A DNA stretch of 64,000 nt, from NCBI GenBank assembly GCA_016906335.1, contig JADEYG010000002.1:879001-943000 (forward strand). The letters are read 5' to 3'. The stretch's first letter is position 1; every line of letters starts with the position of its first letter. The notes under the pieces are model-generated. The model searched no databases, was not told where the DNA came from, and saw only the letters and a list, made by a program, of their open reading frames with translations. Source of the DNA: Novakomyces olei. Taxonomy: Eukaryota; Ascomycota; Novakomycetes; Novakomycetales; Novakomycetaceae. Positions 1-64,000 of this stretch are shown in pieces. Position numbers and translations under genes: made by a program.

Positions 1-1
1 C

Positions 2-442
2 CCACAGCAATCGCAGTTGTCGCAAACTTCTTTCAAGACTGCCGTTTCAAAAGTCGCAAGGTACAATCCAGGGTTTTCGTTTCAGACTGTACCTTTTTAT
101 GATGCTCTTGAAAGCGATATTGTAAAATCGCTCAAAGAAGCTCACATGTATCACAAACTTGAGGAAGATGATGAAGATAAAGTCGCATCACGCGTTATTT
201 TGGCCAATTTACAGGACTCTTTTCTCGTTAAAGAATTCTCTCTAGACCACGTTCCGCATTCCGCGGGTCCAACTACGTTTCGAGTTTCCGATGTTTTGGT
301 CACTGAGGATATTATTGATGATATTGACGATGCCTTAGTTAACCGGTTGAAGAATGCAGTGTATTCTTCAGATTGGGAATATATTTTCAGGTTGCGCAAT
401 GAATTCGCGTTAATGGCTATAAAAGCCTACTTGTCAATATAA
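2..442 (+). CDS. 3' end of an unrecognised protein-coding gene
   Basis: This reading frame is open from the left edge of the window to a TAA at 440-442 and gives the last 146 or so residues of a protein whose start lies outside. It has no ATG near its left end, so the true start or an upstream exon is off-window. The visible part is hydrophilic with an acidic stretch (around EEDDEDK) and then a region rich in Asp and Ile; it has no membrane segment, no cysteine cluster and no motif I recognise. Codon use looks like that of the neighbours. I could not assign a family. The next gene, HDA1, is on the same strand about 1 kb away, so the two are separate units. Confidence 0.6.
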   Translation, partial: PQQSQLSQTSFKTAVSKVARYNPGFSFQTVPFYDALESDIVKSLKEAHMYHKLEEDDEDKVASRVILANLQDSFLVKEFSLDHVPHSAGPTTFRVSDVLVTEDIIDDIDDALVNRLKNAVYSSDWEYIFRLRNEFALMAIKAYLSI

Positions 443-1471
443 TATACAGGCTCCTGTGTTTTTTGTGTTTTTTGCAAGGGTCATTGAATAATAAAATACT
501 TTTTATCAATATTAAACCTAGCACCTTTCCATTTATTATTCATTTTTTATTTTCTATTTTTTATTTATTTATTTGTCTATTTTGTGTATCACTTCAAACT
601 AGATTTTTGATTTGTCTTTGCTTTTTAATCTATTTCAGCGTAATAGCATCTACATACGGCAATAGTTGTGGAATTTATAATAAACGTTTAATTTTCTACA
701 CTTTTGTATACGCTCCATCGGTTTAGTGTTCACAGCATTATATTGATCGTATCGCGCCTGTCTCATGTCCGACAAGTGCGATGACAAAAGGCAAGCAACC
801 TGCACAAAAAGATAGCTCGTAGTAGTTTTTTTGTTGTAAACTAAGTTGTTTGCTCCCTCCGTGTCTTTGTAGCTTTTCGGTTCTGTACCTGTTTTGAAAA
901 AATACTGTAGCCCTGCATTGTGCAAAACTATCCTAGCGTTTTAATGAATTTATAGAGCAACGGAATAAGAGCCCATTCTGCTTTTGCAACAGTATGAAAA
1001 CGAAAGAACAGGGATTTTACCTTTTTAAAGGTATTAAGCCACTATGCTGCAAGTGAACTACTCCAAAATATATTTCGTCGTATTAAGGCACTACTTGGCT
1101 ATATTTCAAACAGATTAGAAAAAAAAAAGTTAAAAATCCCTCTTTGAGCTTGTGGAAGATCGCCCACATGAAATATGGTACAGGAACAGAAAAACAGGTC
1201 AAGCATAGTGGGTTGTAATGTCAATAGGACGACGCTCTTTTACTCAACACTGTTCGATTCAAGAGGCAATTAACCCTAACTAACCCTCCATATACTGTAT
1301 CTCCTGAGCATGGTTAATAGTTGATATAATTAATATTCCTACAGCAAGATTGGTAAATAAATAACAAAACACATTTATCGTCGCAGTTTCATTGCCCAAC
1401 GGTAAAAGACCCACCAGCGATAACAGCATCAGCGGTGCCCATGCTTATCGTGAAAGCAAGAGACAGGTAGC
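443..1471. other. intergenic stretch, no gene seen
   Basis: AT-rich spacer. The only structured signal is the telomere-like promoter motif at 1271-1287, about 185 bp before the HDA1 start. Short frames here have no coding character, and I saw no RNA gene. Confidence 0.5.
1271..1287. promoter_or_regulatory. telomere-like promoter motif upstream of HDA1
   Basis: TAACCCTAACTAACCCT: two CCCTAA units whose CCC triplets are 10 bp apart. The same form recurs upstream of TANGO2, TOF1, TOR, BCS1/proteasome alpha2, TFB2 and Aquarius/THOC1 in this window. A Tbf1- or telobox-type factor site is inferred, not shown. Confidence 0.6.
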
Positions 1472-3887
1472 ATGGATGGTTCGATGGATATCGATGCCAA
1501 TTTCGTTAGTCCAGCTGCGATTTTTGGACATCAAGCCCAGGAAGCTGTGAATGCTGCGAAAGACGATGATGCCGATCAAGATATTCTGGCCACGTCTAAT
1601 ATATACACGCCATTGAAGCGCGTTTTTCTTCGATCAGGGTTGTGCTATGACGAACGGATGCGAGCGCACCAAACTGTTGACGTTTTCGATTATCACCCGG
1701 AAGATCCTCGACGGATCTTACGGATTTATGATGCACTTCGAACGGCTGGAATAGCGCCAAATATTCACAAACGACCTGATTCATCTGCAGCGGCAGATGA
1801 CAATTACACTTTTGTTCCTATAACCGCTCGAGAAGCGACACGAGAAGAAATTGTTATGGTCCATACAGCCATACACTATGTCTCTATGCTTTCTACGGCT
1901 CGAATGACACGTGAGCAATTGGTGATTGCCGAAAAGACATCAGACTCTATGTACTTCAATAATGAATCCGCTTTTTGTGCCCTGCTTAGCTGCGGCGGAG
2001 CAATTGAGACTTGTGCTGCTGTGGTGGAAGAACGCGTAAAAAATGCATTTGCCGTGATCCGGCCTCCAGGTCATCATGCTGAACCAGATGCAGCGGGCGG
2101 ATTTTGTTTATTTAATAACGTTGCTATTGCTACCAAAGCCACTATGAAGCGGTACCCTCAAGTGAAAAAAGTCATGATACTGGACTGGTAACGAATCTTT
2201 TTACTTTCCTCGAGTTTTTCGCTTATTTTTATTCAATTTGTATTCAATTTTACTTTCAATTACTATTATTATTATTATTTTGCTTAAGCATTCTCAGGGA
2301 TGTACATCACGGCAACGGTACTCAGCGAGCGTTTTATCGTGACCCCAATGTACTTTACGTGTCGTTGCACAGATTCGACAATGGAGAGTTTTATCCCGGT
2401 AGTTTCTACGGCCATTATACACGTTCTGGTGACGGTGACGGTGAGGGCCGAAGTGTAAACGTCCCCTGGCCTCGAGGAGGAATGCATGATGGCGATTACA
2501 TTTACGCGTTTGATCGGCTCATTATGCCGATTGCAAGAGAGTATGATCCGGATCTTGTCATAATCTCGGCCGGGTTTGATGCCGCTGATGGTGACGAAAT
2601 TGGAGGCTGTCACGTATCACCAATCGGCTATGCACACATGACGCATATGCTCATGAGCTTGGCTAAAGGAAAACTCGTTACTATTCTAGAGGGCGGCTAT
2701 AACTTGGATTCAATTGCTATATCCGCTCTAGCTGTGGCAAAAACAATGCTCGGTGAGCCGCCAGAGCCATTAAAAATATCGACACCGAGCGACGATTCCG
2801 TCAAATTAATAGATCATTGTATTCGGCATCATTCTGTTTACTGGTTAAATTTGCGGCCTTCGTTTAAGGAACGTTTTGTTCCTTTGCCGTCGGCCGAAGT
2901 TTTGCGGGATGTGGCCAGACGCGCTCAAATCACTCAGCTTGAAGATGACTACGGGATGACATCAGTTTTGAGTCCTCCTGGAGAGAAAGATGTACGGATC
3001 ATGGCCACGCCAGAATTCATGTCCAGCAAGAATCTGATGGTGATTATTCACGGGCCGCCAGAGGCTCGGTTGTTACAGCCAAATTCTCTGGACGATCGGC
3101 TGTCATTAAACGATGCTGTAATGGTAGACCCGTCTATGCAGTATGTGCAGTGGGCTTACGATAACGGATTTGGGATCTTGGATGCAAATGCCAGCCGGGA
3201 ATCTGCGGGTAAAGCATCACAGGGACAGAAGCCGTCTGAGGATCTGATGCTCTTTATTTGGGACTATTATATTTCGTAAGTCGGAGAGAATAGGGGAAAC
3301 GATGGGCAATATGATGAATTTGGGAAAAAGGAGAAAATAAGAGAGAAGCAAACAAACCACCAATCAACTTAAAAAGTTTACCATACTAATGATCAAGATT
3401 AACGGATGCTGCTTCAATTATTCTATTCAGTTCAGCTGGGACGGGTTTGAGCTTTGCAAAACTAATAAACGAAAGAAGTATGCTTAAACATTATACCAAA
3501 ATGACCACTGACACTTCCCTTTTTATTTGTCTGCAGCCGTGTTTGATCGTGTCAAGTGCGTGGTCAATATTTATGCTGGTGATCATGTCGACCCACTTCC
3601 GAAATCGGCCAGTGACGATATCGTCCGGCAGTACTTTTTGCGGAGTATTGTGTATATATCTAAACAAAATCCGCTCGCTACCCAGATGAAAAAGGCAAAA
3701 CAACGATTTGGAAGAGTGCTTCAATCTCGTAAGTTCAGGGATCGATAAAAAAATATGCTGATTTTATACGATTTTTTTGCCTCAGTCGCTAATTTGTTCA
3801 GCTTACGATTCGAAAGACCAGATACTCACAAACCACTATAAAGCACTTACAAAGTGGATGCTGGAGCGGCTCTCTAGTTTAATCTAG
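1472..3887 (+). CDS. HDA1: class II histone deacetylase with Arb2 domain (Hda1)
   Basis: NAD-independent, zinc-dependent lysine deacetylase acting on histones H3/H2B in the nucleus. Exons are 1472-2187, 2298-3275, 3398-3477, 3537-3728 and 3802-3887, giving 683 aa (yeast Hda1 has 706). The catalytic domain holds RPPGHHAEP, DVHHGNGTQ and FDAADGD, which supply the charge-relay histidines and the Asp-His-Asp zinc ligands; the DVHHGNG motif is rebuilt exactly by joining exons 1 and 2. Beyond about residue 410 lies an Arb2-like domain, used in yeast for dimerisation and partner binding, which runs through all the small 3' exons. Exon 3 (80 nt) is easily missed: it is recovered by its branch point CATACTAAT, by phase, and by similarity to the Arb2 core. 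The protein starts at ATG 1472, with a second in-frame ATG four codons on. A telomere-like motif lies about 185 bp upstream. Confidence 0.88.
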
Positions 3888-4337
3888 ATTACTATAGACA
3901 TGTCAAAAATATAGTGTAACTTCAGAATTTTCAGCGTTCCACGTATTATTGCCTTTCGTAATATATCAAAGCAGATATAAAAGAATTTTTGTCCGGAATT
4001 TCGCATCATTCAGGATTGAACAGTCCAGAATTTGCAGAGGCATTTATGACGGTAATACTTGACCCTAACCCTAAATTCTTGTGTCTTTGCAATTGGATAA
4101 AGGCCGTACCAGATCGATATTACTGGTAAACTGGGGGCAAACCTCCTTCTAATCCAGTCATAAATTACTTTATTATACGACACGTAAAAGCTGGCATGGA
4201 ATATTGCAGTAGAGCTACATAGTCAAAACTACGCGTTTAATTAAACCTTTCATAAATTAGTTTCGCGTTCGCTACGCGTAAAAGCATCCTTCCATTGATC
4301 ACTGATCCATTCGCAGCAGCGTCCGCGGCTACTTCTG
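3888..4337. other. spacer between HDA1 and MCM6
   Basis: 450 bp, shared by the HDA1 3' end and the MCM6 promoter. It holds a double CCCTAA motif at 4063-4075; I see no gene. Confidence 0.5.
4063..4075. promoter_or_regulatory. telomere-like motif upstream of MCM6
   Basis: CCCTAACCCTAAA, two directly adjoining telomere-type units (6-bp spacing rather than 10), about 265 bp before the MCM6 start. Confidence 0.5.
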
Positions 4338-7138
<2,801 letters not shown>

Positions 7139-7922
7139 ATTGGTTTCTTGCTGGGGCATTGCTATTGTATAATTTATTGCTTTTTCTGCTATTCAGTACC
7201 TTTTGTGTTGAGACTTGGAGTGCATAGATTGTAGAAATTTCGTAGTCGGACGGGTGGTGTAAGGACGGTGTGGTGAGGCAGTATTAGAGTAGAGTATAAG
7301 CATACACGTGGGACAAGTCCGACCGCTCTCACACAATCTTTCCAACAAGGTGCCGAATAACAATTTATATGGAATATCACGTTCATTAATGGAATAACGA
7401 GTACATTGAAATTAACAAAGAGATTGAAATCTACGAATACATTTAGATGGCACAGATACGTTAAACGTGGAAGCCGAGTGACCGCCCTCCACGACTGTGC
7501 CACTTTTTTCTGCGCTCCGGCTAATGCAATGAATGGACTTTTGGGTGACGATTACCTATGATTTTGCGCCATGTACTTGCACTACACAAGATACGGCACC
7601 TGTAAACTACGCGAATCAAGGTCTAAATACTTAATTTGACTAGGCAAGTAGTTTGACTAGACAAGTAGTTTGACTTATTAAATAGTCTGACTAGATAAGT
7701 AGCTTGACTAATTGTGTAAGTGGACCGTACAATCGCGAATGATAATGTATGGGATAACGAAAACCCTGTTGCAGCATCTAATGAATGAACAGGCTTATAC
7801 TGCTCGCATACACGCTAAATAACGGAGACTCGACTTGATGAAACAGTGCGGTAGTCGAGCGTAGTCCTCTGCATAATCGTGCGTCCCGGATCGTACGGTT
7901 CAGCGAAAATCTGACTTGGTGC
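7139..7922. other. spacer between MCM6 and UFD4
   Basis: 784 bp with no convincing gene. Its main feature is the five-copy 17-bp repeat at 7632-7716. No telomere-like motif was seen in this promoter. Confidence 0.5.
7632..7716. repeat. five-copy 17-bp tandem repeat upstream of UFD4
   Basis: Five head-to-tail 17-bp units (consensus TAGTTTGACTAGACAAG) in perfect register at 7632, 7649, 7666, 7683 and 7700, differing at a few positions each. TTGACTA or CTGACTA is the constant core. It lies about 210 bp before the UFD4 start. Confidence 0.85.
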
Positions 7923-10900
7923 ATGGCCAGCGGGAGTTGTGGCAATCAGCGGCAGCAAAAGTCGGGCGGAGCTTTGAGAGCGCGGTAGGTCGTGTAAAGG
8001 CAGACGCCACAGTCGATCGTCTGCTTTCTCCACAGCCGTCTAACTGTAAAGTAGTGCTATTCATCCCAGTCTCAGGTCCGAGTCTACTCTCGGGTCAGGA
8101 AAGCAGCCGGAGCCGGAGCCAAGTCCCACGGAGTCCAGCTCACAGAGTTTGTCCTTTTTATCGACTTCAAGGAAACGAAGTGGAGCTGCCACTTCATATC
8201 GCAATAGCAAGACACCAGCTCGGCAGCCGGCTGCAAAACGAGTAAAAAAGAATAACCAAGAGTCTGCTGAGCCCACTGTTGAACGGGGGAAGCAGGAGTC
8301 TAATCGTGCAACGGCGAACGTAGGCTCTCCTGCAAACCGCCAGAGCGGAGACAAGATGCTTTTTGGCAACGGCAGCAGAACTAGACGGTATATCCATTTG
8401 TCGTAAGGCTGCTAATGAAAATAGGACTACGAGTAGTAGAAAGCGAGGCGAACTTTACGAAAAGGAATTTGATGGTATGCTGGGCGGAATTATTTTATTT
8501 TTATTTTATTTTTATATTTATTTTTAGTTTTAGTTTTATTTTAACATTTTCTCTATTTAATTCTTTATACCATTTGGACCGGTTAACTCATAATTAGAAG
8601 AAGGATCGTCACACTTTACACGGTCAAGAGACGTGCCGGCCGATGAGTACGGTAATGAACTCGCTGAAACGAGTTCGGCTTCCAGCTCAAAGTTTGGCTT
8701 AGATGATTTGCTGGACGCTCGACGTACGAGGCGCAGTTCTCGGCTCAAACCTGCACGAGGTTCAAGATACCAGAATTTTGATAATGAAGAGGAACACAGC
8801 GTCAAATACACGGCTTCGTCTGCGCCGGCTACGGATCCAGTCTACGATTCTTTGGCAACCATGGTGAGCGGTGCAAGTGGGAGGCACAGCAATAATAAGA
8901 AAGACAAGTCAAGGAAGAAGTCGTACGTGGCCGGAGAAAATGATACGTGTGCTCAAATCTCTATTAGTAATGCCAAAAATCGTGGTCTAATGGCAAAGGA
9001 GGCACAGCAATTGCTTCATGCCGATGGCGATAGCCCGGCAGAGGAAGAGGATCTGTATGAAGATGATGACGATTATACTGCGGCTGGACAACGTGATGAA
9101 AGCGATCTTTTAGATTCTCGTGCGGATAACAGTAATGCCTTTGCCATGAGAGACCTCCGGGGACATAATGATGATAATGACCAGGATTTCAGTGATGATG
9201 AACGAGATGAAAATAGCGGTGAAGACGAAGATGACGGCGAAGAGGAAGATCGAAATGACGGAGAAGAAGATGACGATGATGAAGATGACGATGACGATGA
9301 CGATGATGAAGATGAAGATGAGGAGGAAGACGACGAGAGCGAGAATGAAAACGGGAATGATGGTTTTGTGAGAAGATCGCTGCGTGATGAGTTAAGCCGG
9401 GACTTTGATATTCCATCAAGCATTCTGTTATTCGGGATTGGCGGTCAGTGGAATCGAAAAATATCTGCTTTGGCGAACGCCGATGTATATACTCAAATGG
9501 CTCTACTGCAAGAATTCGCAGAAATGCTCTGTATATCCACAGAAGATGTGATTGCAAATGATTTTGCAGTAGACTCGTTTGTAAAGGCGCTAGTCAAGAT
9601 TTTGAGGAATGAAGATGCGTCTAACATCGAGCCTGAACTTTTTCATCTGGCTTGTCTTTGTCTTTCTAATCTTATTGAGGCCTTTCCTCCGGCTACTCAT
9701 TCTTTGGTTTGCGGAGGAGCGGTCCCGGTTTTGTGCAATAAGCTTTTGGATGCCCAATTCATTGATCTCGCGGAGCAGGCTTTAACTACCCTTGAGAAAA
9801 TTTCTATAGATTACCCATCTTCCGTCGTACGTGAAGGCGGCCTCAAAGCCAGCTTAACCTTCTTGGACTTTTTCCATATGAGTGTCCAACGGAAGGCCGT
9901 TTCGTTGGCGGCCAATTGTTGCAGGAATATCCCACAGGATTGTTTTCAGTCAATCTTGGATGTTATGCCAAAGATTCTTGAAATTGTGAAGGGGTCAGAC
10001 CGTGAACTGGTGGAGCAGAGCAGTCTTTGCGTATCTCGCATTATTGAAGTCTTCAGGCACGATAAAGAGAAACTCGACAAGATTGTTGACAAAGAACTCT
10101 TGCTTACCATCTTAAAACTGCTTGAACATTCGACCACCACGTCTCTTAGTCAGAATTCACAAACTTCCTTCCTCAAGCTTCTTGGAGCTATTGCCAGAGT
10201 ATTGCCCGAGGCTGCCGTGATTTTGTTTCAAATTAATGTTCTCGATGTCATTGTACACATTCTCACTGGTGTGTCAAATCATACAAATTCGGTTCAGTCG
10301 GACCAAGATAAGCAAACAACTCAGCTCCAGGTTATGACTCACCAGGCAAAGTCACAAGTTGTTGAGGTTCTGAATTTGATTTGTGAACTGCTCCCAGCCC
10401 CGCTACAAAAAAGCTCTATGGATCCTGAAAAGAAAGCCTTGAAAGCAGAAGAGGCACAAAGGAGTATTGAGCTGCTTGAAAAAGTTTCTGCAGAAAGGAA
10501 CAAGTTTGTCTTGACTTTACTGCCCATACTTATCAATATTTACACATCAACAGCAAGCTCAACTATCCGTCAACGAATCATCAATGCTCAATTAAGATTG
10601 GTCATCAATATGGACGATACGGCAATGTTGGATATGCTTGAACATGTTTCGTTTGGCACTTTTCTCGCAGAAGTGCTTTCGCGTGATATTTGGTCACCAT
10701 CCGGAATTGCAGCGTTACAGCTTTCAGAGAATCTATTGAAGAAGTCACCAAAGCATTTTTACTTTTGTCTTTTACGTGAAGGCGTAATCCATGTTGTGCG
10801 CGAGATCTGTGCCTTTGATATGCCCTCCGCCAACGCAAACGGCATATATAGTATTGTGCCGCCTTTGCGCTCGGAGCAAGCAAATTATGTCGCCTCTGCA

Positions 10901-13399
10901 AAGGACAAAGCCTGTTCTTTTCTAAGAATTTTTGATACTTGTGATGCAAAATATTCGTCCAAATTTGCCAAATTATCAAACATGCATAAGCTTTCGAGCA
11001 TAGCTAAAAAGATGGGCAAAAATCGGATCACAAAACAGACGTATGAAGCGTTTAGTCATGTTCTTTGCAAAAGAGAGGCTGCTACTGGATACGAGCTATA
11101 CGAATCTGGCCTTGTTAATTCTTTGACTGATTATCTTCGGGGTGTTGGCTTTGAGCAAAAGGCACAACTGCTTCATCATTTAGCGTCACCGGTCAATGGT
11201 GCAAATTCAAAAAGTGCGCTCTTGGTCTTGATCGAACGACTTCAGGGTCTTCTTAGCCATACTGAAAATTTCCAAGTTCTCACTAGTGGACATGAAGGTA
11301 TTTAAACACCCAAAATGTCATGTAAATTTAAACTAACCGTCTGATTAGATGCGAAAAAGAATCCTATCAATCTCTTGACACGTATGCTCCGGGTTAAATT
11401 GGTCGCAGAAGAAGATCTTGAAGTTCCTGATCCATTCAAAGAAGTCATAGTCTCTATTCATGCCATTGCGACTTTTGGTGCTATTGATAATTACCTTCGA
11501 CCTCGACTATTTCAGGGCTTGAGGGCCCAAGCTAAAAAGGATACTATCGCGGAAGAATTATCGGAAGCTGCGCCTCTTAAATCCAGGTCTTCACGGAGCA
11601 TGTTTCAAGCGTTTCTTGGAAATTCAATGTCCCATGCAGTTTCGAACGCTTTGGATTGGAAGATGAATGCTGAGAATGAAGCAGCGTTTAAGGGCTCTGT
11701 CTTGGAGTATACGTATCAGGGAGATCGAATAACGAACGAAATGACGCTGTTCTCCCTGCTGGCTCGTGAAAACTCTGAAGGCCGCATTAATTGGGATCCG
11801 TCTCTCACAGTGCACTATCGACTTGTCCAGCTCCAGCAAACTTTGTCAGAAAGCGAATGTAGCGAAGACGGTATCGGAGCCGGCGTTGAACAGGGCTCAA
11901 GTCACCTCTCTAATGTTCACTTTGAGACGGTGTTGGTGCTGCTAAGAGAACTTTATAAGCTGGTACAATCGCATTTGCCGAGACTGGCGGCTTCTTCTGT
12001 GTTTGTCAATTCGAAGCTGACAGCTAAATTAAATCAGCAGCTTGAAGATCCTTTGGTTGTTGCCAGCGCTTGTCTCCCGACCTGGACGCAAAGATTAACT
12101 CAAGACTTTTTCTTTTTGTTTCCATTTGAAACTAGACATTTGTATCTCCAATCCACATCGTTTGGATACTCCAGATCAATTTCACGCTGGCAGCGCAGCA
12201 TGCGATCGAACGAAGACTCTTATAATGACCGACTCAGCCATCTCGGTCGACTACAGAGGCAAAAGGTTAGAATCTCGCGTCGTAGAATGTTGGATTCTGC
12301 GGTGAAAGTCTTTGAACTTTATGCCTCATCCCCCTCTGTTTTGGAAATTGAATACTTTGACGAAGTGGGAACGGGACTCGGGCCGACCTTGGAATTTTAC
12401 TCGATCGTATCAAAAGACTTTTGTCTGTCTTCCCTTGAAATGTGGCGATCATCGAACGAAAAATCAATATTTGTTAATCACGGGCAAGGCCTCTTTCCTC
12501 GGCCTTATTCTGAGGAGTTTCTGGATTCACCAGATGGCCAAAAGATCCTTCAGCTCTTCAAGACTCTTGGGCGATTTGTCGGTCGTGCTTTACTTGACTC
12601 GCGGATTGTTGATATGCATTTGAATCCTCAAATGTTTAAATTTGATCAAGACGGAGAAGAGCTTTCGATACTTGATGTTCGAGGGATCGATTCTGTACTA
12701 ACGGATTCGCTTCTCTATTTGAAAAAGTTTATCGATTTGCAGGATGCCGGACATGTTGATCCTTTAATTGATGGTGTTTCTGTGGAAGAGCTTTCTCTTA
12801 CATTCACTCTTCCAGGGTATCCGTCTATTGAGCTGAAACCTAATGGTGGAGACGTTTATGTGACTTTTGAAAACGTAAAGGAATATGTCAATTCTGTGGT
12901 AGAATATACTGCTGGAAAAGGTGTGGCCAGGCAAGTCGAACAGTTTCGGGCTGGCTTCAGTAACGTGCTTCCCTTTAGTGCCTTAAAATCATTCAGGCCG
13001 GATGAGCTGGTGAGAATATTCGGCAATGGAGAAGAAGACTGGTCAATTGAAACATTACGGGATTGTGTCAGGGCAGATCATGGGTATACGATGCAAAGCC
13101 AGAGCATTCAAGACCTGCTTGAGGTCATGTCTGCCTTTAGCATTGTCGACCGGCGAGAATTTTTGCAGTTTATTACGGGCGCACCCAAACTGCCAATCGG
13201 CGGCTTCAAGGAATTAGTCCCCTCACTGACTGTTGTTCGAAAGCCAGCGGAGAATTCCCTAACTTTTGACGACTACTTGCCGAGTGTTATGACATGTGTT
13301 AATTATCTCAAGCTACCCGCGTATTCTTCAAAGCAAGTCTTGCGCCAAAGACTGCACAAGGCAATGAGAGATGGACAGGGCAGTTTCCATCTTTCGTAA
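7923..13399 (+). CDS. UFD4: HECT-type E3 ubiquitin ligase, Ufd4/TRIP12 family
   Basis: Ubiquitin ligase that marks ubiquitin-fusion and N-degron substrates for the proteasome. Five exons (7923-7984, 8052-8387, 8425-8474, 8598-11297, 11349-13399) sum to 1732 aa with phases agreeing at every junction. The first 340 residues are disordered and basic/serine-rich. An almost pure Asp/Glu tract follows (about residues 340-400, from 9171-9350), then armadillo-like helical repeats, as in TRIP12. The C-terminal HECT domain begins near residue 1380 and carries the catalytic cysteine in MTCVNYLKLP about 37 residues from the end. The small second intron (8388-8424) is 37 nt; a nested 22-nt alternative would add four residues in the same frame. 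Start ATG 7923 is inferred, since it alone joins in phase through GTAGGT to the next open exon. Confidence 0.85.
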
Positions 13400-13775
13400 T
13401 AAGGGATATATCAAATATGGTTTACATGTCATTTGTTTTTGTTTAGTATATGCTTTTTGTTTTATTGGTGCGCATACATATACTTTATGGTCATTGACAA
13501 TATATTTGCAGACAGATATATTGCGAGTCCAGATCATTTAATTTTCTCATTACAAATTGAACTCGTTCACTTGTAGATTGTGCTACTACAAATTGGCCAA
13601 AGACGTAGAAATCGAGCAGATTTATACAGCCCAATTAATGTGACCGACCCAGTTAAGCGGATCGCTGTCGATCCATAATTTAAATCCGCGCGGTTGTACG
13701 AGCCTGAGGCAAACAAATACACTTTAAAGTACATACACGTGTGCCATGTAACACTTTTTAATCCCGTTTCTTATC
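13400..13775. other. 3' spacer between convergent genes
   Basis: 376 bp between the stop codons of UFD4 and the acetyltransferase gene; it should hold both 3' UTRs. No other feature seen. Confidence 0.5.
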
Positions 13776-14664
13776 CTATTTGACGGCACTTTTCGCCAAA
13801 CGATGAAAGGTCAATGACCACTTGCGTGACGGTTTAATACCGCACAAAGACAGGATCCACGGGTACGTTTGTGTACTTTTGCCCTCTGAATCTGCCCTGT
13901 TTCCACCGGTCAGGTCTGCGTGTTTGAGGGCAAACCCGTTTTTCTTTAGCGTAAGCTCTGCACGTTGCTGAACAGACCACGTGTGGCATACGACTTCTGG
14001 CGCCCCCGCGTCGTTGGCAAACTCCTTCGCGATCTGCAGCAGATCGCTTCCAAGGCCACGATTCTGTAGACGATGGAGAACGTACCAATTGACGATCTCA
14101 GCCTTGCCTCTGCTGTCCCGTTCGACGGCAATTGTCCCGGCAATTTCGGTCCCGAATTGAGCCACCATCATCATGTTTTTCCCACGGTAAAAGTTACTGA
14201 GAAGCCGATGCCTCACAAGTCTGTCGCGCTCTGCGTCCGCTATCGCTTTGAATATGGGCGAAACAGTATACTCGGCAGCAAGTGTAAGCGCACCAAATAC
14301 TGCGCAGACAATAAGCACTCCCACACCGATATCTCCGCGGGCATAAACCCCAGAGAATTGTATGCAAAGCGCGGCAAATGCTACAGCTGCAGTAATCGAA
14401 ATTGGATGGAAAACCAAGTGTGTGTTTGCCAGTCGGCCCGATCGCAAGGCGCCTTTCAAGTTAGATTTGATGTCGAGAGGAGAAGAGACTTTAAAAAGTT
14501 GAGCAAATAAAAAATTAAGCAAATAAGCAAGCGAAGCGTAAACCTGTACCATTCAAAACAAACTGCAATACTTTTGCTTCGTCAAACTCTGCGACTGAAG
14601 CAATTTTCAGTTCGGGCAAATCGCTCAGCGCTGGCTTCTCGTCCTCCGAAGAACTGTGCGCCAT
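13776..14664 (-). CDS. membrane-anchored GNAT N-acetyltransferase (NAT8-like)
   Basis: Predicted acetyl-CoA-dependent N-acetyltransferase. Exons 14544-14664 and 13776-14488 (complement) give 277 aa; the join at VLNGT/VSSPLD is in phase. Two hydrophobic segments (about residues 65-80 and 88-105) precede the catalytic part, so the enzyme is probably held in an internal membrane with its active domain in one compartment. The GNAT acetyl-CoA loop is recognisable as RLQNRGLGSDLL, followed by a typical beta-alpha C-terminal half (VCHTWSVQQRAELTLKKNGF). Transmembrane segments before a single GNAT domain recall the NAT8/camello family, but substrate cannot be told from sequence. ATG 14664 (MAHSSSEDEK) is the first in-frame start. 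The gene converges with UFD4. Confidence 0.75.
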
Positions 14665-15148
14665 TGTGATCGAGTCAGAAATGACTCTTTGCTTTATGTC
14701 TGTCTTTATTATTATCACTCTATTATATTCATAAAATTTATTTATTAAAAGGTGCTTGGGCAGCACGTGGACACGGCCCAATGCGGTAATGATAAGAAGT
14801 ATAGTGTCTTGCGCTTAGGTTTACTTGATGGTCGGTGCTTGAATATTCTTATTCTTTTTTATTTATATTATTATTTATATTAATTATTATTCTACGCGTT
14901 TTTGTGTCCATTTGACCAGAGATGTACATTCAAACCGATAGAAGCCACCGGGGGACACTGTGCCCTATAACCAATGTTCATATTGTGTCTGGACGAGCCA
15001 CGACAAAACTGTACAAACAGTAGCAGACCAGTTCCAATAAATTTTCAAGGTGGTTTGGCACTGCTGTCAACCATCACCAAACACGGTCGAGTTTGCGGTG
15101 CGTCAGACCTAAAAAGCGGGCAAGCCTAGCCATAAACATCAGTAAAAT
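14665..15148. other. spacer, acetyltransferase promoter side
   Basis: 484 bp between the acetyltransferase start and the stop of the next gene leftward on the same strand. AT-rich around 14690-14890; nothing else identified. Confidence 0.5.
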
Positions 15149-15706
15149 TTATAAACAAAATATATGTAATAAGCCATACTCGTCATGTAATAGGTGGTTT
15201 ATCATTTGATCGTCCTCAGAAGCGGAAAAAATAGCGCTTGACTGGATTGTTGACAGCCGGTTATAGAATGTAAGCCAGGATTTTAGCTTCTCCGTGCTCA
15301 GAGTTTCGAATTCAGATAAGCAAAGTTTGACCTCGTGGCCGTCTAAATCAACAGGAAAACGCCCATCCCAGGTAGGCAGGAAAGCAATAACATCCTCGCC
15401 ATGCATTTTGCCAGCATTCGCACAGCGACGAATAGAGCATTCTTGACATAAATCTATCTGCTCTGAACGGGTCAGCAGAGACAACGCAAGATTGTTCATA
15501 CCTCTCAGCTCTTTTGCTATAGTCACGAGGCTAGAAGACGTAGCGTCCGCTATTTCAATTTGCTAGATGGTGTTAGATGAGATCTGAAAGGTGGAGTTCT
15601 TTACCGATTTCACAGCATCCTGCAGGCCTGACGAGGTAGGCAAAGAATTCGCCTCTGACTTGGTCGGGAGAGATTCAGCCTTGCTCGAATCGACACACTT
15701 GCTCAT
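15149..15706 (-). CDS. unrecognised 171-aa protein
   Basis: Two exons (complement 15605-15706 and 15149-15562) join in phase 0 across a 42-nt intron with TCTAACACC as branch point. The protein starts MSKCVDSSK, has a Ser/Thr-rich lead of about 50 residues, then a more ordered, probably helical region with a cysteine group (CQECSIRRC near residue 80) and a Trp-containing C-terminal half (LKSWLTFYNRLS). There is no membrane segment and no motif I can assign. The cysteines could bind a metal, but only three are close together. The gene lies 79 bp downstream of REX4 on the same strand, which does not by itself link their functions. The last residues (YGLLHIFCL) look less conserved, so an unseen 3' intron is possible. 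Confidence 0.6.
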
Positions 15707-15785
15707 TGTAGGAAACGCCGTTGAGGATTGTTGTGTATAACAAATCTCTGCGACTATTTGTATTCCCTATAATACACGTGATCTT

Positions 15786-16661
15786 TCACGTGATATTTTT
15801 GGCGAGCCCGGCTTCAAACTCATGTTTACGTTCCTTAAAGAGATCCATACACGCTCGGGCGTCCTCAATCTGTAATTAGCATTTGCGGCCGTGATTAAAA
15901 CGCAAAAACAACAAATATCAATCAAAAACAAAAACCGTACCGACGAATGCGTTCCTGCTTGTATTGTTCGTCCCAGCACTACGGTAGCCAATTTTTTTAA
16001 ACTGGGGCTCTTGCCCTTTGCGTATGCGCGGTAGCTTTTGAGCCTGCTCGTGTCGCGAGTCATTGATCTAGGATGTGATAGCAACAAAGCCTTCAAGTCA
16101 TTGTGAACAGAATGGCCAACCAACACTCTTCCCTTCAGTATGTCGGCCACCTGATTTTGTACAACGTCAAACGGCTTTGCTTCGCGTAACATAGAGGGAC
16201 TGATTCCACTCACCCACGTTCGAAAATCTACCACTTGCTCCTTGGGCAATACTATTTCATCCATCACCAGATTGCCATGGTAATTTACAATTGACACTCG
16301 TGCTAGAACAGACTCCTTTCCCTCGGGTCCAACGCCCACCATTTCACAGTCAATCGATACATACTTTCCAACTCTGAAGCCGTTAGCGGAGCTTACAAGA
16401 AATTCCTACTTTGCGTCCGGTGTTTTCGAAATTGTACTATTATTGGCGTTCTGTGAATCTTCTTGGGAAGTTTTACGCTTCTTTGGCTCAAGAGCAGGTT
16501 TTTGGGAACCCAATTTTCGTTTGAAAGATGGATTGGGTTTTGTCAAAGCGGTCACTTTGCGGGGGTCCGTCTCCGCTTTTACCCTCTGCCATTGTTAGCA
16601 TCGGCTATGGCCGTAACTGGACCAATACCTTTTGAAGCCTCTTCCAATTTTCGCTTGACAT
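15786..16661 (-). CDS. REX4: REX4/REXO4-type 3'-5' RNA exonuclease
   Basis: DEDDh-family exonuclease involved in pre-rRNA processing, expected in the nucleolus. Four exons (complement 16629-16661, 16410-16585, 15941-16373, 15786-15869) give 241 aa. The start [11 protein letters not shown] resembles the Asn-Trp start of Rex4 proteins; a basic linker follows. Exo motif I is [12 protein letters not shown]; Exo II is the [14 protein letters not shown] block; Exo III is split by the last intron ([13 protein letters not shown]), giving the histidine and aspartate of the DEDDh set. Introns are 43, 36 and 71 nt. The promoter, shared with the divergent TFIIS-domain gene, holds a cluster of telomere-like motifs, in line with telobox use at ribosome-biogenesis genes in other organisms (inference). 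Confidence 0.88.
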
Positions 16662-16785
16662 ATTCAAGGATTGTGGATGAGCGAGCAAATACAGCTAGAA
16701 TTATTTTTTATTATCCACTTCAATAGTTTAATGTTTGCTTTGCCAAAGCTTTACACAATATGTTACAGTGGAACCCAAACTTATA

Positions 16786-16824
16786 TTAGGTTTAGGGTTT
16801 GTCAGGGTTTGCTAGGGTTAGTTT
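16786..16824. promoter_or_regulatory. cluster of telomere-like motifs in the REX4/TFIIS-domain divergent promoter
   Basis: Four GGGTTT/GGGTTA-type units in about 36 bp (at 16788-16822), with units spaced about 10 bp apart. The 378-bp divergent promoter (16662-17039) holds nothing else that I recognise. Confidence 0.65.
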
Positions 16825-17039
16825 GGTAAATCTGGATTAGTTGATGCAAGAATACACACATAGATAGCCTACTTAGCCTATCTTAATATATTATCCGTCT
16901 TAGCACAATATACGTCCGGCGAGGAATAGTTTAAACCCTAGTTTCAAGAATCAACAGCGTATTATATTAATCAGCGCCAATGCGCTATTAGTAATGTTGT
17001 GTTTATACTGATCTACTATCGCACAGCATCAATCGCCAC

Positions 17040-17483
17040 ATGGACGTGCGCGCTCTAATAGCAAAGCAATTTGATAGCTGCTTAGCTGGCGTATCAGAGA
17101 GCGCGGACTTGGGCGACAATTCGCGCACAGTTGCGAGCGAAATCGAGCAGGTACTTTTCGAAAAATTTAAGGGAGACACTTCAAATGAGTATCGGCAGGC
17201 GGCGCGAACACATTTAAGTGGCCTTCGTGCCAACAAAGATCTATGCCAGCAGCTCTTATCGCGTCAGCTGGATGTATATAGCTTTGTAAATATGTCAGCT
17301 TTGGATATGTCTTCGCCTGAGCGCAGGGAGAAAGATGCACAGTTAAGGCGACGAGAAATGGAAAGGGTTTTACGTGATACGCAAGACGAAGCCGAAAATA
17401 TAAATCGCATAAAAGCAGGAGACGGCCGCTCTCGAGAAAAATGGGGAGTTGAAGGCAGTCATGCGGCAGTTGACGACTTTTAA
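17040..17483 (+). CDS. small protein with TFIIS central (TFS2M) domain only
   Basis: Single-exon 147-aa protein. Residues 1-95 match the three-helix central domain of TFIIS, the part that binds RNA polymerase II: an AKQFDSCL start, an SEIEQVLFEKF helix, EYRQAARTHLSGLRANKDLCQQLLSRQ in the middle, and SALDMSSPERR at the end. The rest is a charged helix (REMERVLRDTQDEAENINR) ending in VDDF. There is no N-terminal LW domain and no zinc ribbon: the RSADEP hairpin needed for transcript cleavage is absent and no in-phase 3' exon supplying it was found. It is therefore not a working TFIIS; it could be a polymerase-binding regulator. Upstream exons cannot be excluded, although ATG 17040 gives a complete domain. 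Confidence 0.7.
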   Translation: MDVRALIAKQFDSCLAGVSESADLGDNSRTVASEIEQVLFEKFKGDTSNEYRQAARTHLSGLRANKDLCQQLLSRQLDVYSFVNMSALDMSSPERREKDAQLRRREMERVLRDTQDEAENINRIKAGDGRSREKWGVEGSHAAVDDF

Positions 17484-17811
17484 GGGTGACCTTGGTCGGG
17501 GTTTGGATCTAGATCTCGCTCAAATACTGTGCGAGCTTTTTCTCTGTCAAAGCTTGAGACAGGATTGTGTGCAAATGTAAATAATCGGACAAGTGCAACC
17601 AAACAGATACTAAAGTGTATAGTGCGTACATAAATCGCTGAAGCGCCAAAAATATATCGCACTGACTGCAGTCACAGCGAACTTTTGGCGGCATATTATT
17701 TAAATAGATGTATATATCCAAATATTCATGTCCATTAGACATATGATCCAACTACGCCACTGTGCAACTCAAACCCTTAGCGATCTAAACACAAAAACAT
17801 CTTTCTCCCGC
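17484..17811. other. 3' spacer between convergent genes
   Basis: 328 bp between the stops of the TFIIS-domain gene and the REEP gene. Nothing beyond expected 3' UTRs seen. Confidence 0.5.
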
Positions 17812-18851
17812 TCAACTAAAAAACCAGCCACGTCTGCTTTGGGCCGGCAAAGCTGGCTTTGTACAAGCTTCATTCTTAACCACTTCAAATCCATCAATAG
17901 TTTCAGGTGACTTTCGGCCTGAGGCTAACGGCGCCTTGCCTAGCTCATTAGACGCCTTTTCCAGAGCACTTAATATCTCTGCGATTTCTGCACGGCGTTT
18001 TGCTATAAATTCTTGCTTTTCAGATACTGTTTTGTACTGTTCCGGAATAACGGCACCCGATAGCTGATACGATGAGGGCAGTTTTGACCAAACAAAGTAA
18101 TTTGCACTGATGAGCTTATCAACAACAGGGAGCCGGGATGAATTATTGGCCCACACATACCACCACGGCTGCGAAGCCTCGTCTGCATTGTCACTGCTGG
18201 GGTTGTCGCCAGTCTCCTTGCAAGAGTTAATAACAAAATTATAATACGGAAAGGCATACTTTTGAGAAGGCATTCTGAGAACTGACATGATCGAGAAGGC
18301 TTTTAAGCAAATCGATTAGAGCAGTGACGTGCAAGCGTTGTGCAAGTGCCTGTAGTTCGCCCATTGCAGAATCGAAATAATCCTGGTGCTCTGACAGTCT
18401 TGGGGAAAGATAGTCATCGTAAATTAACCGGAAGCCCTATTGAGCACTGTGTTAGAAAGGAACAAAATACCATCTTTTTGAGCGTAAATACCTCAGTTTG
18501 GGGGCAAACAAGCCAGACGTAAAACCCGGTACGCATAAAGTCGTAGAGCGGTAGCCTTAAAACTTGGTTAGACCGTCAGATCTTGATTTCGGTGTATGTA
18601 ATTCTCTATTTTGACGTAGGCAACGCACCATGATACAAGTATAGTGGTTATCGAATCAACGATAATCACTGTGCCAAACACCATCCAGTATTGGAGCCAA
18701 TAAACAACGAGATTGATATCATTGCGCTGTAGCGATTTGAAAGAAACGTACAGCGGCAAAACAGCGGAAGCGAACAGACTGGTACGTTAGCGCAAGCAGT
18801 CCGAATTTACAACGGCGGATACCGAATCAGCTTGAGTGCAAAAGAAAACAT
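17812..18851 (-). CDS. REEP/TB2-DP1-HVA22 family ER-shaping protein (Rop1/REEP1-4-like)
   Basis: Membrane protein of the tubular endoplasmic reticulum. Five exons (complement 18811-18851, 18629-18778, 18492-18555, 18260-18436, 17812-18216) give 278 aa. The TB2/DP1 domain is complete: LPLYVSFKSLQ, YWLQYWMVFGTVIIVDSI with hydrophobic hairpins, then LPLYDFMRTGFYVWLVCPQTE and LIYDDYLSPRLSEH. A long soluble tail follows, with a coiled stretch (SEKQEFIAKRRAEIAEIL) and a basic/aromatic end (RRGWFFS). The long tail and the short N-terminus before the first hairpin fit the REEP1-4/Rop1 group better than Yop1/REEP5. Intron 1 is only 32 nt (18779-18810); the second uses GTGCGT as donor. No promoter motif of the telomere-like type lies close upstream. 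Confidence 0.82.
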
Positions 18852-19744
18852 GATTAGCCTTGGTGCTGCGGAAAGCTGCGGCTAGATTTGAAATTTGCTT
18901 TGCCAAAGCACAAGTACCAAAGCTCTGGTATTCAACGTGCGATGGTCTATACTTGCACTGAATTGTTTGGGCCGCTAACGGTTGATCTTAACCCCGCGCC
19001 CAAGTACAGATAGGTTATGATCTATCATTGACTAGTGCAATAAATAATATACTGTGTGAGTAATATCACCAAGAGAACGATGATTTGATACGTGACCAAA
19101 AACAGAATTACTGGTATATTATTCCGAATAATTCTGTCGATGGGGACATTGGCGCCGCCATTGGCTCGACGACACTAATCGCCAGCTTTACGTAGAACGC
19201 GTTGAATGAACCAAAAAAATCATCTATTAATCTCGCGGACAAGAGTCACAAGGCTTATGTTGACTGTAGGATGCTGGCTGGCTCTATACAAATTTACTGT
19301 TATCCATTAAATACATCCAAGTCTACATTTACCGCTGCTCTTTACTGTCAAAATTATGGAAACATGTCACCGCGTCTTGGGTATATGATGTGAGCGCTAT
19401 AATTAAAGAAAAAAAGCGCAATTAAATAAAATGCAATGGGACAAATATCCAAACTCGAACAAACAAAAGAGAATGAATTGGAAAAGACCAATCCAAAATT
19501 TTGCGTACAGATGACAAGAAACATGCTATAGTCAAGTTCATCAACTGGCTGCTTCTCAGAATGGTAGACATAGCCTGCTTCGGCGTGACCACAAAGGTTA
19601 TTGCTGTGCTATCATTAATCTAGGGTTAGTTAGGGTTATGCAGGAGTATTTTAATAAATGGCAGCATTATTCAAACTATCTTATATTGAAAGCAATAATT
19701 ATAGTTATGCGCCTTGGCACATGAAGCAATGCACTTCGTGAACG
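18852..19744. other. divergent promoter region between REEP gene and TANGO2
   Basis: 893 bp without a supported gene; a 63-codon frame at 19202-19393 has no coding character. A telomere-like motif lies at 19621-19638, near TANGO2. Confidence 0.5.
19621..19638. promoter_or_regulatory. telomere-like promoter motif upstream of TANGO2
   Basis: TAGGGTTAGTTAGGGTTA, the 10-bp spaced form, about 107 bp before the TANGO2 ATG. Confidence 0.65.
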
Positions 19745-20651
19745 ATGTGTCTGGTGGCTGTGAGCTGCGAGCATCCCGAATATGCTCTTGTCATTATAGC
19801 AAATCGGGACGAGTTTTTTGATAGGCCAACTTTGGCCGCAGACTGGTGGGAAGACGCTCAATCTGTTTATGGTGGACGCGATTTGGCGCGTCAGGAGCAG
19901 GGCACGTGGCTCGGCATAACCGCCTCTGGGCGTATAGCGTACGTCAAAACATTGCTAATCTTACTATGTAAACAAAAGCATACTGACGTCAAGTATACTT
20001 ACTAATTACCGTGAGCCCGATATAATTGGAGCTGGGGACAGGTCCCGTGGACTTTTGCCCAGGCTTTTTCTCACATCCCATACTGAACCCGATGAATTTG
20101 CTCAGAAATTGTACGCCACGTTTGGTGAGGATAACGACCGCTCGCCTTTAAGCAGTTTTGGTGGATTCACACTTCTCTGCTGTCAGTTGAACGCTCGGCA
20201 ATTAGAACAGAAACAGCCATCTTTCTCTGTTTTATCAAATCGGCAGCAGCGCGGGGAACAATGTGGAGACATTTTTGCCGCAAAAGAACAAACTCGCTCT
20301 CTTAGCAACACAAAGTTTGGCTCACCGTGGCCAAAAACGGACCAGGCGACTCTTCTGCTTCGCAATTTGGTAACAATGTCGCCCTCACATAAAGACAAGG
20401 CTGCCTTAATATCTGATTGCTTTAGCATTCTTGATACACAGGCGCAACTTGCTAAATTGAGCATTGATACACTAAAAGACACAATTTTTGTGCCTTGTCA
20501 GGAGTTTAATGGCCGGTTGTATGGCACAAGGCAGCAAACTGTTATCCTTATTGATCGATCTGGGCATGTAACATTCGAGGAGCGTACACGCCATGGGCAC
20601 TCGGACCACATTGATACAAAACGCCAAACCTTTTCGTTCAAGTGTAGCTAG
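19745..20651 (+). CDS. TANGO2/NRDE-family protein
   Basis: Member of the conserved Asn-Arg-Asp-Glu (NRDE) family related to human TANGO2, linked to membrane trafficking and mitochondrial or haem/lipid homeostasis; the biochemical role is unsettled. Exons 19745-19938 and 19994-20651 give 283 aa (human TANGO2 has 276). It starts MCLVAVSCEHPEYALVI, followed by the hallmark ANRDEFFDRP and GGRDLARQEQGTWLGI. After the intron come LTNYREP and a later PSHKDKAALISDCFSIL block. The intron (55 nt) has TACTGACGTCAAG as branch point and acceptor. The C-terminus (GHVTFEERTRHG) matches the VxERT end of the family. The gene converges with eIF3L. Confidence 0.88.
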
Positions 20652-20968
20652 TGTAACTGGGTTTATAAAGGCTACGAGCTTTATGGCTGATGATAACTAT
20701 GAGCAATCATACATTGCATTGCCGAGATCGGCAATGGTAATGATTGATATTCGACCACATTTGGCCTGCGAAAACTATTTTAGCATTACCTTCGTCGTAA
20801 GACCAATCTTTACATAAAAGAATGCTCAAGATATAAAAGTGAAACTTTTGAAATTTGGATTAGTCAAATATATGAATACGCGCGGCAAGTACAAGCAGTG
20901 CAGTAGCAAAGCACTAAAGCACAAATGTAGTCAGCCCCAGTTTTCTATCGTGTACCAAATTGTCCCGA
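20652..20968. other. 3' spacer between convergent genes
   Basis: 317 bp between the stops of TANGO2 and eIF3L; no feature seen. Confidence 0.5.
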
Positions 20969-22700
20969 CTATGATTCAACAAGACTATCCTGCACGGAAT
21001 AGTATTTGAGAATATTACGGGAAAAGTACTCGCCAAATCGCCGTCCCGCCTTAGCTTCTGCCACGTGAACTATATCGTTGCGCAGAGCAATATCAAGCTC
21101 TGAAATGGTAGAAACTTCTCCATTTAAAATCGACCCTCCATTCCAACGCAACTGCCGTGATTTTTGCTTGAATACAATAAGCCGAGAACGTAACTCTTCC
21201 ACATCGACATTAAGAAACTCGGCTGCTTTTGCAAGAGAAACGGTGGAGTAGAGCCGCAGGTTAGATCTTAACAGAGGGACCGTCAAATGAGAACGTACAC
21301 TGCTAATGAATATACGTAAATGGTGTTGCTGCGGCTCAACAATAGGCATTCCACTATCATAGTCTGGAGGCAACGGTGAAATGAACTTGGGCGAGGAGTA
21401 ACCAAACAGCTCTTCAAACACAGGAATAGCATCATCAGCTGAAGCTGAACGTTGCATTTTGTTCAATTGCTGCCCATATTTTTCACGCATTTGCGAATGG
21501 ATAAGATCGTCCAAACGCGTCGGGGAAAGAGCGACACACATGGCCAACAGTGCGTACATTTGATCGCCCTTTTTCGCCACCTGATCGTACTGCACGTTAC
21601 GTTGGCGGTGACCACCTGTTCGTGCCACGTACAGCAAAATGTGAGAAAAGGCCTTTATGGCGTCGGCAAAGCGATTCATCATCATGTAAGCAAAGCCAAT
21701 ATAATAATAAGTGGTAAAATGGCAAGCCGTTACACGAGCAAACAAAGCCTTTTTATTGAGCTCAATATTGTCCATGGTTTTGAGGGCAAGAGTGAAATCA
21801 CCCAAAAGGCAATGGACACGTACAAGGCCAATAAGGCCAAAGTATCCCAACATTTTGTACAATGGCCGTGAACCGTATTCATCGGAAACGGTGGCAGCCG
21901 GGTCTTCACCAGCTTTAATGGCCGCCAATTGCTCATTCATCGAGCTCTTCTGAATCAGGGAATAAAGGACATTTAGTACACTGTAAGAGCTCCAAACTTG
22001 CGGTGTCTCCTTCAGCGCGGCCACTTCTTCAGCCGAAAGCTTGTTCACACGTGCCCGGTACATGCAAAACGACTGATATTGATAAATAAACTCGTCGCAA
22101 ATATCCCAGGCCCAATTTGTCGGCAATTCCAAATCAACTGGGCCGTCAGAATTAAGGATAAAATTGAACAGGTCACAGTAATTCTCGTAAGACTGGATAC
22201 GCTGCTCCAGGCTGGGCTGTAATCGGGCGTAAACGTGCCTAAAGTACAGTTCACGGTAGAGAATAAGGAAGTTTGGATCGTCGTTTACTAATGGCGCAAT
22301 AACCTCGGCTTCTGGCCACGGCGATTTAAGGTAGTACTTCTCCGTCAGCCGATTAAACTGTGTCTCGTAGCACCCGTGCAGCTCGTAAACGTTGTTGCTG
22401 AGCACAGCGTTGTGAAAGTACACAATAAAGCTGCGCACAGGCTCAGGCACCTCAACCTCCTGTCGCGTTAACTCGGATAATCAGGTACAGATTGAGTTTT
22501 ATCAATTAATTTTTCCTTTTTCTTTTCCCCTTTTCTTCTACTTTTTTTCCGGATTGCAATACCTGTTGTTGTGAGGCGTAGACAGCATTGGCTGCTATAG
22601 CGCCGTCGTCGAATACAGCATTGTTTTGTCCAGCGACAATGAGCTCGGCGGCCGCCTCGTCGTCGTCTACGAGGTACTCGAGATCGTTCACTGCCGCCAT
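20969..22700 (-). CDS. translation initiation factor 3 subunit L
   Basis: Component of the cytosolic eIF3 complex that brings mRNA and initiator tRNA to the 40S subunit. Two exons (complement 22563-22700 and 20969-22459) give 542 aa (human eIF3L has 564). The N-terminus is acidic (LEYLVDDDEAAAEL). The core has the eIF3L blocks VRSFIVYFHNAVLSNNVYEL, YENYCDLFNFIL, LPTNWAWDICDEFIYQ and a C-terminal PCI-like region (FISPLPPDYDSG onward). Saccharomyces lacks this subunit, so its presence argues against a Saccharomycetaceae genome. The intron acceptor follows GTTAACGCGACAG closely. Start ATG 22700 faces UTP12 across a 681-bp divergent promoter. Confidence 0.92.
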
Positions 22701-23381
22701 GATGGAAAATTTGAGTGAGCCTTGAAAATATTGTATGCGTAGTATAAGAGATAATAGTACGCACAAGACACGAGCCTATGCAAATAATATACAGGTTGTT
22801 TATGGATAACAATAATGCGATATAGATTCGCCTAATAATAGCACTATACACACAAAGGCACATAATGTTTAAATGAGAGATGGACACAAAGTATAGACAA
22901 ATATTTGAGCAGCGAGAATTATGGGAATAAACCTCGAGTTTCATAGTCGATTAATTAATAATAATAATCAATAATAATAATAATCAATTATTAAAATAAT
23001 TAATTAATCAATTGTATATTTATCCATCGTCACAGGTAAAAATTACGATTACTGCAAAGTACACGGACGATACGAGTATGATTGATTAGTATGCGAATAC
23101 TATCTCCAATAATACATATGAACGAATGACTAATCGCTGATCACATATAATTTATTTAATAAGAGGAGTGAAATTGAGATAGCTGTCGCTATAAGCAGGC
23201 ACAATACAGAATTAATAGAAAAATAGACAAAATAATCAAGAAAGAATTATAGAACAAACAACAAAGAACTGAATTAAGGAACAAGAATAAGGAAAAAGAA
23301 TAAAATAAAGAATAAAATAAAGAATATAAAAAAAGGAATAAAAAAAAAAAAGAATTAAAAAAAAATCTACCCTTTCAACTA
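22701..23381. other. divergent promoter between eIF3L and UTP12
   Basis: 681 bp, very AT-rich, with TAA/TAAT repeats around 22950-23010 and long A-rich runs at 23255-23368 immediately before the UTP12 start, typical of nucleosome-poor fungal promoters. No telomere-like motif seen. Confidence 0.5.
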
Positions 23382-26234
23382 ATGGTGAACAGCTACGCGC
23401 GCTTCGAGCCAATACGCTCCTTTGGCGTAATAGCGTCGCCCACGGGAACCAGTGTACTCGCGCATGATGCGAGTGGGAGCGCGGTAGCAGTGGTCCCCGC
23501 ATTGGAGGCAGTTAAAGTATGGGGCATTAAAACGGGAGAGCTGCAGGCGGTATGGCGCGACAGCGGCAATACTGCCGCTGTTTCTGCCATTGCGCAGTCG
23601 CCTGCGGACTCTAGCATTTACGCAGTCGGCTACGCGGACGGGTCAGTCCGTGTATGGAACAGTGTGAGCCGAGAGCCGATTGTAACGCTCAACGGCCATC
23701 TGTCGAGGGTCACTGCCCTCACCTTTGACAGCGCTGGAACACGGCTGTTTAGCGGTGCTCAGGACACGTGTATTATCGTATGGGACCTTGTGGCAGAGAC
23801 GGGTCTCGTGCGCCTGCGTGGCCACCAGGACCAGGTCACAGGGCTCGTCTATTTGCCCTCTGTATCTGTAGAGGCAGAGGCAGAGACTTTAGAGACTTTA
23901 GAGACTGTAGAGACTATAGAGACTGTAGAAACAAAAGCCGGCTGGCTCGTGTCGTGTGGCAAAGACGCTCTGCTCAAAGTATGGGACCTGACACTGCAGC
24001 AATGTGTCGAGACCCATGCGGAGCACGGCAGTGCCGTTTGGGCAATAGACCTGAACGGCCACAGTTCTACGCTTGTGTCTGCCGGCACTGATCCCGAGGT
24101 GAGAGTGTGGCACGTGCACGTGGGTGCTGACGCGTCTGGCAGCGGCACTAGACGGCTCTCGCTGGCTCATACTTTTACACGCAGCAGCAGAGAGCGGGCA
24201 GTGAGCGTAAAGTGGCACCCGACACTGCCTTTTATTGCCGTCCAGCAGGCAGACAAGTTGGTGCAGGTGTTTAGGCAGCGGTCGCAAAACGAACTGGCCA
24301 AGATTGCCGCCCGCCGAGAGAAGCGTCGGCCTGGCAGAGATTCTAATCGAGACTCTAATCTAAAATCTAATCGAGTCTCTGGCCAGACGCTGTTGCAGCC
24401 GGCCGACTTCTTTTGCCTGTACACTAATATCCGCCTGTCGGCCAAGGCACAGTCTATCGACTGGGACAAGAGTGCCACAGTGTCAGTGGCTAAACAGCCG
24501 CTCTGCCTGCTCGTAGTACAGGCAGACAATCAGGTCACTCTGCACGCTATAACCCCACCTCGTAAAGGCGAAAAAGTGGCAGAGGGAGCTGGGCTGGCAG
24601 AGACGCTGTACACTCTTGCCCTCGAGGGTCACCGTACAGATATCCGCTGCCTTGCCCTGACACAGGACGACGAGGTGGCAGCCAGTGGCAGCAACGGCAG
24701 CCTAAAGCTGTGGAACATGAGCACGGGCCACTGTATCCGCACTTTTGCCTCAGAGTATACTCTGTGCACTGCTTTTATCGTGTCTGACAGGTACCTTTTG
24801 GCGGGGTACAAGAGCGGTGCCGTCCAAGTGTTTGATGTGGCATCTGCCTCTGCCTTTGACGAGGTGCAGGCACACAATGGCCCTGTCTGGGCCATCGATG
24901 TGCACCCGGACGGGTCTGCACTGGCGACGGCCAGTGCAGACAAGACGGTAAAGTTTTGGCAAATCAGACTGGTGCAGTCGCCAGTTCTTGGCAGCGAGCA
25001 GCGGACTATTACTACTCCCGACTTGAAACTGCTGCGCACGCTTCGACTGGAGGATGATGTGCTGAGCGTAAAGCACTCGCCGGATGGAAAGCTGCTGGCT
25101 GTAAGCCTGCTCGATAACACTGTCAAGGTCTTTTACTATGACACACTAAAGTTCTTCCTTTCACTGTACGGGCACAAACTGCCCGTACTGAGCATCGATA
25201 TCGCTCACGACAGCAAGCTGCTCATCTCGTGCTCTGCCGATAAAAACATTAAAATATGGGGACTCGATTTCGGTGACTGTCGCCGAAGCATTTTCGCTCA
25301 CCAGGACAGTATTATGCAGTGCAAGTTTTTTCCCAAGTCACATCACTTTGTCACCTGCAGTAAGGACAAGACGGTGAAGACGTGGGACGGACAGCACCAG
25401 ATCCAAACTTTGTCCGGCTTCCACGGAGAAGTCTGGGCCCTTGCTGTCGGCCATGCACGTCCTCTCATTGTGGCTGCCTCACACGACAAGTCTGTCCGTG
25501 TGTGGGAGACGGGGGACGATCTAGTGTTTTTGGAGGAGGAGAGGGAGCGTGAGGAGGCGGCAGAGTACGACCAGTACCTGGCCGACTCTGCCAACACTGC
25601 TGACCAGGCAGAGATGCAAGTCGCTGAGCAAGAAGCGTCACGTGCCGGCAAGCAGACGAAGGAGACTCTTGTCGCTGGGGAAAGGGTTGCAGAGGCAATT
25701 GAGATTGCGTACACTGACAGACGCGCTTGGCAGGATTACACACAAAAGCAAGGCGAAGCACGGGGCAGTACAAATCATTTGGCTCCGCCCAAAAGGCACC
25801 CGGTCATGGCGGTTGCTAATGTGACGGCTGAGCAGTACGTTTTGCAGACAATGGAGAGGGTTAAATCGAGCCAATTAGAGGACGCTTTGCTCGTGCTTAC
25901 TTTTGAGAATATTCTGAGGCTGCTGGAGTTTGTGGATTATTGGGCCCTGCACGATATGAATCTGCTGCTCACCTGCCGAGTCTTGTTTTTCGTAATCAAC
26001 AGCTTTTACACGCAGATAATTGCCAACAAAATTATGCGTACACGGCTAAACTCGATCCGCAAAAATGTCCAGGCTTCCCTGCAGAAGGGTATGGATACGG
26101 TCGGGTTTAATATGGCCGCTCTGTCGTTTGTTCAGCGGGAACAGAAACTCGCCAGCGTCACCACTTTTGCAGAAGCACAAGCCCTGGACACGGACCATGA
26201 CACGCGAAAACGGGCCTTTTCGACACTGGTTTAG
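23382..26234 (+). CDS. UTP12: UTP12 (DIP2), U3 small-subunit processome WD40 protein
   Basis: Part of the UtpB complex that assembles with U3 snoRNA on nascent pre-18S rRNA in the nucleolus. A single exon of 950 aa (yeast Dip2/Utp12 has 943). It begins MVNSYARFE and FGVIAS as in yeast, forms two tandem WD40 propellers (repeats ending VKVWG, VRVWN, IIVWDL, LKVWDL, LKLWNM, VKFWQI, IKIWGLDFGDC, VKTWDG, VRVWE), then a helical Utp12 C-terminal domain (SQLEDALLVLTFENILRLLEF). Blocks such as YGHKLPVLSIDI and SADKNIKIWGLDFGDC are almost identical to yeast. A run of (ETL/ETV/ETI) triplets near residue 170 comes from a 9-bp repeat. Intronless, unlike most neighbours. Confidence 0.96.
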   Translation: MVNSYARFEPIRSFGVIASPTGTSVLAHDASGSAVAVVPALEAVKVWGIKTGELQAVWRDSGNTAAVSAIAQSPADSSIYAVGYADGSVRVWNSVSREPIVTLNGHLSRVTALTFDSAGTRLFSGAQDTCIIVWDLVAETGLVRLRGHQDQVTGLVYLPSVSVEAEAETLETLETVETIETVETKAGWLVSCGKDALLKVWDLTLQQCVETHAEHGSAVWAIDLNGHSSTLVSAGTDPEVRVWHVHVGADASGSGTRRLSLAHTFTRSSRERAVSVKWHPTLPFIAVQQADKLVQVFRQRSQNELAKIAARREKRRPGRDSNRDSNLKSNRVSGQTLLQPADFFCLYTNIRLSAKAQSIDWDKSATVSVAKQPLCLLVVQADNQVTLHAITPPRKGEKVAEGAGLAETLYTLALEGHRTDIRCLALTQDDEVAASGSNGSLKLWNMSTGHCIRTFASEYTLCTAFIVSDRYLLAGYKSGAVQVFDVASASAFDEVQAHNGPVWAIDVHPDGSALATASADKTVKFWQIRLVQSPVLGSEQRTITTPDLKLLRTLRLEDDVLSVKHSPDGKLLAVSLLDNTVKVFYYDTLKFFLSLYGHKLPVLSIDIAHDSKLLISCSADKNIKIWGLDFGDCRRSIFAHQDSIMQCKFFPKSHHFVTCSKDKTVKTWDGQHQIQTLSGFHGEVWALAVGHARPLIVAASHDKSVRVWETGDDLVFLEEEREREEAAEYDQYLADSANTADQAEMQVAEQEASRAGKQTKETLVAGERVAEAIEIAYTDRRAWQDYTQKQGEARGSTNHLAPPKRHPVMAVANVTAEQYVLQTMERVKSSQLEDALLVLTFENILRLLEFVDYWALHDMNLLLTCRVLFFVINSFYTQIIANKIMRTRLNSIRKNVQASLQKGMDTVGFNMAALSFVQREQKLASVTTFAEAQALDTDHDTRKRAFSTLV
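23876..23935. repeat. 9-bp in-frame repeat inside UTP12
   Basis: About six copies of GAGACTTTA/GAGACTGTA encode Glu-Thr-Leu/Val/Ile units in a loop between WD40 blades, where length change should be tolerated. Confidence 0.8.
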
Positions 26235-26450
26235 TAGCTGTAAATAGGAATTGTACAAATGAGCGTGGGGGTGTATGAATTGCATTTGATCATATTGGTC
26301 AATCATGGTGTCACTGCATATTATTGCAATTGTTTGTTGTTTTTTGATAAATTTGGTTTCGAATAACAAAAGTATTTAATGTTTGCATTATTGAATACTA
26401 TACTTCCATCTATGTTTTGTAAAAAAAGTTTGTCAGAAAACAATGCTTAA

Positions 26451-29400
26451 TTACTCGCTATCACTGAAAACAAGTCTTCGAGAAACAGTGGGACGATGCT
26501 GCCGACTGCTCTCATTAGAGATATCGACGTTGTCGTCTTCGTCGTCTGTCTCGTGAAACAGTCTTTTAACTGATCGTTTCTCAATATGAGGCTCTGGCTC
26601 ATTTCGCAAGCCAGACGAGAGATCCTCGTCTTCGCCGTCCTCAGCACCCTGTTCATCATCATCATCATCATCTTCTTCTTCTTTTTCGTCATCGTCGTCG
26701 ACGGCGTCATCTTCGTCATCAGCTTCAGAATCATTGTCAGCTTGTCTGTCCAACTGACTATGACGGGAAGAAAGCTCAGCTGGGCTTTTGCGCTTACTAG
26801 CAACAGACTTGAGGACAGGCTGCTCAATAGCAGCTGGGCCATTGACGGACAGCCTCTGTCGAAGCTCAGCTTCCCGCCTGAAAAATTGCTCATCGTCCAT
26901 ATCATCGTCAGAATCCACAACATACATGGCACTCTTGATCTGCATCAGTTCTTGCACAGCTTTGTCCTTGTGTCTTATCCTCCTTACTGCTTTTTCTGTA
27001 GCGTCCACTGCATTTTTATGGGGCCTGTGCCGTTTCTTGGGTTTTCTGCTTGTAACTTGGCGAGATTCATTTTCATCAATAAAAGATAAAGCTCCGTCTG
27101 AAATGCTGCTATCTGCGTCATCAGAAGACGTTTGATCGTTCGCTCCTGTGCGGCCTTTGCGCACTGCTCTATAACGAATAAAATCACGAGCAGACTGGTC
27201 TCCAAAGGTAGGTGGGTTATCCACTGCTGCTTTTAACAATTCAAAGCTTTTTTGCATCTCTGCGATTGACAGCGTCGACGGTAAAAAAAGATGCTGATCG
27301 TCATCATCAACCTGTGCTCCAAGAAGCTCTAGCAAAAGTCGCAGGCGCCCGTCTCGGACAAGAGACGTATTGATCTCGTCATTTCCGTTGAACCCTGTTA
27401 AAAATGAGAAGTCAGAATTGACGGAATTTAAACGATGATTGAAGATTGAAAATTCAAAACAAATATAAAACAAAATAAATATAAAAATTGATAATCAATT
27501 ACGAAATGGAATCGACTTACGGTGGACAGGAAATTCAAGCACTCCTGGAGGCAGCGAGGTTTCGTCTGTTACGTTATAGCGCGCCAAAGCTTCTGAAAGC
27601 CATAAGTTGCGAGTAGACAGAGCTTCATTATAAACTGTTTTCACCCAGTCAAGCAATTCATCTTTTTGCTTCTCCAATAAAGCAGCAACTAGTACTCCGA
27701 TCCTGTCAGAGTCGGCAATACTCGATTTAATTTCAAGACGAGCCGCAATTTTATTAGAATTCTGTTTGACTTGCGTTGGCAGCTCTGTTCCGGTCTGGAG
27801 AAAATGCGCTGTACCAGGAAGTTTCTCGAAAAGTAGTTCGACATAGAGAATAGGACACAGGGCTAATGATTTGACGAGTTTCCGTACAGTGAACTTTACA
27901 AGGTTTTCAAAATCCTTGCGCGTAGAGTCTTTAACTGAAAGACCGACCTTGTCGTTGATTATAGTATGAAACAACAATAAAATATCGACTCTGTACAAGA
28001 ACGTTTGGGCATCCTTCTTGACAAAGATACGGTGAAAAAATGAGACGATACGCCACAATTGATCAGAATCAAGTTCTTGGTAAAACTTTAAAAGAGCCAC
28101 AAAGTTGTCGACGATTTTTTCGCTCAATATTTTCTGGATAATTAGCATTTCAATGTTTATGAAGGCGACCATACATTTTCAAATTTAGAAAATTCAAACG
28201 CACGATCTTTACTGACAGTGTGCGACTCTTTTAGCGCTGCAGCATTCGCTTCTTTTACTTGGGCATCGTCCATCAAATTTTTCCTTTGCCTCTGCGCATA
28301 ACGCCTCGAACGGATAAACATGTACTGTTTAGAACTCGAATACTTTTCGAGCATTCGCAAAAAAACACAGAGCAAATCAGTGGAGGCATCGAGAAATCTG
28401 CACGAAAATTAGTGAATCGCAGTACATTTGTTTCATTATACCCCTTTGTTCTGTTATTTTGTTGCTTCGCTATACTGATTACCAGATCAAGCGTTGTCTC
28501 TTGGTAGAAGATGCGGCTTTGCAGATTCTCCGCAATACGCTGAAACTCATCTGTGGAAGAAAGTTCCATGGTTTGTATTACTAGTAATATCTCCTTAAAG
28601 GCATGGAGCCCTGATTGTGAAACTGACCAGTCCTAAAATATCAGCTTTCTAGTACATTGAAGGCAACCTACCTTTCCCTCAAAAGAGGCACGAAGCAGCC
28701 TGTTCAGCAAAATTAGTGATCTTTCATCCAAAACACAGCCAACAAGGCCCCATTCTCCATCTTCGTCAAAATCGAACTCTTCTGCTCCGCTTTTTTGTAA
28801 ACCAATCCGCAACCGCAGACAGTTCAAAAAATATCCAATCAAGTAGAGGTAGCACGCCGGATGAGACGCATTTAGAGTCTCATCTTCTCTTTCAAAATTC
28901 CGCAATAAAAGTATAAAGAAAGCTTTGTTCTGGTAAGCTCTCGGCAGGATACATATGATAAAGCAACTTACGGTTAAACGACGAATCGAGAAAATCCTCG
29001 CAGAATTTGTGCAAGATATTCTGCGCTCTCCCGTACAACACCACAGCCTGGTCAACATCGGCCTTTCAAAATTAGGTTTGTTCCTCGGAAAAGACAAGCA
29101 AAAAAATTATATACAATCTTATGTTCGAGATCAACTTACTATTCTATTCGCACCCCTCTTTGGCCGCCTCCATTTCTTGGCGTCATCCAATGCTTTCAAG
29201 GAATTCTCAGAGACAGCAGGGGCCCGACCGGACACGGAGAGCCGCTGATTATCATTCGTGACAATTGATACCATCGTACCGAACCGGTTATGCCGTGTAG
29301 GGGCGTGTAATGATCGGACACGCGCTACGTCCTTCTCTTTTTGGAGAAGATTACCAAGTTCGTTTAGAGGTGCAACTGTTCTGGTGTACAATGCCGAGGG

Positions 29401-30198
29401 TTGGGTCCCCCGGAAAATGCAGAATAGTATTTCCAGTAAAACTGCTCCATGATCAGAGAACTGTTCTCCAATGTTGCTGGCAACAACTAGAATAAAATCA
29501 AAAATATGTGCATCTGCAAAGCTTTCGACGAGGTCATTTTTCGGTCCAGATTGATCAATCTCTGCAATATTCCGTAGTAAATATAAAACCAGACGAAAGA
29601 CAGATTCATCGCGCGCACGGCGTTTATGCGGAGAAATTTCCATAATTTCTGTCGCCACCGACAGAATCGCCGAAAGCACTTCCGTTTCCAATAAGCATTT
29701 TTTATAAACCGTTTGTGCTAGACGAAGGACTGGATACTGATTTAACTGCTCATGGCTTATATTTTGAGAATCAAGGTCCATCGGCCAAGTCAAGGGCACC
29801 AGAAGCTCGACTATGGCTGTTAGCAAAAAACAGAAAATACCAGACAAATTGAAAAATCGAAAAGTGAGGAAAACCGATTAAAAGAAAGGCAGCTTACCAC
29901 ACGCAAGAGCTATGCGACGCATAGATTTGGGGCAATTGCCATTATCATACGAAATCTTGAGAATCGCGCATAAATCCGTCTGTACAAAGTTATGATCGGC
30001 TATAAAAGCCTTTACATCCCAACTATTGCCGTGCTCATCATGGTACTGCAGCCACCGCTTCAAATCCTTTAAACAAGCCAGACAATCATCGCCCAAGACG
30101 TACTGCGCAGGCTCGGTAGATGCGTCATAACCTCCAACTGCGGAAACCACGTTCTGTAAGACTGCATTCATAGTAGCATCCGACATGCTGCCAAACAA
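26451..30198 (-). CDS. TOF1: Tof1/Swi1 (Timeless) fork protection protein
   Basis: Replisome component that, with Csm3, paces the fork and signals the S-phase checkpoint. Eight exons (complement 29898-30198, 29140-29816, 28972-29062, 28672-28922, 28442-28632, 28175-28397, 27521-28133, 26451-27394) sum to 1096 aa. Timeless hallmarks are VELLVPLTWPMDLDS near residue 100, RHNRFGTMVSI, ADVDQAVVLYGRAQNILHKF, FNPFFILLLRNFE and FLDASTDLLCVFLRMLEKY. The C-terminal 250 residues are disordered with basic and Asp/Glu-rich runs and end SRRLVFSDSE. Most introns are short (39-85 nt); the first ends GCTAACAG, with the branch point almost touching the acceptor. Two starts 12 bp apart (30198, 30186) are possible. 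A telomere-like motif lies about 200 bp upstream. Confidence 0.9.
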
Positions 30199-30788
30199 AC
30201 CAAAGCAAAGACCTAGTGAGTCGTTTGCTACTTTTGAAATCTTGAATCACAACAGACGTATTTCATTTCAACAGCCAATGTTCATAATTGTCGCGTAGAC
30301 TTTAGGCAACGCGACGCGTTAAATTACTAAATAGATTTATTTGAGATTAGAATACAATCAAATAATACAAATATCCAAGTTATTTTTATACCTATTAACC
30401 CTAACTAACCCTATCGATATTGGTTGCAAACTTCACCGATCAGTCGACAGAATGCAAAGCGTTTTGAGCTCTTTTACGGTTAGAACATGATGGGATTATG
30501 AGAATTGCAACAAAAGGAACATAGCAGCAAGCTTTGATACGAGCGTATCAGTTAGATCCACGATGTTTATGCAATCTGCTAACACATATCGGAATCAATT
30601 CTAAAAGACAAATTAACTCCAAATCGCACACAAAGCCATAGAAATAACAGATAGCTTAAATAATAGACGAAAATTAGAGGCAATGCAAATTATCATAAAT
30701 TGTACACTATGAAATCTAATTCGACCAAGCTTATGTAATAATCCCTTTAAAGACCCTGAATCAAATTATCTAGCAGTAGTCCAAAAAA
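30199..30788. other. spacer between TOF1 start and TOR stop
   Basis: 590 bp. Holds the TOF1 promoter with the motif at 30396-30414 and the TOR 3' UTR. No gene seen. Confidence 0.5.
30396..30414. promoter_or_regulatory. telomere-like promoter motif upstream of TOF1
   Basis: TAACCCTAACTAACCCTAT, 10-bp spaced form, about 200 bp before the TOF1 start. Its other neighbour is the TOR stop, so it most likely serves TOF1. Confidence 0.65.
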
Positions 30789-33700
30789 TCACCAGAAAGA
30801 GCACCAGCCAATATACAGCTGGCAAAGATTTTCAACGCTTGTAGCTTGCTGGATGAGCCGTTCAACCTGATTACGGACATCCAATTCATTATTGGGCTTG
30901 AAATCGCGACCAGTCAATTTATTGGAAACGCGATTTAATACACTGACAGCTCTCTGGTTCAGTACTTCAGGGCGATAAATATTTTCAAGGGACAATTCAC
31001 TTTCGTCCATGTTTTGTCGTTTAGCCAAAGGCCGATCAGTCTCATGGTCCTCATCTCCATTTGTCACATCCTTCTTTTCATCGACTGGGCTCGGCTGTGT
31101 ATTTATCAAGCGCCAATTGATTAATGGATCATAGACGAATGCTTCAAGTACAGCCATTAATGACTCTTTGTGATCGCGCAGCACACGCATAACATGCTCG
31201 CAAGTGATACGAAAGCTCCCCTCGATTCCACTAACTTCCATAGCGTTAATCAGCATACGAGTAAGGCGAAATGGAACCTTTTCTGGGAATTTTTCTCTGT
31301 GCATTGCCACCTCAAAACAATCACCGAAATCAATGTGAATAATCTTGCCGGAGTATCGATGGAGCATGAGATTCGAAGGGTGCCGATCTCCCAATCCTAA
31401 AATGTAGCCCACCATAGACATGACAGCAAGAGATCTGGTATAGTTTGTCCTCCGATCCAGCCAGGCTTCAGAGCTACGGCTCTTGAGCCAGAGAACACGG
31501 TACAAATCCTGGCCCGTTGTATTGTGCAGGGAATATTCAAACACTTCAATCTTTTGCAGAAGTGTAAGATTATCATAATCCGGCGCCATTTGCAACATGA
31601 GCCGGTGTTCGATATTAAGGAGAATCTTTCGGCTTTCCCTATAATCACGAATAAGAACATGCAGTGTATCGCTGTCCGGCACCCAGCCGATGAGCCCGGA
31701 ATTTTGTGAGAGCGGAATAACCGGGAACCGTTCCACATTTAAATGGCGCTTAAAGCATTCGGAATCAACGGAAAGCAAGGTGTTTACTAATCCAAACAAC
31801 TGCATTACCCTTTCATCCTGACGAATATCCTCGTGACCCTTCAAAGCGTACTGGTAGTCCTTACCATCACTGCCACGAATGGTTAGCCGACGAGGCCGTT
31901 GCTTCGAGGGAATGACTGTGAATGTTGGATTAAAATGTTCAATGCGCACGATTGGCTTGCCGCTCTGGTAGGAGCCCGGCATAGCGATCTCGAGCCCACG
32001 GGCCACTAGCAGCTTTGGCGACACATACTGCAATTCCAGGGTTGTAAGCTGTGGGAGCTGTTTGCTGATTTTTTTGAATACTTGATAGTACAAGTCCCAA
32101 GCTTGATTCAAATCAACTGTGTCCCCACTCCGCTTGTACTTATTACACCACTCTCTGGCCTCCTGCAAATCGCGTCCAAAGGCCTGATAAAAGGAAATTT
32201 CTCTCAGCGTTTCTGGGCCACGCTCCAGCATATCATGCAGAGGTTCGAGCGTGGCAAACATGGCCTTTATATTATGGTCTCCAAAGTATAATCGGGAAGC
32301 TTCCTCCAGTCCTTCGTGCCACTGTTCATGCCACAATATGGCCACTCGAATAAGCTCTTGGCTCACTAACAGCGCTTGTTCCACTAAATGAGGACTGTGT
32401 GTCCGCATGTTGTCCATGATGGAAATAGCGGACCTTTGCCGGGAAGTGCTCTGCGATTTTGAGGCAACAGTTATTGGGTAGACCAGAGCTTGTGGATGCG
32501 CTCGTCCAACGTCAGACAAAAGCTGGTGAATACTCCTTCTAACAAGACTGCTAGGCGCATGAATCCGGGCAATCAACTGTGGGACTACTTCCAGCCACGT
32601 GTCAATACTAACGGTGGAAAATCCCTCGTTTACGACGTAATTTACTTCGGGCCGGCCTCCAAAGTTGAACCATAAAGTAAGAAGACGCAGAGTATTTTGT
32701 AACGAGCTTCCTGAGCTGAGCGCAATCGAACGGAAGAAACCATTGATTGCGGGAATTACATTGCGCTGTATTACATCGTTGGAAGGCTCCTCTTGAGTAT
32801 CATGATGGGGAACCGCCTGGAAATTAGCCAAGGCCCACGAGTGCCAAGCCTTGTACCAGTCTCTGTCGAACTGGGTTGCCAGATAATAAGAATGTAAGAC
32901 GCTCTTCTCGACCTCTGGCTGAAAAGAAGGGTTAAGGGCAACCTGCCAATCTCCCTGTTTATGGTAGCATCGAGCCAGTAATTTTGTATAATTTTCCAGG
33001 TTAGATTGGCTATTTGTTCCGGCTGCCGCACCATTGCTTGCGATACCATTTGGAGGGGAGGAAGAAGCATTTGTATTTGTTGCTACTGCTGCATTTGCAG
33101 TTGCATTAGCTACTGCACTTATTTGCGGGCCAGAATCATCAATTTCGAGTCCAATGTCAATGGCCAGTTTAGAGGTAAACTCCTTGAGATGGCTCAATGC
33201 TTCATCCCTCTCCCCCAAAGTCCACATGAATTTGAGATGCGCATACACGACTCGGGGCGAAGTGTTTGTAGTCGAAGAAATATTCAACACAGATTCATCT
33301 TCGTCAAGCAGCGAGTTGAGCGACTTTTCTGCCAGTCCCAGCCGGCCAGACTTGCTGCAGAGATTTGCAAACTTTATCCACATCTCCATGTTCTCCTTGG
33401 GCGATATCACTAGAGCTCTGACTTTGAGCATCCTCTGCCATACTTCCACATTGTGCTGACAGCCTTTCAATCGCTTCATCCACGTAGTACGGATAGACTG
33501 CTGCTTAGCCGGGTTATCGCTCGCCTGTTTGTACATTATGATCTCATCCAACTCTGCCAGCATCTGGACACGCACGGTCACACTATAGGCACGATTGTAG
33601 CTCTCGCCTACTAGCGCGGTAAGTTCAGTGTCCAGCAAATCACGTGCCTTTGCAATCTGTGCTTTAGCATCCTTGAAATTATTGCTGTGCAGGGAAATAA

Positions 33701-36700
33701 TTGCTCGGAAAAAGGCTCTGTCGGGAGACTCTGTACGCATAACAGAGATATAATCGTCCATTAGCTCCCACCGACCCAGGCCCCAAGCGGCTGCTGCGGC
33801 CAAGGGCGCAATTGACCTGCGCGCTTCCTGGTTTGCGTGTATCCATTTCACCTGAGCCAGCTGTGAAAGCAGATCCCACTCGCCTAGAGCATGTAAACAG
33901 CGCATTTTACCCATTGTTACACTAAAATTATTAGGCTCTGTCTCAGCGCGTCTCTCGTAAGCTGCCAGAGCATCCTCCCACCTTTGCAGCTTCTCGTACC
34001 AGGTTGCTTTAAGCTCTAGTTTGTGATGAGCTTGAGCATAGCCCAAGATGCCTATGGCCGCGTCTGGCTGTTGCAACTGATTATTGATACTAATCAGGGC
34101 CTCTATTGTATCCGTCAAAGGCTCATTTATAAACTCGAGTTCCTTGTAATGAAGAGCTTTTGCAAAAGCATGACATTTAGCAGCATAGGCGCCAAGAGTA
34201 CGAATATCAATAGGCAGAGCTTTGTCATCGTGCTCCATAAACTCGGCCAAGTTCAATAAGATTTGCAAGATTTCAGGAGGGATGTTTGGTGAAGTCAACG
34301 CTGTTTCTATCGATTTAACCAGCTCGTCCTGGTACTGTTCATACAATTCTGTCCAACAAGAAACAAACCCAGCATTAAAAAGCTCTCGTGCTAGTGGATA
34401 GTAGACACCTGCTAATCCAGCACAAGCTCTTAGCGCATGCGAAGGCGATTCTTTAAGCAGTTCCACACTAAGCCTACGGATCCACTCTAGCCAGTCTTCA
34501 CGAGTAGATCTCTGAGAAGCTTCCCAGGCGTTCTTCAGATGCTGCTGATTAACAGGCAGCTTTTTGGCCCCAGTTTCCGGTTTGATCATACTCTCCTGCA
34601 CCACACTTTCAAATCGTTCGTCCGGATTAAGGTCCTGAGGTAGTGATTCGCCGCGTAGCAGCTTTGATACAAGTACATCGTAATTGTGATGCTGGATTCT
34701 GTTGTTCAAAAGGCACTTGTTTATCATGGGAATAAAAATTGCATAATCGTACCCTAATTGAAAGATCATTGCGCACAGAGTGTCCATGGCGGTCATGCGC
34801 AGCTCTGCGTTAGGATTACTAAGAATCCGAGCCAGGGGGTGAATGATACGCGAAGCATGATCAGAGATGTTGACGCGACGCGAAAGCTGTGCAACTGCTT
34901 TTATGGCCGTCCGCCTTAGTTCAAGAGGCGAGTCGTTGCGTTCAAACATTTTGACAATAACCGGAAGGATCAAGTGCATGTATTCCTCAATGTTTGAACC
35001 AAACACAATAAAGGTATGGAGCACTTTTTGTGCTGCGGCCCGGCTGGTGCTCTCGTCCAAATCAAAAATTTGTAACATTAGCGGTAATAAAGCAGGAAGA
35101 TGGATTTTGAACTCTCCATCCAGCGCAATTGCAATCGATTCTACCAGCGACAAGAGTGTAATTTGCAGATCAAGCTTGGGGTTCCAAAAGTCTTTGATAA
35201 GATCAAATATTTCGGGTAAAAAGTTCCGTATATGCTGCTTCACAATGGTCACTAAAATGCCAAGTTGTTGGAAATAAAATTCCAGTATATTCGGAGGAGC
35301 ATTACGCATTACTGCCAGAAACCCGGGGACAATTTGGCCCAAAAAGGCGACACATTTCAACCCAAGCGTTTTAAATATATACATAACAGCCTGAATGACG
35401 GCAGTGTGGTGAATTCCAAGAGATGGATCTCGTAAAATATTCATAAGTGTAGTTATAACCACGGTAGGAAAGTAGTCTTCCGACGAAGGTCCCATTCCGG
35501 CCATGAGCAATGACACATCCGGGCTGATAGTTTTTTGCTCTTGAATATGTTCTTCATCCTTTGACTCGATTATTTGGTACCTATAGGGATCCAGAGCACC
35601 CAATATCCCAATCACTTTAACAGTTTCCCGTCGTATGGAATGAGCCTGTTCTGTTTTCAGTATTCCGACTAGAATATTGAGGAGTGAAGGATAGTCGATA
35701 TAGGGCTGAACAACGTAACCCGAATTTCGTGAGAGCTGGCCTAAAGTACGTAGAGCAGCTTCCCTCTTCATCGGTGAGCTCTGGTCCTGCAAAGTTTCAA
35801 TAATAAGTGGCATAAATTGCGGTATATAGGGCTTCAGGTCCTCGCCTCCAACTTCTGCTAATTCGCCCAAAGCGCCTAAAACACTTGACGCTACACCAGG
35901 ACTCGAGTCATGGGATTTCGGCAATAAGACTTTAAGCATTGGCTCAACATAGGGCCTGATTAGTTTACGAGCTGCCTTGACCAGCAAGCTTAGGAGCTTT
36001 GCACTTTCTTCCTTGTTGCGGCTAATTGAAGAATACTCGAGATCTGTCAGCAATTGAATCAAGGTCTTTCGCAAAGATGGCATAACATAAGCAGGATTAT
36101 GAACAGTCAACCGGCCAATTGTGGTTATAGCAACTTCTCGAATAGCAAAATATTCATCATTAAGGGCAATGAAAAGCGATCGAATATTATCTGCTTGAGC
36201 CAGATGACGATCAAAACGCTCGTCAAGCGAGGAAAGAACGATAAGCCTGATAGAGGGATCAGGATCAGCAATTCCAACGGTCAACAGCTTCTCCAAAACT
36301 TCCCCAACAACTTGAATGGCATAATTGCTTGTTTGATAACAAATAGGATCCCGAACAAAGAGTTGACAGCACGTGACGGCTGCTGCTTTACGAACTTCGG
36401 GACTATCATCCTCCAAATACGATATGGCGCAATCCCGTACAAACTCGTTCAAAGCGTGTCCGGAAAAATCGAAAGTGCCCAACGTTTTCAAAGCAAGTAC
36501 AATAAGCTCACTGTCCTTCAAATCAACCGACATCGTGGACAAATCTCGCGCAATTCCGTTTTGCACACCCGCACGGACATTAGCCGGACTGCCCGGAGGC
36601 TGAAATGGTTTTCCACTAAGAATAAGACTGAGCATGTTTATTAATCGGTCCTGTACAGGATTAAGGAGAGGCGGAATATAGTGGCCGATGTCCGCGAGAG

Positions 36701-38051
36701 CTTGACGAAGGTCATTGCTAAGCCCACAGGCAAACATCAAGTCCAATATATCATGATGCATGTATTTCGTAAGAGACTGTCCGATAGCCCGGGCCAGCAT
36801 TGAAATGCACTGGAACACCTCTGCTTCGTTTGCTGTTTTACTGCGGTTCTTTACGGATAAGTTTTCGCGGATAGCAACCATTATAGAATCAAGGTATGGA
36901 TTAGTAGCGCTACCAACCGCAGCAGCAACATGACCAATAGCAATAAACGCCGGCGCTCGCTCGCGTTCTCGTTTTAACTGCTGCAATAGATGCGTCATTG
37001 ATTTGTGCAGATAAGACTTGATAAATTCGGCAGGATTATACGCCGCTAACGTGGGGATTAACAAAATTACAGACCGTCGGACGAGGTAATCCTTGTGATC
37101 CTTGTACTTCAATACAATTTCACAGACTTCATGGTATCGTTCATGCATAAACATACCCGCCTTCAACAAAAGCTCGCGATAGACCAGTAAACTCCCATGA
37201 ATAGCTTCTGGAGTACCCAATTTGAGGCCGAATTGCGCCTGCTCCAGCGTTTTTATATAGTACTGAGTTCGTAGCGAGCTTTCCCTCTGATATATTATTT
37301 CCAAACAAGTGCTTAAACACTCTGCTGCACTGTTGCGAATTTGCACTTTTGAGTCCCTCAGAGCACCCCATAAAGCATCCAGTATTTGTGATACATAAGA
37401 GTATATTAGAGTAGGAGAGTTTACTGCTAATTCCTGCAGGACTAAAACGGCTGCCAGTCTTCGATTGCCGTGGCGATCGCCTTGTAGCCACTCTAGAGCC
37501 CTACGCACTTCAAACTCAACAAACTCCGCTGTTAAGGTCCCACCAGGTAAAGCCAGACGGCCCAGGGCTTTAGCCGCAAGTGTCATTGTCTGGATATCAT
37601 TTCCTGGAAGTGCCAAGCGTAGATAATTGGCAAAACGAGTGATCTTCGTCGTGTTCTCCTCGCCCTCATAGTCTATAAGCTTGTCTATTTTTGTTAATGA
37701 AAATATCGAGCAAAAGACATTATATTGATCATACCAATGGCAATAATCCCACCCAGGCGATCATTGTTCTCGTTTGAATGGATCAATTCAAAAATACGGC
37801 GATTGATCTCGTTGTTGAACCGGGTCAGTTGTTCACCCGATAACTCACGTGATTGGCTCGCCACCTATGCCGCATAGAAAAAGAATAGAGTAAGTAAAAG
37901 CTTCAGGACATTCTACTTTGATATTTCGTCACATACGTATTCACGTAGCTCGCCCGCCGCATGACTCCGTACATCTTCGGTTCTGTTGTTAACTGCTTGT
38001 TGCACATTTAGATTCTTACCTGCTACGCAGATCCTCAAAGATTGCATTCAT
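30789..38051 (-). CDS. TOR: TOR serine/threonine kinase
   Basis: Master growth kinase of TORC1/TORC2. Four exons (complement 38020-38051, 37937-37982, 37735-37864, 30789-37684) sum to 2367 aa, normal for TOR. HEAT repeats fill the first half, including [15 protein letters not shown] near residue 45. The FAT domain follows, then the FRB near residues 1840-1930 ([19 protein letters not shown]). The serine in EASRLYF sits where rapamycin-resistance changes fall in yeast Tor, so rapamycin binding is predicted. The kinase has [13 protein letters not shown] and [12 protein letters not shown], and the FATC ends in LYIGWCSFW. All three introns lie within the first 320 bp, and the rest is one exon of 6896 nt. 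Only one TOR gene is in this window; whether it is the only one cannot be told. Confidence 0.96.
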
Positions 38052-38542
38052 TGCGAAACTGTTGATGCGTGTTCCATCATGACTCGCACATAATATCGAT
38101 ACACAAGTAGGCGTGTGTTGGCGAAGCGGTCAATATGCCGTAGTGTTTGATCAGTCAACCGTTCAGCTATAAATAATTGTGAATAACACACTCACATAAT
38201 TAGATATATCGATGGAATATGCTTATTGTATTTCCCGATAAATCAAATCACAACCCTAACTAACCCTAGATTATCTTTGAACTATTTAGTTCTGTGTTTC
38301 GTAGTATAATAAAAGTATATCGGCTTACATCTATACTCTTCCAAATTCTTAGAATTCATGAATTATTCGGGTCCAATAGACGGCTAATTAATATATGGCG
38401 GCACGAATTGGCAGATGCAGTCTCCTCCGTCTAGTGCATGTCATGGCAAGATATCTTTAATATAGCTAATTATGCAAAAAACACGAACCACAGGGGCATG
38501 ATGCAATGCTACAATGATTTCAAATTTTCTATGCAATGCGTC
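38052..38542. other. TOR promoter and BCS1 3' region
   Basis: 491 bp between the TOR start and the BCS1 stop. Contains a telomere-like motif at 38252-38268 and no gene. Confidence 0.5.
38252..38268. promoter_or_regulatory. telomere-like promoter motif upstream of TOR
   Basis: AACCCTAACTAACCCTA, 10-bp spaced form, about 200 bp before the TOR ATG, the same distance as at TOF1. Confidence 0.65.
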
Positions 38543-39959
38543 CTATTTCTTTTGAGTTTGCCGGACCTGCTCAATCAAAGTGTCCACCATTTCCACACTG
38601 GCACTAGGATTGCCCTTGTTATACACAAACAGCCCCTGTAACATGGCAGGGCTCACATTTAAATCCGTGGCAGAAGCAAGTTTGCGACAGAATTCGTCAG
38701 CAGCAGAGTCCTCACCTTCGTAAAAGCGTAGGAACATTTGCCGAACTTGAGCCGGCGACGCATTATCGAGCAAACTCATACGGTCTACGCGCCCAGGCCG
38801 AATTAGCGCTGGATCAAGCCGGTCCAAATGGTTTGTAGTCATAAATATTATGCGTTCTTCCGCTGACATTACACCATCAAGCGCGTTAAGCAGCCCGCTA
38901 AAAGTTACGTTCGTAGCACGGTATCCGGCTTCAGTACCGGCCTTTTCACGGCCTAAAAAGGCAGCGTCGATATCCTCCAACAGCAATATACATCGCTCCG
39001 GCAAATTCGACATTAAAAAGTTTAGCTTGTCATCCGTCAGGCCCCGCTCAGACAGATTTAAAACACAAATGTTGTACTCCATGTCGCCCGCCAATGCGTA
39101 TATAAAACTTGTTTTCCCACTTCCCGGGGGCCCATACAAGAGGTAGCCTCGTCGATACGGGATGCCACGGTCAGCGTACCACTGGCGTGAGCAAACAAAA
39201 TCCCGTACGTCCCTCAACAAGGACTCTTTTACATCTCCATCGAGAATGACACTATTCAAAGATCTCCGGGTCCGTGGCTGCCCAAAAGGCCTCCATTCAG
39301 TACCCCAAGCAGTGTATATCACAGTCTTGCCCTGTTCATTACGTAGTGCTAGTTCGCGTGCTGCCTGCAGCATCGCATAAAAAACGCCCCGGTCTCGGGC
39401 AAGAGTGGTAAGCGTTACCGTTTCCCACGGAGACCCTGTAGTCAAGTCAACGATTTTACCGCTTCGAGCGCGTTCCACTTGGATCCAACAGCCACCGTAC
39501 TTTATAAAGTGCTTGCCCAACCCAGGGACTAGCTCAAATGTTGCCTTTGCCTTTCCGCCATCACGTTGGGTAAAGTGGGTCTCCACTGCCAAATGGTGAG
39601 ATCGTGGAACATTGTCTGCCATCCACTGAAGAAACCAATAATACGACTTATCCTTGGAAGGGATCTCTAGTGTAACCAGCATTCGCCGTTTTGCTACAGT
39701 TGCTGCTTGCACTACACCCCGCCGTGCAATAGCGGCAGCGCCACCCAAAACCATGAGACCAGCGCCCTGTACGAGTTAGTATTCTAGAATAAAGAGGACT
39801 GGACTAACTCCTTTTTCGAAATCAAACAGCACAGTTATTGGCAAAGTTTCTTACCGCACTCATAAACTGATTGTCTTGTAACAAGCCGGAGAGCCACGAT
39901 CGTGGCCGTTCGTCGAGCCCATTTCGCTCGTTAAGAGCGGCTCCCGTATTTGCTTGCAT
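38543..39959 (-). CDS. BCS1: BCS1 mitochondrial AAA ATPase
   Basis: Inner-membrane AAA protein that moves the folded Rieske iron-sulphur protein across the membrane for complex III assembly. Exons complement 39855-39959 and 38543-39766 give 442 aa (yeast 456). The order is: short N-terminus with one hydrophobic segment (GAGLMVLGGAAAIARRG) followed by a basic stretch that acts as the internal import signal; Bcs1-specific domain (WFLQWMADNV, HHLAVETHF); then AAA core with Walker A GPPGSGKTSF, Walker B CILLLEDIDAAF and sensor region TTNHLDRLDPALIRPGR. The intron ends TACTAACTCGTACAG. The gene is divergent from proteasome alpha2; their 319-bp promoter holds one telomere-like motif. Confidence 0.94.
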
Positions 39960-40095
39960 TTTATAGTGAACGCATGTCTTGTACCGTGGAGATATTGCAG
40001 CAGCAAGTGAATAGTTGTAGAGAGGTAAACCCTAATCACGTAAATTGTGATGTGACGGCATCTGCTTTCATTTTATACGATAAAAAGCTAAAGTA

Positions 40096-40114
40096 TAACC
40101 CTAACTAACCCTAT
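40096..40114. promoter_or_regulatory. telomere-like motif in the BCS1/proteasome alpha2 divergent promoter
   Basis: TAACCCTAACTAACCCTAT, about 137 bp from the BCS1 start and 165 bp from the alpha2 start. The promoter (39960-40278) holds nothing else recognised. Confidence 0.65.
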
Positions 40115-40278
40115 ACCCTTTTCTGCGCGATACAGGTGTTCAGAATTAGAGCGTAGTGGTATAGAAGGGATTCCTTACTTTCCGTATAACGGCTTTCGTA
40201 ATATAGCATTACAGTAATAATTGATACTATACGGAGTACGCAATTAGCTCTACACACACGTAAGCACAAGCTCCAATC

Positions 40279-41185
40279 ATGAGCGATCGGTAAGAGTATT
40301 GAAAAGTTTCCCTGCTAATTGCAAAGGTATGCTTTTTCGCTTACGACCTTCTCGCCAAGTGGAAAGCTTGTGCAGATTGATTATGCTCTCACTGCCGTGA
40401 ATCAGGGTGTTACGTCTCTCGGTATTCGTGGTAAGAGCAACGACCGACAAAAGAATTGTCTTTTGCTTACATCAAGCTGCAAATGGAGTAGTCATCGCGA
40501 CGGAGAAAAAGTCTGCGTCTTCATTGACGCTGCAACACACGATTGAGAAAGTATGCAGAATCACTCCTGACATTGGAGCAGTATACTCGGGTATGGGCCC
40601 TGATTATCGTGTCCTCGTGGACAAGGCCCGTAAAGTAGCACACACCAACTATAAGCGCATTTATAATGAGGAACCTCCCACCAAAATTCTGGTTCAGGAG
40701 ATTGCAAAAATCATGCAAGAGTCTACTCAATCTGGGTATGTTGTCTGGGATCTAGTCTGTCGTTATGATCTTTCTTTGCTTTGTTTTCTTTAAACACAAG
40801 GAATTAACGTTTAAGGGGTGTGCGGCCGTTTGGTGTAAGCTTGTTGGTGGCCGGCTATGATGAAAACTCTGGCCCGACGCTATGGCAAGTAGATCCCTCG
40901 GGATCGTACTTCCCGTGGAAGGCAACAGCAATCGGCAAGGGAGCAACGTCGGCCAAAACTTTCCTGGAAAAACGATACAATGAAGATATTCAACTAGATG
41001 ACGCTATAACTACGGCACTACTTACTTTGAAGGAAGGGTTTGAGGGTGAAATGTCGCCAGAGACTATTGAAATTGGTATAGTGGGACCGCCAGAGACACG
41101 ACTCAGCGGGATTGAAGGCCGTCCCGGTCCAAGGTTCCGGCGTTTAAGCGTGGATGAAGTACGGGATTACCTTGACCAGATATGA
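40279..41185 (+). CDS. PRE8: 20S proteasome subunit alpha2 (Pre8)
   Basis: Non-catalytic alpha-ring subunit of the 20S proteasome. Four exons (40279-40289, 40327-40430, 40477-40735, 40816-41185) give 247 aa (yeast Pre8 has 250). The first coding exon is 11 nt (ATG AGC GAT CG) and is completed across a 37-nt intron, giving [20 protein letters not shown], the alpha-subunit signature. Further blocks are [62 protein letters not shown] and a C-terminal [13 protein letters not shown]. Assignment to alpha2 rests on the N-terminus and the [15 protein letters not shown] block. The introns have GCTAAT and ATTAAC branch points close to the acceptor. Confidence 0.94.
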
Positions 41186-41508
41186 TTAAAATATGCATTA
41201 TAGTTACTTTAATTTAAGCTCTACTATGCATGCATCGTAGTCGCGTCCCCGAATAGCTCCTAATTAATGTTAAGGATTGTAGATATTTCATAATTTTAGT
41301 TTGCTCTTTTTCCATTAGGACAGGGACTTAGGGGGCTAACTTGGGCGCTATATGCGCGTATGAATGCATGATTCATCTGATAGCGAGTCTCGTGTCGACC
41401 TGCATCTGAGCTGAAACCAGTCATAAAGCCCTGGTTCTATGTTATCGGCAGGCGTTCAGTCTAGAGAACCCGCTGCTTTAAGATTTACTCTAAACTGTAG
41501 TTTTCCTC
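41186..41508. other. 3' spacer between convergent genes
   Basis: 323 bp between the stops of proteasome alpha2 and TRS20; nothing seen beyond 3' UTR space. Confidence 0.5.
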
Positions 41509-42049
41509 TCAAAGAAACTTTTTGGCGGCAGCTTTGACCTTTGCGTCAAAGGTAGGATTTGTAACCTTGTCATCAACACCATAGAACGGGTTGAGTAATG
41601 TTTTGAGATAGAGCTCATGCAGCTCTGAAAAAAAACCCTTTAGACCATCTTCCGACCTCGCACCGTGAAGCATGATAAATCTGACGCCTACATGTCAGCC
41701 AAATTCAGCGGAGAGCCGAGCTTACAAGATGATGTCAGGTAAACTGATACGCAAATATTGCTAAAACTATCGACTTGTTTGATGTACCTAGGCTCAATTA
41801 GAAAATGAGTAAATGATTGCATACATTTGATTATTGATCCATTGGACTTCCTCCACAATATCGAGCGAAGAGTGTGCAATGAACTGGTTCATATACTTTT
41901 GCTCTTGATGAAACTATTATTAATTTAGAACCTGGAAGCCCAAAAATACAAACCTTGGCCGAGCCATCTCCACCTTGTTTCGATGTTCCAAGCTCACATT
42001 CATATATAGGGTTATCTTTAGTACCAACAATGACCAGGTAGTACGACAT
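41509..42049 (-). CDS. TRS20: TRAPP subunit Trs20 (sedlin/TRAPPC2)
   Basis: Adaptor subunit of TRAPP complexes (Ypt1/Rab1 exchange; ER-Golgi traffic and autophagy). Four exons (complement 41954-42049, 41825-41913, 41726-41787, 41509-41687) join in phase to 141 aa, close to human sedlin (140). The longin fold is clear: MSYYLVIVGTKDNPIYECEL, then MNQFIAHSSLDIVEEVQW, YIKQVDSFSNICVSVYL, VRFIMLHGARSEDGLK and LYLKTLLNPFYGVDDKV. The conserved aspartate of the SLDIVEE block (disease-linked in human sedlin) is present. The three introns are 38, 37 and 40 nt. The gene is divergent from DAD3 across an ATT microsatellite. Confidence 0.93.
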
Positions 42050-42111
42050 GTAGGTCCACGCGCCGCCTAAGCGTTTCGAGTAGGTGCAACGCTGATGATG
42101 ACGGTGCTGTG

Positions 42112-42203
<92 letters not shown>
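42112..42203. repeat. (ATT)n microsatellite, about 30 units, between TRS20 and DAD3
   Basis: Uninterrupted ATT repeat filling much of the 232-bp divergent promoter, starting 62 bp upstream of the TRS20 ATG and ending 78 bp before the DAD3 ATG. Probably length-polymorphic. Confidence 0.95.
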
Positions 42204-42281
42204 GAAATGACCTCTTGAAGACAAATAAATAGGAACAATACGCGCCACTCTATGTTTTTATGAATGGATTGACGCGCTCGA

Positions 42282-42554
42282 ATGGAGAGCACAGAGAGTC
42301 TTGAACAGCAGGTTCTGGATGAGTACGCGTCACTTGTGGCCAACTTGAACACGGTAACTTTTTGTCTTGCAAAAGTCACTAATGGACAGCTTTCTGCTAG
42401 TATTCTAAGTCTGTCACAATCGCCGACGACAGAACTCGGAGAAGATATGCGACGAGTAGAACGTAAAGCTAATCTCGTATTCACACTTTTCAAATCATCA
42501 GTTTGGTCAATACTTGATGTGATTGAACACAATGAGCAAAGTATGGATGAATAA
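42282..42554 (+). CDS. DAD3: DASH/Dam1 complex subunit Dad3
   Basis: Small helical subunit of the fungal-specific DASH/Dam1 ring that couples kinetochores to microtubule plus ends. A single exon of 90 aa (yeast Dad3 94). It starts MESTESLEQQVLDEYASLVANL, matching the Dad3 opening, and carries the second conserved block RVERKANLVFTLFKSSVWSIL, predicted to form coiled coil. The middle is variable. DASH proteins are confined to fungi and a few relatives, so this gene supports the fungal assignment. It converges with the thioesterase gene, 251 bp away. Confidence 0.87.
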   Translation: MESTESLEQQVLDEYASLVANLNTVTFCLAKVTNGQLSASILSLSQSPTTELGEDMRRVERKANLVFTLFKSSVWSILDVIEHNEQSMDE

Positions 42555-42805
42555 TCGCGCGCGCTGGTCTACTTCGTCGTGGGCTATTGAAATCAAAGCC
42601 AATACCAAATGGCAGCACGGCAGATTTAACGCTACTGTTCATTATAGAACTAAAAGTGATGATTTAAAGAGCAGCACTGAGTTTTCCAGGCTTTCAAAAA
42701 ACACGTGTGTCATTCTACAATCTCTATGAATCAAAATCCACCAATTTAAAGTCAATGCGTAGAAAGACCTGGAAGAGTCCATCTTTGCAGAATGCCATTA
42801 AATCA

Positions 42806-43574
42806 TCATGGTCGGTACCGCTCGAGTTCGTTCTTTGGGTCCTTCAGAGCCGATACAATGTACTATTATAGCGTTAGCATTAAAATCTAAGCAGCTTACC
42901 TTTGTGTGACTTCCTCGCGCAAACATCTGACCCTTTTTGTTGAAGAACTCGATCTTTGTAAACGCAATACTACTGCCTTGGCGTATTAAACAACTATTGT
43001 GATAAGGCTTTACCCAATTTTTCACAGCAACTGACCTGTGTGTTAGTCGAGGATGGTAAACCGGCATACAATATCGATTTCGTCTCCCGCTTTCCCACCT
43101 GAATTCTAAGCTTTGACGCTACTCAAGTAATTACCGCTACTCAAGTATGTTTGGTTCATGTCAATGGTGACGCCGGTCTGTTGCAGTCCACGGCTAGATA
43201 TTGCTAGCGAACCGGCCAAATCGTCTTGTACATTAGTAAATAGCCAGCAGAGCCCATACTTAGAGCGGCGATTGTGCCTCCATGTAAACTGCCAATGCGG
43301 TTCTGGTATATTAGTAAAGCAATGCTGTTGATAGCGATAGCAATACCAAGTGATACTGCTGCAATGCTAACGTCAGGCTAACTTTTCCGGGGTCGGCAGA
43401 AACTAGTTTTAGCTGTTGCGTTTAGCCTTCCCTGTTGGCAATCTTACTCCGCCGAGCAGGTGAAAGTCCATGCCCCGCGCATCATGGAACTGTTGCAGGA
43501 TCTAGTGCGCGGTTAATGTATAGTCCGCACCAGATACTTACCCTTCCAACGAATCCAAAAGACCGGCCTGCCAT
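42806..43574 (-). CDS. hotdog-fold acyl-CoA thioesterase (4HBT, ACOT13-like)
   Basis: Predicted acyl-CoA thioesterase. Seven very small exons (complement 43542-43574, 43347-43412, 43260-43302, 43135-43224, 43062-43098, 42900-42993, 42806-42862) sum to 139 aa; human ACOT13 has 140. The joined protein reads as a full hotdog domain: LKLVSADPGKVSLTLAL, NRIGSLHGGTIAALNDLAGS with the Asn and Asp active-site residues and the HGG turn, GVTIDMNQTYL, GKAGDEIDIVCR and IAFTKIEFFNKKGQMFARGSHTK. Four introns are 35-44 nt and the others 68 and 129 nt. The family match crosses every junction, which supports the model. The first exon (MAGRSFGFVGR) is the weakest part: the family usually has about 20 more residues, so an upstream exon may exist. 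Confidence 0.82.
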
Positions 43575-44287
43575 TATTACAAGAACCTGTCGCGAACGCT
43601 CCCTCGTTTAGGGTTTAGATTGCAGTTACGAAATATATTAAATCGTTATTCTATGCACAGTAATTGTGTGGAGAAGGATTGACCAAAAGCCTGTAAATAT
43701 CGTAAAATATTGCTAAGCAATGCCTACTCGATGTGCCCGTACGACCAAATTATATGGTACTGCCCACATTTTTATCTCGCAAGGCTTACCTCCAGTTTTG
43801 TGGATACACGATTGAGGCTGTAGCCCCAGAGTAGATAGGTATATATAAATAAATAAATAACTGGTAATAGTCAATTATCACTTACGGCTTGATTCATGTT
43901 AAACCATGCTGAATAACCCAACACCTTCCCAACCCTCAAAATATATCCGTACTGTGCAATCTAACTTTAGCAGCGATCTCCCTCCGAAACATTAGACTTA
44001 ACCTTCAAATCCAGCTATTATTGTAAATGTACAAAAAGCCAGATTACACATCCAGATTACAATGTGTAAAACACAAGTGTCGTTTACCCATCGTAGACCA
44101 CCGCACATCTAACGGTCGAATCCAATTGCTGGATTGGTACCTTTTCCCAGATATTAGTAGTAACGATACGTGCAAGAGACGACAAGTAGGCGCGTACGTC
44201 TCTTGTTACCATTAACGCTATACTTTATACACAGTAATATGGCTTGAGAGCGTGGTAACCTCCCTCGTTCTCAGCCTACTCTACGCT
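43575..44287. other. divergent promoter between thioesterase and RhoGAP
   Basis: 713 bp. A telobox-like GTTTAGGGTTTAG at 43606-43618 lies 32 bp upstream of the thioesterase start. No gene found. Confidence 0.5.
43606..43618. promoter_or_regulatory. telobox-like motif next to the thioesterase start
   Basis: GTTTAGGGTTTAG, the closest of these motifs to a start codon in the window. If an upstream exon exists, it may lie inside the 5' UTR or an intron instead. Confidence 0.4.
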
Positions 44288-45763
44288 ATGGCGGATCCGG
44301 AGAGCACGCCGCGGCCAGTGTCGCGGTCAGGCTCTCCCGGGGGATCGTCGTTGCCGATAGACAGCAGTTCGTGTCAGAAGCTTGCACAGGGCTCAGAGCA
44401 CCGCAACTCGCTCGCGCCCACGTGGTGGTATAAATGGCCTATGTCGGCCAGTCTGCCCCGGTCTAGCAGCCCTATAGGATCTTTGCGCAAAGGCCGATCT
44501 CCTACTGGCAAAAGCCGCACGTCGCCAAAGAAATTGGCGTCACCTAACTCGTCGGCCTCACCGAGTTCGAGTCCCGGACGCGTTTCGCCAAGCAAATCGT
44601 CTGCGTCTGCCGCCTCCAACACGATTATCGGCAATGTTAACCCTAACACCAATTCTAGTGCAAATGGCGTTACCAGCACAAGTTTAAACTCGAATTCGAA
44701 TGCAAACTCGAATGCTAATTCGAATGCTAATTCGAATGCTAATTCCAATTCTAATTCCAACGGCAGCACGAGCATGGGAAGTTTTTTTTCTCGATTTCGG
44801 CCATCACCAAATAATCGTACGCGAGACAGTACGCGCGACACGGCAGCAGATACTTCGCCGGTAAAACGAAACGTAGAAAGCCGTGTTTGTCGGGAACCTG
44901 TTTTTGGTGTTTCCCTGGATCTTGCGGTGGAGAGGAGTCAGCAACGTGATGCTTTTCTGCGTACGCGACTGCCTATTGTCGTTACTCAATGTATAGAATT
45001 TTTGGACACACACGGGCTTGATGAAGTGGGCCTTTACCGTGTGCCTGGAAGTTTTGCGGAAATAAGGCGGTTGCGTAACAGATACGATTCGGGAGAAGAG
45101 GTTCAGTTGCAGAGTGGTGACTATGAAACCTATGACGCACACACAGTTGCCAGCTTATTGAAATTGTTTTTGCGAGAACTGAAAAGGCCGCTTATTCCGG
45201 GCGAGCAAGCTAAACGAATGCAAATTATTGCAGCACAATATGACAAAGCGGCTGCTTGTACAAGTGCAGATAAAGGATCAGCGCTGGCCGAGGGTGATTC
45301 TGCGAACTGCTCTCCGCCAAGCACACTTGACCTGTCTATAGTGGCGGAACAGCTGCATTCTGTCGTTGCGGAACTACCTGAACGCGTGCGTGAGCTATAC
45401 AAAATAATAAGCTCTCATTTAAAGCGAGTCGCTGATCACGCGGAGGAAAATCGTATGAATATTTCGAATTTAGGGTTAGTTTTCTGCCCCAATTTGGATC
45501 TCGGAAGTGTTGCATTTCGTGCATTTGTGGAATATGGTGATATTGTGTTTGCAGAGAAGCCGCCAGAGACACTGTTTGACCCTCAATCGTACGTGTACGT
45601 GTCGCCCGTACTTAAGCAAGGCGAGTTTGGTCACGATATTGATGATCAGTACAAAAGACAAAATAAAACTTTGTTCCAGCTTTCTGTGGCTGCTGAGCAG
45701 AATCTGCGTAATCTGGAAATCTCTACAGACACGGACGAGAAAGACGAGTCTGCCAGTCGGTGA
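44288..45763 (+). CDS. RhoGAP-domain protein
   Basis: Predicted GTPase-activating protein for a Rho/Cdc42-type GTPase, affecting actin and polarity. A single exon of 491 aa from ATG 44288. Residues 1-205 are disordered and rich in Ser/Pro/Asn, with an (SNAN)n run from a 12-bp DNA repeat. The RhoGAP domain spans about residues 213-435: FGVSLDLAVE, IVVTQCIEFLDTHGLDEVGLYRVPGS with the arginine finger in LYRVPG, HTVASLLKLFLRELKRPLIP, and NRMNISNLGLVFCPNL. A loop between helices (SADKGSALAEGD) is longer than usual. No PH, BAR, FCH or SH2 domain is visible, so the target and membrane link cannot be inferred. The frame opens upstream of the ATG but without another ATG. Confidence 0.88.
   Translation: MADPESTPRPVSRSGSPGGSSLPIDSSSCQKLAQGSEHRNSLAPTWWYKWPMSASLPRSSSPIGSLRKGRSPTGKSRTSPKKLASPNSSASPSSSPGRVSPSKSSASAASNTIIGNVNPNTNSSANGVTSTSLNSNSNANSNANSNANSNANSNSNSNGSTSMGSFFSRFRPSPNNRTRDSTRDTAADTSPVKRNVESRVCREPVFGVSLDLAVERSQQRDAFLRTRLPIVVTQCIEFLDTHGLDEVGLYRVPGSFAEIRRLRNRYDSGEEVQLQSGDYETYDAHTVASLLKLFLRELKRPLIPGEQAKRMQIIAAQYDKAAACTSADKGSALAEGDSANCSPPSTLDLSIVAEQLHSVVAELPERVRELYKIISSHLKRVADHAEENRMNISNLGLVFCPNLDLGSVAFRAFVEYGDIVFAEKPPETLFDPQSYVYVSPVLKQGEFGHDIDDQYKRQNKTLFQLSVAAEQNLRNLEISTDTDEKDESASR
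44687..44760. repeat. 12-bp in-frame repeat in the RhoGAP N-terminus
   Basis: TCGAATGCTAAT and variants repeated about six times, encoding Ser-Asn-Ala-Asn units in the disordered region. Confidence 0.85.
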
Positions 45764-46325
45764 CAAAAAAGGGGTGCTTGTTGGCAACAATATTGTCTAA
45801 TGTTGTCGTTGAATAACTGCGTTTGTTCTTTCATAATGGCCATTATTCAAAGCGCTGCACACAAAAATGTCTGGCCCCGAAACGCAACGTTTAGTCGACC
45901 AAATCACGGGCAATTGTGCAATTATTCGTTTATTCGTTTATTCTATATATACTATACACATTATACAGCAATAGGCTTGTTTTGATCACGGCTTTATTAT
46001 GCTGCTTACTGATATTGGGGGATCCTTTCCGATGTATCAGGATTGGGTACTGATTTTGAAATTGTTTATAATTCATCCTGTTGTTGCTATTTTCAAATGA
46101 AGCAATATCTTATAACCAAGATAGCGTTGATCCCTGTGTTCAACGAATGCGGTATGAAAAGTTTTTTAATGCCTTTAGTCATATAAATATCAATATCAGT
46201 TTTTTTTTATTTTTTTTCTATGTATTGTTTAGCAATGAGGTCGCGCAGTTTTGGTCAACGTCCATTGCAGAGCATGACAGAATTATCTATAGTAATGAAA
46301 TAAATTATTTATACACTGTAAAAAA
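45764..46325. other. 3' spacer between convergent genes
   Basis: 562 bp between the stops of the RhoGAP gene and NUP85. AT-rich with a T-run at 46200-46220; no gene seen. Confidence 0.5.
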
Positions 46326-48807
46326 TTATGCCTTCAAATATAGAGAAGATAGAGCTCGTGAAAACTTTGCCGACAATGCGAGGAAAACATCGTTGGCTGT
46401 TGTAAAGCGCTGGCCAATCCGGCCGGCCAGTGGAGATTTGTTGAATTTGGACTGAATTGTATCAAAATCTGTGGGAGGATCCCGCCGTAAATCTTCCAAG
46501 ACTGCCATACTGTCGACGAGGTCGGTTTGTGCAATAGCCGGCTTGCTCTCTGTAAAGTCAGAAATAAAAAATTCTTTAATTAACATCGATCGATATGAGT
46601 ATTAAACATTCTTTCAAACGACAAAAATTTTATAGTCACAAACAACTTGAGCCATTGACAACAATAAAAATAATAAAATTACCGTCCAAAATTGAATAAA
46701 GCTCGAAAAACAATGCGACAAGCACGTCCTTTGGGACATAATCGCATCGAATCAAGGAGCACAAGCAAGTGCACGCGCGACGAGTCCGGCCGGCGGACAC
46801 TTCAGTCATGTATTCCCCGACTGTGGCAAATGGAGCGATGAGCGATGCAACCATAGCACGCATATTTAACGGCGAAGACAAAAAAGATTTAAAATCCGGA
46901 TCGTCGAGTCCGATACAGGAAGATTGATATATACTCCCCTCCACAAGGAACCAGGTCAAGCGATCAAGCTGGGTAGCATTATCGGCATAATCGTAATAAC
47001 TTATCGCCTGCTTAAACTGTCCCGTATTTTCTTGCTTTTTGGCCCAAGCGTTCGCAATAACTTTAGCCTGCCGGGGTAATTCAAGATCCTCACAAATCTT
47101 TAAAAGCCCATCAACCCTGTCCTTATCCGGGAGAGAAACGTGATCGATACACAGTTCAATACGATCGTACCCCGGATCACCAGCAGCAACCCAGTAAACA
47201 ATAGCAGCGTCCCAAAGCTCGTCAACTGCAATGCACTGGGCACCGAGATCCAGAAGAAAAAATTGCCGGACAGAACATCCGTACTCGGGCGGAGCATAGT
47301 CCTCCAGCAAAGATTGGCAAAAGAAAAAGTTTGCCAACAGTGCTACAAAGTAAGCGTCCCAGTTCATCACGATTTCAAGCGTTTGAATAACATCGGCATT
47401 GATTACCGCAGCACAGGCCAGTTCCAGTGGTGAGGTTTCGTCTACGGGAAAGCCATCTTCGTCGTGCTGAACCTGCTCGAATAAAATGGCGAGGGACATT
47501 TGATCAGTGACGACTAGAGGATCGCGTAACGCGGCAATTGCAGCCAGGCACTCTTGCCAGGTAGAACTGACCTTGACGATAGTATCACGGTCTCCATTCA
47601 AGATCTGGACAAGAGCTTTGAGGCCCGAACCGTAATCGGCATTATTAAAATCATCAACGAGTGCATTTTGCAGACGACTGACACGTGATCGCCATTGTTT
47701 TAATCGTAGCGGGTAATCTCCACGCAAGTTTGAGTCCTGGACGCTTGGAGCAGCGCTCAGCACGTCAGTAATTGCAGTGATAGAACCATTCTGCGGCAGT
47801 CCACCGTGCTGAAGGCAATGAGCCGCCTGTGGGAAAAGGCCACGTAGCACTAGTCTCATTACATAATCCCAGTACTGTGGGTGCTCATAGGGGATGCGGA
47901 TACTCATAATCTCGATTCCGTCTTCCGGGGCTGGTTGTGGGTCAAACGTATTGACCCAAATTAAGAGAGATTGAGCGAGTAAAGAGTTGCTATCTCGAAA
48001 ATATATGCATCGAGCCAGACTGAAAATACTGAATGCTTGTTGTGCTCCGTCAAACGCTGATTGATCGGTTTCTGTTGCTTGTCCGTGGAAAGCGTTTATT
48101 TCGGAAAGGCATTGACGGTAGATGTCATCTGCTAATAACGGCAGCCGCCAGGATGTCTCTTCATCGTAAAGAAACTGTCTCACTTCGTCGTTTAAGTCTC
48201 TGAAGCGTGCAAGCGTACTTTTTATTAACTTTGCATTAGTTAGTTTATTATCAAGTTGAGCAAGCCGGTGTTTACTTGCAGCCTTCGGAAAAGAAAAGCG
48301 AAAAACACAATAAAGAAAAAGGTTTGCACACAATGTAGACTGGCCAGCTCGTTGGTTTGTTTGTACACTCAAAATTGACTGGACAAAAGTTAAATAGCGC
48401 TTTAAATTCACAGAAAACAAAAACCAAACCACGTTACAACGATCCACCCGATTTCAATTTCGAATATTGAATTATCTACTTACACGAATATCGATCTCGT
48501 TTATCTTATTAACTTGTACTTCATACAAGTTGGTCTCAACATCGCCGTGAAAGGGAGCACTTTTAACCTAAAATTAGCTTTAAATTAAAAACAAGCTTAC
48601 CAATTGCATCTTTTCTATGCGTAGAGAGCCACTCGTAAGCGCAGCAATGCCTCCTGTTCCCCATTGGTTTGGCTTAAAAAGAAGAGTTCGTCCTTCCCTA
48701 TGCCAGTTTCCCAGTTGGCCTGCTTCTATTGGACCGTTGACGATATTGATAGGCTTGACTACCGCTTCAGCGGTGCCATTATCAGTCTCATCTTCCGAGT
48801 CAAACAT
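46326..48807 (-). CDS. NUP85: nucleoporin Nup85
   Basis: Scaffold subunit of the Y-shaped Nup84 complex of the nuclear pore. Four exons (complement 48601-48807, 48484-48567, 46683-48378, 46326-46549) give 736 aa (yeast Nup85 744). The N-terminus forms the beta-rich start that completes Seh1 (LGNWHREGRTLLFKPNQ), followed by a long alpha-solenoid. The family core is IRIPYEHPQYWDYVMRLVLRGLFPQAAHCL near residue 260, matching the Nup85 family blocks. Intron 1 is 33 nt (GTAAGC to GCTAATTTTAG). The last intron (133 nt) separates the C-terminal 75 residues. Family assignment is by the central block and length; the rest diverges fast, as is usual for this protein. Confidence 0.85.
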
Positions 48808-49012
48808 GCTACGCTACGCAACACATTCGGTGAGCGCGCGTCAGGGTTTGAGTCCGCTACAAATGCAATGACAAATTAAAACAATAATATTAAGAACAAT
48901 CACAATAATAACATTACACACAGCACTAATAACAAAGCCTTTATTTATTTTTTATCTTATTTTTATTTTTATTTTTATTTTTACTTTTACTTTTATTTCT
49001 AGTTCCAGTTCT

Positions 49013-49046
<34 letters not shown>

Positions 49047-49630
49047 CTTTTTATTTCTTATTATTATTATTATTTTTTTATTTTTATATTCAACAATTTC
49101 TTATTTCCATTGGTACCTCCGTCATACTTGGAACATTATCCACTACCACTTTGCCACAATGGTATTATTTAAATAATTTAGGAAATATAGGTTGGAAATT
49201 GTTCTTATGGTAGAATGATTGAATTAGAAACTCACAAAAGCTTTAGCTAAATCCCCCAAGGATCTGGGAGTTCGCTTGGGCTGTTTATAATTATGTGTTA
49301 CAAATGTCTTTAAACTAAAGTCAAGAACTGACACGCGCGATAGATGTATCTGAATTAGGAGAGTGAAGTATGAATCCCAAGCTACAAGCGCAAAAATAAA
49401 TATGTATAAAGTGTGATATAGTGTGCCTTTTGTGGTATCGCTCACTAATACTAAAAGAAGACACAAGTCACCCAAAAGAGATTGTGAGCTCTAAAGATTA
49501 TAATGACGATGGAAAAGAAGGTGGAATAATTATGAATAATCAACGAACATAGACTATTTTGTTTATTATTCATCTGCCTCTGTCTTAGAATGAGAGCAGG
49601 GCTGAGTAAAGTCTAAAATTTGTGTGAGCC
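48808..49630. other. divergent promoter between NUP85 and RIB5
   Basis: 823 bp, very T-rich at 48940-49090, including a run of 32 T at 49015-49046. No telomere-like motif and no supported gene. Confidence 0.5.
49015..49046. repeat. poly(T) tract of 32 nt
   Basis: Uninterrupted T run flanked by TTTTA/TTTTC-rich sequence; a poly(dA:dT) nucleosome-excluding element is plausible. Length should be treated with care, since sequencing often misjudges such runs. Confidence 0.9.
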
Positions 49631-50339
49631 ATGTTTACGGGCTTGATTGAGGAAGTTGGTGGTAAGTTTATTATTGTATTTTCAGCTGACGGGGCTAGTC
49701 GTGCAGGCCGTGGAGCCTGATGACCGGAGCGATTCTAAGGGCGAACCAGGATTTTCGCTTTCTGTCGGCCAGTGCCCCACAATCGTTAGCGATCTGCATC
49801 TGGGCGACTCGATTGCGGTGAACGGTGTCTGTCTGACAGCCGTACAATTCAGCAAGGATGCGAGTGCTGTAAAGTTTGGTGTGAGCCCAGAAACTCTCCG
49901 CAGGTCAAATTTGGGCTCGCTTTGTTCTGGTAGTAAAGTAAATCTGGAGCGCGCCCTCCGTGCGGACGCCCGACTGGGAGGCCACATGGTCCAAGGGCAC
50001 GTGGATACAGTGGCAACCATAGATCGCATCGAAGCTGATGGGAATGCGATAGCGTATACTTTTTCCGTGTATGACGGTGCCAGCGAGATACTAAAGTACG
50101 TTGTTGAAAAGGGTTATATTGCACTAGACGGCACATCCCTGACAGTTACAGCTGTGGGAGAGTCACAGTTTTCTATTATGATGGTGGCCTATACACAGGA
50201 CAAGGTTATAATGCCGTCAAAAACAGTGGGCGATACGGTGAACGTGGAAGTGGACCAGGTTGGAAAGTATTGCGAGCGCTTGCTTGCTGGCCACCTTGCT
50301 TCTATCACGGCTGCCCAGGCTATCGGATGCAGGGATTAG
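49631..50339 (+). CDS. RIB5: riboflavin synthase alpha chain (Rib5)
   Basis: Converts two molecules of 6,7-dimethyl-8-ribityllumazine to riboflavin, the last step of the pathway. Exons 49631-49661 and 49699-50339 give 223 aa (typical 200-240). The 31-nt first exon gives MFTGLIEEVG, the universal start of the family and part of the active site. The 37-nt intron ends GCTGACGGGGCTAG; the nearer CAG acceptor would break the frame. Two tandem lumazine-binding beta-barrels follow: LGDSIAVNGVCLTA and GGHMVQGHVDTVATI in the first, then YIALDGTSLTVTAV and GDTVNVEVDQVGKYCERLL in the second. Both conserved Gly-His/Gly-Thr positions are present, so the enzyme looks complete. Confidence 0.94.
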
Positions 50340-50905
50340 GTTTCCTGTCCTACAGTATAGCGGAAGATTGGCGGTGGATCAAGGATGCAACTTTTGTGGA
50401 GTCGGACTGCTTCTTTAATGCCCAAACGTCGGTTTGTCAGGCAAAACGTTGTATGGCAAGCAAAATGTTTCAATATGTTTATAACAAGAATGTACTATTT
50501 TCGTTACAGCATAATACCATGTCAATAGGGTTAGTTAGGGTTAATTATTGGACTAGAATAATCTAAACTTGCCAGAGTACCTTTGGCGTCCTTTAACAAA
50601 CAAAACTATGCAGCTTTACAGAGTGTACAAAGCGCACAGAGTATCTTGGCACCTTATGTCAGCACATTATATTGGCACTATCACGAGCATTGGTCCCTCC
50701 CTCGTAAAGTAGGTGTAGGAAATTGGCGCTCAACGCCATTTATTGCTTGTGAGAAAAGGAAAAGGCATATTTTTATCGTATATTACTTAGAAGCTACTTG
50801 CCGCTATCATGCCTTAACTGCTCGTATATATCGTCATATTATTTAACAGTGGCCATTGGCCGCGATAAGCAAAAAGCGGGCGGAAAGGCGTCTCACTTTT
50901 GAGCT
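50340..50905. other. spacer between RIB5 and CPS1
   Basis: 566 bp on a same-strand junction. Contains a telomere-like motif at 50526-50543; no gene seen. Confidence 0.5.
50526..50543. promoter_or_regulatory. telomere-like motif between RIB5 and CPS1
   Basis: TAGGGTTAGTTAGGGTTA, 10-bp spaced form, about 365 bp before the CPS1 start and 187 bp after the RIB5 stop. Confidence 0.6.
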
Positions 50906-52917
50906 ATGGATACCGAAAAGTGTTTGGGCGCCAATGCGGTAGTACAGACGTCGCGCCGACTGCCAAATTCGCGTAGCACGTTAATTGCAGTAATTGCTAT
51001 ATTGTTGACAGTTTTTACTTTTATTTCAAGACAATGTCACCCACAGGAAGTAGAGAGCCGTGCTCTTTGTCAACAAGCGCCTGCAATTGCGCCTCCTCCA
51101 GATCAGGCGTTGGACGAGACAAGGGATTATATAGCTTCAGAGGAATACCAGAATATATCAGCAAACTTTTTGGCGGAAGCTGTACGCTTACCCACAGTGT
51201 AAAGATGACTTTTCAGCTGTTTGCGTTACTAATAGCCAAGTGCCTATGACGATTTGGGACCTGTGGGCAAGGATCCACGATGGGACATATTTTACAAATT
51301 TTCGGATTTCTTGCACGCAAGCTTTCCCGTGCTGTAAGTTTTTATTGGAAATGTACCAATCTAATGAAGGCAAGCCACAGCAATCTGCACTTGGAAAAGG
51401 TCAATACCCACGGGTTATTGTACACGTGGAAAGGCTCGAATGATTCTTTGGCGCCTGTCATTTTCATGGTAGGACAGTGTCTGCTTACTCTGAATTTTTA
51501 GATTTCCAATGTTGACTACCGAATCCTCATTTTCCGACTTATCATCGGATTCTTTAGTCGTCTTGATTGTTCATTCTTTTTTCCCCTGCATGCCGGCTAT
51601 ATACTCGCCTCAGCTGCGCCCTTTCGAACGATACTCTCTAATAACTAGGCTCATCAGGATGTTGTGCCCGTGCCTAAAGAAACATTGGACAAATGGAAGC
51701 ATGCACCATTCTCCGGTGACATTGATGGCACTTTAATATGGGGCCGCGGCGCAAGCGATACGAAAAACACACTGATTGCTATTTTCGAAGCGATAGAAGC
51801 TCTACTAAAGGCTGGATTTGCGCCACAACGCACGTTTATTCTGGCCTTCGGGTTTGATGAGGAGAATGTGGCTGGGAGCCAAGGGTCTTATCCCATTGCG
51901 TCCCGAATTGAACAACTTTATGGGGCTGACTCGGTTGCGCTTTTGCTGGATGAGGGTTCTTCTTTTGACGAACTATATGGTCAAGTGTTTGCGCTTCCGG
52001 CTACTGCAGAAAAGGGCCATATCAACGTACACAGCACACTAAACACGCCCGGTGGCCATTCAAGCATACCTCCTGACCATACTGGTATTGGTATAATTGC
52101 GGGTAAGGATGCTTTTAGCATTATTATGGATTTGTACTAACTATTTACTATTTTCTTTATCCAAGATTTTGTACATTTACTCGAGTCAAGTCCGTACAAG
52201 ACCAAATTGATAGAGGAGAATCCTTTGTATTCTACGGCTCAGTGTATTGCAGCGAAATCACCAGATGCACCCAATGAATTGCTCAAGTTGGTGCGTCGTA
52301 ATGACAAAAAGTCTCTTGCCAAATTTTTCGCCAGTGAATCTCTTGCTAACAAATATTTTCTCACAACTTCTGCTGCTATTGATCTGATACAGGGAGGTGT
52401 AAAAATAAATGCGCTTCCAGAGCAAGTCAGTATTTCTTCAAATCATCGGGTAGCGTTGCACGAGACGCTGCAGGTGGTGCGGGACAAATATATTAGTGCT
52501 GCGCTTATTCTGGCGAAGAATTATAATTTGAGTGTCAATGCCTTTGGGGAGCAAATTGCTCTAGCTGATCCTCAGCGCACGCTGACTATCAAATCAGGAG
52601 GGGAAATTGAAGTGGCCCCAATAACTCCTACTACTCGAGGCGTGGCGGCGTGGGATCTTTTAAGTGGGACTATTCGTCACGTTTTCCCCGAGGCACTTGT
52701 CTCGCCGTACTTGACTACGGGAAACACTGACACCAAAGCTTATCATAACCTTACTCGAAACATCTATCGCTTTGGCCCTACTGGATACGTGCCCCTTACA
52801 GACGGACCGACTGGAGTGCACACCATCAACGAGCGTGTGCCAATTACGTCACACACGAACGCGGTCTTGTTCTATTACCAGTTTGTGAGGAACATTGATG
52901 CCAGCAGTGATATTTGA
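50906..52917 (+). CDS. CPS1: vacuolar carboxypeptidase S-type M20 metallopeptidase
   Basis: Zinc peptidase of the M20 family that removes C-terminal residues from small peptides in the vacuole. Five exons (50906-51198, 51241-51333, 51375-51468, 51649-52102, 52166-52917) give 561 aa (yeast Cps1 576). A signal-anchor helix lies near residues 27-44 (LIAVIAILLTVFTFI), as expected for a type II protein delivered through endosomes. Metal and catalytic motifs are present: AHQDVVPVP, WGRGASDTKNT, FGFDEEN and GVHTINER near the C-terminus. Also conserved are YDDLGPVGKDPRWDIFYKF and TPGGHSSIPPDHTGIG. The usual Gly before HQD is Ala here. Splice choices at exon 1/2 and 2/3 were fixed by homology and phase. 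Confidence 0.9.
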
Positions 52918-53312
52918 TTGGTTGTTGTAGTTTCATATGAAATTTAGAAGATGATTAGACGTAAACTGTCGAGAAGAGGGAGTGGTAATCAATAATAGTT
53001 ACTAAACATGATACTTCATTTAAGGGTTTGTTAGGGTTTTTCGTCGACCTTTATTAGCTGTAGTTTATAACCCTAACTAACCCCAATCCTGTTGGGAGAT
53101 GCTGTATATCCTGTACATTAGCAACATGGCGATGGATACACAATAAGTATCGAATTGGTCGTAATTTGATATCGCTCCATACAGCATACTAAAATAAATA
53201 TATGTTAGAGGACATCTATCAACTATCTTGAATCCTGGATAACGATAATGCGTACGTTTTACGAGGGGAAAGGCATTCTGTGATCGGACTCAGCCGTAGA
53301 TAAGCTGCGGAA
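52918..53312. other. spacer between CPS1 and TFB2
   Basis: 395 bp with two telomere-like motifs (53021-53040, 53067-53084) in opposite orientation; no gene seen. Confidence 0.5.
53021..53084. promoter_or_regulatory. pair of opposed telomere-like motifs upstream of TFB2
   Basis: AAGGGTTTGTTAGGGTTTT on the plus strand, then 26 bp later ATAACCCTAACTAACCCC, the same 10-bp spaced motif on the other strand. They lie 230-290 bp before the TFB2 ATG. Confidence 0.65.
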
Positions 53313-55014
53313 ATGTCTGCATCTAGGACAATTGTAAACTGACCTTTAATCGTACACTTCAAAAGGTTAACCGTTGTTTCAGGATGACTATCTCGATGAG
53401 CTGCCGTCGATAACACACAATCGCCTTTTCCAGAAACCAGCATCATGTCTCGCAGTTTTCCGGCTCCTTACCCCACTGGCAAAGCAGTTAGTCATGTCGC
53501 TTTTATATCTAGAGTCGTCTTTGACGCTTGAAGATTTCGACGCATGGATTCCGAAGAGCAAGCATCTGCTTGCGGACTCGTTAGAGCGATTGAATAGTTT
53601 AGACATTTTCCAGATGCAAAAAGCACGGGTCGTACTGAATAGCAATTTTAAGCAGCATTTGAAGGAGGCTCTCACAGGAAGGTAGGATCCCTGCTCTTTG
53701 ATTCGATTCTCTTTTACTTATTCAATATCTAGTGGTGATGAAGGCTCGTTTGGCAAAGTCTATGACGTACAGGAAAGTAGCCGTGTAGCTCAGGATACCC
53801 TTGAAACGTACGCTGCACAACAATGGGAGAGTATTCTTCAATTTATGGTTGGAACTGGAGTATCAATATTGCCAAGTCAAACCGTCCTGTCACTTTTAGA
53901 GCATAGTGGATTGCTCGTTGATCGGTATGCTAGTTTGTTGTACAAGTTTTATCGCTCAAATGTCTACCAGCTGAATGTGTTTAGAATATTCTAACGAATA
54001 GGTCTGATGGACTCTCGATTACGAATCAAGGATTTCAGTTCTTGCTTCAAGATATAAATTCACAGATATGGACTATATTGTTATTTTATTTAAATCAAGC
54101 CGAAGATTCGGGAATGGATCCGGTAGAAATTCTTCATTGCCTTTTCATGCTTGGATCATTAGAGTTTGGAAAACCGTATGAGACTCGAGGAATGTCAAAA
54201 ACGCAGCTTCAGCTCCTGAAGGATATGAAGGAGTTTGGTATTTTGTATCAACCTGCTCGAGAGACAAGGTTCTTCTATCCCACAAAGCTGGCCACAAACT
54301 TGACTGCAGAGTCAGGTGCAATACACAGGAGATTTGTCCATGGTCATTTGGGTCTGCTCAAAAGCGAATCTGGATCAGATCAAAGTTTTATCATTTTAGA
54401 GACAAATTACAGGCTTTATGCCTACACAGGTAACATCTACGCCGTACTTTGCCTTCTTGCTAACGCATGAGAAAGATTCCATACTGCAGACATCGATTAT
54501 AGGTCTTTTTGCTCATCTCAAAACCCGGTTTCCCAATATGATCTCTGGTGTTCTTAGCCGTGAGAGCATTAGAAGCGCATTGGGCCGGGGAATTACGGCA
54601 GACCAAATAATTGCGTACTTGACAGTACATGCCCACCAGCAAATGAAAAAAAATGTACAGATTTTTTATAGTTTTTTTGTTTCTTTTGGTGCTTCGATAT
54701 TAATTTTATTTTTTATACATTTTTTTTACTTTATATTAAGAGTACAAAGAGTGGCTAATATCTTTTAGAACCCGGTGCTGCCTTCAACTGTTGTAGATCA
54801 AATTCGACTTTGGGAGTTGGAAAAGAACAGATTACAGGCTGCCGAGGGATTTTTACTGCGGGATTTTGGCTCTACTGAAGAGTATGACGGCGTAGCAACA
54901 TACGCAGAAGATATTGGAGTATTGGTTTGGTCTAGCAAAAAGAAGCTTTTTTTGTTTATACATGCGCATGGCATTCACTCTGTATCAGAGTTCATGAAAC
55001 GGCGGAAAAGATAA
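53313..55014 (+). CDS. TFB2: TFIIH subunit Tfb2 (p52)
   Basis: Core TFIIH subunit that anchors and stimulates the Ssl2/XPB translocase in transcription initiation and nucleotide excision repair. Six exons (53313-53333, 53383-53681, 53733-53924, 54002-54429, 54476-54654, 54769-55014) give 454 aa. The first coding exon has only seven codons (MSASRTI) and is placed by phase. Conserved blocks are [94 protein letters not shown] and [20 protein letters not shown]. All match yeast Tfb2 in order. It converges with Aquarius, only 100 bp apart at the stops. Confidence 0.93.
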
Positions 55015-55114
55015 CTGTATGCGATATAGATTAATTGTGTTATTTGTCCTGGCTTGACGGTATTGTTTTTTTATTAATATAATCAAATGATATGGTTTGG
55101 CTCTAGCGGCTTGG

Positions 55115-58100
55115 CTATTGTGCACCTTGCTGGAGGCCTTGCTTTTTCTTTGTCATTTCGTAAACATATTGCGATAAATGCTGTACATTCACCATTGATG
55201 TCCCTTGTACTGATTCGTTTACCTTTCGTCTTGAGGGAAACATTTCGCCTGTGACGAGCTCGAGAGTTTTTTCTGGAGCACTGGGCTCTAAGCGCTTAAG
55301 CAGTTGGGAATAGCCGGGATGATTTTCAAACAATGATCTTCGTAATAAGCAGTATAGTCCGCGTCTTGCTAACGACATGGCCCCCGTTGCGAATGAAGAG
55401 TCCGACAAGATGCCGAGAGATTTGGTGCGAGTCATAGAAACGATAATGTCTTAAAAATAAGTCAGTATACTCGCCTGGATCAACAAAATCAATAGCAAAC
55501 AAAGTATCAAACAAAAATCAAATCAAATCATAAAAAATGAATTAAAATATAAATTGAACACAATCGTCCGTGAAACCTTCTTTATTTGACTTACAATCAT
55601 TCGGGCGCAGAACTGAATCAAACGTCGAGATCACAATCGGCGATCCGATAAACGATACTCTTGAGCATCGAGTATTCGCAATGTCGCGAATAAGAGCCAC
55701 CTGTGAAGCGAATGGGGCCAGAATGGTGATTCGCTCACGGGGATAACCCAATAGCCGCATGTATTGATAAAGCGCCACGCAATACTCGGCCTCGCCTAGA
55801 TTTTGGTAATAATTTGGTTGATTCTCAGTTTCTCCTTCGTTTTCAAAATCTTCCACAGCAATAAACTGAGTCGTGTATTTGAATCCTGCATTTGCATTGT
55901 TTCCGAGCCGGCTACTTTCTGCATATAATTCGGGACGAAGCAATTTGCAAATTTCGGGCCGTCTGTTGTATTCAACAACAAGCTCACGGCTGTGCCCTGC
56001 ATCAACTGCACGGGTAAAGAGATTGTTTGCAGAGACAAACTCTAGATCAATAGCCTGAAAGTTACACAGCTTTGGTCGGAATGACTTGGTCCCAAAGAGA
56101 ATCAGCTTGTCTAGCTCGCGTCCAAAGGCTTGAAGTATTGTACAAAGTTCCGCATCCAGAGTTGATGATGAATCCATCAAGACGATATTGTCTACGGCAA
56201 TTTCGAGACTATCGAGTTCGTTATACTACGCATTAGATTCTTAATTTGAATAAAAGAAAAGCTGGAAAAATTCGGGATATTAATAATTAGTTTGTTTATT
56301 GATGGGGGAAAAGCAAAAACAAAAAAAAGAGTTGAACAACTTACGTGAGACCGAATATTCTCCATTGAAATTAAAAGTACGTTGGCCGTAGCTTTCAAGT
56401 AATGCTTGATTTTTTCGTTCATTTGGCGCAAAAGCTCAAACGGCCGCAATGATTCCAACTCAGAAAACATTGTTCCCAGGATAGAGCGAGCCTCTGCTAG
56501 ACCGGCATTGTTTTTGATTTTCTGTTGAACAAACTTTACTACAAATTAGCAGTTGAGCATAATGATAAGAGATACCAATTTGATAATCGTTCTTGGACGC
56601 ATCAGTCTTATTGAACGCAGGCAAAATGTACGATTGATAAAAATACCCAGCCACTTCAATTGAGGCACCGTGATCACCAAGGATTCCCAAGTGTGAGGCT
56701 AACTGCTGTACGGTATTTAAAAGTTTTGCGCTGTGTACCTGCAAATGATATTAGTAATAAAACGTAGGAATGCACGCTTACCTGTAAAGCTCTCAGGCGA
56801 GCATCTATATTTAGCGGATTGTGCTCGTTGTAACTGTTATGGTATAATGCTGTGATTCGGAGTAGATCCACTGTGAAAAAAATTTAGTAATTTATCTGGA
56901 GGGCGATACTTACTTCTATTGTCCAAATTATTGGTAAATGCTTCAACGTCTCTATCCGTGGGGAAGACAACAAGAGAACGCGTCCGTGTTGATTGAAGAG
57001 TTAAGTTTGTCAGTAAACGAGCAGCCAGGAATGTCTTTCCTGTTCCTCCTTCTCCGCAAACAACAGAAAATTTGTTCTCTAGCACAAACTTCAAAGCCTT
57101 CAGCTGAGATGTGTTGAGAAAATGACCAATCTGATTTGAGGGTATGTCGCTTGAAATCATGAGTTTCTTTTCTTTATCTTCTACGACAAAGCCGCTATTC
57201 TCAGCGTCTACAGACTCAGGCACATTCTAGAAAATTCAATGTTAGCAAAAGCTTTGTACATATCAATGGCCATACATAATGTTCATAGACTTGCTTCAAC
57301 TGATTGAGATTGCGGAACTTTTCGTGCAATTGGTAAGACCTCGGGCTATCCGTTGTATCCCCATAATCACCGTATCCCAGTAATATTTCTTTCATATTTG
57401 TCGGAATGGCACATTTGGAAAAACTAACCTGCTCCAACAGCCTCTGCAGTATTATACTGTCCTGTGCGTTTTTAGAAGCCTTTACTACGATATTCATTTT
57501 AGAATATATATCAATGTCGTTTTCGACTAGTAGATTTTTATCCCTTGCATACTGTACGGGATCCAAGGATACACGCATCACCCGATTATTTCCAAGGCGA
57601 GACGGGTCAAACGTATCCGAAGACTCGTCAATTACTCGGTTTCTCGAATCCAATAGTTGATGCACTGTTCCAACTCTAAGCGCTTTGACACCAGCCTCGC
57701 TCGCAAAATTAGGCGATCCAACAGGGAAGGCTCCATGGTCCGGCTTCCATTTACCTTCCAACGTCATGATAAATACAAAGTCTCCCATTTTCAATTTATC
57801 CCACACATCTCTCATGGAGTCGCTCACACCGTTTAAATTGTACTTCAAATCTGCATAAACAAATTGGGGCCAAGTATCACCAACTTTTGGAAGCGCCGCC
57901 TCGATGTTCCTGCGTCTCGTCAACATCAAAAATTCTAGAACCAAAAAAATAAATAAAAACATAACAAAATATAAACAAGATTGAAGTGTTTATAAGACTA
58001 GAGTTGTATAGCTGACTAATGGCATATGACAAGCAATAAAATAGAGACAGGGTCTTTCCAAGATTGAATGCAAAAAAAAAACAGATTTATTTGTCATCTT

Positions 58101-59803
58101 ACGTGATCGGCGATATTTTCATGGCCATGTTGTGCGAGTTGGCCCAAACAGTTGTTCTAGAACTTTGAGCGAAAGTAGGCCGAATCTTGCGCAAGACATC
58201 AACCAGATATTTGCGTAATGTACACTCGGCTCTAAGCTTAAGATAGGCCGATTGCCTTGTTAAAAAGTCTTCATAAAACAAATACTGAGCGGTTGACGTG
58301 AAAGAGCCAAAGGGAAGGTCTCGTTTCTTTTCAAAAGCATTAACAAGGTCGTTCTTGAATAATCCCTGTCTTCGTAAGCATATGAAAGCGGTATAGATAC
58401 ATTGAAAGTACCTCATTTAAGTTTAACCGTAGATCTGCGGGAAAGACTCTGTCCTTGTAGAACAAAACCATGCACGACACAAGAATCTCTTTGTGGCCGC
58501 TCAAAAGAGGTCGCATTGTATCAGAGATATTTAGAACATTGTTTTTCTCATTAATAGTAATCAGCTCCTCGATACTCAGGCCCTCAAAGGCAGTTTGTAG
58601 TTCATTCTGACTAGATGCAAGAGCATAATTTGAAAGAGCGTATACTTTAAGACGGTCAGGAAACAGCTGTAAAAGGTTCCGCTGAAGACTGGAAATATAA
58701 AGTCCGTGAGCTGCGCGATATTCGTTCCTTGGAAGGTACCGCCCATCGACGTCATCCACAGGGATGAAAAGGTACGTCTCGAAAATACAAACCTCATGAA
58801 CAAACTCCGTCCTAAATGTATTAGTTTTGATCAGATAGCATGATTCATACAAATTTTGCTTATACAAAGCCGAGCCCCTTAGAAGCCCCAGAACAGGGAG
58901 ATGCTGAAGTATCTGCCGCGTGTATCGAGATGTAGGAAACTGGTAGAGAAGAATATTTAACAGACGCACAACAGATACAATGAATTTTTGTTGAGTACTG
59001 GTTGTATTCTCAGACGCGTAGAGAAGCGAGCAGACCGAAGAGCATAGCTGAAACAGCCAATTAGTAGGAAACTCTTGGACTTCACGTTGCCGGCGGCCGG
59101 CAGCACTTTGTTTCTTTTGAGCAGCTCTAAATGCCTTTCGTACGGCAGGAACTTTTTGTAGCTTGCTTTCAAGTAGAGGTGCGGGTAGATGCTTCAGCAC
59201 TAGCGCCGACACGTACGGCGCACAGGCTCTTCCCACAGAAGCATGAGCAAGACAAAACTGAAATTGCACTGATAAAAACTCAACAAATTGCTGACGCAGA
59301 AATAGATCAATCTCATCGTTTATCGAATTGGTCGCTGCATACTCAAAAACAGTGCCTATTTCTTCAGCCGAAACGTAGGCATCTAGTTGTGTTAACGGTT
59401 TATCATAAAAGCGAAACGTACCTAGCGACTTTATGCAATTAGCAGCGCGGCCGTTGATAGATAAAATCAAGCCAATTGTGGCGTGTTCATCGCCCAGTGC
59501 AATACGTGGAGCAAATATACTGTGCATTAGCTTTTAGTTAATTGGACAAGCGTACCGACTGCTCAATCCTGAGTCGTAAAGAGCCGATCGCGCGTCATTG
59601 GGACACGTCGACTGCTGGCCGATTTTCGCTGCTTCTGCACAGATAGTCGAGCCCTTTTCAGAGTCGGCTGCTACTTGCAGCGATTCAGTACATAGTCGAT
59701 TTATCGAAATCCGTGTCGCTTCGGCAGCATTGTCGCGGGAGCCAGTCGCAACCATTGCGCGAGACTGTGTGTCATGTGCTCTACTATTATTTTCAACAAA
59801 CAA
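55115..59803 (-). CDS. Aquarius/Cwf11-like spliceosomal protein with a degenerate helicase core
   Basis: Orthologue of the intron-binding spliceosome factor Aquarius. Ten exons (complement 59556-59803, 58412-59519, 58103-58353, 57276-57909, 56914-57226, 56782-56870, 56576-56738, 56345-56538, 55595-56225, 55115-55449) sum to 1321 aa (human 1485). Matches run along the whole length: ARM domain; LPFGSFTSTAQYLFYEDFLTR; WPQFVYADLKYNL; EILLGYGD; QNLGEAEYCVALYQYMRLLG; NDYIIVSMTRTKSLGIL. Walker A is intact (GEGGTGKT, near residue 804), but motif II is MDSSS where EEAA or DEAA is expected, motif III (GDHHQLPP in human) is FGTKSFRP, the QGQQ of motif V is gone, and motif VI SRAR is SLAR. The N-terminal exon fits by phase only; the start could be 59803 or the ATG at 59755. 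Confidence 0.85.
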
Positions 59804-59860
59804 ATCAATCTATACTAGACAAGAAAAAATATTGTTTTAGATCCAAATTTGAGATTTTAT

Positions 59861-59880
59861 TTAGGGTTAGTTAGGGTTTA
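59861..59880. promoter_or_regulatory. telomere-like motif in the Aquarius/THOC1 divergent promoter
   Basis: TTAGGGTTAGTTAGGGTTTA, about 58 bp from the Aquarius start and 110 bp from the THOC1 start, inside a promoter of only 186 bp. Confidence 0.7.
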
Positions 59881-59989
59881 AAGTATTTGCTCTGGAGTAA
59901 ATGGATAGCCTAGATGGTTCAATAGAAATTACCTTGGCTCGTACTCTTTGATATACGCTTTAGCCTTTGGCAAATGCTCTTTCCGCAAT

Positions 59990-62361
59990 ATGAGCATTGC
60001 TGACGTGGATGCAGCAGTAGCATCGTGTATCAGCCAATCGACCAACGCTTTACTCTCCCAAGATATCGGCAATTTTGACGAGAGCTGTATCAACAATATT
60101 TTGAGTTCCGATGCTGTGAAACATTTGCGCGAATCATCAAATCAAGAACTCAAATTCTTCGTAGAGAATGCGTTTCGTGGTCGATTATGTGCTTCTGTAG
60201 TATGTGCATTTCTGCTTTGCTTTTATTTGTACTAATTTGCAGAGCGATGACCAACCGCGTGCTGATAAAATTATAAACTATTTTGGCATCATGGATGCAA
60301 CATTTCCCTTTGTCTACCACGGTAAGGAGAGCGGTACGGTTTGTAACTAACGAGCGAGATTTGTGTGACGAGTCTTTAACTCTTTTATTGCTGGAGGACT
60401 GTGTTGGTATTCATTTAATAGAGGAATGCGAGCAACTGTTCTCTTATCTTGAAACACGACGCGACCCCTTGACACGAAATATCAGTGGTGCTCGGGGTCG
60501 TGGGCTCGTTCTTTTAAGATTATGCAATGATTTAGTACGGCGTTTATCAGTAGCTGAGAATGCCGGATTTAGAGGACGAATTTTGGTCTACTTGGCCCAA
60601 GTGTTTCGCCTGAGCGAACGCAGTGGTGTTAATTTAAGGGGAGATTATCACACGGAAAACAAGACGATTGTCGAACCTGCGCAGACTGCACCGGCAATCG
60701 AGCCAGGAAATGAGTCATCCACAGAGCCAATAGTAGACAATACTGAGCAATTAACAGCTGAGCCAGCGACTGAGACTTTATCAAGGGAGCAGTCGTCAAT
60801 AAACGACTCGGGAACCCCTTCATCCCAAATGCAGGGCTCTGTTGAACATGGTGAATTGCAGGAAGCGACTCCAAGTGAAACTGAGCCGGCCGATTTTTAC
60901 GAAGTTTTGTGGGCACTACAAGAATTCTTTTCAAATCCTCCCGTCTTATACTCTGAACCGGAAAGGCTGTCTTGGGTACACAAGTCTATAAATACGGTTC
61001 TTGATCGATTTGATCAAGTTCGGTCGTCGACGAATTTCATTTCTACGAATTTATCAAACACAAAGGGTTTTTCCGACAAGATTACGCCGAAATATCTCAG
61101 CAATCGGGAGCTTTTAAATTTAGAGGTAATTTTATTTTTTATTATATTTTTATGATATCCGTTTTCGATATTCGGTATAATAAATTACAATATTTATACG
61201 ACGGCGTATCTGTTAACACTTTAGGTATTTGATGCCACATTCCAGGTGCAAGTATCCATACAGATATTGATACTTCTCGAGCATTTGAGATCGCTTACGG
61301 CTGAATATAAGTCTCGCTGGTCCGAGATTACAACACCAAACCGATCTGTCCTTGTAGCCTTTACTTTACCCGAAGGAGATAAAGAATGGATTGAATCCAT
61401 GATAGACAAGACAAATACTTTGTTGCGGAACACACTTTATAGCGTTAATGGGAGGTATGATCAACTAGTGTCATGCGAACTAGAGAGCGATGCACGGTGG
61501 GTCAAATGGAAGCAAGAAAACTGCCCTGCTGTGGAACTGCCCAGGTTTGATGTACAAGCGCTCACAGTCGCTCAGAACAAAAGTCTTCCCCAATCTCAGC
61601 CAGTTTTAAAATCGTATTGTTTCCCCATGGGAACATCGACTCTGGCACGTTTGTGGGATCATGGCAGCCCTGCATCGATGGCCGAGTTAAAAGACCACAA
61701 ATTTTACGCTGTGCCAGACATTGAAGAGTTTCTTGAAGCAGTTAAACGCGACTCTGAGCTGCTTTCTAGTGAAAAAGATCCACCTTCGGCATCAGATCGA
61801 ATGAGTCTTGTTGAATCTCGAGCGAGCAACGAGTGGCGTGCTCTGCGTGTTGCCAGCAAAACTGATCTCGCAGTTTTCAAAAACATAGGGGACGGGAGCC
61901 TTTTGCTGCTTTTTGAGGCCAAGAGCAAGTTAGCAGATGCCACGGAAATGGCTGCCAAACAAACGGAGCAACAGAGCGATCAACAAGAAGACAGTGAAAT
62001 ACTGGCAACTGATGCTGAAATCGAAAACGGTCATTCTCCAAGCACAACAAAGGCAAATGAAGCGACGGAGGAGAAAGAGCGCTTGGACTTGAAAGATAGT
62101 AGCGGTACGCGTCTACAACCGACAATTGAAAATGGTGAAAAGGACAAGACTTTGCATGATCAAGAGCCAATTAGTGTGCAGTCTGTGTCGGAACCGGTCG
62201 ATGAAAAGACAGGAGACGAACCCAAATCTGCTTTTGTCGATAACAGTCATGAAAATGTTTCGCATTCTCCTCAAACGCTGCATGCTAAACGGAGAGCCTC
62301 GGAAGATGCGGAAAATACTACACCGACTAAACGGTCAAAGACATCGGCAACAGAAGGCTGA
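59990..62361 (+). CDS. HPR1: THO complex subunit 1 (Hpr1/THOC1)
   Basis: Subunit of the THO/TREX complex that couples transcription to mRNP packaging and export and limits R-loops. Four exons (59990-60199, 60243-60321, 60359-61125, 61225-62361) give 730 aa (yeast Hpr1 752). The diagnostic block is GLVLLRLCNDLVRRLSVAEN, FRGRILVYLAQVFRLSERSG and VNLRGDYHTEN, closely matching THOC1. Later come LSNRELLNLE, VSIQILILLEHLRSL and a final Trp-rich helical part (SDARWVKWKQENCP). Two low-complexity acidic stretches follow and a basic C-terminus (KRRASEDAENTTPTKRSK) looks like a nuclear signal. Introns are 43, 37 and 99 nt. It shares a 186-bp promoter with Aquarius, another mRNA-maturation factor. Confidence 0.9.
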
Positions 62362-62390
62362 TCAAAACAAAATTGTATAGTCAAAAAAGA

Positions 62391-63329
62391 TTAGTTATTA
62401 AGCTGTTGCTGCAATTTTTTAAGGTGCTCTTGTACTCCCTCGTACCCTTCCGGTACAGCTTGCTGTAACTTCTCAGCTGGGTCGTCCATTTCTAGATGGT
62501 CAGAGGCATCAGGAATAAACAAAGGAGCATCAGACGCTCCGCCTGCCTGTGGAGCTGATTGTGCAGGTGCTTTTGTTGGCCGTGCCGGCGGCGAGTTTGC
62601 TGTCGGAGATGATGCTGACACTGGGCCTTGAGCACTCTTGATCTCTGTTTGACCGGGCAGAGCTGTTGTAGAATTAGACAAGAAAGGCTTGTTTGTAGCA
62701 TCAAAAAACCGTTGAGCTTTAGTATGACCCCAACCTTCTACGAGTTCAACATCTTGTGGCAGAGCATTGACAGCGCGACGAACTGACCCAAAATTGGCTG
62801 CCAGGCTTACTGCATCAGTCCTGTTTACTCCACGCACAGCTGTGAAGGCGTCTTGCAGCCGACTGGCATAGTCAGTCGCATGGTTTTCCATAATAGCCGT
62901 GGGTGGAGCATGCTCGTAGCTCTTAAAAGTCTCCAAGTAACGAGCTGCTTCTGCTGGTGTCCAAGCCAAGAATAGTGTAAATCTATTAACAATACACGTT
63001 TTGCCCAGTTCGCGTAACGGCTCTTGATGGTGTTCAATATCGACTATTACCAGCAAAATGCGCAATTCAAAGCGAGCGCGGCCCAAAGAGCTCATGCGAT
63101 TGTATATGTACTCCGGATGAAGTCGATGGTATTGCAACGAAAGGAACAGGGCACACGAAGTCGCGCCCACTACGTAATCCGCCAATGTTTCTCCGTATTC
63201 CCATGCGACATTGCGTATATACTGTAGCAATGGGTTACCTTTTTGTCGGGCGTTTACAATAATTGAGTTCCCACCGGCATTGCGAGCCGCGGCTTCACTG
63301 GCCGATTTGCTAGGCGGCAGTTGTTCCAT
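62391..63329 (-). CDS. RAD10: Rad10/ERCC1 structure-specific endonuclease subunit
   Basis: Non-catalytic partner of Rad1/XPF, which cuts 5' of DNA lesions in excision repair and interstrand crosslink repair. A single exon of 312 aa (yeast Rad10 210, human ERCC1 297). The central nuclease-like domain is clear: SIIVNARQKGNPLLQYIRNVAWEY, YVVGATSCALFLSLQYHRLHPEYIY and the conserved aliphatic block ILLVIVDIEHH, followed by FTLFLAWTPAEAARYLETFK. The nuclease active-site residues are absent, as in all ERCC1 proteins. The tandem helix-hairpin-helix domain follows (LTAVRGVNRTDAVSLAANFGSV and the hairpin near VEGWGHTKAQRFF). A disordered Pro/Ala-rich tail of about 95 residues is longer than usual. Its stop is 29 bp from that of THOC1. 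Confidence 0.94.
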   Translation of the reverse strand: MEQLPPSKSASEAAARNAGGNSIIVNARQKGNPLLQYIRNVAWEYGETLADYVVGATSCALFLSLQYHRLHPEYIYNRMSSLGRARFELRILLVIVDIEHHQEPLRELGKTCIVNRFTLFLAWTPAEAARYLETFKSYEHAPPTAIMENHATDYASRLQDAFTAVRGVNRTDAVSLAANFGSVRRAVNALPQDVELVEGWGHTKAQRFFDATNKPFLSNSTTALPGQTEIKSAQGPVSASSPTANSPPARPTKAPAQSAPQAGGASDAPLFIPDASDHLEMDDPAEKLQQAVPEGYEGVQEHLKKLQQQLNN

Positions 63330-64000
63330 GCTCTATTAATAGTCAATCATGCTTTAAAAGGTACATTGATCAGCCGGATGAAGAATTAGAGAGTATATAG
63401 ACGCTTAGATTTCCCCTGCAGCGTTTTCAGTCTAGTATACGGCCAAACCTCCAACGTGTGCTCGGCTAATGAGTCTTGAGCCGGTACATATTTCGACCTG
63501 TACGTGCTCTACGCCGTAGGTTTGGTCATGCTCGTGTTAGTTGACCCTAACCCTGAAATGATCAAGACGGTAATTTTTGCTGTTAGGGTTATTATAAGAA
63601 GCCATATCGGATTTGTCCAGTCGGCTAGGGTTATCTCGATTAACGCCAATTGAGAATTCATATTCAGTTGCACATATTGCGCGCTGACTTGGTGGCTGCA
63701 CATTTGGCCGTGCAATTAAACACGTATTACTGGTACTATTCATACCTTGACTTTGAAAGAAATATCTCTACGAATGAAACCGACCGATACTGGCAATTTT
63801 TAAATTAACATTAGTTAAATGTTTGATCAACTCATAAGTCTTCCTAGTGAACACTCTCAGGCAAACATAATGCTGAACAAAAAGCGCGAATTAAAATTTA
63901 GCATATTACAGTTCCAGCATTTGGCAATTACGCATATTACTAATTCAAGGAGCAGCATGTGTGCAAATCACGAGATTATCATCTATTTACGTCAAAAAAG
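63330..64000. other. RAD10 promoter and right edge of window
   Basis: 671 bp with no supported gene. Three telomere-like motifs lie at 63543-63554, 63583-63591 and 63624-63633. Confidence 0.5.
63543..63633. promoter_or_regulatory. three scattered telomere-like motifs upstream of RAD10
   Basis: GACCCTAACCCTGA at 63543, TTAGGGTTAT at 63583 and CTAGGGTTATC at 63624, starting about 214 bp before the RAD10 ATG. Each has one or two units rather than the 10-bp spaced pair. Confidence 0.5.

Follow-up and report, generated by a model that had tools for sequence, protein, structure and literature searches.

A short DNA element found between the genes of Novakomyces olei reproduces this organism's unusual telomere repeat in both its sequence and its 10-bp spacing. 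The element, defined here as TAGGGTT-N3-TAGGGTT (17 bp, two half-sites 10 bp apart), lies mostly in the 5′ flanks of genes, usually with a gene start adjoining. Judged from sequence, it is probably a general promoter element recognised by a Myb protein of the telobox type, with the Tbf1 orthologue as the likeliest candidate, and the telomere array has the same half-site and step. N. olei is a member of the Taphrinomycotina and a distant relative of fission yeast.

To place the motif against controls, we searched the window, which is the whole 64-kb stretch of DNA that was analysed. At up to two mismatches the element matched 11 times, whereas 100 dinucleotide shuffles averaged 0.21 matches and never attained that count; this confirms the recurrence noticed in the first-pass annotation. 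The core GGGTTAGTTAGGG of the 16-mer TTAGGGTTAGTTAGGG was present in 8 copies (3 on the + strand and 5 on the − strand); the exact 16-mer occurred once, at 59861. Same-strand AGGGTT pairs no more than 40 bp apart were separated by exactly 10 bp in 10 of 11 cases. Although at least 64% of the window is coding as masked by our own ORF list, none of the 10 AGGG pairs spaced at 10 bp fell in definable coding sequence, in agreement with the earlier statement that the motif lies between genes. Four stretches not selected for the motif, 40 kb in all, contained no pair at up to one mismatch and one at two, and 17 loci around Myb-type genes and TERT (54 kb) contained one pair at up to two mismatches. 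Base composition was ruled out as the source of this regional excess because the window and the unselected stretches are alike in GC (0.41-0.45). An Rfam scan of the window at the gathering threshold gave no match.

Thirteen places in the window had been listed for the motif, and 10-bp pairs were found at 1271, 16786, 19621, 30396, 38252, 40096, 50526, 53021, 53067 and 59861, but not at 4063, 43606 or 63543-63633. The gene names used for their neighbours (Tof1, REX4, RIB5 and similar) are assignments guided by Pfam matches. Exact elements lie at 19621..19637 (+), upstream of TANGO2 (+; first exon not found); at 30397..30413 (−), 211 bp before the putative ATG of the TIMELESS/Tof1 gene (−); at 38252..38268 (−), upstream of the TOR kinase gene (−; first exon not found); at 40097..40113 (−), between the divergent BCS1 (−, ATG 343 bp off) and proteasome subunit (+) genes; at 50526..50542 (+), 364 bp before the putative ATG of an M20 peptidase gene and downstream of a riboflavin-synthase-like gene; and at 59862..59878 (+), between the divergent Aquarius (−, 107 bp) and THOC1 (+, 112 bp) genes, measured to putative ATGs. 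Copies with one mismatch occur at 1272..1288 (−), 184 bp before the ATG (1472) of an HDA1-like deacetylase, and at 53022..53038 (+) and, inverted relative to it, 53069..53085 (−), both upstream of the Tfb2 gene, whose first exon was not found. The place listed as 16786 holds three half-sites in 10-bp steps, the middle one imperfect (16793..16819, +), flanked by divergent genes for an RNase_T protein (REX4-like, −) and a TFIIS_M protein (+). Outside the 10-bp class are a half-site pair spaced at 6 bp, TTAGGGTTAGGG, upstream of MCM6 (4063..4074, −), a single unpaired TAGGGTT at 43609..43615 (+), and an imperfect 6-bp pair with two single half-sites at 63543..63633, upstream of Rad10/ERCC1 (−).

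Where a distance to the predicted ATG could be read, in the window and at other loci, its median was 165 bp; 12 of 17 values fell within the 60-270 bp given in the first-pass annotation, which proved slightly narrow for the measured range of 68-364 bp. Pfam-anchored flanks in the window and loci numbered 45 on the 5′ side and 21 on the 3′ side (p 0.002), or 38:17 with the LTR family removed (p 0.003), in tallies made by hand in which the anchored gene is not necessarily the immediate neighbour and for which a 50:50 null is naive, given that the intergenic DNA on the 5′ side of genes is often the longer. By the same kind of hand tally, 36 of 43 assessable regions had a Pfam-anchored 5′ flank. 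Among the 19 regions outside the LTR family in which both flanks could be anchored, one had convergent genes around the site (p 0.03). Against a promoter role, the well-anchored site L009 has convergent genes on its two sides, and within tandem gene pairs the site was not clearly closer to the start than to the upstream stop. First exons of many genes were not found. The orientation of the motif relative to the gene, judged by eye, was mixed. The genes concerned are not limited to housekeeping functions: sites also occur in the 5′ flanks of genes for a ferric reductase and an MFS transporter and of an alcohol acetyltransferase-like gene.

We then compared the element with the telomere. Contig ends of N. 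olei carry tandem GGGTTAGTTA, from which we conclude that its telomeres are built of a 10-mer and that the promoter element corresponds to a stretch of this repeat spanning two half-sites. The unit is TTAGTTAGGG, with TTAGTCAGGG variants, in arrays at contig ends, so the earlier suggestion of a 10-mer repeat was correct. A core 13-mer had 314 matches genome-wide, telomeres included, against 1 for its reversed control, and the TERT gene was located in the genome. A literature search with the letters of the 10-mer returned, among the matches listed and by title, no telomere with such a repeat. The unit does fit the 10-bp repeat TTNNNNAGGG of the Yarrowia clade, which is paired with the protein Tay1 (excerpts of PMC6746865). 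Given that Yarrowia belongs to the Saccharomycotina whereas N. olei belongs to the Taphrinomycotina, and that the telomere is TTAGGG in Taphrina (excerpts of PMC7036362) and TTGGGTTAC in S. octosporus (excerpts of PMC10085805), the N. olei 10-mer probably arose independently of that of Yarrowia. The excerpts of PMC6746865 say nothing of a function in gene promoters for the Yarrowia repeat.

The genome has genes for telobox-Myb proteins of the sort predicted. A clear Tbf1 orthologue lies at C3:1165173-1166525 (PF08558, E 7e-61, with a Myb domain in the same frame), and it matches best to structures of S. pombe trf1/Tbf1 and of TBF1 from S. cerevisiae. For the second telobox-Myb protein, L060, 7994 candidates were scored and none was a homologue at E up to 1e-3; its predicted structure (pLDDT 37) was left unused. 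With a TRFH dimerisation domain and one C-terminal Myb, Tbf1 could place two protomers on half-sites one helical turn apart; the second telobox-Myb protein would be an alternative reader of the promoter element. The GGGTTAGTTA array would present this half-site with an identical 10-bp step, and the promoter element would be its minimal two-half-site unit. We infer the reader, its mode of binding, its coating of telomeres and its effect on transcription.

Tbf1 sites in S. cerevisiae and C. albicans promoters likewise consist of TTAGGG-type half-sites before many genes, read by a protein with TRFH and one Myb, but their geometry differs: the N. olei half-sites form a direct repeat with the 10-bp period of the telomere, whereas C. 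albicans has TTAGGGN6CCCTAA, a palindrome of 18 bp, and S. cerevisiae Tbf1 follows no spacing or orientation rule (excerpts of PMC2834713). None of 28 inverted TAGGGTT/AACCCTA places in N. olei had the 2-bp gap of C. albicans, in a pattern that fixes the inner TT and AA. Direct-repeat promoter geometry at 10 bp was not found in the excerpts of the cited literature. Flexibly linked TRF-type dimers need not fix spacing, as S. cerevisiae Tbf1 illustrates (excerpts of PMC2834713), and this counts against the model.

Sites are clumped over ~200 kb along the chromosomes, which the first-pass annotation did not foresee and a plain housekeeping-promoter model does not predict. On contig C2, 20 of the 29 loci listed (to 1.11 Mb) fall within 757-944 kb (var/mean 3.21, p ~3e-4), and contig C1 is also overdispersed once repeat rows identified by flank comparison are dropped (var/mean 2.37, p 0.0014). 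S. pombe Taz1/Rif1 reportedly acts on paired telomeric repeats inside chromosomes, at late origins. By analogy, a Taz1/Rif1-like complex on twin internal telomeric repeats near origins could set up late-replication domains of 100-200 kb, and the promoter location would reflect intergenic origins. The clumping on C1 and C2 fits such domains, L060 provides a second telobox-Myb protein, and S. pombe, of the same subphylum, is said to have Taz1 sites of this kind. We nevertheless regard this reading as unlikely. The N. olei sites prefer 5′ gene flanks; when only the exact 17-mer is counted, C1 shows no overdispersion (p 0.21), and C2 (p <2e-4) and C3 (p 0.017) do; no Pfam or homologue match makes L060 a Taz1; and an origin element does not need convergent regions to be few (1/19).

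It is distinctly improbable that the 10-bp pair is instead read by a Tay1/Teb1-type protein with two Myb domains per chain. Tay1, with its two Mybs, recognises the 10-bp repeat of Yarrowia (excerpts of PMC6746865); however, no two-Myb Tay1-like gene was found among 21 PF00249 matches or with a Tbf1-Myb query, in searches from which introns could hide one. The known site of Teb1, the S. pombe HisBox, consists of two AGGGTT half-sites in direct repeat at 6-bp spacing in histone promoters (excerpts of PMC4839565). It resembles the N. olei element as a direct-repeat AGGGTT pair in Taphrinomycotina promoters, but differs in spacing, which counts against a Teb1-type reader of the 10-bp pair, and in the genes served. 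We read the DNA upstream of 5 of the 8 histone-fold matches in N. olei. The four canonical genes (H3, H3/H4, H2B, H2B) carry Teb1-like AGGGTT boxes at a distance of 90-170 bp to the ATG, a point in favour of such a protein, and two of the boxes differ from the HisBox by a single letter; these were single or 6-bp-type boxes, and none of the four promoters had a 10-bp pair, which is instead carried by other genes. The fifth gene, L093, with a CENP-A-like N-terminus, had no AGGGTT near its start.

The spacing preference extends beyond the window, as tested on C1, the sole contig with a complete site list, and it holds there for spacers other than the telomere's as well. A 3-bp gap separates the half-sites in 39 of 69 pairs of the C1 interior; 10 of these 39 lie in repeats (L013, L014, L025, L062, L066 twice, L067, L070 and L072 twice), and 14 of the 29 non-repeat pairs have a spacer unlike the telomere's, against ~1.2 expected per gap. 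A rival reading takes the sites for neutral interstitial telomere scars, left by telomerase during break repair and then decaying. The commonest interstitial form is identical to telomere sequence, as scars would be. Yet in 31 aligned interstitial sites conservation stops sharply at TA...TT in a fixed phase, with a third half-site in 10-bp register in 0/31 and at 6 bp in 3/31. Neutral decay would also leave half-sites unconstrained, whereas single substitutions on C1 numbered 14 in the spacer and 1 in the tested half-site core, this core being the right-hand AGGG alone; the outer T/A letters vary more in the 31-site alignment. For the corrected test (p ~7e-4) the 14 spacer variants were reduced to 11 distinct loci by dropping two LTR copies and merging one double; five of the remaining C1 variant rows are without flank comparison and could include repeat copies. 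TTAGTCA units, moreover, account for 5 of the 15 units in the left telomere of C1 yet occur in 0/9 non-LTR window matches. The sharp boundaries and the contrast between spacer and core disfavour neutral scars, which we consider very improbable.

The 16793..16819 half-sites lie inside a 145-bp solo LTR (16761..16905, +) with a perfect 5-bp target-site duplication, CAATA, a location not foreseen in the first-pass annotation. This LTR-like family bears many copies with TGC/AGC spacers; L013, L014 and L025 have ~450 bp in common, L014 adjoins a copia-type gag ORF, and an AGT pair near L066 is also within an LTR copy. That transposons dispersed the element and seeded promoters with it has scant probability as a general cause and is rejected for most AGT-spacer sites because their flanks are unique (none shared at E up to 1e-8, all-against-all, except L023/L024 at 74% over 219 bp; among 10 window places compared, none except 16793), but it is accepted for many sites of the TGC/AGC class, and a transposon origin stands for this repeat-borne minority.

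We return to the element as a promoter site for a telobox-Myb protein. Telomere-like motifs also occur in plant promoters, although plant teloboxes are single AAACCCTA units read by other proteins. In fungi, telomere repeats evolve quickly, as do the proteins that bind them, and Tbf1, Teb1 and Rap1 have gene-regulatory roles. As a tentative extension, which we hold possible though rather doubtful, telomere repeat and regulatory element may form one co-evolving code: once the telomere unit of this Taphrinomycotina lineage had become a 10-mer, promoter spacing would have settled at 10 bp too, since a single telobox-Myb protein would read both, with the sites deployed in regulatory or replication-timing domains of 100-200 kb and LTRs using the same element. 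More modestly, the match between the promoter element and N. olei's own 10-mer suggests that the protein binding its chromosome ends may also act on genes. This makes it testable whether one protein holds telomere and promoter sites together, and how a change in the telomerase template affects a network of genes.

The recurrent motif with a 10-bp spacing that the first-pass annotation had described in the window is real. The 17-bp element TAGGGTT-N3-TAGGGTT, two half-sites 10 bp apart, was matched 11 times with at most two mismatches, in contrast to 0.21 matches in shuffles, and exact GGGTTAGTTAGGG occurs there in 8 copies. Among same-strand AGGGTT pairs no more than 40 bp apart, 10 of 11 have the 10-bp spacing. 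Using our own ORF list as the coding mask, in which many ORFs have Pfam support, we found 24 of the window's 26 TAGGGTT half-sites to be noncoding and 2 coding, even though coding sequence makes up at least 64% of the window; all ten AGGG pairs with the 10-bp spacing lie outside coding sequence. Ten of the 13 places originally proposed are 10-bp pairs, whereas the others are a 6-bp half-site pair (4063), a lone half-site (43606) and a loose half-site cluster (63543-63633).

Genome-wide (14.34 Mb in 15 contigs), the pattern TAGGGTTN{0,20}TAGGGTT has 534 matches including telomeres, in contrast to 5 for the reversed control, and half-sites are inverted at 28 places. We tallied gaps in the interior of contig C1, where 39 of 69 half-site pairs have gap 3 (the spacer being telomere-like AGT in 19 and a different one in 20); gap 5 follows with 8 pairs, and every remaining gap has at most 5. 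Repeats hold 10 of these 39; of the 29 left, 14 are non-AGT, compared with a mean of 1.2 at other gaps (Poisson tail 3e-11). When only the AGGG core of the second half-site was allowed to vary, behind a constant first half-site and spacer, 19 C1 sites were intact and 1 carried a single substitution; when the half-sites were held constant and the spacer could vary, 14 single-substitution spacers were recovered. Once two LTR copies are dropped and a double site is counted as one, 11 spacer substitutions stand against 1 in the core (p ~7e-4). In an alignment of 31 interstitial sites, TA 5' and TT 3' of the core are conserved with little outside; a third half-site occurs in register in 0 of the 31 and at 6 bp in 3. 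As read from sequence, the pattern is that of a two-half-site, putative protein-binding site. Decaying telomere scars are disfavoured by the spacing rule, the excess of spacer over core substitutions, the sharp site edges and the lack of an in-register third half-site.

We annotated flanking ORFs around three sets of sites: 22 separate C1 loci of the AGT type (L008-L030), 26 separate loci with a base other than T at the third spacer position (L061-L090, from the first 30 of 41 matches) and nine window regions. At least one flank was anchored by a Pfam match in 15, 19 and 9 of these, respectively, giving 43 regions; the 14 loci left out had no anchored gene or only a transposon ORF as anchor. 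An anchored gene, which is the nearest with a Pfam match and not always the immediate neighbour, starts away from the site in 36 of 43 regions. In the other seven only 3' ends are anchored, on a single flank in six and on both in one convergent region (L009). Anchored flanks comprise 45 5' and 21 3' ends (38:17 without the LTR family), a moderate contrast with many first exons missing, for which a 50:50 null is generous. Non-LTR regions anchored on both flanks number 19: 11 tandem, 7 divergent and 1 convergent. The median distance from site to ATG is 165 bp (range 68-364; 17 readable ATGs). Neighbouring genes are diverse, including HDA1, TOR, Timeless, BCS1, proteasome, Tfb2, Aquarius, THOC1, CENP-H, MTHFR, PI3K, LTV1, ferric reductase and transporter genes. 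A promoter role for the element is likely.

All-against-all comparison of flanks revealed that many sites with TGC or AGC spacers have 40-130 bp in common. The window contains a 145-bp solo LTR (16761-16905) with TG...CA ends, three telobox half-sites and a perfect 5-bp target-site duplication (CAATA), within the divergent promoter region between REX4-like and TFIIS_M genes. A 5-bp repeat also matches at both ends of the LTR-like copy L090; among other LTR-like copies, matching end repeats were not detected at L066, L073 and L074, and were absent or shorter at L075. L013, L014 and L025 represent a separate repeat, L014 adjoining a copia-type gag ORF. Carriage of the element by LTRs as well fits a promoter function. 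On C7, 39 kb from a telomere (38723-38901; L087-L089), a pair of LTR-like copies bearing telobox arrays lies in inverted orientation ~150 bp apart. A half-site near-palindrome with gap 8 recurs at C1:1760071, C2:621508, C4:1410038, C7:2617348, C8:25993, C12:1361145 and C13:3259, several copies close to contig ends and others internal, and is probably a dispersed repeat.

A domain-level role, for example in replication timing via a system resembling Taz1/Rif1, competes seriously with the promoter reading, and draws on the clumping of sites on C2 and, by the 13-mer core, on C1. Up to 1.1 Mb, C2 carries 3, 1, 1, 0, 0, 0, 0, 5, 8, 7 and 2 sites per 100-kb bin (p ~3e-4). The 13-mer is overdispersed on C1 with repeats removed (p 0.0014); the rarer exact 17-mer is overdispersed on C2 (p <2e-4) and C3 (p 0.017) but not on C1 (p 0.21). 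The window, C2:879001-943000, falls inside the C2 clump, and no pairs with at most one mismatch were found in 40 kb elsewhere in the genome. GC content does not explain the clumping. The clumps span C2:757-944 kb and C1:1.18-1.36 Mb, and the exact 13-mer is absent from C2 293-757 kb.

Contig ends carry arrays of GGGTTAGTTA, and therefore the 10-mer telomere repeat TTAGTTAGGG guessed by the first-pass annotation is right. A 33-base run of the repeat was matched 62 times in the genome, with arrays at both extremes of C1 (right end presumed), C2, C3, C4, C7 and C9, and at one end of C5 and C15 (left) and C12 (right). In the small contigs C8 and C10 the array has the highest position among the matches listed, their right ends being presumed. 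The C1 left telomere of 15 units includes 7 TTAGTTA and 5 TTAGTCA, and a TERT gene is present.

For the putative promoter element, a good candidate binder would be the 722-residue Tbf1 orthologue (C3:1165173-1166525), which has a TRFH domain (E 7e-61) and a Myb with QLKDKARN; its nearest PDB structures are S. pombe trf1 and S. cerevisiae TBF1. A second telobox-Myb protein, L060 (C9:828965), has a C-terminal Myb with VDLKDKARN and is possibly a diverged Taz1; searches of Pfam (E <=0.01) and for homologues (E <=1e-3) yielded nothing for it, and its predicted structure was unusable. A two-Myb Tay1/Teb1 protein was not found by an exon-wise search, which could overlook one.

We read upstream DNA for five of eight histone-fold matches (L091-L095). 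The four canonical histone genes (L091, L092, L094, L095) have AGGGTT about 90-170 bp ahead of the start codon, which at two of them falls within a box of 6-bp spacing one letter off the S. pombe HisBox, and none of the four has an upstream 10-bp pair; AGGGTT is absent near the start of the CENP-A-like gene L093. Histone boxes lacking the 10-bp pair suggest two site geometries in this genome, perhaps with two reader proteins.

The best named relatives of the window's MCM6 are Taphrinomycotina (65-67% identity), with one metagenome protein at 81%. In a midpoint-rooted tree the window sequence groups with this metagenome protein, within a Taphrinomycotina group of moderate support (94/89), and close named kin of the window sequence are absent from that tree. 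The telomere reported in this subphylum is TTAGGG in Taphrina (PMC7036362) and TTGGGTTAC in S. octosporus (PMC10085805), whereas a 10-mer like that found here is described from the Yarrowia clade (PMC6746865), a group distant from this fungus. Known Tbf1 sites are described as palindromic in C. albicans and unordered in S. cerevisiae (PMC2834713), and the Teb1 site as having a 6-bp spacing (PMC4839565), in contrast to the 10-bp direct repeat described here. What would be new relative to these known Tbf1 and Teb1 sites is a putative site built as a 10-bp direct repeat that matches the 10-bp telomere.
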